Assembly: GCA_029959195.1 (NCBI GenBank)
Contig: CP114118.1
Coordinates: 1,054,001-1,118,000 of the forward strand
Origin: Dictyophora rubrovolvata
Taxonomy: Eukaryota > Basidiomycota > Agaricomycetes > Phallales > Phallaceae
Reading direction: 5' to 3'
DNA length: 64,000 nt
Within the stretch, counting starts at the first letter, position 1; each line of letters starts with the position of its first letter. A program made the translations under genes and the position numbers. Of the stretch, positions 1-64,000 are shown piece after piece. Under the pieces are notes generated by a model that made no database searches, was not told the DNA's origin, and saw only the letters and a program-made list of their open reading frames with translations.

Positions 1-356
1 TATTAACTGTCGTTCAATAGTGATTAGCTGAGAACATGTAGTACCAGATACAGTTAATAGACTCACATGCTTCCATGTATCGGTCCATACATCGCCTCAA
101 ACACGTCTAAACCAAAAATTAAGAATGTAAGCATAAAACATTTATTCCTTGACAAATGTATGCCGACCTCATCTGAGCTAGAAAGTCCTTTTGCAGAAGG
201 TTTGGTGATGCATCGAGCATAGCACTTTTTGGTCATCGAGTTGAGGAGTTCCTGGGCATTCATCATTGCCATTTCTTGTTTCATTTGAGCCATAAGCCTT
301 TGTTTGATGGATTCCGAGTCCGACCCACGAGATGACGAACCAAGAAAGCTCGACAT
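1..356 (-). CDS. TIM13: Mitochondrial import inner membrane translocase subunit Tim13 (5' part, runs off left edge)
   Basis: This is a small intermembrane-space chaperone that passes hydrophobic precursors to the inner membrane, normally as a hexamer with Tim8. Exon 1 (356-168) encodes a Met/Gln-rich helix ending in the first CX3C motif (KCYARC). After a short intron, exon 2 (106-67) gives the second CX3C followed by the family signature MDRYMEA. A second intron has donor GTGAGT at 66-61, and the last exon starts near base 6 and leaves the window. The twin CX3C pattern and the MDRYME signature are diagnostic of tiny Tims and favour Tim13 over Tim8/9/10. The donor of intron 1 (GTCGGC) is weak, but the phases join cleanly. 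The start ATG at 356 fits the normal length of about 90 residues. Confidence 0.85.
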
Positions 357-918
357 TTTTTGAGAGCGACGTGAGTAGTGGAACGTCTAAGATACTTTTA
401 GTAATGTGTGGTGACGTATCTGTGACAATATACATACAGCACGTGACATGGTTTTCCTCATTTTTTCCTTTAGCTTGAGCGTTGAACGTTAATTTTTAAA
501 CAAATGATGACGATGTCGGAGAAATTATCCGTTTCAACTGAACATTTCAATTCAATGAAGTGGAGTAGTGAATGACTGGCGAAACGTTCAACGAAACAAC
601 TGATGAAACGGCTTGGAAGTGGCCTAGGTCCTGCTCTGACCAGCATTGAATTCGTTGACAATTTATGTTGCTAAAATGCAGGAAATAGGAATGCAAAAGC
701 ACTATTTGACAAGCTGAAGGTACAGACGTATCGGGTTTTTGATAGGCAGTCTCAGTTATTGGTTGAAAAGGGAAATTGAAGCACGTGAAGTAATACCAAG
801 TTTGTGCAAAGTTTCAAGTTGTTTTCATTTCAATAAGATAACGCCATTCATCCTTCCATGTCGAATGTGACATCTTCTATTCTTCGCTCCACCTTTTTTT
901 CCTCCTCTCCACATCATC
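357..918. promoter_or_regulatory. Divergent intergenic region between TIM13 and the MFS gene, with two CACGTG boxes
   Basis: The 560-bp region separates two divergently transcribed genes. It contains CACGTG hexamers at 440-445 and 782-787, which are bHLH-type sites in fungi, and a CT-rich stretch just upstream of the MFS start (about 884-915). I see no convincing coding exon. The function of the boxes is inferred only from motif identity. Confidence 0.35.
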
Positions 919-3719
919 ATGGATGAGGAAAAGCACATGGCCGCTGACAGTAAGGTGTCGGAATCGCACCATATACCTATTACTACCGATGAAACACCGC
1001 TGGAAGAGGGCGTTGACAGGACATATCAGTTGAAGAGTCAGCTCGGTGAGCTATCAGAGTTCAGAGATAAATCATGATGTTTTTGCTGAGTATAAGGGCG
1101 GGGGGGAAAGTAAATGAATGCTTACAGAATGAGTTGAGCCCGTTGACGTTTCTCTTTCGAGTGTTGCTCTTCCTGACACGTTCGTAATTAATAGAATTGG
1201 CTGGGGTCGGTACCAAGTGGCTCTCTTCATCGTATCCGGGTTTGGCTGGGCAGCGGATGGTAAAGTCTTGGAGGGTCTGATTGAACAAACATATACACTA
1301 ACCAAGAGATAACTTTACGATAGAAATATGGCTACAGGGTGATGATCCTTTCCTCCGCTATCAATACTTGCCTAGTGACTTGATAACTTTCAGGACTGTC
1401 TCTCATACTTCCACAAATCACACTAGAAATGAACCCGCCTCATATCGCTTTCGCAACCCTGGCTACGTACACGGGACTGATAGTTGGTGCGACCACTTGG
1501 GTGAGTATATCTTCCAATTCAATTGTGATCAAGGGATTGACCATGCGTTTTCAGGGCGTTTTGGCAGATGCTATAGGCAGACGACTTTCATGGAACGTAA
1601 GTTGGAATTGACCAGCTAACTAGGAGTCTGTTTGCTTCATTGAATGCAGATCACCCTGTTTCTGGCCGGTGTATTTGGCATCGCCGCAGGCGGCGCCAAG
1701 GACTTCATCACCCTATGCGCATTACTGGCTTGCCTAGGCTTTGGCGTTGGAGGAAAGTGAGTGGTCATTGTGAAGAGTCCATTTACCCCCCAACTTATAG
1801 GCCGTTTTTTAAAGCTTACCTGTGGACGGTAAATCCCCTCATGAGCTTCAGATTACACATTTAAACATTTATGATACAGGTGCTTTATACCTTGAGCACA
1901 TACCTCAAAGCCATCAGGTAATGTATATATATATACATTATCGGAGGAAATCTATGCTAATAATGCTAATATGCCAGTGGACGCTGACTTTACTTTCCGT
2001 ATGGTGGGCGTTTGGTCAACTACTCGCATCTCTCATAGGCTGGGGGTTTATTGCAAAATTTTCCTGTCCAAACACTACCGTCCCCGGTCAATGTAAGGCG
2101 GAAGACAACCGCGGCTGGAGGTACACTATGTGAGATTTTCTCAAGCCTTTAACTCCCACCTCTTTGTGCATATACTCAATTTTCTCAGGTTCACATTGTA
2201 AATGTCTTGAATCAGAACATGAAATGTATACTCACAGAGGCTTTTCATTAGAGGTGCACTTACATTTGCAATGTTTATTTGTCGGTACTTCGTCTTCGAT
2301 TTGCGCGAATCCTCCAAGTTTTTGTTGGCCAAAGGCCGAGATGAAGAAGCTATCGAGGTAAGCTGTTAGTGAACGATATCTATTCAGACTTAAATTTAAA
2401 TCAATCAACCTTGTAGACTCTGAAATTCGTTGCCGCCAAAAATGGCAAGACGATTACGTTGACCACTGATAAATTGAAGGAGATTTCTGACAATACATCA
2501 ACTGCCCCAGTAACGAAGACCCAATTGCTCACGAAATCCTTTTCACGCTTTTCTTTGTCAGTTATTTGTTCTTTTCATGAACAAACATGTAATTTAACTC
2601 CCATCAGCTCTCATGTCAAGCCTCTCTTCTCTACCAGACGTTTAGCGATTAACACTAGTCTCACAATTTGGCTCTGGGGGTAAATGGACGGATGTTAAAT
2701 TGCACGGCACCATGCTTATTTCTACTTACCTTAGTTTAATCGGTCTTGCATATCCTCTGTTCAACGCCTTTCTGCCGATTTACCTCACTCGACACAGTGT
2801 AGCGTCCGGAGATAATGTCAATACAACGTATCGGTGCGTTTTATGCATCATTCGGGACTTTCAAATAGTATGAAATATGACGCATATGACCTAGTAACAA
2901 TGCAATCATATCAGTCCTCGCTATCCCCGGCTCTCTTGTAGGCTGCTGGCTCGTGGGATTGTCAAGAAAGGGTATCATCCCAGTTGGGGGGCGAAAGTTT
3001 GCCCTATCTATTTCCACTGCTTTCACTGGAATTTTCCTCTTTTTGTTCACTACGGCAAGAACGGATAGCGCCACGTTAGCCTATTCTTGCATTACTAGCT
3101 TTACTCAGTGAGTCGTTAAGAGCTTCACCTCGAAAATTATTCTCACCTCTCGTCTAGAAACTCGGTGAGTATTCTTTTTATTTTCGTTTAATCTAAAGAT
3201 AGAGTGAAATTCCAAGATGTACGGTGTGGTATGTACTCCCTGAGTTTGATATACACCATTGAATCACCGATCATCCGAAATCCATAGCTATATGCATATA
3301 CACCTGAAGTATTTCCGGCACCTCACCGGTAAAGGGTTTTATTCATTTCACAAAATTTGTCTCAATTATTTTCGACAGTGGAACTGCAGATGCTCTTTGC
3401 TCTGCTTTCAACCGGTATTTACATGTTCCTTCCTGTTTTCAACGTACTGATCCAATGGTATGGAAGACTCACAGGTCTTATGGCACCAATAAGTATGGTC
3501 TTGTTTTTACTTGTCCAAAATTGCCCCCCTCAATGATATTCCCAAGTTGCGACCTACGGAAACGTAAATAGCTCAGTTCCAGTCTTCGTATCGGCATCTT
3601 TATTCATGGTAGCCGCTATATCTGCGTTGCTTTTACCCATCGAGGTATTACATTTCTCCTTTCTCAAATTCATGATATTTCATGTTACTTCATAGACTGC
3701 GGGGAGAGCGGCACTATGA
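919..3719 (+). CDS. Major facilitator superfamily membrane transporter
   Basis: This is a polytopic plasma-membrane transporter of the fungal MFS group that resembles sugar and organic-solute carriers; the substrate is not readable from sequence. It is spread over about ten exons. The N-terminus is hydrophilic (MDEEKH...) and leads to the family phrase IGWGRYQVALF and GFGWAAD at TM1. TM2 to the TM2-3 loop reads NPPHIAF and VLADAIGRRLSWN, which carries the MFS signature. Later pieces include GFGVGGN, the WWAFGQL helix, a large central loop, TIWLWGLIG, and the C-terminal TADALCSAFNR near 3380-3420. The end is ETAGRAAL followed by TGA at 3717-3719. The splice around 1046-1190 is ambiguous (at least two acceptors are possible), so the first residues before TM1 are uncertain. 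The 3' end faces the arrestin gene tail to tail. I see no disabling change. Confidence 0.85.
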
Positions 3720-4042
3720 GCAAAGATGTTTGAGATGAAACGAAATTCATTTTTGTGAATGCTCTCCTTAATGCAAGGAAACAAAATACCCAAGGATAGT
3801 AACGCCATGAATACACGACCCCTTTTGCTTGTGTCTTTGTAATAATACGCCCTTCAAATTGAAACAAGAAAATACAAGTGCTAAATTCTAGACATTACAT
3901 ACAGATACATATAAGTTGTCCAGGGTCATGAATGTCGTCAAGTCGTAAAAACAGAATGCGATGGTATAAGGAGGAAAAAATGCAGTATAATAATTAATAA
4001 AAGAGAACCTATGAGCAGACAGGTGTGTGCGCATAGGTATTA
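3720..4042. other. Convergent 3' intergenic region
   Basis: About 320 bp lies between the stop codons of the MFS gene (+) and the arrestin gene (-). It is AT-rich, with several AATAAA-like stretches suitable for 3'-end formation on either strand. No gene is seen. Confidence 0.5.
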
Positions 4043-7000
4043 TCATGATGCTCCCTGCTGATATTTCTTGATCAAGTCCTTGAGTCTTGCTTGTCCGAAG
4101 TGTACTTCACCTGACTTGACAGCTGAGCTAGCAGACCCGTGACCGCCATTGACAGTCGATGGTTCGAAAACGGTACTGAGGGTCATAGACAACGCAGGAG
4201 GTTTATATTTCGCATCAAGGACCGGCTGAGCAAGCGTAGCGGCACTGGACAATTGAGGCTGTGCATGATACTTATGGACTTGTGCAGGAACAGAAATTCC
4301 TTTAATGGGATCTCGCGACGGTGCTTCTGATGATGAATACAGATTTTCCAATTGGGTATTATGTTCAAGTAGAGCTTTCTGTGCTGCACCAGTGGTTGAT
4401 GTTGATGCTGAGTTAGCCTTAATTTCTCCATCTAGACGTCGCGCCGGTGCCATTGGCCCTTGTCCAGAGATACTGCGAGGAACAGCAGATGCAGGAGTAT
4501 TTGAATCGGCTTCCTTGTTATTGGCTTCAGCTCTAGACGCCCAAATTGCTGCTACAGAAGTGGTGACCCCCCCACGACCTCCTCGAGCAGAGCGTACGTT
4601 GTACTTGGCTTCTGAGTTAGATATAGGAAGAGCCAACTTTCGCTGAGCAGATGCGGGGATAGGTGGAAGCGTATTTTTCACTTCGACCCTTTCCTTCGTC
4701 TGAAGTTTCACGGCAGGGGCAGAAAATGGTGTTGCATTAGATGACTTTTCGGCTGAGAATTCCAAGGAATTAGGCATGACTCTTGGGGCGGATAACGGGT
4801 TGGGTGTTGGTCTGGGTAAATCACGGCGAAGCGCATCAGGTTTAGCTGGTGCGATGGGCAACCCTACTTTCCCTCTGGGTAGTGCGTTCGGCCGTGGATG
4901 TGAGACAGGTTTATTAGACCGTATTACAAGCGTTTCTTCTGCTTTAGTTGTAGCTCCATTTCTTTGCCCGGCTTTGAGAGATGATTTCAATGGAACAGGT
5001 GCATCCAATAAACCGTTAGGCAAAGCACTGGTCACTACATGTTGATCATCAATGTCAAGATTAGAATAAAGGTATCATAGAATTTACCCGTGTCAGACTG
5101 TAGACGAGATGATGGTATTTCTTCAGCCGGTTCAGCGTACAGAGGGACAGGCTTTCTCCTTGGAGATGGCGTTCTGCGTTGCGGTGACACAAGATTCGAA
5201 GCAGTCAGGCCATCATTCAATTTCAATGGTTCCTTCGGAATGTCGGCGTGTTCCGGAAGAACAGGCGATGGAGAAACCACAGGTGACGACGCCCGGAGAT
5301 CCTCCCTTGACTTGTTTTTACCGATTCCGAAAAATTCGAGCACACCATCTATGCTTCTCTTGCGCGGAGGCGCTTTCTTTGGCCCCGCAAGGTGTGTTAC
5401 TGGAGCTGAGTCTGCATGAACTGCGGAAGGTGAGAATGAAGGTAAACCATTGAGCCATGCGGACACACGTCCTTTAGCATCATCTCGCGAGTCAACCGCT
5501 TTCTGAGGCTGCTTCAGCTCGAGCTGTTTCAACGATGCACTCTGCTCTACACCCTGCTTGATCTTCTGGAAAACCGGGGATGGAGGCTTCTGTTCTACGG
5601 GACTTTTATTTCCGCCGTTATCCAGACCGAGAGCCAACTCTGAAATTTGTGATTCCCTGAATTGCCGCGGATGAAGTCGGACAGTACAAGGAGAAGGCGG
5701 GCGCGATTCATTCTTGCCTTGCCTTGCGATTGACTGTTCAGGTTCTGGGCTAGTTGACATATCAGCCAATCCAAGACTGAAGATGGTATGTCGAGTTACT
5801 TCAGGTTTTCGAGTACCAACCTCCTGTAAAAGTCGCCTTTCTAGAGCGTCGAGACCTTCATTACGCTGATTGTATAAGTCGATTGGATTTGGTATGAGTT
5901 GTGTTGATGCATTGGGTTCCTTTTTCGTATCGCGATCGAAAACGTCCAATAGCGATCGATTTTTCTTCGGTTGCGCATTATTGGAAGAAACTGGGAATCC
6001 AGGAGACTCCGTACCCACTTCATTTCGACCCGCTCTTTCGGCTTCTTCCAAACCCCGAAGGACTTCTTCGACCGATTTCTCTTCCGCTCCGGGGGCCACA
6101 TCAACCAACTGCTCCAAAAGGTCCACTCTGTCGCTTTTAGTAGTACCGTTCCCAATCTTTCTTGGAGAATGGCCTACGTAAGTTCGGCTAGGGGAAACGA
6201 CCGGTCTGGGAGAAAATACAGGCAGGTGTCGAGAACTAGTAGCATAGGGACGTAGGGGTATTGAGGGGGGTGGCTGTTTAACCGTCGAAAGTGACGTAGC
6301 TTGGAAACGATGCGACATAGGCGATACTGAGCGGGCACGATTTGGGGTGCGCAGGTGGTGGGCTATACGAGAAGCTCGCTCGCCTTTGCCTTCTGCGGGC
6401 TGACCCACAGATTCGGGCGGCAAATCCTGTAGCTGCGATGGGGCTGGAGGTGTTTCTGGCGAGTCGACCGGTTGAACTTGTGCCGACGGTGAAAGGTGTG
6501 GTTGAATAGACGTCTGTATGAAAGGAGGAGACTGAGGTAGGGTAGGAACGGGAGGGAGCGGTGGTTGATTGCGATTTTCGAAGGGTAACTGAAATGGAGA
6601 ATATGGAGATGCTGACGGAAGTCCGCTCGGCAAGTTGATTTGGTTCTGATAATAAGGATAGTAATAAGGATCTGCACTATTGGGGCGTGCAGGAAAGGCG
6701 AAAGGCAACAGCTGCCCAGGAGGTATTGGTGGTGGTGGTGGAAAATAATATACGCCGGGTAATGGGGATTGTTGAGGAGAATGAGGCGCAACAGGTGAGA
6801 GAGATGTAGGAGACCAAAGACGTACCGCACGAGCATTATGAGGATCTCCAGGATTAAGGACTCGGGGGTGAATAACTGGTTGAGGCGGCGCTTGTTCGTA
6901 GGGCGTGTAAACAGGAGTAGGACTTTGTGTCAGTGCGAGTGTTTGGTTTGTATAAGGTATTGGAGACATTGAGATGACATGAGGGCTTAACATTGGGGAG

Positions 7001-8286
7001 AGTGTGCGAGGACTATGAGAAGGAAGGGGAGAGATACTACGATTGAAGATAGGTTCGGGAGACACTGGTGAAAGATATGCATGGTAATCGTGTGCACCAT
7101 CTTGTGCTAAAGCAGTACGATGTTTGACTTGAATTGGCATTTCGAACGAAATATCTTTGCTAATGAATGGATTGGGATGAGTTTGAGTTAACATCTGAAT
7201 CACAGCTTTTTACCTTCCCAGACCCATTCCAATTTTAACCGATAAATAACACCGTAATTCAAAAAGCGGCTCAATTTGTTTTCGAGTACCATTCTTGTCG
7301 ACGTTGCCTTCTCGAATCCCCCCTTTCACGACCCGGGTAGAACTAGGAGCGGTGAAAACCAAGTTTGCTATACCTTCTGTATATGGCGAAACGCAGTAAT
7401 CAGCACTCCGAAAGGGTTCAGAGAGAAGGGTATCCGTCAGTTGTACCGGTACGGAAGCCCCAGTCCCATGTAAATGAAGTGATCTCGTTAACGTTAATGT
7501 TAATCCAGTGGTCTAGATTAATCATACATTGATCAAAACAGTCACCAATAACACCTCAATAAACAAACGACAAACCTTTTTAGGTGTTTGATTTTTAACA
7601 TATAACTCAAGACAAGCTTTCTCGCCTGTGACAAGCCTGCCGCCAATCAATTTGCCTCGAACATACATCTTTCCACCTTCGCCGACAACTATATGTTCGT
7701 CTAATGTATTCTCCATATCCTGACATTGAACGAGTTCCGCGTTTATGCTGTTCATCAACAGACGATTATCTCCTTTATACGCAACGCCAATACTAACACG
7801 GATCTTGTATTCGATCTTGGCTAGATCGGATGCGAACGAAACTGACGAAGGGGAAGAAACTGGAGTCGGAAACTTGAAAAAAAAGGTTGTTATGCCTTTT
7901 CTTCCAGGGAAATAATCAGCTGGGAAAGAAGGATCTTGTGGTGTAGTATGGTCATAAACAGCATTTGATGGAGGCAGCCCAGGACCTTGAAATATTCGAT
8001 GGGAGTGAACAAAAGCTGTCGCAGCGGTATGATCCCGGGAATTCAATTCTGAGAACTTTCAGATACATCTTCATATTTCCATGCAAGCAAATCCATATAT
8101 ACCCTGAACTCCGAGTAATTCTACGATTATGAGACCGATTCCAACTTCACGTTCAGCTTTGCAGTCAAGCTCCACCTTTCCAGTGATGTCTTGGCCAGCT
8201 ACAAAAAGTGGGCCAGACAAAGTGATGGTTGTCTTCACTTTTGAATGGCTTGTTATTGCATTCATATACGCCGGACCTGTAGCCAT
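4043..8286 (-). CDS. Arrestin-domain protein with long Pro/Ser-rich tail
   Basis: Five exons join in phase: 8286-8103, 8048-7576, 7512-7214, 7159-5088 and 5034-4043, giving 1339 residues. Roughly residues 1-330 are an arrestin fold. The N-domain has SGPLFVAGQDITGKVEL and the loop GPGLPPSNAV. The C-domain has GKLIGGRLV, ELYVKNQTPKK, TGLTLTLTR and a last strand KDISFEMPIQV. The remaining roughly 1000 residues are disordered, very rich in Pro and Ser with many SP/TP sites, a short motif NVRSARGGRGG and a final helix DLIKKYQQ. Fungal arrestins act as adaptors that bring ubiquitin ligases or signalling partners to membrane transporters or receptors. Pal/Rim8-type arrestins act in pH sensing, but I cannot assign this one to that subclass. 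An apparent start at 7203 lies inside intron 3, so the Pro-rich part is not a separate gene. Confidence 0.85.
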
Positions 8287-8567
8287 GTTACCAGCGCCAG
8301 TGCGCCGTCGTCGTCAGCGACGGTGTTGGAGGAAATAGAGTGTGACTTAGTAATGTCACTGTCACAAGCGGCAACAAGGATCCGAACAAACTTTTGTGAA
8401 GACCTGGTGAAACAACGTTTCAACCTTCATATTATATAAATTGTGCCGCTTTGTAAGTGAACTTGTTTTTCGTTTTTTTTTTTTGAGCTTATGAATTTTA
8501 TTTAAAGGAAAGGACTAATTACAGGGATTACAAACAAAGTTCTTCTATCTAAAAAACAAAACCTCTC
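8287..8567. promoter_or_regulatory. Arrestin upstream region
   Basis: This 280-bp gap lies between the 3' end of the pepsin-like gene and the arrestin start; both are on the minus strand. It holds a homopyrimidine run near 8465-8484 and an AT-rich box around 8431-8440. No gene is seen. It must contain both the terminator of one gene and the promoter of the other. Confidence 0.4.
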
Positions 8568-10086
8568 TCAATATCCGTTGTTAGCGAAACCTATCAGTGC
8601 ATTGTCCACGTCCCAAACCGTGTAATAATGTTTCAACAATGATACCCCGATAATACCACCATGAATGTCCGCGCCGCTGATTACTGTCTGACAGATACTC
8701 GGATTGTCGACAAAAGCCCCCGTGTTCAGATCCCTCGATGTAAGTGTAAGGTTAAAGGGTGACCCATGTATCGAGGAGAATGTGAATGTTATAATTGCTC
8801 TCAAAGAAGGCATTTCGTTGCAAGGAATTCCGTAGTATCCATCGGTACCTATTGCTGCGATTTTCGGCGAGATACGAGAATACATAGTCTGAAGAGGTGA
8901 GGTTAGTAGGTTTTTTTCAATATTTGCGAAAAATACTTACCGATGCTAGCTGTTTCCCTACAACGACGCCCGATTCACCTGTATGAAACACAAACTGTTG
9001 ATTCCGGAAAATGTCGGAGTCCATTTCTACACCATTGACGTAGATTTTTGATGCAACGAGTGTCCACCTCTTGTCCGTCGTGTTTGTTTTTATAGCAGGT
9101 ACCCATGTCAAACTTGTACCATTCAATTTGGACTCGTCAACTCCTACACTGAACTCGGCACCTCCAATGCGACTCGGCGTGAGGTACAATCCAAACATGG
9201 CTAGGCAGCCGGGCGATAAGAATATTTTTGATAACCACAAAATCCATTAGTTTACCTGGATAACCCATTTTCCGAATGGCATCGTACACTGCAGAGTTTG
9301 TGTCCAGATTCAGGCCTAAGATGGAGTTATTAATAAAGATAGGTATGTTTTCAATAACCATTCTCACCAAGTATGCCGTCATACGGGTCCAAAAACTGGA
9401 AAGAAGGGTATTTATATTTGCTGCAGTTTCATTCGGACGCATATACTCACAAAGCCAGATGTTTGGTTTGTGACCATTCTAAACGATGATCTGGGAAACC
9501 TTTGACCAAGGAACGTCATCGTATCGGAAACGTGCAAAACATCCATTGATTGAAATGTCTTTGTTTCCGCGTTTCACCAATTCAAAATCCCTTGACAGTT
9601 CGATAAATGAAAGCTCACCACTAATCGATTAAATTATTTTTGCAGACGGACTATACCAAGAAGGGATTGACAGACTTACTCGGACCACCAGCACTAAATC
9701 GAATGGTTGTGTTCTCTCGGGAGTTTTTGAATGTAGAGCTCGCGGTGTAATCGAACAGTCGTTGATTCATACAAGGGATCACACACATTATACCCGGAAT
9801 TTCGATTCCTGATGAGCTCGTATCGAACATAAGATTGAATGTTTGAGGCGGCGTTCCAAACCCCACTCGACCGTAATACCTGAGCGGCATGTATGCTACA
9901 ATAGTCGAGGTTTTAAGCTAAAAGAAAAGCTCACTGCAGATCGGCGCCTTGCAGTAAACCTGCATTATTCAAAGGTTCGCGTATGTGTGTGAAGTTTGAA
10001 GCTCGCACATAATGACCCCGGGAAATGTGAATTAAAGAATAGAGAGAAAAAATGTTACTGGCGATTAATTGAATGGTAAGATACAT
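8568..10086 (-). CDS. Pepsin-family (A1) aspartic protease homologue with a mutated second catalytic motif
   Basis: The gene has seven or eight short exons and reads open to a TGA at 8568. Exon 1 (10086-9935) starts MYLTIQLIAS and looks like a signal sequence. Exon 2 (from 9879) begins YYGRVGFGTPPQTF and holds the first active-site loop as FDTSSSG instead of FDTGSS. Small exons follow with FLDPYDGIL and GLNLDTNSAV, the conserved GILGL region. A long exon (9214-8941) ends in the second loop. There the expected DTG is HTG: the codon is CAT at the place where GAT would give Asp. The last exon ends with the usual pepsin tail (IIGVSLLKHYYTVWD, IGFA). The fold is therefore complete, but the general acid/base pair is broken, so proteolysis is unlikely. 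The junction after exon 2 (near 9670-9570) is the least certain. A catalytically intact relative lies at 44980-46497. Confidence 0.8.
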
Positions 10087-10353
10087 GAGGAGGAGAGCGA
10101 AGAGAACGCAATGGCGTCTAAAGGGTGACTAGCTTGTGCATACGTGACTGCATCAAGCAAACTTCAAGGAACGCGTATTTTGCATTGCGTGTACTCATCC
10201 GCCCCGTTTTATAGGGATCTATTGACATTTTGGGAAATTGATTGAATACGAACGATGAACCTACTCTCCTGAAGTTTAGGACTTCGAATAATAAGAAAGC
10301 CTGCAAATTGAGCATACACGAGATAAATACGTAGTACTCGTAGGGCCTTACTC

Positions 10354-10454
10354 TCGATATCGAGTATTGCCTATACTTAGGGCTCGGCACCGTACCCGTA
10401 TGACCCGTATTTACGGCAGCCGTATTACGGGGTAAGTATAGGCTATACTTACCC
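10354..10454. repeat. Cluster of palindromes and CCCGTAT repeats
   Basis: A perfect 12-bp palindrome (CTCGATATCGAG) lies at about 10354-10365. It is followed by repeated CCCGTAT units at 10395-10410 and a perfect inverted repeat with 11-bp arms (10430-10440 and 10444-10454) around a 3-base loop. CCTATACTTA also occurs just upstream at 10370-10379, echoing the right arm. It may be a small non-autonomous element or a structured transcript region. The boundaries are my estimate. Confidence 0.4.
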
Positions 10455-11825
10455 GCTCGTATTGAAAAACAAATGGCAATGCGGAAATGCGAGATATTAA
10501 GAACAATGGTGCCTCCTCCCGAAAAAGTGTGTCTTTTAAGTTAAAACCGAGTCGGAGGGAATCAGACTAACTTCAGCTTGCCCTGGGATGAACATCCACG
10601 CCAAGTGCAGACAATCTTGCACTGTGTGATATAGAAATACAGGCAGTCTGACTCCAGAAAGCACAGGTACAATTAGAAACTACACAAAAAAGTTCAATGA
10701 AAGGCAAGGCTTTGTTAGTTACATAAGTAACGAACACTGACGATAAGCAGTTTATCGGACGAATTTGTGGCATCATTAACCGGCATGGAACATATTCGAA
10801 TACCAATTTCAATGCTTGAGACTATCCCCTTTTCCCTGTCAACAGATTGAGGGAGTGTATGTTTGAAACTTTGAATGTAGCCATATGGCGAAAGGGTTGA
10901 ATATAGTATATTGAGACTTGGTAAAGTATAATGGAATATTTCTGGGTTATGTCAGACGTATATTTTTTTTTATAAACTTATTAAACTTAATGCCTTTTTT
11001 AGACCGCAAATCACGACCGAGCCATCTATGACCTCATCGTCCCAAACCCTAAAGTTTAAACCCTGAGGCCCAAAATGTAAGAGTCCGAGACGCATCGCAA
11101 GCTAAGGAGATTGCGTTTGTTGTAAACCGCCTTCAAGCTGAAGCCGTTCTTGACGAATCGGAATATTCCAAACAGGAAGTAAATTAAAACAATCCAAATC
11201 GTTGCAATCGCAGTTTCTCTAAAGATAGACAAAGGGCGAATCATGTCCGGTATATAGAAACTATTTCCTCCGCATATTCGGCTGGAACCGGTGTCCATTT
11301 CATTCTTGTCCTTTCTATTTCTTCACTCAAAAATAGAGTGTATATTACGGGTTTCACTAATATTCGGACCCGCCGATCCTTTTGTATATATTATTACTAT
11401 GATCTCCAACTTTCATGTGCACAAATCAACACTTCATCCGTGCCAGGTAGTGCATTGTACAAATACATCCTCATATAGAAAATTCTATACGATTCTTCTC
11501 CTTTTTTCTCATCACTCAACGTCCCTGGCAGTGCACCACCCTAAATATGTGGCTTAAATTATGTTCGAATTCTTGATTTGGAAATGATCCTTTGATAGTC
11601 AGAAATTTTTACCGTTCGGCATTCGCATCCAGACTTCTTTTTCCACTTGGCCTAGTGAAAGGGTGAAGTTTGCCTGCATATAGATAGGAACGTGCACACT
11701 CACGCAGCCTGGCCACGAATGATATCATAGTAGTATGCGTGTAGGTAAGGTACATATTTATCTTTTAGCCGTCTTCGAGAAGACCAAATAGTTACCCCAA
11801 AATCCACCACGGTAACAGGGCATAT

Positions 11826-11837
11826 TATATATAAATA
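11826..11837 (+). promoter_or_regulatory. TATA box of THI4
   Basis: TATATATAAATA sits about 50 bp upstream of the THI4 start codon, with CA-containing candidate start sites just downstream. A strong TATA box fits a highly regulated thiamine gene. Confidence 0.6.
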
Positions 11838-11887
11838 GGGCTCGAGTGATCTATTCATCGCTCAGCAATTTCGCAATCGCTTGAGGA

Positions 11888-13236
<1,349 letters not shown>

Positions 13237-13784
13237 GAGCCTTCAAACGATGGTATGAACAAAGAATACATTTTTTCTCGTAAATATTCAGTTGACCATT
13301 TATGGTCGGCCGACGGCGAGACCGAGATAACTCCGGCAGTTCAAGGAACAAAGAAATTTTTTCATGCAAGCATTTTGCTATTGTAAGTTAATTAGTCTCT
13401 TCCCTAGTGGTCGGTAACGACGACTATATTACCTGTAAGTTAATTGGTCTACAGGTGTGTAAGTACGTTATGTAGTTATATCGATATGGTTTACTCACCT
13501 CTTCCCTAGTCGTCGTTACCGACGACTAGGGGAGAGGTGACGCGCTTGTACTACGCGTATAGGGCGTGATACTGGCGCTTAGTGCGCCGGATTCTAACAG
13601 CTATTGCTATTGCACACTTCACACTCGCTAGTGAATGGCTTCCACCCGTTTTACTACTAAGCTAACATTCGGCGTATTTCCCCTGCGTGCAGCAAGGGCT
13701 CACATCGCCCGTAGAAATTGCTTCCATCTACCACTTGTTTGTACATATTTTTGTTTGTGTACGTAACCTGGTCACAGTAGCTGC
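13237..13784. other. Intergenic region after THI4 containing a MITE-like element
   Basis: Apart from the inverted-repeat element at 13397-13536, a 17-bp direct repeat (TGTAAGTTAATTRGTCT at 13382-13398 and 13434-13450) lies partly inside it. I see no gene. Confidence 0.5.
13397..13536. mobile_element. Putative short MITE with 30-bp terminal inverted repeats
   Basis: The left 30 bases (13397-13426) and the right 30 bases (13507-13536) are inverted copies of each other with two mismatches. Each terminus is itself a hairpin. The right one has 21-bp arms (13495-13515 and 13520-13540) with one mismatch around TTAC. Total length is about 140 bp with no coding capacity, which fits a miniature inverted-repeat DNA transposon. 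No clear target-site duplication could be fixed because the outer edges are uncertain by a few bases. Confidence 0.55.
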
Positions 13785-14964
13785 ATGCAAGGGCTCCCGC
13801 GACACCAGGCGCCTCTAGTATTATTATATTTGATCTCAAGTTTGGCGCATGGTCAATTTACTACTAGGACAGAAATCGTCAGCCAAACGCAGACAGAATT
13901 CGGCCTCACTACTAGTGCGGCAGTATCGTCTTCAACAGCGACAGCACTTATAAGTGGCGGTAGCGGTATCGGCAGCGCTAGCGGCAGTGGCAGTGATAAT
14001 CCACCTCCTCAACCTTCTTTGGGGCCACTCCCAGATACCGTTTTGGACGATACAAACCCGGCTTTTCAATATTCCCCTACAAGCTCTTGGGTAGCAGCTG
14101 ATTAAAGCACTGCGTGCGATGTTTATTCTTGTATTGGCAATCCCTCGACGACGCTCACTTTCAATAAAACGTGGCATGAAATTGCGAACACGCGTGTTCA
14201 GGGGGATCCTCCTCCGAAGATAACCTTGACGTTTCAAGGTGATTACGCGTTGTGCTTTAAGTAAATCTCTGTGTTGCTTTTGATGAACGAACCGGTACCG
14301 GGTTTTTTTTTTGTAGGTCAGAACTATGGAGCAGCATCCTTCCTTACGCCCATAAATCAGCCATTCCCACAAGACATCGCTTTTTTATATACATTCACTC
14401 TCGACGGCGCGCCAGTTTCGACGTATAATTCGACTCTTCCAAGATTCGGGGACGTATCGTCTCAGCCGCCCAACTATATATGGAATCCTACGATTGTGTT
14501 TATATGGATCCCCGATCCTGGATTCCATACGCTGGAAATCGATGTGTTACAAGGGCCTATATTATTCGATCAATTTCAGTATTTTACGACGAATTCGACC
14601 GCCGGTGAAGGGGTAGGTGGTGGGAGTAGTGTTGTGGGTGGAGAATCTGAATTTGAACCTGAATCTGGAGGTGCAAACTTGATTTTGTTGTACAACTTTA
14701 ATCAGCTGATGCATGGAAAACTTTTTATAAGGGCAAAGTCCCGTACCTTCTGTGAATAGTTCCAGCCCATCTATAAGCGCGTCAGGAGCACCTCCAACGA
14801 ATACGAGCCGTACGTACACGTCATCGTTGACAATGAATATACCTTTTGTTGATTTTTGTACAGCTTTGACCAATGGTGGTAGTATGCTAGAATTTGCACA
14901 TACCAACATTTATAGTGCTGTCGCAATTTCTTGGGGTTTGCTTTTGAACCGGTACCTATTATAA
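13785..14964 (+). pseudogene. Secreted, probably GPI-anchored surface protein gene with an in-frame stop
   Basis: The product would begin with a signal peptide (MQGLPRHQ followed by hydrophobic LVLLYLISSLAHG). A Ser/Thr/Gly-rich stretch follows, then a beta-rich domain of a type common in basidiomycete surface proteins (DDTNPAFQYS, SSWVAAD, later FHTLEIDVLQGP). After two introns (about 14241-14317 and 14672-14741) comes a Ser/Thr-rich region, then a Gly-Ser site and a hydrophobic tail (SAVAISWGLLL) that resembles a GPI-attachment signal. In the first exon, a TAA at 14102-14104 interrupts the frame directly between AAD and STACD. The reading continues open on both sides and the downstream splice phases fit. 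It is therefore either a recently inactivated gene, a sequence error, or a stop that is read through. Function unknown. Confidence 0.55.
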
Positions 14965-15603
14965 GATTACTACCTAACGTGACATCGATCTTTCCATTAA
15001 GAAACAAAACACACGTTCGTTTGGATAAAGCTCCTATTCGTTTATCTAAGTGACTTTCATGGGACCGCAGCAACGTCTTGAGTAATGTACGGTTTATACG
15101 GAGGCTTTTGCATATTGATTAAACAACAGGATTTCTAATGATTAAGCCAATCAGATTGTTTTTACCGAAAGCAGGCAACGGCTCCCGCGCAACGAAGGTA
15201 TTAGTCACTAGGTCCGGATTTTCCATCTATTTCAATTACTTATGACAGTTTCGAAGCAATTGAGTTCCGGTCTCTGATAAGGGATCCGACCGATGAGCAT
15301 GTGCTGTGGACATTTAACCCTTGACGAACGGGCTTTTAATATGTAAACACGCTAACATTTCGATCCGGTAATAAACTTTCTTTTCCGTATGTTCGTTATA
15401 TTGTTCTCTGAACTCGATATGGTCTCCCGAATTCTTACGAGGCAAACCGGCTAGCGTATGGAATCCTTACGAGCCTTTCCGATGAGGTCGAATTGATCTG
15501 ACTCGCAGGTCTCTTACATATAAAAGGAGCTGAATCTTCACCGCCGATTATCCAGTAACAACAACGCAACACAACACGTCTACTTTAAATCTCCTCGTTT
15601 CAA
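14965..15603. promoter_or_regulatory. Intergenic region upstream of the FAD monooxygenase locus
   Basis: 640 bp without recognisable exons. A TATA box (CATATAAAAGG, 15517-15527) lies about 80 bp before the monooxygenase start. It is followed by a CA-rich leader (CAACAACGCAACACAACACG) typical of fungal 5' untranslated regions. Confidence 0.5.
15517..15527 (+). promoter_or_regulatory. TATA box of the monooxygenase locus
   Basis: CATATAAAAGG about 80 bp upstream of ATG 15604, followed by a CAACA-rich leader. Confidence 0.5.
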
Positions 15604-17005
15604 ATGTCAAACGAAACACAAGTTTTAGTCGTTGGTGCCGGTCCAACTGGATTGACGGCCGCGATAGCATTGGGGTGTTGACGTTCAAATCGTCGACGCT
15701 GCTTCATCGAACAGAAACGGTGCAAGGGCTTCTTTGATTCATTGTCATACACTAGAAGTGAGTACACGTAACTTTCTTTTTGGTGCAATAGTCTGATTGA
15801 GTCAACGTTAACGTCGTGGTAAGGTACTCGATACGCTAGGAGCAGCAAGTGCAATCGCCGAAAGAGGGATACAATGCGATTCTCTCAAGTTCAGATCTAC
15901 CGCCGAACAGGCCCTTGTAAACGTTGAGTTATCTCTTCTCAAAGAGTACACAAACTTCCCCTTTTCGGTTCTCATCTCACAAACCGACACTGAAGGAGTT
16001 TTACAAAAACATTTGGATGCCCAAGGAGTTTGTGTTCAACGTGGAAAAGAAATCGCCGGTATTAAGAGGATGCATGGTGATAAAGTCGAAGTTTTGTTTT
16101 CTGACAATTCGACTATTGTTACCAAGTATATTATTGGAGCAGATGGTGCGCATTCTACGGTAAGTACATACTAATAGGAGTTCCATAGATGTGAGTGAGA
16201 TCTGACATTCTGGGATCATGCTAGGTCAGACACTTGGTCGGGATAAACTTTAAAAATCCGAAAACGGGCGCATCCTACGACGACCCTAACGCTCCCGACG
16301 TGTTCCAAATGGCATTGGCAGACGTATTTATATCTCGAAGAACCACTTCCAGAGCTACTTCGCAGTGATCAACCGACTGCTTTTTTATTAGAACACTACC
16401 TCCTTCTCATACCAATCCGCTCCCCTGCAGAGCCGACAAGACTCATGTGGCGTGTTATCTTAGCCATGCTCTCCGGTGAAGCAGTACCGCACAACCCAAC
16501 AATCCAGTATCTCCAGCAGGAACTTGACAAACGGAGTCCTTTCAGTACTCCGATTACTATCTCCTCTGTTGTCGCCGCATCTCGATATCGAGTTCGTGCC
16601 GCTCTAGCTGATGCGTACACGGCTAAAATAGGGAACTCGCACGTCTTGCTCATTGGTGATGCTGCGCATGTGCATTCCCCCGTTGGTGGACAGAGTATGA
16701 ATCTCGGAATATGCGACGCGGTATCTGCTGCAAACACCATTTATGCACACTTGAACACGCCTACTAGTAGTCCCGAAAAACGAGATTCAATCATAGCGAC
16801 GTATGGCAAAAAACGACATGAAGTGGGTGAACGAGTTGTGGGACTAAGTTTGTCGATGACGAAGTTTTTGGCATTTGGAGCTGGGTCGAAGTGGAAAAAC
16901 GCTTTGCGGAATATTCTTTTTAAGACTTTGATGAGCATTCGTCTGGTTCGCAGACAGGCTGCATGGAGGGTGTCTGGGTTGATTAATCGAGAGAATGACG
17001 TGTGA
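15604..17005 (+). pseudogene. FAD-dependent aromatic-ring monooxygenase (PheA/TetX-type), frame-broken
   Basis: The protein is of the FAD_binding_3 class (phenol or pentachlorophenol hydroxylase relatives). It starts with the FAD-binding VLVVGAGPTGLTAAIAL and has the mid motif IIGADGAHST. The C-terminal FAD motif reads HVLLIGDAAHVHSP followed by GGQSMNLGICDA. Introns near 15760-15823 and 16160-16224 splice in phase. Two breaks are visible. Just after AAIALG (about 15675), TGA follows in the running frame while VDVQIVDAAS continues in the next. Near 16320-16335 the frame shifts again between ALADV and YLEEPLP, where about four extra bases (TTTA-like) would explain it. Everything else is well conserved, so inactivation looks recent, or two sequencing errors exist. 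Substrate unknown. Confidence 0.7.
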
Positions 17006-18038
17006 GATGGGTTGACTAATAGTCATCAGATTTGTACGAATACTTATTATACCAAGTATACCATAGTAATTTCCAAGTAATCTTATTTTCCCTGAGTGCT
17101 TTAACCTCATCCGCTGAATTCCGACGGCAAGATCCAGTTGGACTGTTTTTGCTGGGCCACGCACCTGGCCGGAATTTGCCTCCTTTGTTTTCACCAAAGC
17201 GCATTCGGAAACATCCGACGGACCCATCGATCATTGGCTGGCCCCAAAATGGAAATTCCCTGCTGTTCAGCCAGGAGCTGCGTTTACTAGGTAGGGTTTA
17301 CCACAGTCAAAAGACCATTTGACTTGTGGTATTTTGATTGATGTTACTTTCGGATATTTGCGAGGCTGGAATGTGGCTTGTGAAAAAAGGTTCTTAAAGA
17401 CCGACTTAGTGCTCGAGAGGTTTGTTCACCTTTTTGATTTCCTTCTCTCTCTCTCTCTTTTGCTTTTACTCAAACGCCCAGATTGGAGCCAAACGGAAGT
17501 GACCCGACAAGTCGGCTGGCTGGGACGCGGTACCGCGAGCCGAATATATGCGCATGTAGGTCCAGCGATTATGCTGTCCCACCCATACAAACGAGAATTC
17601 TGCTAGAGCGCGTGTAGGAAACCCATCAAGTGAAAAAAATAAAGTACAAGGGCCGGGGGAGTTTTTTTTTTTTTAGCTTTTTTGCTAGTCATCGATTTTT
17701 CTTTCTTTTGTGCTCCGTACATGCGCGTGAATCTGACAAGGGAACGAGCGGGACGTGCATATGGACTATAATAATAATTAAAGTAAACGGTGTTTTGTTT
17801 TTGTCCCTCTTTTTTCTTTCTGTATAAAAAGATTGTCATAATTTTCTTGGAGCTCTTTTCTCGCTGGTGCTCGCTTCAGTTGCGAAACGCACACATACGC
17901 CTCCCATTACATACACTGCACATTCTCAGTTCACTCTCCTCAACAACATATTCTATCTCTCTCCCTCCTTTTAATTCTTTCGCTAATCATCGATTAGGAA
18001 CACGATACTCCTAGCGCAGGCCCAATTTCGCGCGATAT
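17006..18038. promoter_or_regulatory. Upstream region of forkhead gene 1
   Basis: About 1 kb without a supported gene. It contains TC-rich tracts (17443-17462 and around 17930-17970) and a homopyrimidine run at 17662-17675, which are usual in fungal promoters and 5' leaders. The CT-rich leader at 17925-18000 probably belongs to the forkhead transcript. Confidence 0.4.
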
Positions 18039-21000
18039 ATGGCTTCCTCCTCCTCATCATCGATACCACCACAACAAACATCCAACCCGGACACAATTAC
18101 AAACAATCCAAATTCAAATTCAAATTCAACTTCAAGATCGGCATCTGCGTCTGCATCTGCATCAATTCACATTCCTCGGTCGCATCATCCTCACCATCAT
18201 GAATTGTCGACATCAACGCCTGTGGTAGCAGCAGCAGACGGGTCCGCGACGTCTACACAAGGACATACACAGCCACATTCTCATCATTCTAATTCTAATT
18301 CCCATGAACAGCATTTCTATCAGCACCAGCATCATTCGCGCTCACATTCTGTCACCATCCCACACGGCGGTATGCCTGGCTCTGCCCCACCACCTTCGTC
18401 GACGTCGCCGATGGGCCAGATGCCCTCTCCAGGCTCCATGGGCGTCCCTTCAATTCCAGGCTCATCATATTACTACCACCCATACACTCTCTTTCCCCCT
18501 CCTCCCCCTCCCCCTCCCCATTCCCATTCCCATCATGGCCCGCCTCCGCCTCATCCTCCCGCGCCTCCAGCACCGCCCAGAGCTAACAGAACTAATAGCA
18601 GTCAACTTCAGGAGAGCGTTCTCCAACCTCAACGAGCCAGCATTGAGGCCAGTCCCAGCCCGTTCTTAGCCTATGCTTCCACTCCCAGTTCTGTGTCCAT
18701 CCAGGACGAGAGGATAAATGGACCAGCAGGCCGTCCACGCGGACCATCGACCTCGGCGTCGCCTTCTCTTCGCGGTGCATCTCCCTCGTCATTGTCGATT
18801 TCAACTTCTACGCCAGTCCTCCAACCATCCTCAGTATTATCATCATCATCATCATCATCCCACGTGTCATCTCGCCCTCAACTACACCCTACCTTTTCAT
18901 ACTACCGATCGCAAGCGAATTACGACAAACAGCACGGTCTATTCCAAAGGGGGGTAAATCAAATTCACCCTTCTGATAATGTCGTTGCGGACACGATGTC
19001 AGATCAACTACGCGCCGGACGTAGTCCTTCTGTCTTCTCCGGCAGCGCCACTAATGACAATGATCAACAAGACATTGACAACGACATCGGCGTCGAAGAC
19101 TACGATGGAGACATGTCAGCCGTCGCCATGCATACGCATCCTGCTATGGACCTTCCCATCGATCCTTCTATACTTCCCTCAGCAAATAGTAACATCCCCA
19201 CCGCCGCTCCCTCTTCCTCCTCCTTGAACAACAATTATATGCTCCCCGGAAGTGAAAAACGACCTAATCACGAATACTATCCTTCTCCTCACCATCAAGT
19301 TCAATTTAGGGAACTCATGGTCGCCAACAGTAAGTGCCCAAAATTTTCAATGCAGCGACTTGCAATTATTAATAAACAAATTACTTTATTAGACTCGACG
19401 CACCTTCCCGATCCTCCTATATCTCTCAACAGCCTCGTCGACTCTGAACCTGGAAAAAAACCGGCGTACCCATTACCCACCATCATACGGTGTGCCATCC
19501 TTGGATCTCCCCACGAACGACTCACGCTGTCCGAACTATACCTCGCCATGGAACATCGATTCAGCTACTACACACTCGGCGACGGGAAAAGCTGGAGGGT
19601 ACGTATGTATACTTGAACTCATACCTCACACGCATATATTTGTCCTCATTTTTTTTAAAAAAAATAGAATTCGGTTCGACATAATCTTTCTCTCAATAAT
19701 CTGTTCGAAAAGGTCGCGAGACCGATTACTGAACCTGGAAAAGGGTGCTATTGGGTTGTAGCGCACGATAAACCGCCTGGCAATAAACGTGAACGGAAAC
19801 GGAACAAGAAGCCTGGTAAAAAAGCATTGGCCGCTATGGAACGAGAGAAAGAAGCTGCTGCCGCCGCCAGTGCTGAAGCTCAACCTCATTCTGTCACCCT
19901 TGGTAGTGGTCGACAAACAGACGATGAGGATGAAGGCGACGACGCTGGAGAGGATGAAGATGATATCGACGATTCGAGAATTGATCAGGATCAGACGATA
20001 ACTCTGAACTCCAGTACCGTGGCGCGGAGAAGATATATTCCCAGCGGTTCGTCAACATCAGCTACAACAACGTCAAATGTAGCCGCTTTCTCACCTTACA
20101 TGACGACGACGATGACGACAATGCGTCCACCATTTGGTAACGCATATAGCCGAGGAACTGTCGCGCCGAACGAAGGCAGCTACGCCGCCGTGACCGGTGT
20201 CATTCCCCTGCTGAGTCAAATCCCGCTTCCTCCTGCCAGTTTTGGAATCGGTATGGCTTCTAGTGCCAGTAGTGTCAGATATGGTGCCAATCCGAGTTCG
20301 AATCCTAACGAGGGACCCTTTTCAGCGTATGCCCCCCAAAATGAGAGTGGTGGTAGTCCTGGTTTCAACCGTAACAATGCCCTGATGGGGTTTGGTAATA
20401 CTCGGGTTCAGACTGGCACGGATATGAACATTGGGTCGGCGTCGTCCATGTGGAGTCATGCTACTTCCAATCGCACGTCCACTGGAGAATCTGCAACCGG
20501 TGTTGCGACAGCCTCGAGCAAGAGAAAGAGAAGAACAACAGCCGCACAGAATAATGAAAGTCTCACGGCTGTCCGAGAACAATATCCCGGTACTGGAGTA
20601 AGCCCCGTTTGTTTCGAAGTTTTAATTTTCACTAATAATTTTCTCCGGGTGAAAGACGATGAGTCAGCACGCCAGTGCAATAATCCAAAACCAGGAGTCG
20701 GGCTCAAGTTTGAGCCCGTCGATGATAAGAAATCCGAGCCAGGAATCGGGCGCAAGTACAAAGTCATCATCATCGACGTTCACGCAAGCTACCCCAATGC
20801 AATCATCATCATCATCATCATCTCAACCGCACTCCTCGCGGGGAAGGATAATGGTATCAGCCTCCACGACGCCATTTACCGGCTCAGCGTCACCCTCGCC
20901 AGCAGCACTTGGCCGAGCGTCACTAACTTTAGGTCCGGCACAGGCACAACCGCTTTCTGCTCAATCGAGTTTCGGTTCGGTGGGATTTTCCATTCCTGAG

Positions 21001-21594
21001 AGTGTGGCTACTACTAGTTCGGCAGGATCGGGGGGTGAAACATCGGCATCCACTACGAGTCACCCAGTGAACACTCAGCGCGGTACTTATAACCGGGGTC
21101 TCGGACCTCAACGTACTACACGGCAAAATCCAACGAGGAGATTCGATCCAGTTGTTCCTTCATCAATCACTAATAGCAGTACCACCGGACTTCAACCTTT
21201 TAATTCAACCCAAAATAATACTAATAATAATAATAATAATCGTCCACGCGATACATTCAATGCACTAGCTGCGCAAATTGCATCTGAATTTCCACAGACT
21301 CGGACAACATCTACATCTTCTGATTTGCCGATTAACTTCGGAGGTTCTGTTGATTCGATAACTGGCTCTACTGCTGTTAATACACGGACTACGCGAAAAC
21401 GACCCCAGCTATCTCGAACACACCCGGTTAATGGTCTTCGTTCGTCTAAGAAACAGCCCCAACGTGGTGGGGAGAGTCAGAGTGAGGGGAGCGAGGAAGA
21501 GGAAGGGGATGAAGGGAGCGAAGAAGATGAGGATGAGGATGAGGATGAGTACGTTCCTTCTGGTTCTGCTAGGAGGAGGGGGAGACGCAGGTAG
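18039..21594 (+). CDS. Forkhead (winged-helix) transcription factor, canonical member of the local cluster
   Basis: Exons 18039-19329, 19393-19598, 19668-20597 and 20656-21594 join in phase and encode 1121 residues. The first about 400 residues are low complexity (poly-Ser, Asn-Ser, His and Pro runs). The box RPNHEYYPSPHHQVQF is encoded at the end of exon 1. The forkhead domain, around residues 470-550, reads PTIIRCAILGSP, RLTLSELYLAMEHRF, SWR and then NSVRHNLSLNNLFEKV and GKGCYWVV. The intron falls exactly between SWR and NSV. The recognition helix keeps the base-contact Asn and His of forkhead proteins, so DNA binding is expected. A basic stretch (KRERKRNKK) follows the domain, then an acidic segment, Ser-rich regions and a C-terminal acidic then Arg-rich end (RRRGRRR). 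It is nuclear by inference; target genes are unknown. Confidence 0.9.
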
Positions 21595-24500
21595 TCATTA
21601 TTTTTAGAAAGTAACGCTATCCTTGAATTTCTTTCCCCTTTGACCTGGCGAATATTAGGTCTTAGACGGTGAAATTATTCTCTCCAAAGGGAAATCACGA
21701 AGAAAACAAGAACACGCCTTTCGTTCCTTATCATTTACACTATGAATACCCTTTTTTTTTACATATTTTTATAACCCTTGCTTTTTGATATACCCTTTTC
21801 AAAATAGCTTCCTTTTTTCTTTCTATATTCAACAACTCGATTTATATTTTACATATTAAGCTAACATCATTTATCCTACCATCAACTCATACTTTAACCT
21901 ACACTGTGCTGTAGCTATATTCTAACGTCACGCTTTCGTTGTTTACATGTCGCTTTTCCAAATTAATATAGCATAATGTTGAAATACAATATGGAGAGTA
22001 TTTTCATTATGCTCCATGTAACAGTTTTAACAATTACCTGTGGTAATCCAGATTCAGAAATCTGTGAGAACACGCACCTATGTAATTATGTATCCATCTT
22101 ACCTCTTATGGTGCACTGTAAATAGCGCAACACCGATCTTTTAATTGAGTTGAGAGAATCAAGACATTTCTTGATTATTTGTAGCACTCCTTCAAAATAT
22201 TTAATAACACCATGTAGGTAAGGCACTCAGAATCGGTGAACCCACTGAACTATGAACAACCACGAGTTTGTCTCAAGTTGAAGCACCTGCCCCACCGTCA
22301 GTCCAATTGAAAAGAGGGTCTTTATCCCAAGTGATATCAAAGAAGCGTCCCGCACTGTGAAATGTATGGAGAAGCTCCAGTCTCCGGGCAGAATGTATAG
22401 CCTTGACAGCTGCTACTGTACTCAATTCCAATATAATAACAGGGTGCCCATTAAAACGGCTTATTTCATTTGCCACGAAAAAGAAGTAAGTAAATTTACA
22501 TACTATTTCAAGCTGATGAGCGATCCTTCTCAGCGTTTATGTAAAGACCCTAAAAAATAGAAAGAAAGTCAGCCACCAAGACTAAACCCAGACGTCGGAA
22601 AACATGCGAACAATCTTTTTCTCTTCAATCATGATCACGCGAGTAAAGTTGCAAAAGAATGCATTCTCTTCTCGAATCCGAATTCAATTACGGCGAGGGA
22701 AAACGGCTAGGATCCTTTCTATAATAGGGAGTTGTTATTAGGTTTGAATAACGTAATTTTACCCCAAGGTCTTCTGAGAATTAGAATTCAGTGGCGTTGT
22801 TCAACTTGTCACTATGCAGGTCGGGTGCAAATAACGACATCTTTCATCTTTTCGTCGAGAGCCAAGCATAGAACAGAATTTTTCATCTTGGTGAGAAGAT
22901 CGACGCGATTGTGTTGTACATGTCTCCGAGAAACCGCCTGGACCTGGGTTAGATCTTGTAAAAGCGCAGCGTGTCATGTTCTGTAAATATATTTACGGAC
23001 ACGTCATAATTGCCTAGGATATGTGGTCACTGATTGTACAGCTCAACAACACGCGGCATGGAACTCTAAACTTCCCCGAGTCGGCCATCATCGCCCTTGA
23101 TCTCAGCAGTGCACGTAGAGCCGACGGGCTCAAACTTCGGACTCCAGCCTCTTTAGAGACAATCACCTTCCACCCTCAGAAGTAGCTTAAAATCTGGAAA
23201 TCGAGTTTTAATGATGAGAGAATGGAGAACTTTTTTCCTCTTCGTTTAAGCGCACTTTTGTGGCGAGCGGAATAGCCGGCATCTATGATCATGATAACGC
23301 GTGTTTGAGCAATTACACAGAATGAGGGAACTTACGTAAAAAAAGATCCAAATCCGTGGTGTCAGCTAATTATAAGAAAGTGAAAAGTATCTGCATATGT
23401 ATATCTGTGTGTGTGTATACATTTGTTAGCCGTACATTTTGTTACCCGACCCGACCCTAACTTTGCTCGCCGCACTGACAATTATCGCAGGTAAAATGAA
23501 TGCCCCGGTAAATTATTTATGTATATTGACGTCGCCAATGATGAAATGTAAACGGTTATCTTAAGGAGACTTGAAATCGTGTCTGTCCGTACGTAGAGGT
23601 ACTACATATATTAGCAGGGTATATGTTATATATGAAAGTGGTATATGAAATATGGGTATGTCGATTAGTCGGTTAGAGAAAGAAATGTGATAATAATCAA
23701 AATGGGTTAAGGGGTTAGAGTTTGGGCCAGAACGTTACTACACCGGCAAATGGTTAAAAATAAAAGTTAATTAAAGAAGCATACGAATACGTTAAAAGGC
23801 AATGGAGGCTGTGAAGGTGAAGGCTACAGAATGAAGTTCCATAAAACCCTTCAAGAGAGTGCTGTCATATTAAAATGTGATAGTGATGTGATAGTTGGGT
23901 GCAACATAAAACGAGGGGTAGTCCTCCGCTGGCTAAAACTTGAAGTACGAGAAGTCGAGGCATTAAGGTTACATCATAAAATAATAGCGTCCTGAATTCG
24001 AATTCATTGCCGACGGATAATACAAGAACTATCATTATCCAATTCAATAACTTGAAACTTGAGATAAAGGAAGAAAAGACCCTTACCTGATACATGAAAT
24101 AAGAAGAAACAAAATACAGCGCGAATAATTATGGCTGACGAGATGAGTTACTACCCAGTCATTGTCGTTTTATTTAGAATGTCGTCCTTTTTTTCCGGCA
24201 CAGTAATAGTTTTGGAGGTACAATTTCGCAAAGTCCACGTTGCATTGCCGCGGAAGGCAATACGGTCCAGTGATGCCGAGTATAACTGAATGGCCAAAAA
24301 GCACAAAACAGGTAAGACGGGTTTAACGTGGGTGAATAGTTGGAGTAGAAATGTGTGCAGAGATACCCCGCCTTAGGGGGTGTTGCCACATGGGTAATTC
24401 CCGATGAGGTGGGCACCGATTCAAAATACGAAAGCTAAGGCTAAAAGAGAAGGGGGGAAGTCCTCAGCAGAAAAAAAAAGAAGAATGGAATACGAAAAAG

Positions 24501-24856
24501 AAGATTCTCTGCTAGATAATAATCTGTGAGGGGAACTAGAATGGGTATGAGGCCGAATGGATATCATATAAAAAAACCCCAGACCAACCGGGGGATGTAA
24601 AGTTAATTTGTCTTTATGAATGATACGCTCATTCAGCCTCTCCTTGTTTCTCTCTAGCTGACCACACCAAACTTTTTTCCTTTCTTTAAAGACGGTAGTG
24701 ATCGTTCGGGGAGGTACCCAGCTGCTGGTCCCTTCTGTGATCAACCTTGTTCTATCATTTATAGAACAAGTAATATACGGCATCAGCGACCGAGGAGGAG
24801 ACATCTTTATTGTCTTTTCCTCTCATCAAGTCGCTGTATCGAGCTTGAATGATTGT
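21595..24856. other. 3.3-kb gene-poor region between forkhead genes 1 and 2
   Basis: The flanking genes converge on this stretch. I found no gene with joinable exons. A 67-codon open frame on the minus strand (22476-22273) has coding-like composition (ending in DPLFNWTDGGAGAST), but the candidate upstream exon carries stops in all frames, so it may be a relic. A perfect 14-bp palindrome (GTAAATATATTTAC) lies at 22983-22996. Confidence 0.4.
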
Positions 24857-26527
24857 TCATTCATCGTTAGATGGAGGTACCTCAAAGTAGCGCCAATGTC
24901 TGGGACTGGAAGGGTATACCTCGTCCCGATGCCGTGGATTCACAGGAGGCAGGATTATGCAGCGTGAGTGCCTCCCCAGTAATCTACCGTCGGGAGCGCG
25001 TTCAGTAGGAATCGATCGGAAAAGACTGGTCGAGCTACCGATGCCGCTGTTATAGATATTATTACTATTATCGATGGGGTTATTACGATAGATAGGGGAA
25101 TAGATAGGACCGGAAGATGGATATAAATATGCTGCCGATGCTGATGCTGATGTCGTAGTGGTAGAAGAGGTCGTAGTTATTGTCGTTTCGTGCCATGTTC
25201 GTGATGATGAAGGGTCGGTAGTGGAAGTTGTAGGGGCGGTAGTATTTGTAGGCTTTGGATTGTATGGATGATAAGATTGATGTCGTCCGTGTAATTCTCT
25301 GCCACTACTAGTACTAGGATACAATGATGAGGGCCCCGCTTCGCCGATATCAAGGCTTTGTTCTGTCCGAGGGTGGATTCGGGCTGTTATTGGCCTCCAT
25401 TGGAAAGTTCCTGAGCTTGAAGACGGGCCCATTGCCAATGACGACGATGACGTTCCAGGAATGGACTGTTGAGGCGAAACGATGGATCGTCTGGTCACAC
25501 GCTTTCGCACACGTAGCGGTGGTGGCGCACTGTGATTAATTGTCCAATACCCGCCCTGTCCTGGTTCCGGACGTTCTGCGTTCTTGAACCTTTCCTTCTT
25601 CGACAAATTTTGTAGCAGAGTCCTCTAGGCGAGGGAAGAACCAGTCAGTTCTGGCTTGATTCGAGAACGAGAAGAATAGCGGAAGAATAGCGGCTAGTTA
25701 TAAGAAGAAGAAGAAATTACATACCTCCCATGATTTCACACCCTTCTCTTCTTCCTTCTCGTAGTAGCGAAACCTTCGCTTGAGTGTTGAACGTAATTCA
25801 GCGAGCGTAAGTCTTTGATGAGGCGAACCAAGGATGGCACACTCGATTATCAATGGCATGGAATACTGCGGTGGTTGATCACGATCACCTTCCAAGCTGT
25901 TTAGACCCAGGTTTTCACACTCTTCAAGAGCTGCAGCTGAAGGAGAGAGAAAAAATTATAGCGCATTAGTAGAAGGGAAAAAAGATTTAATTCTTAGCAT
26001 TTCGTTTACATACGATCATGTGAAGTCAAAGCATCAAATTGGTGCTGGTGATACGAGGCAGGGTAGTAATTACGATTCGGAAGTTTCCCTGAGGAGCCGG
26101 TATTGGTGGGTCTGTTACTACTGGTGCTGGTGTTGCTAGGACCCGCTACGGGTTCTTCAACAAGAGGACTATCCCGTGTTCGTAAAGGTGGTGTTCCAGA
26201 AGAATGGGGGGATGTCATGATAGGTGGAAGGTAGGTTAAGGAAGGCGATGAAACTGTACTACCGAGGTGCAACTCCTGTACAGACGGTAATACTTGTCGT
26301 TGGCCCGACGGATGAGGGCGAGGGGAAAATGGGAAATGAATGGACGATAAATTAACTGACTCTTCTTCTCTTGGAGGGGGCGTGGCACTGAAAGAGGACC
26401 TAGTAACGTGACGGTCCCATTGTTGCGAAGAAGTGGCGGGCATGATTGGGGGCAACGATGGATGCCGCCAATTTCTGGGATTGCTTCTTCGTCCTCTGCC
26501 CCCGGAATGTCCATGCGGAAAGGCCAT
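24857..26527 (-). CDS. Divergent forkhead-like protein 2
   Basis: Exons 26527-26014, 25936-25725 and 25624-24857 join in phase to 497 residues. Exon 1 is Ser/Pro-rich and ends with the box LPNRNYYPASYHQHQFD. Exon 2 gives GLNSL and the first half of a winged helix (SMPLIIECAILGSP, QRLTLAEL, KRRFRYY, KSWE). Exon 3 opens with RTLLQNLSKKERF where the canonical factor has NSVRHNLSLNNLF, then GQGGYWTI, and continues as a basic then Ser/Thr-rich tail ending SPRHWRYFEVPPSNDE. Intron positions and phases match forkhead gene 1. The Asn and His that contact DNA bases are missing, so DNA specificity is likely changed or lost. A further 5' exon is possible: a short ORF starts at about 27056. I do not know a function. 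Confidence 0.75.
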
Positions 26528-27968
26528 CGGGGAAACAGTGAGAAACCGTCACTCACAGAAGGAGATTGGGGTAGGGAGGAAACACAAAGCGGACGCAATG
26601 TGAGAAGGACGGTAAAAAACCGATAGCGAGCCCCGTTTCTCTGTTTCTCTTTGTTCTTGTTTTCGAAATTTGCCTTTTTATGAGAAAACGGGGCCACGGA
26701 TGGTGCGCGACAAGAGGGGAAGGGACTGCTCTGATCTGTATAGCCTCGAAACGGGAGTTGGTGCAATTCGTCCAGGACTTATTAATTTCTTTGTAAAAAA
26801 GAATGATTCCGATGGAGGGGCGATGTTTTGAGTAAAATAGTGGATAACCGCACTGACGTCGGAGGAGGCCCATCCCTCAAATCGATTGAAATTTGCGAGC
26901 AAGAACTCAAACTCACGGTTTACGCCTGTACACTGCCTGAGGTGTGGCAACAACGTGTTGTTTCGTAATCGAGATTAGCGCTGTTGGGAAGGGGCAGGTG
27001 GAGGAGGTAAGTCGACAGGCCATGTCAACAAAGGGTCGCTGTTCTTAGAAGACATGAGCTAAAAAAAAGAGAGAGAAAGCGGGAGGGAAAGCAAGTTAAG
27101 AAATGGTAGATATAAATTTAGTATTTGTTTCCTGAGGTTGGACCCGAAACGGAAAGCCGATTAAGTCGAGATTGCAGAGGAGAAGGACACGGATCAGTAA
27201 TAAATACTTAATGATCAAATGAGGGCGTAATTGCCTAGTGGGCTTCTTTAAGACATCAACAAGTAATAAATGGCGTGAAGTTGCTGCAGCAGGAAGCTTT
27301 CGATTTTATGAGAAGGGATCATGTCGTTCTTTGTTCTTGCTAATAATATCGTGGTCATCGGATTAGTGCAGCACCTTTACGGCGTGGTCGACGCAAATAA
27401 TATATATAATATATTATATATTCGGACGGGGAAAAACTACAAATATGGTTAGTTTGGCATTTGTTTATTGAAGATAAGATGGGATGGATAAGATGGTGGG
27501 ATGTGTACGTACCTTGCAGAAAATGGCCGGATGCCTTTTTTTGGGTCCACACATCAAAAAACGTGTTACATAGCTGACCTCGTTTACTTAGGGACACCGG
27601 CGCCTTATGCCCCATTACGTCACTCGACTGGCGCCGAAACTCGGTCGTCCTCGACTTTTGCATCCTGTTCCTGCAACCATCCGGACGGTCATGTACGGTT
27701 ATGCACGGTTATCCCACTCCCATGACAGTTTTCAGTTGCATTATCTTTGCTTGAATTTCTCTCTTTCTTCTGCAAAAAAAACATGTATGGCTGTGTAGGG
27801 CTCTGAAGACCTGAAATCCAGTGAAGCTCATTGTATTTTCATAGAATTCCAAGTTGAAGCAAACTTGTTCTTTTGATTTGCTAATTTACGCGTGTCTTTG
27901 TAGACAGTCAAAATAGACGGCTTGGCAAAGGAGGAAAAACAAAAACGAGCTTATCGTAAAACATCATT
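26528..27968. promoter_or_regulatory. Upstream region of forkhead gene 2
   Basis: 1.4 kb with no confirmed gene. A short minus-strand ORF (ATG near 27056, starting MSSKNSDPLL) may be an upstream ORF or an unspliced first exon of forkhead gene 2. An AT-rich near-palindrome (TATATATAATATATTATATA) lies around 27399-27421. A tandem CGGTTATGCACGGTTAT lies near 27693-27711. Confidence 0.35.
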
Positions 27969-28632
27969 CTATCCTTCCGGAAACTTCTCTCTGAGCGCGT
28001 TCCATACCAAGATGTCGTTCTTCCACATAACTTCATGCCAATCATGTTGTAATCTCATATTTTTGGAGTCATCCGGAAAAAGGGGTTAGAAATCTGAAAT
28101 TGAACAGTATATGAAACTAAACTATGAAATAAAAGAAATTTCACGATGATAACCTGGTCCATACCTCGACTCATAATCATAAAGTACACCACTGCCAGGT
28201 AGCCGGAGCCGAAGGCTACACACCGCCACCCTAAACCTTAAAACATGCATATAATCGTCCTTTGTTTGAAACAACTCCCGGTCTTAGGTTTTGCCGTATG
28301 AAACTAGTACCAGCTCATTCGGGAAAGTTCCTCCGATCAAATGGGCGGGAGACACATGCTCTTTACATAAAGAAATGATCCTGGGTTAGGGCAGGATTGA
28401 CCATTCGATCGTTCAGCTGGAAAGTACTGAGGTTAAGCGGATGCCAGGTAATTCGAAGTTCGCGTTTACTACATAACGTGAATTTTTTGAAGCTATGTTT
28501 ACTCACTAGCTAAATCAGCTGTCACCACGCCTGAGATCCGATCCTCCGCCGCTGCTTGATTGTTTCAATAATTATAATCTATTGGTGTAAGAGGTAAGTC
28601 AAAGTTATTTGCAAACACCTGCTGGCAACTTG
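27969..28632 (-). pseudogene. Possible decayed small (mitochondrial-type?) membrane protein gene
   Basis: Four coding-like pieces occur in order on the minus strand. They are AAAEDRISGVVTADLA (28555-28507, good donor GTGAGT); HVSPAHLIGGTFPNEL (28360-28311); a hydrophobic segment VAFGSGYLAVVYFMIM (28236-28154); and a C-terminal piece LQHDWHEVMWKNDILVWNAL ending in TAG (about 28080-27969). The first two pieces join in phase. The second to third join and the entry into the last piece do not: one T is missing in a short T-run near 28082. The layout resembles a small single-pass mitochondrial subunit, but I cannot name it. It could be a pseudogene, a gene with assembly errors, or a mis-parsed structure. 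Confidence 0.35.
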
Positions 28633-31482
28633 TGCGCGCATTATGCGCATGGTCTGGGATTTTGAACTCCGACATTCAAAACTCGGTACTGAACGACCAC
28701 CGTGCAAGCTGAATCAACAAGTCAAAAATCTTAAATCATCAAAGACAACTATTGGCTACGTCGACTCTAAACAACCTGAGCCCACAGTGTTATCACAAAT
28801 TAAGCTTTCAGCCTCATTTTTTCTTGGTGCGTGCCTGGGGGACTCTTTAGTCAGCTGCGGAATTTGAGGAAATAACACTCTTTGTTTATAGTATTTATTC
28901 CAGCCAATTAAGTCATTTTTTGGAGAAGCTCGAGGTGTCGTATGTTATATATATCCCGCTTGATTGTGCTACACAAGTTCACCGCCGATGCCACTTTTTC
29001 ATCGTCGTCAAGTCCCCTCCAAACACGTTGACGGTTAAATATTTATGCCAAATAAGATAAAGGCCATAGCTAATGAAATTGCTTCTCGCCAGGGTTACTC
29101 ATAGCTGAAGCTGCAGGTTGATCTTCATTGGTATGAAGCATTGTGTTTCAGTCTAAGTTCATTCTTGTAATCAAGTTTCTACTTGGCAATGAATTGGTTT
29201 TTAGGCTTATTCACAAAAGACTTGCACGTTGTAAGGATTAGCCCTCAAATTTCTTAAGTAGATATCCTTTTAATTATAAACGAAGCGGAGCCTAACGCGG
29301 CTTTCATTTTTGAAATTTGAAGATGCCTCGCAACCACTCTGGCTCCGGCTAACAAATTTGTGTGAGCGTGAGCCTTACGAAAAGGGTATGTTTATCACTT
29401 TGCATTACTCTTTTATTATCCCGCAGTAATTATTGACTGTTATGATTTCTCTCAAAGCGAGTTATCCGATATTAACGACATATGAAATCAAATACTCATA
29501 CATCTTTACATCGTTGCAGTTATTTATGATTCCAAGCAGTCCGAGTCGGTACATAGAGATCTCCAGCTACATCTTGACACTGTTAGATCTCGAGTTACAT
29601 ACCCAGTCCCGCATGCAAAAGGCTTGCTTGTTATTTGAGACGCAGCACAAGTAATTTATATATGAATTCCCAAGATTTGCATCAGTAATTTGACGCAGGC
29701 GAGGCTTCGTTACTTCGATATGAATTGATCTCGCGCCATTTTCGAGGGTTATATACTAAAATGATATTAATTATGATGGCTCCAAGCCCCAGGAAAGCCT
29801 CTCAAAAGTTGCAAACAATGAAATGTGTGAGATGCTTCATTTGTTTTTTTGTTGAAAGCGTCTCACCTACATTTGATCAAAGCAAGCAGTTGAATTTTTG
29901 CCTATTCGACTTGTCACTTTTTTGAGGCTACCAGGCTTTTAATGCCAACGGTTGAAAGGACAGGTCAGACTATCGGCCAGCTTTCGTGTGCCCATTTACT
30001 GTTCATTCGTTCAATGGATTATCGAGAATCAAATGATCGGAATGGCACTAGTCGGCGATCGCGATGGCTTGGGTAATTGGTGAAGAGTGCTGTTAAACTT
30101 ACGCAGGAAACGTTGTTTAGTCGATTGCTTACAGACAAAGTAAGCTAGTATATTGGTTTTCGCCTTGTTTCTTACAACGTCAAGGGCAGGTATCTCCATA
30201 TGCTTAATTTTTCTTTTTCGAACTATCGCTTTTAATCGATGTTCTAAAGGTTATTTTGTCACATGATTTGGTAGCGCGTGCAACGTTGTATCTCTGTGTT
30301 GAGGTTTTAGAATATGAGAAAAAGTTTAGGTGTTGTTCCCTGGTTGTAAGCGAGATGTGAGGGCAGTCTGCCATACTTTGCGCCAGAACCGAAGAGACAA
30401 TCGCAAGTATCCCAATTCGGAAATTGGTCTACGTCTCAACCCTTGATGATGCCATTAATATAGGTGAAACCATTCCTTTAGGCATTTGAGAGTGTTTTGC
30501 TGCAGGCTTCGCAATAGATTGTTTAATCTATACACATTGGAAGTGGAAATTTAAGTGTTTGAACCTGAGAACCAGCACTAAAGAACATAATAAGCAAGCC
30601 AAATCTATTGAAACTAAGTGTACGCGGTTCATACACGCGTGCTTCTCGAATGAAGCAGAAGGCAGAAGAAGCTGCTGTAAGCCAATACTAACGACTGAAA
30701 AGCAAATCATGTCGACAGCATTGAAGCAGCAAGGAAATCCTGAAACCAGCTTGACCTCGATCTTGCATTCCTGATCTTGGTAGCCACTGTAGTGCATAAA
30801 TAAATCCACATATATCCTAATTCGCTTGTTAAGTCAACAGTGGCATTCCGGTCGGACGGTATAAGTACTGAGCCTAGAAGTTGTGTCCATGAATCACGCC
30901 GACGCCGAGAACCCAAGCACATGGATCAGACGAACAGCACGTGTCGGAAGCTGGTTGTAATAAAAGAAGAGTTCCTAATTTCATAGAGATGAGTATGTAA
31001 ATATTCAAGGATTCGCAAACCTTATCAAAGAGAAAAAGCCTATTGAATATCTCTGACTGCAAAATCTTGGATATGTATATGAAAGCAGCCGTCTAGGAAC
31101 GCATCTGACCTTGCGGCCTCAAGGAAATCCTTTGCCGAAAAACTGAAAAATTGACTGGACCGCTAGATCCGTGAAACACTCAGGCAAGCACTCCAGCACA
31201 CGGCATGCACGTGCACGCAGTCCTGTAGTCTGACTTATGTAAGCGCCGATGACAAATTGCACGTATGTATGTTATATTCAATTCCACAATTGTGAGAGAC
31301 ACAAAGGATTGACTGACTCGGATTTGTCCATAAGAAAAATACAAAAAAAGAGATGCAGACCGAAAAATGGACGCTGTCCTCACAAGTCGTCTGAGTTTAT
31401 TTGCTTTTGTGGACGCGTCCGGCGGATACCGCCGCGGATGCTAATATAAATAGTCCGACTTCCACATCTTACCACGACGACG
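28633..31482. other. 2.8-kb gene-poor region
   Basis: Only short open frames in both strands without joinable exons or recognisable motifs. Base composition is AT-rich. A TATA box for the downstream TPR gene lies at 31445-31452. Confidence 0.4.
31445..31452 (+). promoter_or_regulatory. TATA box of the TPR gene
   Basis: TATAAATA 31 bp upstream of the ATG at 31483. Confidence 0.5.
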
Positions 31483-33361
31483 ATGCCCGTACGACCGACG
31501 AGGAAACGACGTTCTAAACGTAAATACACTGATAATAATGACGAAGAAGAATTTGACATTCATCTTTCTTCACCTCTTGATACTGGCGTTGCTAGAACAA
31601 TGACGTCAATTGCCCAGCTGGAAAGATGTATTGCCCGAATCCTCTTGCTTCGATATCAACAAGACATTGCAAGGCTTTTCTCAACAAGAATTCACAATAT
31701 CTCTCTCGAGTATCTCCCTAAACTTATTCACCACTGTGTTGCGTTGACAGGGCCTGGATGGATCTCCAACAATGCCGACTCTGAGGAAATAAAGGATTTT
31801 TTTAGAGCCGCTTTTGCCATGGATCTAAGGCAAAGCGGAGAGCGTGTTGCTACCAAATCGGTGTTGTGGTCCTATACTGCGCTAAGGCACTTCGTATGTT
31901 CCTCGATTTATAGCCTTTTTCCTCCCGACTCAAAGTAGTATTACGCTGTTTACTCAGGCGATTTCACACAACATCCATATTTGCCAAAGGCGCGGATTGC
32001 ATTCTTTACATCTTTTACCTTACTATCCTCAACTCAAAACGCATCTGAACTTCCTGGAAACCTCTCCTCCATCCACTTTTGTCAAACCGCCTCATCTGGG
32101 TCCATTGACGCCAGGTCTTGAGCTACTCGAGCGACATTGTCTCGTACGCGATAAAACACGCAAAAATCCTGTCTGGGACAACTGGCAGCTCAAGCTTAAA
32201 CTCGGCTATGAACGCCTCGTGGACACGCTTTGGCAGACGGCTCGCGAGTTTGACGTACGCGGCTACGGTCTAGTGTTGCGCGAAAAACTGACTACAAAGT
32301 GGTGCGATTGTGGATGCTCTACAGACCATTTGGGAGAAGTCTGTGAAAGAACCGTTCGAGATGATGAAGAAGAAGCTAAGAAGCGGGCCGGAAAGCGAGC
32401 TGGGAAAGAACGCGAATGGGACGGCAGAGGTTCCGGTGTATGGAGTTGGGGGACTAAAGGCGAAGAAGACGTATGGGAAACGAGTTTAGATTTCGGCGGA
32501 GTTGATCCAGATGAATGCGATGGTGCGGATGATATGTCTATTGGTGAGATGATGGAATGGCGATATATCAAGGCAGAGCGTGCGAAAGAAAGGGTAGGTG
32601 CCATATTTTTTTGTTGTATTCACCTCGAACCACTTTGCCAATGTCGAAGTCATAGGGCAATGAAGCATTCAAAAAACAAGACTATGAGCTCGCAATTCGA
32701 CATTATATTCATGCACACACGATTGAGCCTGAGTTGCCCCATTATCAACTCAACCTCGCAGCCGCCTATCTTAAAATTGAGAAGTGGGCCTTTCCTATGT
32801 TGTTTTCAATATACGCGAGTCGATATTAACCACTCTTCCTCAGTTGGAGTGCCGCAGAACGAGCGTGCACGGTTGCGTTAAGTCAGCATAAAAGCACAAA
32901 GGGTTATTGGCGTCGTGCCAAAGCGCGGAAAATGCTGAATCGCCCTGAAGAAGCTGCTAAGGGTACGCGATCCCGAACTCCAAAAATAGCCATACATTAT
33001 TAAACCCACATTATTTTCATTGTTAGATTTGAGGATGATTCTTCGCCTTCAGCCGAACAATGCAGAAGCATTGGCTGAACTTTCTACTTTGATTTCCCCA
33101 CAAAATCACCACCATCCGCCGGTTGATCCCATGACTAGCACTACTCCTCAAGCGTCTTCTTCTTCGCCTTCCAGTCATCTCTTACACCTTCATCCATCTC
33201 CCCCTGATAAACACCCTAAAGCATCTATACCATTCGCCTTAACTGATGTTGACTATCGAAAGCTGAAAATCGTCATGCTTCCCTTGGAATTACCTGTACC
33301 CAGTATGGAAACCCTTAATTATCCGAGTTGGGATCGGTTTGAAGTTCGAAGAATTGATTGA
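31483..33361 (+). CDS. TPR-repeat protein, possible co-chaperone-like adaptor
   Basis: Five exons join in phase. The basic N-terminus (MPVRPTRKRRSKRKY) could be a nuclear signal. It is followed by an unrecognised helical domain of about 250 residues, a Cys pair (KWCDCGC), a Lys/Glu-rich stretch and an acidic region. After an intron at about 32596-32656 comes a TPR array: GNEAFKKQDYELAIRHYIHA, LPHYQLNLAAAYLKIEKW, AAERACTVAL, KGYWRRAKARKML and LRMILRLQPNNAEALAEL. This is roughly three TPR motifs, a carboxylate-clamp-like arrangement as in Hsp70/Hsp90 co-chaperones (GNEAFK, N..AAAY, RRA.A). The C-terminus is Pro/Ser-rich, then ends DRFEVRRID. The partner is unknown; an Hsp70/Hsp90 link is inferred only from the TPR pattern. 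Confidence 0.75.
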
Positions 33362-35373
33362 ATCAAAAAGTTTCCTCTTTCTCTTTTTCCTCTTTTCTTT
33401 CGCTCCATTTTTATGTAACGCTCAGATGCACAAATGTGGAAACACGAAGCTCTCAATTTATATTTTTTTTGTTCGAACCGTCGCCTCCAAATAATAATAC
33501 TATATGCTATCCAAGCTCTTTGTTGTTTTTGTTGTTGTATTTACATCGGGCAATTTTTTATACTTGTTCCGCTCTGCTAGCTCAGAAAACTTTTGTTTGA
33601 AGATCAGTTTTTGGAATGGTTAAACCCATACTCCGGCATGTAAGAGAGGACGATTGATTGCAGGTAACAAAAAGACAAACGAGACAACACAAGGGTGTCG
33701 TGCTGAGCGGAGCATAGATCATAGACCGAAATGGATTAGCACATCATCATTAGGGCTGCTGATTATTATTTGGCTCACTGGGATATGTACTATATTTTCT
33801 CAACAAGATTGTTTATCTCTGGCTCTAATACAAGCTCCGGGAGCTTACATGAACGTCCAGCTGGATCTATCTGATAGATCTACGTGTATTCTTGCTGATG
33901 ACATTATGCTATCAGCCGGAAGCTTTGAGCCGCACACACTTCCCTTAATTGTTCTTACGGCTGTTTTAATTGAGAAGAGAGAAACATCGCAGTTGTCGTC
34001 CATCACTTCGCTTGTTAATTGATGTCCGTGCTTGTAGGGAATGATGTAACTAGATTTGGAATTTTTTTACATGCTACACTGGTAAGTTCAACTGAGTCGT
34101 GGATAACGGTATGCATACAGGCCATAAACTGCATTTGACGTGGTCGTGGAAGCATTGGATGGTAGGGACAGCCTATCAGCCATGGTCTGACTCAGGCCTT
34201 GACAGATTGCAGAAACGAGAGAAGGACAGGAGTAATTGATACTATACATCATCCGCGCCATTTATCGAAGCTCTTCTTGAAAACTCGACAAGCATTCAAA
34301 CCGAATCAATTTGTGAGAAGGAGAACTCTTCTGTCAGTCGGGATCACACTAACAGTCTAACGAAAAACATAGTTTCAATAGTAACTGAAAGGGTTCTATC
34401 AACAAGTTTGAGGGGTTTGCCATTATTCTGAGCGGATGCTATAGCGTCTGAAAGGTCGGATTTCCATGTTTCAAGAAGAAAGTTTGAAATGACAAATTCG
34501 TTTGGTCGTGTTCAATTCAGTTTCCCCGCAACGATGTTTAGGCATGGCTTACTCACCCACAGTATACCCATGACTATTTTGAGAAAGCTTAGCCGAGCAT
34601 TCAGCCTCACATAAGTCAATCGAGCTCTTCCTTTAAGCGGGGTGTTGCGATAAAAGGCCGGACGCGTCCTGACTATAGCTAGCGCTGCTCGATAATGTAT
34701 TGAGACCAAACCGGGTTGTTTCGAGATATGCTTTCAGTTAAGGAGGGGTAGAGTCTGCTAAAAAAATAATCAATTGGACATAATTAAATAGTACTAATTT
34801 GCATACACAATTCAACGAAGCTAGCTTACCTTTTGCACTTGAACAGTACCTGATGTGCAACTGAATGGTGTTTGTCGGATTTGGGCAACGAACAACGCCT
34901 GCAAGCCACACGTGACCCGGGTACTAGTATGACATAGAGTGAACGCTGGAAACAACGCCGCCCGAGTTCATATCAATTCACTATTTCATCTGTGATATAA
35001 CTCCGCTCAGAAAGCCACATGAGTCTTTGTGAGGAATCCCGGTGAAATGCAGGCTATTTCACTTGAATGAATCATGAAGTATGTATATAACATTTCGTTG
35101 CCACCCCACCTCCGGGCCCGATTTCATGAGATCTCGTCCGCTTCGAAGTCTTCTTAAACACTAAAGTACCTTCCACTAAAGGCAAGTTTATCCACTTACC
35201 AAAGCGCAGTTGAACGCAAGCGATCAATCAGCGGTATTCCGAACAGACCGTAGGTGTGCCAGGTCCAAATGAACTCGTACTAAACTTGATTCGGTCGGCT
35301 AGAAAGAAGTCGATGACGAACTTGAAAAAAAACACACCCAATTGTCCCAGTGTAATAGAAAATAACCTAGACA
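33362..35373. other. 2-kb region without recognisable genes
   Basis: The region holds T-rich 3'-untranslated sequence of the TPR gene (33362-33600), then AT-rich DNA. A 122-codon plus-strand frame at 33654-34022 has no motif and unconvincing composition. Nothing else is supported. Confidence 0.4.
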
Positions 35374-36062
35374 TTAATTGCAAGAGAGTGCCAGTGGGGC
35401 GACGAAAGGGAAGGGACAGTTCCTGTTGCCTAGGTCAATATACTAGAAAAAAATGACTATTGAATAGAATAGAAATGAATAGCATGACACGGACAAAGTG
35501 ATAATATGATCGACGCAATGCAATCATTCGGAATTTGAAAAAAAAAGAGAGAGGAAATTCAAATTCAAGATGCCCCTTTGACCTGGGCCTTATCAGCCAT
35601 GGGAGATCTGTGTTACTATCAACACCAAGTGTTCCCGTCTGCTGAGAACTTTTTGCCAAATGACATTCAAATTTCTCACCTTCATCTGCATATTACAATA
35701 CCTCAGTCGCGCTTTAAAGGCTGAAATCTGTTCGGGAATAGATAATCGATGTTGTTTGATCAAATGACTCCCAAAGTGGCAACGGCTCAAAGCTCGAAAA
35801 ACTTGTAAGAACGGCTTATCAAAAAAGTCATTGTAAAATTGAGGAAACCACGTGCAAACAGGACCTGCCACAAGATCCTCTAGTAAGGGTAGATATGAAT
35901 CTAATTGATATATAAGTATTCTTGCCTGTTATGAAGGACCAAAGAAATGTCAGATAGTCGATATCATTCATTATAGGCTTCCTTTTTTTCTGCAACAAAT
36001 AAGCGATTTACCCGACATGAATATGAAAAGGCCAAAGCAACAATGAGCACTCGGTGCATCAT
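35374..36062 (-). CDS. Small protein with N-terminal signal-like sequence, function unknown
   Basis: ATG at 36062 opens a 17-codon exon (36062-36012; MMHRVLIVALAFSYSCR) that looks like a signal peptide. It splices in phase (donor GTAAAT, acceptor AACAG) to an 82-codon exon (35925-35680). That exon reads ARILIYQLDSYLPLLEDLVA, then GPVCTWFPQFYNDFFDKPF and SRCHFGSHL, and ends at a good donor (GTGAGA). Downstream the structure is uncertain: an intron of only 38-41 nt would lead to QTGTLGVDSNTDLPWL, and a last exon could end at the TAA at 35374. The protein has several Cys and aromatic residues. I do not recognise a family. The first two exons are well supported, the rest is tentative. Confidence 0.4.
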
Positions 36063-37144
36063 CTTTTGTCCGTCAAAGTGACTGGTGAGAGTTTACATAT
36101 ATCCGAACAGTAACATAGCAACTGGGGGAGCATATGTATGTGTGCTTCAAAACGAGGAGGTAACCAAAGCGATTGTCCTATTTTATCACATCTTCAAAGT
36201 TGCAGAGCAAATCAGAGTTGTTCAACCGGTCGTTCGCTGGGAAAAAAACAAGGTTGCGGTCACGCATCGCGTCACATATGATAAGCCTATGTTCCTCGCC
36301 AGTTCCCGACCACACCTCGATAAAAAATGAAGGTTTTTATGATTATTATAATTATAATTATTACAACAGATTTAGATCAGACTCCCTGCATTACCAGCAT
36401 ACGACATTACTTCACTTCTAGGAGAGATCACCAAGCTAACCCAACCCGACTAACACGATGGATCCGCAGTGCACAAGACCCATGTCTGGAGAAAAGAATA
36501 GCAGCAGCGCTCACCGTAGCATTTGGCTTCCCGAATATATAGTTCTACCTCGAATCCTTTCACTCTACATCATATTTGCACATGAGAGGCATGGTTGACT
36601 GCTTTCGCATTTGATGGGTCTCTGTGTGATCCGCCTTACTATCTTTTTCATTCTCGCCAGGTGGTAGGTTCGATTTAACCTTATATAGCTCCCTGCATTT
36701 TATTCTTAAAGATCCTGTGATGTTTCACTGGTGGGGGATAAATTCATGATTGGTTTAAATTTCCGGCCGTCTGCTTCGACGCCTTGCTTCAGTACGCTGC
36801 GTCCCCATAAGCTTGCAGCAGCTCTTTGATCTGGGAACTTGGGAATTCATTGGCACCCCGTTCTTCTTGCTTTCTCCTACCTCACCCAGTAAGTTGCCGC
36901 ACCGAAAGCACATGGATCTGCCATGATTTTTTCCGACATTAATTCACTATCACTGTTTGCAGGCTCCGAACAGTATATGTCTGTTAAATTTACAAAAAGA
37001 CGTAGCTTTTCGAACGTATCACCCTAATCCTATCTCTTGCCTTCCTCAGCAATCAAACAATTTCTCAATCTTCACATCACGCGTTCCTTCCGTCAAACAT
37101 CTAATCACTCCTTTTTCCAAAAACAATATCAGTCTTTTCTTACT
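36063..37144. promoter_or_regulatory. Divergent region before forkhead gene 3
   Basis: 1.1 kb with short unconvincing frames. ATTATAATTATAATTATTA-type repeats lie near 36341-36363. A CT-rich leader precedes the forkhead 3 start. No gene supported. Confidence 0.4.
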
Positions 37145-38285
37145 ATGGCTCTTCCCTGCGCAAACCCTTTTTCCCAGTTTGTACCTCTCACTTTCCGTCA
37201 TGGCAATGATACTCGCATGTCGGTGCTCCACGAGAACGCTCACGATGGCTCTCATCACGGCGGAGAGATAATGCCACCTATGGTAAGCTCCTTTTTTCCG
37301 ATTCCGTTATCGTCGCGGCTGCCGAAACACTCATTGCGTTTCAAAGCTTTCCTGCACAAATTATCACCTCATCGCTGGCAATGATTATGCCGTTGTTGAT
37401 GCAGTGCGGCTGAACGCGGACAGGAAACTGCCTAATAGAGCTTACTATCCCTCGAGTTATCATCAACAACAGTTTGATTCCATGGCTTCAGATAATCGCA
37501 AGTATATCGGTTCTCTTTTTGTGGCTTGTTTTGTTAATCATTCGCGTAGTTTTTATTCTCGATGAACGCGAAGCGACGGGACTGAATTCCTTAGCAGGGG
37601 GTATTAATGACCCCCCACGATATTCTATGCCGGTTCTCATAGAATGCGCTATTCTTGGCTCTCCCGAACAAAAATTAACCTATGGAGAGTTGAGAATCAC
37701 GCTCAAAACAAGGTTTCGGCATTTCCAGCGGGAGGAGGATGAAGGGAGTAAATCCTGGGAGGTAAGCAAGCGACTCCCAAAGGAGAGAAAAAATCCGAAG
37801 GCCGTTGTGACTAATTTATTACAAATTAGAGGACGTTGATGCAAAATCTTTCCAAGAAAGAAAGATTCATGATCATAGAACGGGCTTCTTATCAAGCTTC
37901 TCTTCAAGGCGGCTATTGGACCGTAAATCCCAATGTACCTCCTTACAGTCATAATCCGAAACGCACAAGCATGAAGCGGAGTCGAGGAACTTCAACTTCT
38001 ATGCGCATTTCCTCTCCCGTCGACAATACTACTGAAGCACCTCGGAGGCACGAAGGCAGTTTGTCCGACTCGAACACAAAACTGGGAGGAATGCACAGTT
38101 TATTCCCTTCGATATCATCGTCATATTCCGAAAGCTCTGTTCATCGCAAAAACCAAACCTACATTCACTTACCGCCACCACAGCCCAATCCTCGCGAGGC
38201 ACGAATCACCAGCCCCCATCGTTGGAAACTCGCAGGTCATGACCGTACGACATACGGAGAATCGGCAAAACGCAGTTCAGTTTGA
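37145..38285 (+). CDS. Divergent forkhead-like protein 3
   Basis: Exons 37145-37282, 37347-37497, 37550-37761 and 37830-38285 join in phase to 318 residues. Exon 2 carries the shared box LPNRAYYPSSYHQQQFD. Exon 3 (212 nt, the same length as in forkhead-like 2) gives GLNSLAGG, then YSMPVLIECAILGSP, KLTYGEL, KTRFRHF and KSWE. Exon 4 opens RTLMQNLSKKERF, then LQGGYWTV and a basic, Ser-rich tail with TSPHRWKLAG near the end. The recognition helix again lacks the canonical Asn and His. The donor between exons 2 and 3 is GCAAGT, a GC-AG intron at the same phase-1 position where the paralogues use GT. It is closest to forkhead-like 2 (ECAILGSP, NLSKKERF, GGYWT). Role unknown. Confidence 0.75.
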
Positions 38286-38834
38286 AAGATTTCAATCTTC
38301 ATTGGTCTGCGCATTCGTAAGAAGCGACTGCATAACAATGTGGCATCCCGCCACTCGGGAGAAGGTATATACATACATAGACAGTTGGGAGGGGCATATC
38401 AACCTCCTATTCCTTCTTCTTCACAATACTGTGTTATCATTGGTTGGACTTGTGAGATCTATTTTTTTTCGAATTTTTTCATTTGTTTTATTGTTATCCA
38501 CTAACCAAGATTAAATCACTCACCATGATGGTTGTAAATAGCGGACTATACCGAGATTTGCTGTATATTATTCATGCGGTACATCTGTAGTAATTTCCCA
38601 TGTATAAATAATAAGATTGCCATACATACCTACCTAAATGAAATTTTCCTTGAACCATTTTATCATTTCCTGATATATGAATTGGGCGGGCTACGGCTAT
38701 GTTTTTTCCAATGTTTTTCATTTTTTTTTATCTTTTCATGACCGTGGCACGCACGAACGCGTTCCGGATAGTCGGCGACGTCCGAAACCTCCGGCACGTA
38801 CGTGGCACCGCACTCCTTCGAAACACTCACACTC
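38286..38834. promoter_or_regulatory. Region between forkhead gene 3 and TSC13
   Basis: 550 bp between two plus-strand genes. AT-rich 3' end, then a T-rich tract near 38707-38737 and a C/G-rich leader just before the TSC13 start. No gene seen. Confidence 0.4.
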
Positions 38835-40231
38835 ATGCCTGAAATCACGGTTTCGTACAGAGGAAAGCCTTCATCCATCGCGAAGGGTTTACCTGTAGCC
38901 TTGAAAGTTGATGAGAAGAACACGATTGAGCAAGTTAAACGTGCCCTCGCCGAGAAGCTTCCTAAGGCACGTTGCGTTATCTTCTAGTCTAGTTTACGAA
39001 TGATAAATTGACGAATGCTTGTATATTATTAAAAGTTTCGAGTGGAGCGTCAAAAACTTTCCTTGAAGAGTGACAAAACAAACAAGGCACTTGAAGACCA
39101 GGCAACCCTGAGTAGCTTGAGTTTAGGGCCAGATGAAGAACTGATTGTGAAGGACTTGGGTCCCCAGATTAGTTGGAGGACGGTATTTTTGGTGGAATAC
39201 GTCAGTATTTGTTCCGTCAGTTGCTTTATTTTTATTTATTTTATTTACCATATACTAGGTTGGACCCTTGCTTATCCACCCAATTTTCTATTATTTTCCA
39301 ACCATATTCTACGGACGCGATTTTGAACACAGTAAACTTCAAAAGTCGGTGCACTGATATTTCACTACTTACTTAATACTTATTCCATGCTCGGCTAACC
39401 AGTTTCGTTTACTTTATGATAATGGCCCACTTCGCAAAACGAGAGTTAGAAACTTTGTTGTACGTTCTTTTGTACAAACACGCAAGACGCTGTTCTCAAC
39501 TAACTACAAAATGTCGCGAAGTGTACATCGTTTTTCACATGGCACAATGCCGTTCAAAAATATATTCAAAAAGTGAGCCCCTGCTTGGTTATTTTTGTTT
39601 GAGTCGATCATAATTGACTTCTATTAGCTCGGCTCACTATCATATAGGCAGTGGTGAGCCATATTTTGCAAATAACCAATATGTCATTTTCAATCGAATT
39701 TCATTAGGCTTTGCTATAGCTTGGAGTGTTTATGGTCCTTCTTTTGGTGCACAAAAATTAAAAAACACTTGGCAGGATGATGATAATTTCTTGCGACTTA
39801 CTTTTGTTGTTTGGGCGGTGGGTTCTGTCCTTGAACAGTGTGTTTTATTACCAACTTATGTCACTTTAGCTTGCTGAATTTTTGAATTTGCATTCTCATA
39901 TAACACTGCGTAACTTACGTCCGCCAGGTACTAGAATTCGCGCAATTCCCAAAGGCTTTGGGTTCAATTTGGTTTCATGTCCGAATTATTTCTGGGAAAC
40001 TCTTGGCTGGGTGGTCATGTCTGTCATGACTGAAAGTATCTCTGGTGTGGCGTGTATCTCCTTAACCTTATATGACTATCAACCAATACTTGCCCTCAAG
40101 TTTGCGTTTTCGCGATTTTATCTATTGCCCAGATGCTTATCTGGGCCCTGAAAAAGCATCGCGCTTATAAACGCGAATTTGGGAAGGAGTATCCTAAGAA
40201 CAGAAAGGCCATGTTTCCCTTTCTGTTATAA
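38835..40231 (+). CDS. TSC13: Very-long-chain enoyl-CoA reductase
   Basis: The enzyme catalyses the last step of each very-long-chain fatty-acid elongation cycle in the ER, reducing trans-2-enoyl-CoA with NADPH and feeding sphingolipid synthesis. The N-terminal ubiquitin-like domain (MPEITVSYRGKPSS, VKVDEKNTIEQV-like helix) leads to the signature KDLGPQISWRTVFLVEY. After introns come HPIFYYFPTIFYGRDFEHS, AHFAKRELETL, FVHRFSHGTMPFKNIFK, NLHSHITLRNLRPPGTRIR, IPKGFGFNLVSCPNYFWE and the C-terminal ALKKHRAYKREFGKEYP with NRKAMFPFLL. The whole steroid 5-alpha-reductase-like catalytic half is present. The first intron (38967-39035) appears to start GCACGT, a GC-AG intron. About eight exons in all. 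The gene looks intact; its 3' end meets that of the next gene 140 bp away. Confidence 0.92.
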
Positions 40232-40370
40232 CTAATATTCAGGTGCTATGAAAAAAGGTAGTGTCCATGTCATTTATAATTTGACTAAGTGCCTTACGAG
40301 GTGTTTATTCCAGTTTACATATTATATAGCTTTGTTATTTCAACTACTAATGGAGAATAGATACTTCTGA

Positions 40371-41233
40371 TCATTTTCTGGTCTTCTGGTTCGGCTTACG
40401 AGACGGACGGACTCTTGATAAGCCTAGAAATCTTGCCGTCGCCATCGCCGCTCGCCTGAAACTGGATTTTCTACGTGTGTCTTTTCTGGCACTTTTGGGA
40501 AAGTCAGGTGGTGGGGCATCTGTTGAGGATATAGTAATATATGACACTCCCCAAAGTGTAGCATCGGGATAGAGAGAGCCGACACTCCGGATAACCTCGG
40601 TTCCTTCCGACCCGATTGCTCTGTCTTTTGACTTATCTATGGCTTTCTAGTTTAGCTGGCCGTATAATCTCGCGCTGACTTGCTCACCGTCGTCCGGTGG
40701 GATCGGGATTTGAGACTTGGGTGGTAGGGTCTGATTATTGTGAGACATATTCTGTGACCCCATATTCTCAGGAGTCTTATCGATTGACAGAGGTGTTCTC
40801 ACGTTAGTTGGTAGGACTGGATGACTTCTGGGTTGAACGGCCGTTTCTGTGCTCCTTGGCGGGAAAACCTACATCAAGATTCAATTTTTAGTTTCAACTC
40901 AGCACTAGTTCTCATGACAAGTCATAGGACTCACATTCATTTCGAAGGACAAGGTCATCTTTCGCGTATCTGTATTATGGAGTGTTTTTCAGGTTAAGAA
41001 GCTCATATACTTATGAAAGTGCGGTTTCCACCCTGTGTCAATGCGCTTGCAAGACTTTCGCTGTAATGCTTCATACTGGTTATCGTACAGTTGATACCCA
41101 GCGTTATCCTCATGTCATACATTTGGTCACTAGACTCTCCTGAAAAAATGCAGACGTAAAGAGATTCATTGTTAAAAGTTAAAACGAAAAGTCCTAGCCA
41201 GAGCCAGGCTCCCGGTTTTCCATTACTAATCAT
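40371..41233 (-). CDS. Conserved-looking protein of unknown function
   Basis: A gene assembled from five exons in phase. A seven-base first exon (ATG at 41233, donor GTAATG) joins an exon reading RESSDQMYDMRITLGIN then SMKHYSESLASALTQGGNRT. Next comes a 35-nt exon (TRKMTLSFEMN), then an exon starting VFPPRSTETAVQP. The last exon runs from SKDRAIGSEGTEVIRSVGSL to a basic tail (RRKSSFRRAAMATARF, RPSRKPNQKTRK) ending in TGA at 40371. The C-terminus is strongly basic and could target the nucleus or chromatin. I recognise no domain. The tiny first exon is inferred from phase only; an upstream start is possible. It is head to head with the Ecm11-like gene. Confidence 0.5.
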
Positions 41234-41275
41234 GCCGTCGTCGTGCTGTTGTTCTCCTCACGAGTTCTCCTCACG

Positions 41276-42841
41276 ATGACCCAGGCGGACAGCAATCGTG
41301 CTCGTTTCTTTCCCCGTGGACAGGATTCTAACTCATCCACAAATCTTGCGTCTGCATCTGAAAATTCCCTGTCTGTTTTTCCTGCCGTATCTAATGTCGC
41401 TGCTACCAGTCATGCTATGGTGACCAGTACTCTGAACTCGACGAATTCTAACGAAGACGACATAATTGCTCAAAGAACTTGTATGATAGAAACTGAAACG
41501 CTTTTTAAACCAAGAAAAGATCGTAATGGAAAGCTCAATCTCTCAGGCCTCATCAAAGAAAATAAAAAACCTCGTGATATCATGCCCTCCGCGACGATTA
41601 CAGAAATAACCGATAAAGGCTCCGAGATATCTCAAGACTCCAATGTCACTTTTTCTAATGTTGGTAATACCTCATTGGCTCTGAAGCCCTCCCGTACCCT
41701 AAATGTTCAGGGCACCGCTTTCGTCCCATCAAACTTAAACGTTCTCGCAATTTCCGACATAACCGTGGAAACCCCTGTTAATAAGAAACCTTTCAACGTG
41801 AAGGAATCATCTCGTGGAGACCATCTTACCTCTAATGAACCGCTAGGGCTGTCTGGCAATCAGCATAATTCTTTTCAGCCTGGTGATTATATGTCAGCTA
41901 CAACTTTATGCTCCGTCATGGGAACTAAGAATAGTCCGCTTGGGAGTACAATGAACAAAATCACCGCTGGACCGCAAGATAAACAATATGCTCTGATGAC
42001 ATCATACAGTGATATTCGAAACCCAGGGTTTCTAGCCGAAGCAAATGATTTAAACGGCAAGTGCCCCCAGCGCAACAGAGAGAAGCGTAGAAACGACACC
42101 GGAGAGGCTCAACTTCCGGACTCTGTCGTTGCTAAGAAAAGAAAAAAAAACAATGGGGTGGGGGTTTGTTTATTTTTCATAAAGTCATTTAGTATATGCT
42201 GAACGTCTCTTACTTTTTTGTCACTTTTCAACCTCGACCGGGCTTATGAATCTAATCTCCAGCAAACCAATTCTTCTCCAGAATCCTACGTATCAAGGTC
42301 TACAGATGAACGAGAAACCGTGGTGTCAACCCATTCCCCGCCATCGAGCTCACTTGCTACTGTGTTAGGGCGAGACATTGAAAACTACATAGCCTCCCAC
42401 ATAGATGAATATGGACGGGCGAAAGCTCGTTGGACTGAGTGCCCACGAGAAGAATGGGAGCAAGGCGCTCTAGGTAAGAAGTGGTTTTGATTTTTCAGCG
42501 GGGTTTTTTGTCTGACACAGATCTGTATAGAAATTGCTGCACGCTTTACGCAAATCTTAGATTTCGTGAGTGTTTATTCATTTGACCAAGAGTAAAATAT
42601 TGATATAGTTTATCTAGGTTAAAGACCATATGAGGTTTGCCTTCTTTGCTCGGAACTATGCGTATCTTCAAGGGCTGAATTTTCATCTCTCAGGCACAAA
42701 ATCATGCTTTATGCGAATTTACAGGCTAAATTGGATGATCATCGGTCAGTCCGCGATAATATTGCTGGCATGTTGAAGGAGGCGAAAAACGAATTAGTAA
42801 CCAAAACTGGTGGTTTAATCGATGAGGGTAAATCAGGTTGA
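41276..42841 (+). CDS. Protein with C-terminal Ecm11-like domain
   Basis: A long Ser/Thr/Asn-rich, apparently disordered N-terminal part (41276 to about 42160) ends in a basic cluster (KKRKKNN). Four or five further short exons follow. They read ESYVSRSTDERETV, then WTECPREEWEQGAL, EIAARFTQILDF, VKDHMRHKIMLYANLQAKL and DHRSVRDNIAGML, and end at TGA 42839-42841. The C-terminal pattern (ECPREEW..GA, FTQILDFVKDHM, K..LYA.L) matches my memory of the fungal Ecm11 domain. In yeast that protein works with Gmc2 in the central element of the synaptonemal complex, giving a meiotic role by inference. The first in-frame ATG is at 41276; its 5' end lies only 42 bp from the start of the divergent neighbour. 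Confidence 0.55.
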
Positions 42842-43099
42842 CAAACGTGTATATTTTTTAAAGCCACAAACGAAATACAAGATTGGCGATTTGAACGGCC
42901 GTAAACTTGGTGTGCGAATATCGAAGTTAGTTATAGCAAGGCGACCAATTTGAAATAGCCTGGATGAAAAATGATAGCGATACAATGTGGCACGATATCT
43001 ATATCTGTGAAATGATGGGTAAAGTTATAACGTAAATGCTGAAGGATGCGAAAAGTATGACACGGATGTATAAAGCAGCGCACGAATGATGATTTCATA

Positions 43100-44126
43100 T
43101 TATACAGTAATTCCGTGAAAACTTAATGACGGCTTAGCCTGTAACGACTTGGGGTCGGGGAGAAGAATATAACGATGTCCTTGCAAGTTCCATGGCCTCT
43201 CTTTGGGGAGGGAAGTTAAGGGAACGAAAGGAAAATGGCTTGAAGCTGAACCGATGCCTTCTCTTTCTTCTTCTTCTTCAAGCCTCTCCTCGCTTTCATA
43301 TTCTGCCTCGTCATTGTCTTCTTCGTCTTCTTCAAGGTCTTCTAACCTTGGGAGTACGTCTAATTCAGGGGTGGAAGCTTCATAATGAAATTTCAGGGCG
43401 GTTTTCAACAATTTATCGGTTTCCCTGGAAATATGAACGGTTCCACACTTGCATAGAGTCCGATTGGACAAATGAAGGTCCTTAGGTAAAGTATAATACA
43501 CCGTTCCGCCCTCCCTAACGGACTGAAAGTGTCTATTTAGGAGACGGGAATAAACTCTCTGCAGGTGTGAAAGCTGTGTTAGGAAGCGGCCTAATTAGGG
43601 ATCTAAAGTAAAGAATATCTTACACGCCAGGTAGATGTTCTATGGTTTTCCTCATCAAAGTAGCGAAAGCGCAATCGAAGAGCTACACATAATTCAGCGA
43701 AAGTAAGCTTCAGTGTAGGAGATCCTAGAAGGGCACATTCTACAATAATTCTTCGTGTATGCTTCGGGGGATGGAAAGAAAAACTATCAAGTTCATTGGG
43801 CTGTAAAAGATTAAGACCCATTGTTTCTCGTAAACGCCATGTATGACCTGCGCAAGTTTTTTGTCCGTTAATAACATTAATAGCAATAAAGGGAAATTAC
43901 TGACTGTCATTCATCAATATTTGGTCAAATTCACATTGATGGTGAATAGAAGGGTAATACCATCTGTTTGGCAATAAACCATCCTCGGCGCGGTACCTGT
44001 CCAACTCTCTTGTTGTCAGTCCTAGATGTCTGTTATTTTCTACTTAGCCTGGAGTACACGTAGTCTCCGAACTCGGAATTGATCGTACCGTAATAGTAGT
44101 CCGTCACTTGCGAGCCGCATTGGCAT
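43100..44126 (-). CDS. Divergent forkhead-like protein 4
   Basis: The well-supported part comprises an exon ending at 43905 with the shared box LPNRWYYPSIHHQCEFD, exon 43847-43624 (GLNLL, then IIVECALLGSP, KLTFAEL, RLRFRYF, TSTWR) and the last exon 43558-43100. The last exon opens RVYSRLLNRHF, then GGTVYYTL, a possible Cys pair (LCKCGT), an acidic Glu-rich segment, and ends SFHGITV. The first exon probably starts at ATG 44126 (MPMRLA) and splices over about 70 nt; this junction is tentative. The phase-1 and phase-0 intron positions equal those of the other three forkhead genes. This copy is the most diverged: the recognition helix shares almost nothing with NSVRHNLS. A TATA box lies at 44234-44241. 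Function unknown. Confidence 0.65.
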
Positions 44127-44979
44127 GATAAAGGTTGTGCTTTAACTAAATCTAGTTTCCTCCAAACTTAGAGACGATCGTGGTCGTGCGCTGGAAACGT
44201 TGTGAATCGAGGCTGACGTCGTGCCACAGAGCTCTTATATAGCCAACACTCGGAGAAAAATGTTTATTTGACAAGCTTTAGTTCTTATGACCTGTCCGCT
44301 AGTCAAGGTAATTGTCTGCCAGAATTATTAGGATTGAATTATGGAAGAAAGAAAAATCGAAAGGGTTAAAAGGTAAGAACGAAAGTTGGGAAGAGCTGGT
44401 TTCAGTCGTCGGAGTGGCTTTTGGAGATATTTATGACAAGCAAGATCGGCATATAGGTGCACTCCCGATTGGCTGTCATGGATTGTATAATAACAACAGA
44501 TATAAAGGGGTTAACAACCCCGTTCTCCAATCCTGTAAAAGGATCAGTATTAGGGAATACAATCCCTGGTTGAGACAAAAGAAATAAAGAATAGGGATCA
44601 AGTTCTCACGGGCCTTGTGTTTAGCACGTTGTTCTGCCTAATTAGTGCGAATGAGGCTTCACGTTTGCAGCAAACTAGAGAATTATTTGATTTAAAATAA
44701 TAAATATACACTTGTACATCATTCATTCCAAATTCAAAACCAAATGTATGACACTTACACTCTGTGCTATTAGGGTCGCCTGTGTGGTTTTTTTTCTGGG
44801 CGAAAGGATACATCACGTTTAATGATAGGAGTGGTGCTGACGGGGAACGTCTTTCGCATTTTGATCCTGCGGTGAGAGCTCATCTGGTCATTATGGATAA
44901 ACAAATAATTATATCCCATCAACAAAGTAAAACAACAATAGGATCCTGAACTTTAAAACTAGAAAAGGCCTTTCACAAA
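44127..44979. promoter_or_regulatory. Upstream region of forkhead gene 4
   Basis: 850 bp between the forkhead 4 start and the 3' end of the next minus-strand gene. The forkhead 4 TATA box is near its left end (44234-44241). No gene supported; a 91-codon plus-strand frame (44312-44587) has no motif. Confidence 0.4.
44234..44241 (-). promoter_or_regulatory. TATA box of forkhead gene 4
   Basis: Reads TATATAAG on the minus strand about 110 bp upstream of ATG 44126. Confidence 0.45.
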
Positions 44980-46497
44980 TCAGTTACTGGTGGAGAATGT
45001 TTGTTCATTCGTAGCGAAGCCGATTCTAGCATTTTGCAAGTCAAAAATAGAGTAAAACCTTTGCCTACAAAATTCAAATCTATGAACCAAAAAATTCAAA
45101 TATTTACTCACAAAAATACAAAGCCGTTTATGAAGCCGATCTGTTGGGTAATTGTCGGGCCCGCATCTCCAATGATAAGGAAAGTCGACTTAGGATCAAC
45201 ACCAATTTCAGAAAGAAAGCTGTGAGGAAAAATCTGGGCATTTGGGGTAAATTCGAACGTATTCTGTTCGTACTGGTAGTCAAAAGCCGATTCACGCTAA
45301 AGATAAACAGAAAGCACCAACATCTCCAATATGGAAATAAAGAGACTGTAGACTTTTTGGGTTGTCAATTCTTAGTAAGCCAATGTCGTTGTCAAATGTA
45401 GCATTCGTGGCTTCAGCATAGGCCTGGTAGGCTGGAGTGGGCAACAAAAGTAATGAAGTTCCGGAATCAACGAATCCACTCGTTGCGTTCATGATCTCGA
45501 CTTTCTTGTTACCATACGTTATGCTTTGCGAGAGTCCCCAAAAAAGACTAGGGAAACCAGTTCTCAAGACAGGTGAATATTTGATATCGCCAAAAAATTT
45601 CTCAGGATTGAGTGCCCCAAAATCAATTGAGCCACCATTTGGATTAGTGGCAATAGGCACGGTCAAGGCTACAAGCGAGGATGCAATTTTCTTTTGGGCC
45701 GCGAGAGTCTGGAAAACGGCAAACTTAAACACTGCGGGAACAAAATTGATACACGTTGGCTTACTTCTGGCAGTGTCGGGATTATCGTTTGAGGGCTATC
45801 TATCAATGTCCCCAGTGTTAAGTCGGGCGGACCCAAACCCAAAATTCCATCGAATTGATCGAATCCCGAAGACACCCTCGAGGCACCTATAGATTGATTG
45901 ACAGCAGTGATTCCACCCAGAGTTACCTCGTCCAGAACTAGCAATTAGCGTGGGATGTAAACAATTATCACGATGGTATTCATCAAAGACATACACTCAG
46001 TGCCGTTGACAGACCCACTTCCGTAGGATACGAAAACGCTTTCACCCGTATCTACACTAGTCTTTGTAGGTTCATATGTGACGTTTCTTGCGCCTACTAC
46101 CAGATTTGATGATCCAGTATCGACCAGAAGTTCAAAGGTGGTAGGAGGACTTCCAACTTGGATATCCACTGTCATTTGAAACTAAACATATACAGTTTTA
46201 TTGTTTTGATCGCTCAACGAGGTTCAAGAGGTTCGATTTTTCACTTACGGAGGGACCAAGGTCGATGGTAGATACTGACGCTGTCCCCGGAGAATGTTTG
46301 TGGCCGAATGTGCTAGACAATGCTTTTTCCAGTCTTGCTTGGTCATTCTCTAGTATAGTGTTGATTTGAGTTCGGAGCCTGTGTCGTAGAGCGCTTGATA
46401 GCGATAGACTTGAATGGCCATTATATGAGCCTGTTGGAACAGCCAATATGGGAACAACAAAGAAAGTGTAGAAAAGACAGCGAAAAGCGGCAGGCAT
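44980..46497 (-). CDS. Secreted aspartic protease, pepsin family A1 (polyporopepsin-like)
   Basis: A signal peptide (MPAAFRCLFYTFFVVPILAVP) and a propeptide with SALRHRLRTQI precede the mature enzyme. The N-lobe has QVGSPPTTFELLVDTGSSNL with the first catalytic Asp in a normal DTGSS, then FVSYGSGSVNGTE and the flap. GFDQFDGILGLGPPDL follows. The C-lobe has PNGGSIDFGALNPEKFFGDI, then NATSGFVDSGTSLLLLP with the second catalytic Asp. The end carries LIIGDAGP, FYSIFDLQNARIGFAT and TGA at 44980. About seven exons with short introns. All catalytic residues are in place, so this should be an active extracellular protease, in contrast to the homologue at 8568-10086. Confidence 0.9.
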
Positions 46498-49400
46498 GAA
46501 GTCAGCGCGTTTCAGTGTAACTGTAAAGAATAAAAAGTGGGGTTATTGTAAGTTTACAGAACAAATAATGTTGGAGGGTGATTTTAAAACATTTTCGTCG
46601 TTCCGTGGAACCATGGAAGCAGAAGCGAGTAGGGTAACTCGATTCTTGTATTCGATTATCAGTGATCGACGATAGCCAGTCATTATCATCGAGCGGAACA
46701 GAATATCGTCGCTAGAACTTCGTGGGCCCTGGTCTGGTCAGCGCCCGTGCTGAAAATCCGGATGGTCAGCCAGTTCTGCTGTATCCCGTAAATAAAAGAC
46801 AATACCGAGCTTGAATGCATCTTCAGCTATGGTTGTTAAGAAGACGGTGTAGGTAGTGACCACAGCAGCATCGGATGACAGACGACACGTTTTGTTGATG
46901 TACGAAGCGAGTATGTACTTATTCCAATAGACTAAATCAATTTAGTCTGCCTTGGTTATCAATTGAAAATCTGTACTAAAACGGTAAGGATCCAAAACAA
47001 ATTACATCAAGAATATGCCCTAGTACGCACCACTGGCAGCTCGCCAAATAACGACCTTGATGCCAGTAGCAATTTGTAAGTCGCAAAGTTTCAGGTGTTC
47101 GAATCTGCAATGATTTATCATAAGCTACGCAATTTTATTTACAATTGTACCTGCATGACAGGATAACAATGACAAATGGCGACTGCAAGGGCGGTTTGTG
47201 TGCTTTCATTGACAGTGCCAAGTTACACACCGTTCCTGGAGAAGTTTAATACCAAGAAATGCTCGCAATGAAAATGCACCTTACCTAAGTGAATCATTCG
47301 TAAACAACGCTGAAAACTGCATCAGTAGCGGGTGTCACGACTCACTATAGTACGATCTCTGCGGTTGGAGACTGTGACCGGTGACCGTTACAGCTATACA
47401 GATTTGCTTTTACTGGCCTTGAAATTCTATATATATTACCTTTGGGGCTGGCACCGATATTTCTAGTAGCAAAACACTTTTTGACCAGTCGCGGAAAAGA
47501 CCGCCTCCTCTCTGGTTCTATTTGGCACTGAAACTCAAGTAAAAACGTAGGGTGGCCTTCTCAGTACACAGCTTGAGGCGTTTACTTCGCTACTTTTACA
47601 GCGGCGACCCGATATGCGTTAACGCGTTAACGACGGAAAGATGCGATCAGAAATTGAGCTTATCGTTAATGAGGCTGGGGCAAATAGGTAGGACCTAATC
47701 AGGCCCATGATGCCTTTTACGTATACCTGTGCCGCTCATTTCTTTGTGTCAAAATCGCGTTAGAAGCTATCGAAAAACTTTGTCGAAAAGCATTTCATGG
47801 GTACATTACTCGTACCTTACATTCATTTCGCACTGCAATCTTTTTTGGCGGCTGATGAAACGTCTGACAAGGTTTTGTGAAGTTCACACTGGTGTTGACG
47901 CCCTTCAAAATCGGGGCTCTTCTTCGAGGGGAGGGTGAATAAACGGAAGGCTTTTCATATTACGGATTCTGTAAAGGATTCGGAGAAGGATGGATGACCA
48001 GCTCAGCCTTGTTCGCCTGATCTGATTGCTAGCTGTACCAGCGATTCAGCAAGATGAATCCGACTCAATTCGAGACTTTCGCCATCGTCCACTCGCTCAA
48101 GGAGCTCCTTACGTGCCATACCGTTGGCTGAGCAATCTCGGCTGTCAACAATACCTTACGGCGTGATCTTCGTTCGAAGGTCATCTAATCATGAGGGGAA
48201 AGCCCTAATTTTCGGCGCGAAGGCATTGTCACAGATCATTAGAATTGATTATGTTTCAGAAGTATGGAACAAGTTTCACTTCAATTGCTGGTATGAAAGC
48301 CCTGCCAAACATCGCATGCCCAGTACTGGAGCCCACCCTTATTTTCTACTGGCTTACTGTCCTCTGGATGTAACGCAAGAAATAGTGTTCATTGACTTTA
48401 CTTCCTCTAATGCTAATCAAAAGGGCTGCATATTTCAAGGCTCAAAACATAATGTCATGAATTGAGAGTACATCAACGACGCCAAAAGTGCTCGCTTTGC
48501 CATCTAGGAACATAGGCTTAGTTACAAGACATCCCCGCAGGAATTTGCCCACAACCATCTGGCAAAGGCTACATAATAGTTAGTGAAATCTAAAAGAATT
48601 GTGACTAATGCCTACAATGACAGCAGCTTCGAGCTCGTCGTTATCTGTGAACATCATTCCCATGAGCGGTTTATCCACTAAGCAGACACAGACACACAGT
48701 GGTCGGCCTACTCACTCAACAGCGGTCTTGAAGTGACTAAACGTACATGACAGACGAAGAGAAGGAAAGAGAAGGTCGTAAATAAAGATATGTAAGAAGG
48801 AATATGCATTTCCAGTTCTTTTCTGATATTGCTGAACCTTCCCAAAACTTTATATACAGCATCCTCTCGGTAACTGCCTTAAGGCTTTCAAAGATATTGT
48901 ACATTTTGGTGGTCATGGCCAGATATTAACTAATAAAGTTAGTAGGCTGGCAGCCTCTATCCAGACCTTGACAGCTTCTTTCACGTAAAAATCCAAAAAC
49001 TTTCTTTCTAAAATGGATTTGACGCGGCCGGCATTCAATTTAATACACATATGCGAAGGCACTGATAAGGAGAAGCTAATCAAAAGGAAATCGAGGGAAT
49101 ATACATATACCCGTATTTTGATCCTTTCTCATCGAATTTCACTTTGACTCAGAATTTGTTTTCCAAAATCAGAAAAGTACTTATACGCGGATGGTGTCTG
49201 ATGTACAGGCACACAAACTAATTTGAAATGACGAGTTTGAAATAGAACCTTTATATACCCTCGAGTGAGCCAAGATGCTCCGAGTGGTCAGATTTAGGCT
49301 AACGATAAGGTATTCGACTCCCACCAAAGCGCAAGGCTCAACGCCATACTTTTCGAAGACGGAACCATCATAACTAATTTTCCAATTAAAGTAGTAAAAA

Positions 49401-49704
49401 AAAGATAATTTTTCTCTTAGCCTTTTTTGGGTACGGCTTCCGATACCCTAAGCCTTCTGTAAGGACAAGAAAAGGATTTTATTACCCACAGGGATCACCA
49501 ACTATCATTTTGAAAGGCAACTTTCAGGAAAAAACTGAAGTGAAACTTTATTTCTGTTGTATGTTATTGCAAGAACCGCATGCAAAAATAATATTATTAC
49601 AACACGAGGCACACTTTCATATTTGTACACGATTTCACATATGGATATGAATCTGTTAATACTTCCAACACCTGTGAATGTATCGGTCAACGAACATCCG
49701 AGTA
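46498..49704. other. 3.2-kb gene-poor region
   Basis: I found no gene with consistent exons. A 113-codon plus-strand frame (48124-48465) lacks recognisable features. Two abutting copies of the octamer CGTTAACG (47617-47632) form a 16-bp palindrome. The segment is AT-rich and may contain old degenerate sequence. Confidence 0.4.
47617..47632. repeat. Tandem CGTTAACG palindrome
   Basis: Two adjacent perfect copies of the self-complementary octamer CGTTAACG, which contains a HpaI-like core. It could be a protein-binding site or chance. Confidence 0.3.
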
Positions 49705-50328
49705 TCAGCAAAAGAAAAGGTTACCGTACAAGATTTTGTATCCTTCCGGGACTATCCGTTCCCCACCAAAAGCTATGTGGGCGGCGCCCTGGAGAAATTA
49801 AAAAATCAGAGTACGGCATTTGTTCCTGTAGCATCATTTATATACCAAGTGAACCCCGGTCTTTCCAGGGATCCAAATACCATTTATGGGAGCCAAGGCA
49901 TGGAATAGCCTTTCTCCGTCCTCCTCATACCCTCCTTCGACTGGCCTCCTTCCTGCTGGTATTCTCCCGTGACTGGTATCGACCCATTCCATCAAATTGT
50001 CATCTATAGGTAGCAGATCATATCTTCCGTTATGTGCGCGCTCCTCGCCTCCGTACGGTACACATGCAGGAGGACTAAGGTGAGGAGCGATCTTACATGG
50101 CTGAACGGATCTTTCAAAAAGAGCCGATCCAACATAAACTACCTGATGAGGACCTGCTAGATCGTGGAATCGCGTCGGGGGGAGAGATGCGATGGAGGGA
50201 AATGGGTCTGTTGATGACAGAGCGTATCTATTACCAGCAGCTGGTGGGGGCGGTGGAGTTACGGCTGGCACGCGAGGCGGTGGAGGACCAGGTGGAGGAG
50301 CGAAGCCAGTGGGAAAACCAGAAGACAT
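49705..50328 (-). CDS. DM9-repeat (DUF3421) protein
   Basis: The N-terminus is a short Pro-rich leader (GPPPPRVPAVTPPPPP). The main exon then reads VYVGSALFERSVQPCKI, SPPACVPYGGEE and GRYDLLPIDDNLMEWVDTSH, then GRIPAGRRPVEGGYEEDGE, LFHALAPINGI and PGKTGVHL. This is the typical DM9 pattern of fungal and invertebrate proteins. An intron (donor GTATAT, acceptor TCCAG near 49789) leads to GAAHIAFGGERIVPEGYKIL, the second DM9 half, and TGA at 49705. DM9 proteins bind sugars (mannose) in several animals; a lectin-like role here is inference. No signal peptide is seen, so it may be cytosolic. Confidence 0.8.
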
Positions 50329-50786
50329 TATTTATAGATTCAGCTTGTGGTTTGAAAATTCTAGTTGTAGGTGTTAATTGTTATCTCGCTCTGCACTGAG
50401 TAGAATGTTCTGACTTACCTTTCAGTCGTAAACCTAACAAGACAAAACTCAATACCAGAGTTAATATATACTTGACGGAATGTACAGCCCTAAGCCAGAC
50501 CTGATGAACACAGTATTTCTGAGAATCTCGTCGAGTAGTTATTGAAGGCTCCAAGTTCCAACCAAGCACAGCTTAGTTGCTGTTGTCACGAGCGCCACAC
50601 AGCCGGCAGTTTCCGAAGTGAGGTGTGAATACTAGTTTTCAACCAAAACTTATATCCTTTTGGAGTTTTATTATGGCTGTGAAAATGCACACTGTGCAAG
50701 AAGGGTTATACACCGCATCGGAGTGACATTGCTACATTATATTAGTACAACATGAATCCTGGAAATCTTAAGATACACATGAGTAT
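50329..50786. promoter_or_regulatory. Region between the DM9 gene and the BRO1 gene
   Basis: 460 bp upstream of the DM9 gene and downstream of the BRO1-domain gene. Minus-strand splice-like signals near 50420 could mark a 5'-UTR intron. No coding feature supported. Confidence 0.35.
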
Positions 50787-53700
50787 TTAACGAGGCATCT
50801 TCCGTGTTTTCGTTTGGGGAAACCCTGACGGCGATAACACAGGTGATATAGATTCCCAGGCTGACGAATTTGGAGGAGGCAGGTCAAGAGCAAAGTCGTT
50901 ATGTGTCGCTCGATCCTTGGGTTGGGACGGACGATTAAGATCTTTTTTCGTCATGGGTGGGGTCTTCAAAAACTCGGAATTTCGGGTTTGGGGCGTTTCA
51001 TTAGGCGAAAGGGTGTCCCAAGCACTAGAGTTAGGAGGTGGTATATCGAAGGATAGATCCGAATATTGACGGATTATAGACGTAGCCTTATTGGGCGTGG
51101 CTAATCCAGCTGCAGCGTGCCCCTCGGTCGAAGCTGACAGTGTAGCCGCGTTAAGGGAAGCGGTTAACCATCTAAAGCACAGAAGGACGGCTTATGAAGA
51201 TTCGGTGAGAAAAAGCAAAACCAATCTTAACTTACTCAATATCCTTCCGGCGTTCAAGGACCCAGGTTTTGCAAGTATCATCAAGTTCCGCAATAAGTGT
51301 ACTCAAATCATTATGCAACTAAAAAATTATCCGTCAATATGGATAGAACATGAACGTCATAAGCAAAGTACCTTTATGCCTTCAATAAGGTCTTTACATA
51401 AAGTGCAGTACTTATGATAGGCAAGATCTAGGTCTTGTAGGACTGATTCACGAGCCTTAACAGATGGACATTCCCTCCGCGACTCGAGAAATAGCACGTT
51501 TTTCTCTTTGATCTCATCTAAAGACTCATTTTGTCGCCGCTCGTTTTCTTCTAGCTCGCCTTTGTATCCATCATATTTTCCAAGCGCCCTTTCAATCGCC
51601 TCATCGAACGCTTCCGGACGGACTTCGGCATATCTAGCCAAAGAAGACTCTTCTCGTTTGAATTTGCTAGAAACGTCGTCTGTACTGGAAACCCGTTGGG
51701 CTTTGCCGATTAATTCCGCTCGCTCTTGAATGATGTCCTCAAGAGCCTCCAAGAACGACCGCAAAGCACGAGCATGGGCTTGTGTCATTTTTGATCCACC
51801 ATTGGTAACACCTGTAGAACTAGGCACAGCACTCTCCAAAGCTTCCTATCATGACGCTTTAAAAATAAACATGGCGTTACACAGCACTAACTCACGTTAT
51901 CCCAGCATAGAGCCTCTATATTCTTACTCCATGAATTCGCTGTGCTTTGCAGTTCTCGGCGTGTGTTTTCAATGTCATCCAATATATCTCGATAGCGATT
52001 CGCAGCATCCGTTAAATGTTTATTGGCTTTATATGACGGCGATCGCGTCCAAACATCACCTTTGTATGCTGCACGCATTTCTTCGTCTTCTGAAGCCTCC
52101 TGATCCAAAATATCTAGTGCCTGAAGAAATTAGTAAAAAAAAGGTTAATATTGCAGGATCTTGACAGAGCTAGGACCTTTCCTTACTTTGTCCAAAGCAG
52201 CGCGATTTTGTCCATCCAATGTTTGTATATTATCCAACAGTTTAGAGACTCGGACCATGCCACCCTCGCGCCGAACAAGTTCGGCTTTGCTTAGCAGACT
52301 TGGGGGTAAACCAACGGGCTTATCCAATGCATCCAACGAAGCTGGAAGGTTCAAAGCTTGCAATGTTCTGAATGTGTTTTGTCAGAAAAATATCAGTTAA
52401 AACACGCTAATCGAGTTACGTTTGGGCAGCAACATCGAGGTCCTTCGCCGGTTGAAATATCTCCGATTGTAGCCAGTCGTTCTTTCTGGTATTGTAAATG
52501 TCTAATAGAAATTACATATTTCGGGCAGTTGAATTGAAAACGGCTTATACCAATCGCTTTTAGGACGCCCCATCCAGACAATTCAGCAAGAATGGCATCC
52601 CCTTCATCTACGACCAACTTCGGTTCTGATAAGCCCGGAGGGACAGTTGCGCTAACAACATCTTTCATGTCGGGTATAGCAGGCAAAGAAGTAGAAGAGG
52701 GCACTACTTGATGGTAAATGAGGTCGTTATCGCGCTCAGCACGTCTTAAAGAAGCCTCTACTGTGTTAAAAAGAGACTGGCTATTGCTCAGAATGCTTTT
52801 ACAGTTATTGTTTGAGACAGGTTGACCCACCTTGATATCACCTATAACGGCTTTGGCAACACTGCCTCTGCGAGCCGCATCAAGGCCTTTCTTGGCTTCC
52901 GCCTTGGCTATTTCTAGGCGGGCTATCTCTTCTCCGTATCTAGGGGTCGATAGGTAACATTAAAAAACGGAATACGAAATCTTTCGAACCGATTTCCCCC
53001 CAAATCGTCGATACTCTTCCTATAGAGTGCGGCAGCGACAAAATGGCACTGTTTAATTTGAACGTGGATGATCCAATCCTGATTAATCTATAAGCCAGCA
53101 TTAGGTGAAAGATCTCTTTGGAACTCACACGGGAAAATGCGGACGCTGTTTGTGAATCTTCCATGGCTTCGAGCGTCCTCCCATAATAGCTAGCTGTTTT
53201 GGCTGCCAATTTAGAGATAAGAGTAACCGTGACCTTATTATCTGTCTTCCGGGTCAATATTCCTTAACAACGAGTAATTGGTGAAGAGACATCACCAAGA
53301 ACTGCCGCTTGCCAAAATGATTCTTGAGCTTGGGCTAGCATCAGACATTGAAGAGCGTTATGAAATGCCCCAGATAATCCAATAGGAAGTGAGGTATTTG
53401 GAGGTAGAGACTCTATCAAACTAGGAATCACAGAAACGATGTGAGACAGTACACCTGATGCATTCTTTGAGAATGGAACGTTCAAGAAAAGTATTATTGA
53501 CGTAGAAGCATTTCTCTACATGAAAGAAACCAACCTGGAAGTATGCTAAAGAACGTTTGATGCCTTCACCATTGGAGCGATTTTCAGAAGCGGCAAGGTT
53601 GCAATATAGAGCTGCAAGATTGTACAGGACATTGATCTTCTCATATATCAGATTTGACATCGTTAGCATGGGAGGATTAGGGCTCGGAGGAAACGGGCAT

Positions 53701-54078
53701 GAATAAGGGATGGGCAAATCGATCTACGAGCAAGGTCTTCGAGGTTGTGAAAAAATTGTAAAGGTGATTACTCACGTCTGGTGGAAGCTTTGTAGATATG
53801 AAAGTCAGCTGAGCTTGGTATCTAGAGGAAAGTAGCACAAAATTGAAGTCAAAGCATTCTTTATCATCTCCATTCACTTACGCGACGAGCTTATCCACGC
53901 TGCTGGTGTGAATAACGTTGGTCATCGCGTCCTTGCGTAAAAATTCCCACTTGTTGATGTCTGATCTGAACGCGTTTGGGTGCGTCTCCGAGTGTTGGCT
54001 CTGGATATAATTCCTCACTGCATTCTTCAAAGGAATGACCTGTGTCGTCTTGAACGGCAGCGTAATCAGGTTAGACAT
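50787..54078 (-). CDS. BRO1-domain (ALIX-family) protein, Rim20/PalA-like
   Basis: The BRO1 domain starts at residue 1 (MSNLITLPFKTTQVIPLKNA) and continues with NAFRSDINKWEFLRKDAM, YQAQLTFISTKLPPD, EKINVLYNLAALYCNLAASE and GIKRSLAYFQNASGVLSHI. Further on are LMLAQAQESFWQAAVLG and the family hinge RAERDNDLIYHQVVP. The V-domain follows with LNLPASLDALDKPVGLPPSL, a long coiled-coil region (ALRSFLEALEDIIQERAEL and on), and a Pro-rich tail with repeated PPPNSSAW. About ten exons. BRO1 domains bind ESCRT-III subunit Snf7. In fungi the two such proteins are Bro1/Vps31 (MVB sorting) and Rim20/PalA (ambient-pH signalling to Rim101/PacC). The wording of the V-domain start and the N-terminus suits Rim20/PalA, but a tree is needed to separate them. 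Confidence 0.88.
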
Positions 54079-54368
54079 GTCATAGGATATAATCTGGTGA
54101 TTTTGCGGTGGCAGGACACTGAACGTGTGGTGTTAAATTAATCAAGTAGAATATGTGTCAGTGAAGTGTGACATGTCACATGTCACATGTGATAATCGCC
54201 GCAACCATATCACCGTGTTTCAGGATCAGTGTTCAAAGTTCCAACGTTCACTACTCGCTCGGCCTGTTATTTTTCAGAAAAATATGATATTGATGCTTAA
54301 TAAAAAACGTAGATAAGTACATTGTCCAGAATTCACTTCGAGTATGATTGCACAAGTTCGAACTTCAG
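54079..54368. promoter_or_regulatory. BRO1-gene upstream region with CACATGTC repeats
   Basis: 290 bp between the BRO1 gene start and the GAD stop, both minus strand. A tandem, partly palindromic run built on ACATGTC/CACATGTG occupies 54168-54192. It lies about 90 bp upstream of the BRO1 gene start and could be an E-box-like regulator site. Confidence 0.35.
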
Positions 54369-56692
54369 TTAACAAGGTTTAGCATATGTTCCTGAATAAC
54401 CAAGACCTCCCTCCCCTCCGAAGTCTGGTTTATGGTCCCTTGTAGCGGAACTTTGAACCTCTAACGTGGCCAAAGCATGAGCAGCCCCCTTATGGGTGAG
54501 ATCCTCGGTAATCTCAATCTGAATAGACAACTCGTTAAGATTTTGAACAAACAAAGGATAAAATGACTAACAATGTCGGTAACCAATCGATCTATTAAAG
54601 TCTCTGTCATGTTTTCTCGTACGACCACGCGGAGAATTTCGATGTTAGTCAAATCCGGGGCCAGTTCGTAGTTGGGAACGATCCCTGATCAAAGTGTAAT
54701 ATGAGAACCCGTAGAATGAAAACGTGGGATTCACGTACATCCTTTACTACGAAGTAACGTTTGTATCCACTTTTGTTTGATGTCCGGATGTTTCTTTTGG
54801 AAGTCGTCAGAAAATCTAAAAGACACTACTGGAAGGCCAGGTTCGTAATTCTATGGTAAAAAAACACTGTTAAAATTTATAAGGCATTCTGCATCGCGAC
54901 GACTCACCTCTATGTCCGTTTCATCATCAATCTTTTGGCTGCTGGCCGACATACCCCCGGGAGGACGGTGAATATCAGACAACACATAGAAAAAGCCTGT
55001 TCTCTCAAGGGCACGAGAGAGCATCCTGGCATTTGTCAAATCAGCTAAAGCAATGTTACGATAGCCCTTAAAAGTGAATGAATGAATATCGAGGAACAGT
55101 GATTTATTAGTAGTTATTAAGACGAACCTCGAATCCTAAATGTATCAAACTGAAGTACTGCGCGATAATTGGTGCCGCAGGACGACTGAAGTTGAGAGAA
55201 AACGAATATTCGATTGAACCAAGGTAGTGCAGTTCAAATATGAGATCTTGGGGGAGATACTTTTTGTCTCTCCAGATGACCCAGCCTACTCCAACATATG
55301 CTATAGAGAAACGAATTAACTATTTTCTTGATACGATCAACTTTGGAAAAGACTAACCCACCTAAGCCAAACTTATGACCAGATGTGTTTATGGATACCA
55401 CTCTTGGCAATCGGAAGTCCCATTCTAATTTTGGATTGACGAACGGAGCAACAAATCCGCCGGACGCAGCATCGACGTGAATGGGAACGTGATTTCCAGT
55501 TCTCTTTTCGTATTCGTCCAAAAGATCACTCATTTCTTTTACGGGTTCATAATGACCGGTCTAAAGAAACATGTCGCATCAGAAATGGGCTCCACGTCAG
55601 GGACGGTAAAAACGTTTCATACGTATGTGGATCCCAAAATGACAAAAACTCCAATAGTGTTCTCGTCAACATACTCCATGGCACGCTTAGGATCGAGACG
55701 GTACTTGGACTCGACAGATGTGGGAACCAAGCGGCATTCAACATCGAAATAGCGGGCAAATCTAGGATAGCGATTAAGTTGTTTAGCGAATTCGAATGCT
55801 GGCTTATCGGTGCACGCACTTTTCAAGAGCAACTTGAGCATTAGCCCCTAATAACAATAGCCAGAGTTGTTTTTACATGTTAATAGAAAGCAATACACGT
55901 ACCCATGATGATATTAGGACCCGGCTCATGAATACTTTTACCCGCTTTTTTACGATTTTCTTGCCATATTCTCTTCATGGCTAAGCCCCCAAGTTGAATG
56001 GCCTCAGAAGAGCCCGTCGTAGCGGTCCCAATCGCTTGAGAGGCCTTGGGAGCGTGCCAAAGATTGGCAAGCATGGAGATGCATCGAGTGTGTATGACCT
56101 CTGACATTTATCACCTGAAGTGAGGAACACAACCGTACTGACATAGACGAAAAGCTTACGAGTGATTGGGTACTCGTCCTGATCGATAAGATTTTTGGAC
56201 ATTGATTCTATCATTAATTTATCGGCCTGCGCAGGCATCCATGTATGCACGAAGGACGCAAGGTTAAGAAGGGGTGTACCGTCCAAGGACAGCTCATCGT
56301 GGATTATTTGATAGGCCGTGTCTCCGTCTGTTCCCTAAACGCCAATAGTTAACGATGATAGCATGATACAGCGGCGGATGCTGAAACCAACCTTGGACGG
56401 GATACTGTACTTGGGAATAGGAGCTGTCTCATAGCGAGCTGCGTAAGGGTGTACGTGATGAGACGGATTACTTCCCGTAAGAGGGTGTGAGTGATGCTTG
56501 CGACCGACGTGATCCTGTTTAATATGTTCAGATATTCATTGACTGGGTCTGGTGTCAATAGTGCAGCAAGGACGACTGACCTTGGATTGCTGAAGGACTT
56601 GGTCAGGATTTACGTGCTAGTAGTCGCATGTGGCAATGAGTAAAGACAAAGTGGGAACGGAAAGAACTGGTCGTCACCTTGGAAAGTGCCAT
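54369..56692 (-). CDS. GAD1: Glutamate decarboxylase
   Basis: PLP-dependent conversion of glutamate to GABA in the cytosol, used in stress tolerance and the GABA shunt. The gene has about ten exons, beginning with two tiny ones (MALSK, then [12 protein letters not shown]). The body reads [104 protein letters not shown] and INTSGHKFG, where the Lys carries PLP. Then come [19 protein letters not shown] and [18 protein letters not shown], and the C-terminus [17 protein letters not shown] at TAA 54369. All motifs of group-II decarboxylases are present, and the length is as expected for fungal GADs. Confidence 0.95.
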
Positions 56693-58054
56693 TGTCGTGC
56701 AGTAGCAATAGTAGTAGTAGTAATAGCAATAATGACAAGCAACTCCCGGGAGCTTTTATGCTACGTGAAATTGGCGCGAAATTGGTTATTCCAAATCTGA
56801 CGTCGTTCACCCCACTTTAAAAATAGGTATGGCAGTGACAAAACACGACGGCAATCTGCAATCAACCTCACCAGGTAACCAAAAGGCAACCTCTCGCAGT
56901 CAATGAACAAACGTGCTTCTACCAGCTGCGATGAGTCTAAATTGAGAATGGATAGAAATCAAGGCACTGTCCCTATACCTGGCATACATACATATATATT
57001 CAGGCGCATCTCATTCACTGAATGATAAGAAGCTCGAGACCCAAGGATGGTAGTCCTCGGTGTTCTCGCTGCTGTACTGTGCCTGACACGTGATCATCAG
57101 AACAATGCCTCCAATCACCGACCACTAGTCACTAGCATGATGACGGCCACACCTCGCCCTGGCTGCGTTTGGTGCAGGATTGATGACCATAAGCATTAGG
57201 TGCACATGGAAACACACGAAGAAGCGAAGATACCGTGACGACAGCAATAAAAGTGGGGGCTTTTAATCAGATATCCAATATGAAAAGAACCTATGATTCG
57301 TGAGTTCATGTTCTCTAAGCAACCGTTGATTTGAAAAACTGCTAGATGATTTGGTGGGTATGTCGCACTACTATTGCTGCCAGTTGCTGCCCAGCTCTGT
57401 GGCGTCGGGGGCGCATTCAAGAAGAATTACTTCCGCGACGACATAATTGCAGAGAAGCACAATCTGTTTCAACAACACTATTCAACGTTCATGTCTAAGG
57501 CCAATGTATGTTCGAGTATTGCCGATAGTAGCGCAATAAACTGAGTCTACGTCAGAACTGAGCTGAACCTGTGCATACCACTGGCACCTAGTATGTATTA
57601 AGCTATGAATCAATTAATCTTTTTCGTGTACAGAGAAGAAGGGCCGGAACCAGCATAGTTAAAGCAACAATTGGTGTCTACAGTTAAATACGTGGCTGTC
57701 ATGTCACAGACTGATTTTAGAGTGTCTGCTGGCTCTTCAACCGCTGTAGCTTACAAAACGTGCACGAAAGTCTTAGTAGATCGACGGTTCAAAGCTTAAA
57801 GCTGGAGTCGATTTCGTCTTTATGGGTTGCGGCTACAAATGAAATCTACTCGAGATAGACAAGGGTTGAATCTACATATCTTTGCGGTAAAGGTGCCTTG
57901 TGATGGTCAGAGGTCTAAGGCAGTACTGAGTACTGAGCGCAGTGAGGGCTCAAGCGCCTAGTGAGGTTGTATACGAACGATCACACGCGATCACGTGAGA
58001 TTGACGCGAATTGTCACGGCCACTCGTCACCAATAACGCGCCTTTCACCCCGTC
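56693..58054. promoter_or_regulatory. Divergent region between GAD and BUB1
   Basis: 1.4 kb separating two divergent genes. A (GTAGTA)-like trinucleotide tract at 56711-56726 is part of the GAD leader. CACGTGATC motifs occur near 57088 and 57991. No gene supported. Confidence 0.4.
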
Positions 58055-61000
58055 ATGGCTATAGCCATTGATGAGGAAGAATCTAACCAACTTGAATATC
58101 TATATTCCCGGATCAAACATGAGGATTTAGAGGACCAAGAAGACCCACTTGCGGCCTACGACGACCTTATAAGTTGGATACTGGCTCATCATTCCGATCA
58201 CACCAATTCGGGTCTATTGGAGTTACTCGAAGAATGCCTCCGGAAATTCCATGACGATCCTAGATATACTGGCGCTGAATATCGCTATGTCAAGCTGTGG
58301 ATACTGTATGCCAATCATGTCGAGAGACCTACCGTGGTTTATGAATACATGATGTCGTGTGGAATTGGGAAGCTTTACGCCCCATTTTTTCAACAATATC
58401 TAGAGGCGTTAGAACGAGAAGGGCGGTAAGTTTCTATTAAAATGCTTATAAAAATGATTTTCGGTATCTATCAGCTTCCTGCAAGGTTTAGCGAAGCGGA
58501 TACAATCATTGCTCTAGGCATCCGTACCCAGGCCAAGCCAACGAAAAGATTATTCGAATTCCAAGCAGAGTATCGGGCCCGGAGAAAGGCAGGCCAATCA
58601 CCAACCAAGCTACCATGCAACTTCAAAGAGGTAAAATTGTTTCATCATGTGAACCGCTTCAGTTTTAATATTATTTCTTTAAGGAACTATTATCAGCGCA
58701 ATCGAAGACAATTAGAAGAAACCCACTGCGTAACATAACACGAGCCAGCGACGCTGGTAAAGTCCCCAGCGCACCTGAAGATTCTATCAAACCTAGTTCA
58801 AGTGCTCGACGTCCAAATCCGTATGCACATTTGAATGTACCACCAGTCCCAGGAAAACGACCCGAGAAACTTCGTTTTGATTTGACTCTACTGCTCGAGG
58901 CCGATGGTACCGAGTATTGCTTCGAAGAAGTTCGAGCCCGGCATTTAGGTCTGCTTGGAAAGAAATGGTCTGCGCCTCCCCCTCCTAATGCAGCAGCAGC
59001 TGCGGCGGAAACAAAAAACAGCGACCATAAAAACGGCGATGGTAACGAGCGTTCTGTCAAAGTGAACTTTAATGATCAAGGGACAAGATCGTCAAAAACC
59101 GCAAGGAGACAAAGCGTCACTGTCACAATCAACACGAAACAAGCTCTGGAGGATGTCTTTGAAATGTACAATTCTCCGGATGAGGGTCAACCTTCAGACA
59201 AATTCCCTGAAGTCAAACCGATTACCGCAACACCTCATGACAATCGAACACCGGCTGCCACGGGCCAGCGATTTGTTTACAGAGATGAGAATATGGGCAC
59301 CGCGACGAAACAGAAAGGTCAGATTTTATCTACTATTTAACCTTCTTGATAACACTGAACACAAGTAGTATTTCAACCTCTCAGTGAACAGAAGTCAGAA
59401 AATATCACACCAGCTTTCCCTAGGGTGCGTTGGTGTAACTTTATTTTTCAGCCATTAATTATATTTACTTAATTTATATTGATGATAGTTTCAACCTATC
59501 CTATCTAAAACACCCGCCTCCAATGCATTTACACCCAATCTTCCTCGTCCAGTCCTCGCTTCTAAGGATATAATCACCCCTGTCCCGGCTTTCAAGGTCG
59601 TCCGACCACCTTTGCAGCCTGCAGTTTCGGCTACCGCAGTCTCTGAACTGAAACCTTTGACAGAGGAATCCGAAGAACAGGAGAATGAGGATGTCTTCTG
59701 TAACAATGATGTAACTGCAGATGATTTCACTGAAGAGTTCACAAACCCACCGCGTCCGCCTCCTCCTCCGCGATCGTTTGTTCCTTTTACAGACAATCCT
59801 TTCATCAAACCCCTCAGCATTTCTGATGGACAAAGGAATAATAGCATTCAGGAAGTTAAAAGCCTGAAACTTCAAATTTACAGGGATGAGAATCATGTTG
59901 ACTCGACCAAACCATCAGCATCAAATGGTTCAGCTGGACCATCAAAAGTACCACCTTTCCAGCCTTTCTTCCCAGTCAACCGTAGGGTTGATACAGAACC
60001 GAGAAACAACGTTGAACATGATGCACCCCAGCACGCCGAAGATAGGAGGGTCGCAATGAGCAGTCGGTTTGGACATTTCGAAGTGATGACCCCAATTACG
60101 GAAAGAACTGCAGAACTCTCTGCTAGCTTGCGCGCTCAAGACACTCCCAGTGATAAGTCCTCGACGTCTGTACAGAATAAAGTTTTTGACGCGTCGGATG
60201 CACAAAGCGCTGCTGAAAAACTGGCCGCTGAGCTTCAGAAAGAGGGAGAGGAGCAGGGAGAGGAGCAGGAACAGGAACAGGAACAGGAAGAAGAGGAAGA
60301 AGAAGATAATAGATTTATCGATGGAACCGCACCAGAAAGGGATGAAGCTTCTATGCGACGCGATGATTTCGTGGACGATAGCGTCAACATGCGTGATGCG
60401 ACCCAAGTTCTCGTCCTGAAATCAGGCTTCCAACCACCAAATCCTTGTTGTCCTGCCGACGAAAACATTGTTTCTCAGCTGCTAACCGTTCTCCCTCCTG
60501 ACCCCATACACCGTGATCTAAGTCAAGTGAAGGCGGACCGTTTAAAGCACTTAAAACAGTTTGCAGACAAGAGAAGCTCGGGAAGTGGGATTACTAGACA
60601 AAGCTCAGGCTCCTCCGATCAACTTACATTGGAGCTAGATGGCGATCGATTCGACGTTTCAAGAAAACTGGGAGAAGGCGGTTTTGGAGCAGTCTTCATG
60701 GCTAAATGGATCACAACTCCGGAAATTGAGGATGAAGAGGATGAAGAGGGTGGAACTAATCCAATGGTGGCTATCAAAGCTGTTCAGCCTGCTGATGTCT
60801 GGGAGACTTATGTACTTCAACGGATACTTTCAGCTGTATCTCCAAATTTGCGGCGCTCCATCATTTGTCCTTACAGTCTTTATGCTTTCGAAGATGAAAG
60901 CTATCTTGTTCTTGAGCTCTGCAAACAGGGAACACTTCTCGAAATTGTCAATCGAGCAAACAAGATTGGATTAAGTCAACCGGGAGGTGGAATGGAGGAG

Positions 61001-61639
61001 CTTCTGGTTATGTTTTTCACAGTGGAGCTGATGCGTATCGTGGAGGGTCTTCATAGTGTCGGTTTTATCCATGGTGATCTTAAAATTGACAACTGTCTCA
61101 TACGACTCGAAGATCTCCCGGAAGGCATAACCTGGACAAGTGAATACGATCCCACAGGCGAGAATGGTTGGTCATACAAGGGTCTAAAGCTAATTGATTT
61201 CGGTCGAACAATTGACACGAGATTATATCCTGAAGGACAGACGTTCATCGCTGAGTGGAAGACTGATCAGCGCGATTGCCTTGAAATGCAGGAAGGTCGT
61301 CCTTGGTCTTACCAAGCTGATTACGCTGGCCTTGCGAGCATCATATATTGCATGCTTTTTGGCAAGTATATCGAAACAGTTACATATACTTCTCCGTCAA
61401 ACTTGGTGAAGCTTAAGCCTTCGCAAGCCATGAAGAGATATTGGCAATCGGACTTGTGGAATTGCGCCTTCGATATCCTCCTAAACTCGGGTCTGGTCCG
61501 TGACGACCATTCCCTACCTATCATAGACGATCTAGCTCAGCTGCGTTGTAAAATGGAGAATTGGATTACAGCAAACTCCAATAAGGCGGGAAAGAATCTG
61601 AAAGGCATGTTGAAGAGAATTGAACGGGAATCGCTGTAA
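58055..61639 (+). CDS. BUB1: Spindle-assembly checkpoint serine/threonine kinase BUB1
   Basis: Exons 58055-58425, 58486-58630, 58684-59317, 59369-59424 and 59489-61639 join in phase (1118 residues). The N-terminal Mad3/BUB1 TPR domain (DDLISWILAHH, RYKYV-like RYVKLWILYANH, PFFQQYLEALEREGR) mediates kinetochore binding. A GLEBS-type Bub3-binding segment follows (EADGTEYCFEEVRARHLGLL), then a conserved TKQALEDVFEMYNSP motif and a long acidic, Gln/Glu-rich linker. The C-terminal kinase domain has GEGGFGAVFMAKW, the VAIKA lysine, HGDLKIDNCLI, LIDFGRTID and the BUB1-specific QRDCLEMQEGRPWSYQADY. An acidic insert (EIEDEEDEEGG) sits between the Gly loop and the Lys. I saw no KEN box in the N-terminus, so it is read as BUB1 rather than a fused MADBUB. 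Confidence 0.95.
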
Positions 61640-62525
61640 GGATTTCTTGATTGTATTATGATTATGTAGATTATATCGTTCAGCTAATTCACATCCCACC
61701 GCATGATTTTTACATTTATTATTGCTTCTTGGTCTGACATGACACGAAAGAAAAAAAGCAAAGAACGACGTGAAAACACAACGACAGCTGCACAACAGGT
61801 AATAAACAACAACAAGCCAAAGCCAAACCAAGTAAACTTCTTCCGAAAAAATAAGCCACTCCGGTAATGGACCAGTAAACGGCTATTGAACATCATATGA
61901 CGTTGGAACGGGAATTTCAAAAACCAAGCCAAACCCTTCGCAATCAAGTGACGATGGAAAGTATGAGGAATAAAACGAAAAGATAAAATGGCGGTGGTCG
62001 CACAAAATGTAATGGAACCCAAATGGTAGTGAGAAATGTTACCCCTAGAATTGGTAGTGAAACGATCTCGGTTCATAACCTCCGACCGTCAGATACACAA
62101 AGAAAAAAATAATCGGGTAAAAAGTAAGGAGCGAAGACCCATGGATCAAAGAAAATGGAACTATATCAACTGACATGAAAATGAGACAATAAAGGTAATG
62201 AAAGTGAATGAAAATAGCGATCTGTCAAAACCCAAAATGGGAAAGTGAAAAAAAAGGCGAGAGGGGCTGAGTAGAAGGTGGAAGAGATGGTTGAAAATGA
62301 AAGCGAAAGAAAAGAATACGTTCCAGTAATAAATTTGTTCAACAGGTGTTTACGGGTCTCTACACCACCTTGGAAGACATCATGAGAACTCTGCAACAGC
62401 ACTCCAAACCACGCTTGTCGTCGCTATCAATAAGCTCCTTCCATTCCCTAAACCTTGCGTACCTTGCTCGCTACTAAGACGCAGCCGTGTCCGTAGCAAC
62501 AGGGTTCCAAGCAAGGCATTTTATA
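61640..62525. other. Convergent 3' region between BUB1 and the Pro/Gly-rich gene
   Basis: 890 bp between two facing stop codons. A-rich on the plus strand with multiple AAAGAAA tracts. Probably the long 3' UTR of the minus-strand gene. No coding feature supported. Confidence 0.45.
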
Positions 62526-63964
62526 TCATGAATGGCCCATTGGGACTTGCTGTGAAGGGTTATGCACTGTATCGTACGAATGAGGTGGTGGAGCAGCGGG
62601 CGAATTTGTTCCAGGCGGCGGAGGCATCATCATGGAGTAGGGGACTGCATGGGAGACTGAGCAGTCAATGAACAAAAGGTTAAGAAGGGGGGGAAGAGGA
62701 ATCAGACAAACTCACTTTGTGGGCTGGGATGGTGGTAATAAGGGTGGGCGTGATGCGGCATGGGTGTGGGAGGCATGGATCCCCGTCCACTACCATTGGG
62801 AGGTGGTGGCGCAGGATAGGCTCCTGGCGGTGGGGGTGGGTGATGCATGTATTGCTGGTGGGCTACAAGTACAAATGACTAAGTATTCAGTAGGAAAAAA
62901 CTGTCGGAAGTCACATACGGGGTATACCACCCATAGGTGGTGGTCCATGAGCATACATCGGATGGCCGTTGTGTGACATATGAGGGTAATGCATAGGAGG
63001 AAGATAATGCGATGGGATGTAACTGCCCGGAGGTGCACCCGGAGGAAGAAGAGGCTGCAAACAGAGCTCAGTTTATGCATATGAGCTTCCATGTTAATCA
63101 AACAAATCACCTGCCCTGCATATCCATATGGTGGTGGATAGTATACCATACCGTACGCTGCAGCGGCAGCGGCGGCCACAGCAGCTCGATGTTGATCATC
63201 TTCATATGACGAAGGGGGAGGTGGACCTTGAGGACCTTGAGGGACGGGAGGTGCTGCACCACTTGGAGGTGATTGTTGATTTGGGAGACCAACAACATTC
63301 ATGACACTCGATGGTGGGGGAACGGAACCAGTGAGAGGGCCTTGTGAATTAGTTCCAGTACCTGGCGTCGTCCCGGGAACGCCATTACCTGTACTTCCTG
63401 GTGTTGTAACAGAGACTGAGGCGGCAGCCAAACTTGGGGTACCGGGAGGGATCATGGTAACATTCATGTTCATTCCTGGAACACCAGGCATGTTAGGCAT
63501 AACAGGTGGGCCACCAGGAGGACCTGCGATTCCGCCCATCATTCCCATGCCCAAAGGTACCATAGGGGCACCAGGCGACATGGGAGTGTGAGGGTGAACA
63601 GGGTGGTGTAACGAAACGGCAGGTGCAGAGCCCGGTGCTGTGCCTGACTGAGGCGGAGGAAGATTTGGAAAAGATTGCATGAATCTTTTCCCAGAAAAAG
63701 GCCATGTGAATGCTAATAGATAACATTTCGGTATGCAGCTTTAACGGAGAATGTCAATGACTTACAAACAGTCGAGGCTTCGGCACCTTTCCCTCCAACT
63801 ATGCTGCTTTTGAACGGATTGAAATCGTCCTTGACATGAACTACAGCACCCTTTTTGATGACACGAGTACCAAAGAAGGGGTTCGCGGAAGATGCTGATG
63901 ATGTTACTTGATTTGACGGGGTCGAAACTGATGGCAGTGAGGGCGACGATGTGGTTGTCGGTGT
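62526..63964 (-). CDS. Pro/Gly/Met-rich low-complexity protein (3' part; continues past right edge)
   Basis: At least five exons in phase. The rightmost visible exon (63964-63766) reads PFFGTRVIKKGAVVHVKDDF then NPFKSSIVGGKGAEASTV. The next (63712-63111) starts SFTWPFSGKRFMQSFPNLPP and becomes a Pro/Gly/Met-rich repeat-like region, then ends AAAAAAAYGMVYYPPPYGYAGQ-like. Later exons (from 63054) are Pro/His/Tyr-rich (LPPMHYPHMSHNGHPMYAHG) and end NPSQQVPMGHS at TGA 62526. The composition suggests an intrinsically disordered RNA-binding or granule protein. The phrase WPFSGKRFMQSFPN is an unusual ordered island that should be diagnostic, but I cannot name the family. The start lies outside the window. 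Confidence 0.6.
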
Positions 63965-64000
63965 CTAGACGATATAAGAAATGAGATGAGGACATAGTAT

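Follow-up and report, generated by a model that had tools for sequence, protein, structure and literature searches.

A nine-gene forkhead family in Dictyophora rubrovolvata in which five members probably read other DNA, or none

Known forkheads act mostly as monomers, and the Id-type inhibitors are HLH proteins without a DNA-binding region. For the forkhead domain itself, the contact residues of FOXN1 are Asn317, Arg320 and His321, and core contact residues are described as strictly conserved among forkheads of differing specificities (PMC7062188). FHL-type forkheads (FOXN1, FOXN4 and yeast Fhl1) read GACGC. They have PDGW preceding the helix; in yeast Fhl1 a Ser replaces the helix Asn, the other core contacts being conserved in FHL proteins (PMC7062188). 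Yeast Fhl1 also offers, with Ifh1 and Crf1, a case of a forkhead protein acting through alternative partners (PMC13054639). The family described below would share with the FHL type a forkhead fold with altered DNA reading, but PDGW is absent before the helix of copies 2-4, copies 2 and 3 having KSWE and copy 4 STWR at that place, and the Fhl1-like candidate of this genome is a separate gene, C8:581k, with SSIRHSLS. The likeness to Fhl1-Ifh1/Crf1 is an analogy for partner-based action only.

The window, a 64,000-nucleotide stretch of D. rubrovolvata contig CP114118.1 (positions 1,054,001 to 1,118,000), contains four forkhead-derived genes where an earlier note had placed them, with the helix starts that it had read: NSVRHNLS, RTLLQNLS, RTLMQNLS and RVYSRLLN in copies 1 to 4. 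Copy 1, a canonical forkhead gene of 1122 aa, lies at 18039..21594 on the plus strand (exons 18039-19329, 19393-19598, 19668-20597 and 20656-21594); NSVRHNLS opens its third exon, the canonical recognition helix NSVRHNLSLNNLF occupies 19668..19706 (+), and a basic tail sits after the wing. Copy 2 (24857..26527, minus strand; exons 26527-26014, 25936-25725 and 25624-24857) combines a forkhead domain carrying the rewritten helix RTLLQNLSKKERF, at 25586..25624 (-), with an N-terminal YYP motif and a basic tail. Copy 3 (37145..38285, plus strand; exons 37145-37282, 37347-37497, 37550-37761 and 37830-38285) joins the same motif to the rewritten helix RTLMQNLSKKERF at 37830..37868 (+); its model requires a GC-AG intron after 37497 (donor 37498), and exon 1 is uncertain. 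Copy 4 (43100..44126, minus strand; 270 aa) is in frame from an ATG at 44126 through four exons, 44126-44089, 43996-43905 with the YYP motif, 43847-43624 with the forkhead front half, and 43558-43100, where RVYSRLLN is followed by an acidic tail; its second intron has a GTCAGT donor. Splice sites were picked by eye, and all exon joins are predictions from DNA. A family profile run against all six frames found no fifth copy in the window.

Forkhead kinship is plain for the first three copies, which match the Pfam Forkhead model PF00250 (curated cut-off 27 bits) at 90.6 bits (copy 1; E 7e-26, Pfam positions 1-82 of 88), 50.5 bits (copy 2; E 2.4e-13, positions 3-82) and 39.8 bits (copy 3; E 5.1e-10, positions 3-82). 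The earlier description of all four genes as encoding the front half of a winged helix therefore suits copy 4 only, since copies 1-3 span nearly the whole domain. Best alignments to canonical FOX domains (FOXC2, FOXA1 and FOXG1; PDB 6ako, 7vox and 7cby) likewise cover most of the domain, in the canonical order of front half, helix-3 core and YW at the wing; unlike canonical FOX proteins, copies 2-4 are without the helix-3 Asn, Arg and His, and the family carries the N-terminal YYP motif. A PDB search at E<=0.001 gave 46 sequences for copy 1 (best FOXC2, E 5.4e-17) and 38 for copy 2 (best forkhead E 1.5e-9). Nearly all of these are named forkheads, with one entry in each list labelled eIF3 subunit B. 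Copy 4 has no match to Pfam Forkhead at E<=10, failing the Pfam check that the earlier note had set, and its forkhead origin stands instead on the family profile: built without copy 4, the profile gives it 87.6 bits where the best of 1000 shuffles reached 10.0, and leave-one-out scoring with corrected rows gives 87.5 bits, against at most 11.8 in 500 shuffles. The front-half exon and the N-terminal motif thus support the assignment of its front half to the family, whereas its last exon alone yields no score against the profile of the other eight members, forkhead homology there being undetectable, and its "recognition helix" is located solely from intron position.

What had been taken for a local family of four proved to be part of a larger one, with five further genes of the same type on four contigs of the genome and nine members in total. 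Full models of these five score 61.1, 58.9, 30.0, 32.8 and 38.5 bits against PF00250, so that eight of the nine pass the cut-off, copy 4 being the sole miss; all nine models are open from ATG to stop. An N-terminal motif with the consensus P-N-x-x-YYP-x-x-x-HQ-x-x-F recurs throughout (YP in nine of nine) and beats the best of 500 shuffles in every one of nine leave-one-out tests, whether the helix is canonical or not; no Pfam model matched this [YF]YP motif in any member. Two introns are common to all nine genes. The phase-0 intron ahead of the recognition helix, already remarked upon, was confirmed in copies 1-4. Three further forkhead genes were identified, and two of them, C4:1765k and C10:771k, have an intron at the same place as judged by eye, which marks it as an old forkhead intron. 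Two scans of viral contigs found no relatives. The genome also gives 74 matches to the fungal-type kinase family PF17667, a weak pointer to a mushroom-forming fungus, since this search had hits in 4 of 14 prokaryote controls as well, 2 of them above the cut-off.

The helix-3 Asn, Arg and His are retained in four members, copy 1 and three others, and are all replaced in the remaining five, namely copies 2, 3 and 4 (the last by intron position) and two genes elsewhere. The loss of Asn and His that the earlier note had reported for copies 2-4 is thus borne out by position and extends to the Arg contact. Copies 2 and 3 both have Arg in place of Asn and Gln in place of His, while the Arg position holds Leu in copy 2 and Met in copy 3. 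Both keep Leu and Phe of the helix core, as do four of the five rewritten helices in all, with copy 4 as the exception. Over 13 helix residues the net charge of copies 2 and 3 is +3, compared with +1 in copy 1, but over 19 residues it is +3 and +2, compared with +3 in copy 1; since the gain is absent over the longer span, charge in copies 2 and 3 appears retained and not clearly raised. The 25 residues after the wing carry +6 in copy 2, +5 in copy 3 and +8 in copy 1. The two distant members differ from these: the helix of C1:2638k is acidic (net charge -4 over 13 residues), and C2:2546k places Ile and Trp at contact positions of the reading face. Restoration of a canonical helix by alternative splicing was rejected, as no N-x-[IVL]-R-H occurs in any frame near copies 2-4; the pattern is found at four places in the window, and only at copy 1 does it continue as NxxRHxLS. 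Judged from the predicted proteins, the five rewritten members probably read other DNA, or none.

Comparison of copies 2 and 3 gives pN 0.234 and pS 0.919 over the half encoded by exon 2, and pN 0.08 and pS 0.83 over the helix; with synonymous sites saturated, a dN/dS ratio is left unquoted. The helix is identical at 12 of 13 residues, a value that none of the 62 sliding windows exceeds and that four overlapping ones equal, and near-identity despite silent saturation indicates that the rewritten helix has been maintained by selection. These data support copies 2 and 3 as maintained genes, and the earlier view that the copies are not in random decay holds for this pair. A further proposition, that helix 3 is more conserved than the remainder, was not retained (12/13 versus 40/61, Fisher p 0.09), and the argument draws on the contrast between silent and replacement changes only. 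A C-terminal motif common to copies 2-4, spotted by eye, was also set aside; shuffles were as good in 63, 4 and 209 of 1000 for pairs 2-3, 2-4 and 3-4, and given this weakness we make no claim for it.

The tree speaks against a single origin of all five rewritten helices: with helix columns excluded, one origin has a p-AU of 0.0066 with corrected rows and 0.038 with the first rows, on a tree with long branches. Rewritten helices are no more clustered on the tree than chance would give, as 183 of 500 shuffles were equally low with both row sets. A single clade of the four genes in the window has a p-AU of 0.185 with first rows and 0.0485 with corrected rows, which leaves it unsupported and near the edge of rejection. 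A clade of copies 2-4 alone (96/98 with first rows) is lost with corrected rows, where the canonical C2:756k, on a very long branch, groups among them (98/95, without helix columns).

Several explanations could account for this pattern. Were the additional transcription factor copies simply decaying under relaxed constraint, their helix changes would reflect drift toward loss, and the dissimilar last exon and unusual GTCAGT donor of copy 4, the GC-AG intron of copy 3 and the long branches of the tree would all fit. We regard this as improbable in view of the uninterrupted reading of all nine models, the passing of the Pfam cut-off by all members except copy 4, the core Leu and Phe kept in every rewritten helix except that of copy 4, and the rewritten helix held by copies 2 and 3 at saturated synonymous divergence. 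Alternatively, expansions and altered helices may be common in mushroom-forming fungi and have gone unannotated, in which case the family would represent ordinary forkhead diversity, compatible with re-aimed DNA reading or with either other explanation. The sample here is one genome and the pre-helix intron is old, both of which agree with such a reading, but the strict conservation reported for core contacts even across specificities does not, and our search of the open-licence literature, including available portions of PMC7062188, PMC5604158, PMC4624876, PMC5415576 and PMC3998117, yielded no comparable fungal family (forkhead terms are likewise absent from the main text of PMC8893723). On balance it seems rather unlikely.

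It is possible, if doubtful, that the rewritten forkheads are DNA-blind modulators that damp or re-route the canonical factor, either by occupying its partner via the N-terminal motif or by using helix 3 as a protein surface. The concerted loss of three contacts in five of nine members would suit such a role, as would a motif that stands above shuffles regardless of helix type, the acidic helix of C1:2638k, the Ile and Trp of C2:2546k and the Leu or Met at the Arg position of copies 2 and 3. However, forkheads are known mostly as monomers, the partner of the motif is only putative, and in copies 2 and 3 both the helix and the tail are still basic; DNA blindness, which the earlier note had raised as one option, fits these two less well, and charge makes it likely for C1:2638k only. 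For copies 2 and 3 we tentatively prefer a re-aiming of DNA reading with sharing of copy 1's partner, which as a whole explanation we consider quite possible though somewhat short of probable. Their winged helix would still fold and contact nucleic acid, the basic residues of helix 3 and the basic tail after the wing gripping the backbone, while Arg, Thr, Gln, Asn and Lys on the helix would read a sequence other than RYAAAYA or bind with little preference. The N-terminal motif, common to the rewritten copies and copy 1, may recruit the same partner as the canonical protein, so that the rewritten copies would re-aim it. Counting against re-aiming, the Arg position is hydrophobic and better suited to a protein interface than to base reading, the basic tail could be merely a nuclear localisation signal, and the helix charge exceeds that of copy 1 over 13 residues and not over 19. 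In the distant members C1:2638k and C2:2546k, helix 3 probably no longer reads DNA, and copy 4, its back half unrecognisable, is a case apart that would not fit re-aiming.

For the family as a whole, we put forward with some reserve, as a proposal more apt to fail than to hold, that a forkhead lineage with a new N-terminal partner motif turned its helix away from reading RYAAAYA more than once, and that non-reading siblings regulate the canonical factor by partner sharing. If true, these would be forkhead counterparts of the Id-type inhibitors, with canonical and non-reading siblings side by side. Old paralogues with and without the contacts, in which the domain and a partner-like motif are kept, may offer a natural experiment on the re-aiming or retiring of a DNA-binding domain.

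Pfam and protein searches of the 28.24 Mb, 11-contig assembly containing the window, followed by reading of the DNA, gathered at least 12 forkhead-type genes, nine of which share an N-terminal motif (consensus P-N-x-x-YYP-x-x-x-HQ-x-x-F): the four window genes, copies 1-4, and five named by contig and position, C4:738k, C7:280k, C2:756k, C1:2638k and C2:2546k. The YP pair is present in all nine and the other positions vary (C1:2638k and C2:756k lack HQ); no such motif was seen in the three further forkhead genes, C4:1765k, C10:771k and C8:581k. Protein searches of the assembly returned no family member beyond these nine, the counts being lower bounds. With leave-one-out profiles, the motif and exon 2 each beat the best of 500 shuffles in every member, and exon 3 exceeded its shuffles in seven (copy 4 and C2:756k fail). 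Full models of the five members outside the window all pass Pfam Forkhead (61.1, 58.9, 30.0, 32.8 and 38.5 bits), and the forkhead family observed in the earlier note is confirmed and extended.

Within the window, gene models rebuilt from raw sequence place copy 1 at 18039-21594 (+ strand, four exons, 1122 residues), copy 2 at 26527-24857 (- strand, three exons), copy 3 at 37145-38285 (+ strand, four exons, the first uncertain, with a GC-AG intron at 37498-37549 required by the modelled frame) and copy 4 at 44126-43100 (- strand, four exons, 270 residues); exon joins of all gene models were set by eye from DNA, without RNA. All four were said to be forkhead-derived, and the Pfam check attached to that claim held for copies 1-3 (90.6 bits, E 7e-26; 50.5 bits, E 2.4e-13; 39.8 bits, E 5.1e-10; spanning model positions 1-82 or 3-82 of 88) but not for copy 4, for which the search gave no Forkhead match. 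Copies 1 and 2 also matched 46 and 38 PDB sequences, nearly all of them forkheads (best E 5.4e-17 and 1.5e-9), each list including one entry labelled eIF3 subunit B. Against a profile built from the eight remaining members, copy 4 scored 87.6 bits (best of 1000 shuffles, 10.0), or 87.5 with final models (best of 500, 11.8). Since this match stops at the helix and the last exon by itself gets no score against the family profile, copy 4 is a forkhead relative whose second half has been changed or lost.

The rebuilt models reproduce the helix starts reported for copies 1-4 and the phase-0 intron ahead of the recognition helix. This intron lies immediately 5' of the helix in phase 0 in all nine members, and C4:1765k and C10:771k have an intron at the matching site, making it an old forkhead intron; in C8:581k the frame runs through the site uninterrupted. 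The intron 3' of the YYP motif is in phase 1 in eight members and, as modelled, phase 2 in C4:738k. An additional helix-wing intron occurs in all five members outside the window and in none of the four inside.

Several neighbours deserve mention. The window encodes a DM9 repeat protein (49837-50331, -; Pfam E 1.9e-24) and, at 58669-61636 (+), a product that combines Mad3/BUB1 homology region 2 (E 2.8e-7) with a protein kinase domain downstream of it (E 1.6e-12) and so resembles a BUB1-type checkpoint kinase. No forkhead link was seen for the Pfam-identified BRO1/ALIX-type (51360-52959, -), Thi4 family (12295-12966, +), FAD-binding domain (16247-17002, +) or aspartyl protease (45295-45795, -) neighbours in the window. 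The ORF adjoining C2:756k (L033:2-706, - strand, contig C2 at ~755 kb) encodes a putative HMG-box-like protein, PRPPNAFMLYRSDFLK. C4:738k (L013) and C7:280k (L014) carry similar-looking short motifs near the C terminus, LPGIRSLGLLE and LPGLRIAGLLE, possibly serving interaction.

PMC7062188 gives the FOXN1 base contacts as Asn317, Arg320 and His321 and describes the core contact residues as strictly conserved across forkhead specificities. All three are present in five of the 12 genes; C2:756k, for instance, reads NAIRHTLS by eye. Two genes change the first position alone, to Asp in C4:1765k and to Ser in C8:581k (581358-581648, L015, - strand), whose SSIRHSLS shares its Ser with yeast Fhl1 as given in the same paper, making it a candidate Fhl1-type gene. 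In the remaining five all three contacts are replaced: R, L, Q in copy 2; R, M, Q in copy 3; V, S, N in C1:2638k; I, N, W in C2:2546k; and R, S, R in copy 4, whose helix is placed by intron position alone. The helix core Leu and Phe are retained in all of these except copy 4, so aligned.

Such rewriting likely happened more than once, although this is not secured. On the final ten-protein tree the canonical/rewritten label changes three times, with or without helix columns, and the test disfavours placing the five rewritten genes in a single clade (p-AU 0.0066, final models, helix columns left out); with the first alignment rows, the label changed two and three times and the one-clade p-AU was 0.038. 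The tree cannot give the direction of these changes, and without helix columns the label clusters no more than chance (183 of 500 shuffles equally low). C1:2638k and C2:2546k group together in all four trees (bootstrap 78 to 88); copies 2, 3 and 4 form an exclusive group in only one, and the final trees place canonical C2:756k, on a very long branch, among them.

Maintenance rather than decay, as proposed earlier, is borne out for copies 2 and 3, whose helix is near-identical (12 of 13 residues) despite saturated silent sites (~6.5 silent differences over 7.8 sites; pS 0.83, pN 0.08); selection has long held this rewritten helix. Their exon 2 half gives pS 0.919 and pN 0.234, and a 31-codon core block gives pS 0.74-0.98 and pN 0.23-0.39 across all six pairs among copies 1-4; with silent sites saturated, we withhold a dN/dS ratio. 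The data no more than suggest that copies 2 and 3 conserve the helix above the remaining domain (Fisher p 0.09).

Counted over 13 residues, the helices of copies 2-4 each carry a net charge of +3, against +1 for copy 1 and for C2:2546k; that of C1:2638k stands at -4, an acidic helix that makes DNA reading by this protein unlikely. A 19-residue count gives +3 for copies 1 and 2, +2 for copy 3 and +4 for copy 4, so the basic helix of copies 2 and 3 is kept and not clearly raised in basicity. The 25 residues past the wing are likewise basic (+6 in copy 2, +5 in copy 3, +8 in copy 1). Because helix and tail are both basic, we tentatively favour retained nucleic-acid contact by copies 2 and 3, with altered or loose specificity. 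That the rewritten forkheads are instead DNA-blind and act by partner sharing is a reading almost as likely; it draws on the lost base contacts and on the hydrophobic residue that copies 2 and 3 have in place of Arg, and the same basic helix and tail speak against it. Ordinary but unannotated forkhead diversity may hold alongside either mechanism, and the odds of the readings sum to other than one because of this overlap. Since canonical and rewritten members alike carry the N-terminal motif, the family may have one common partner.
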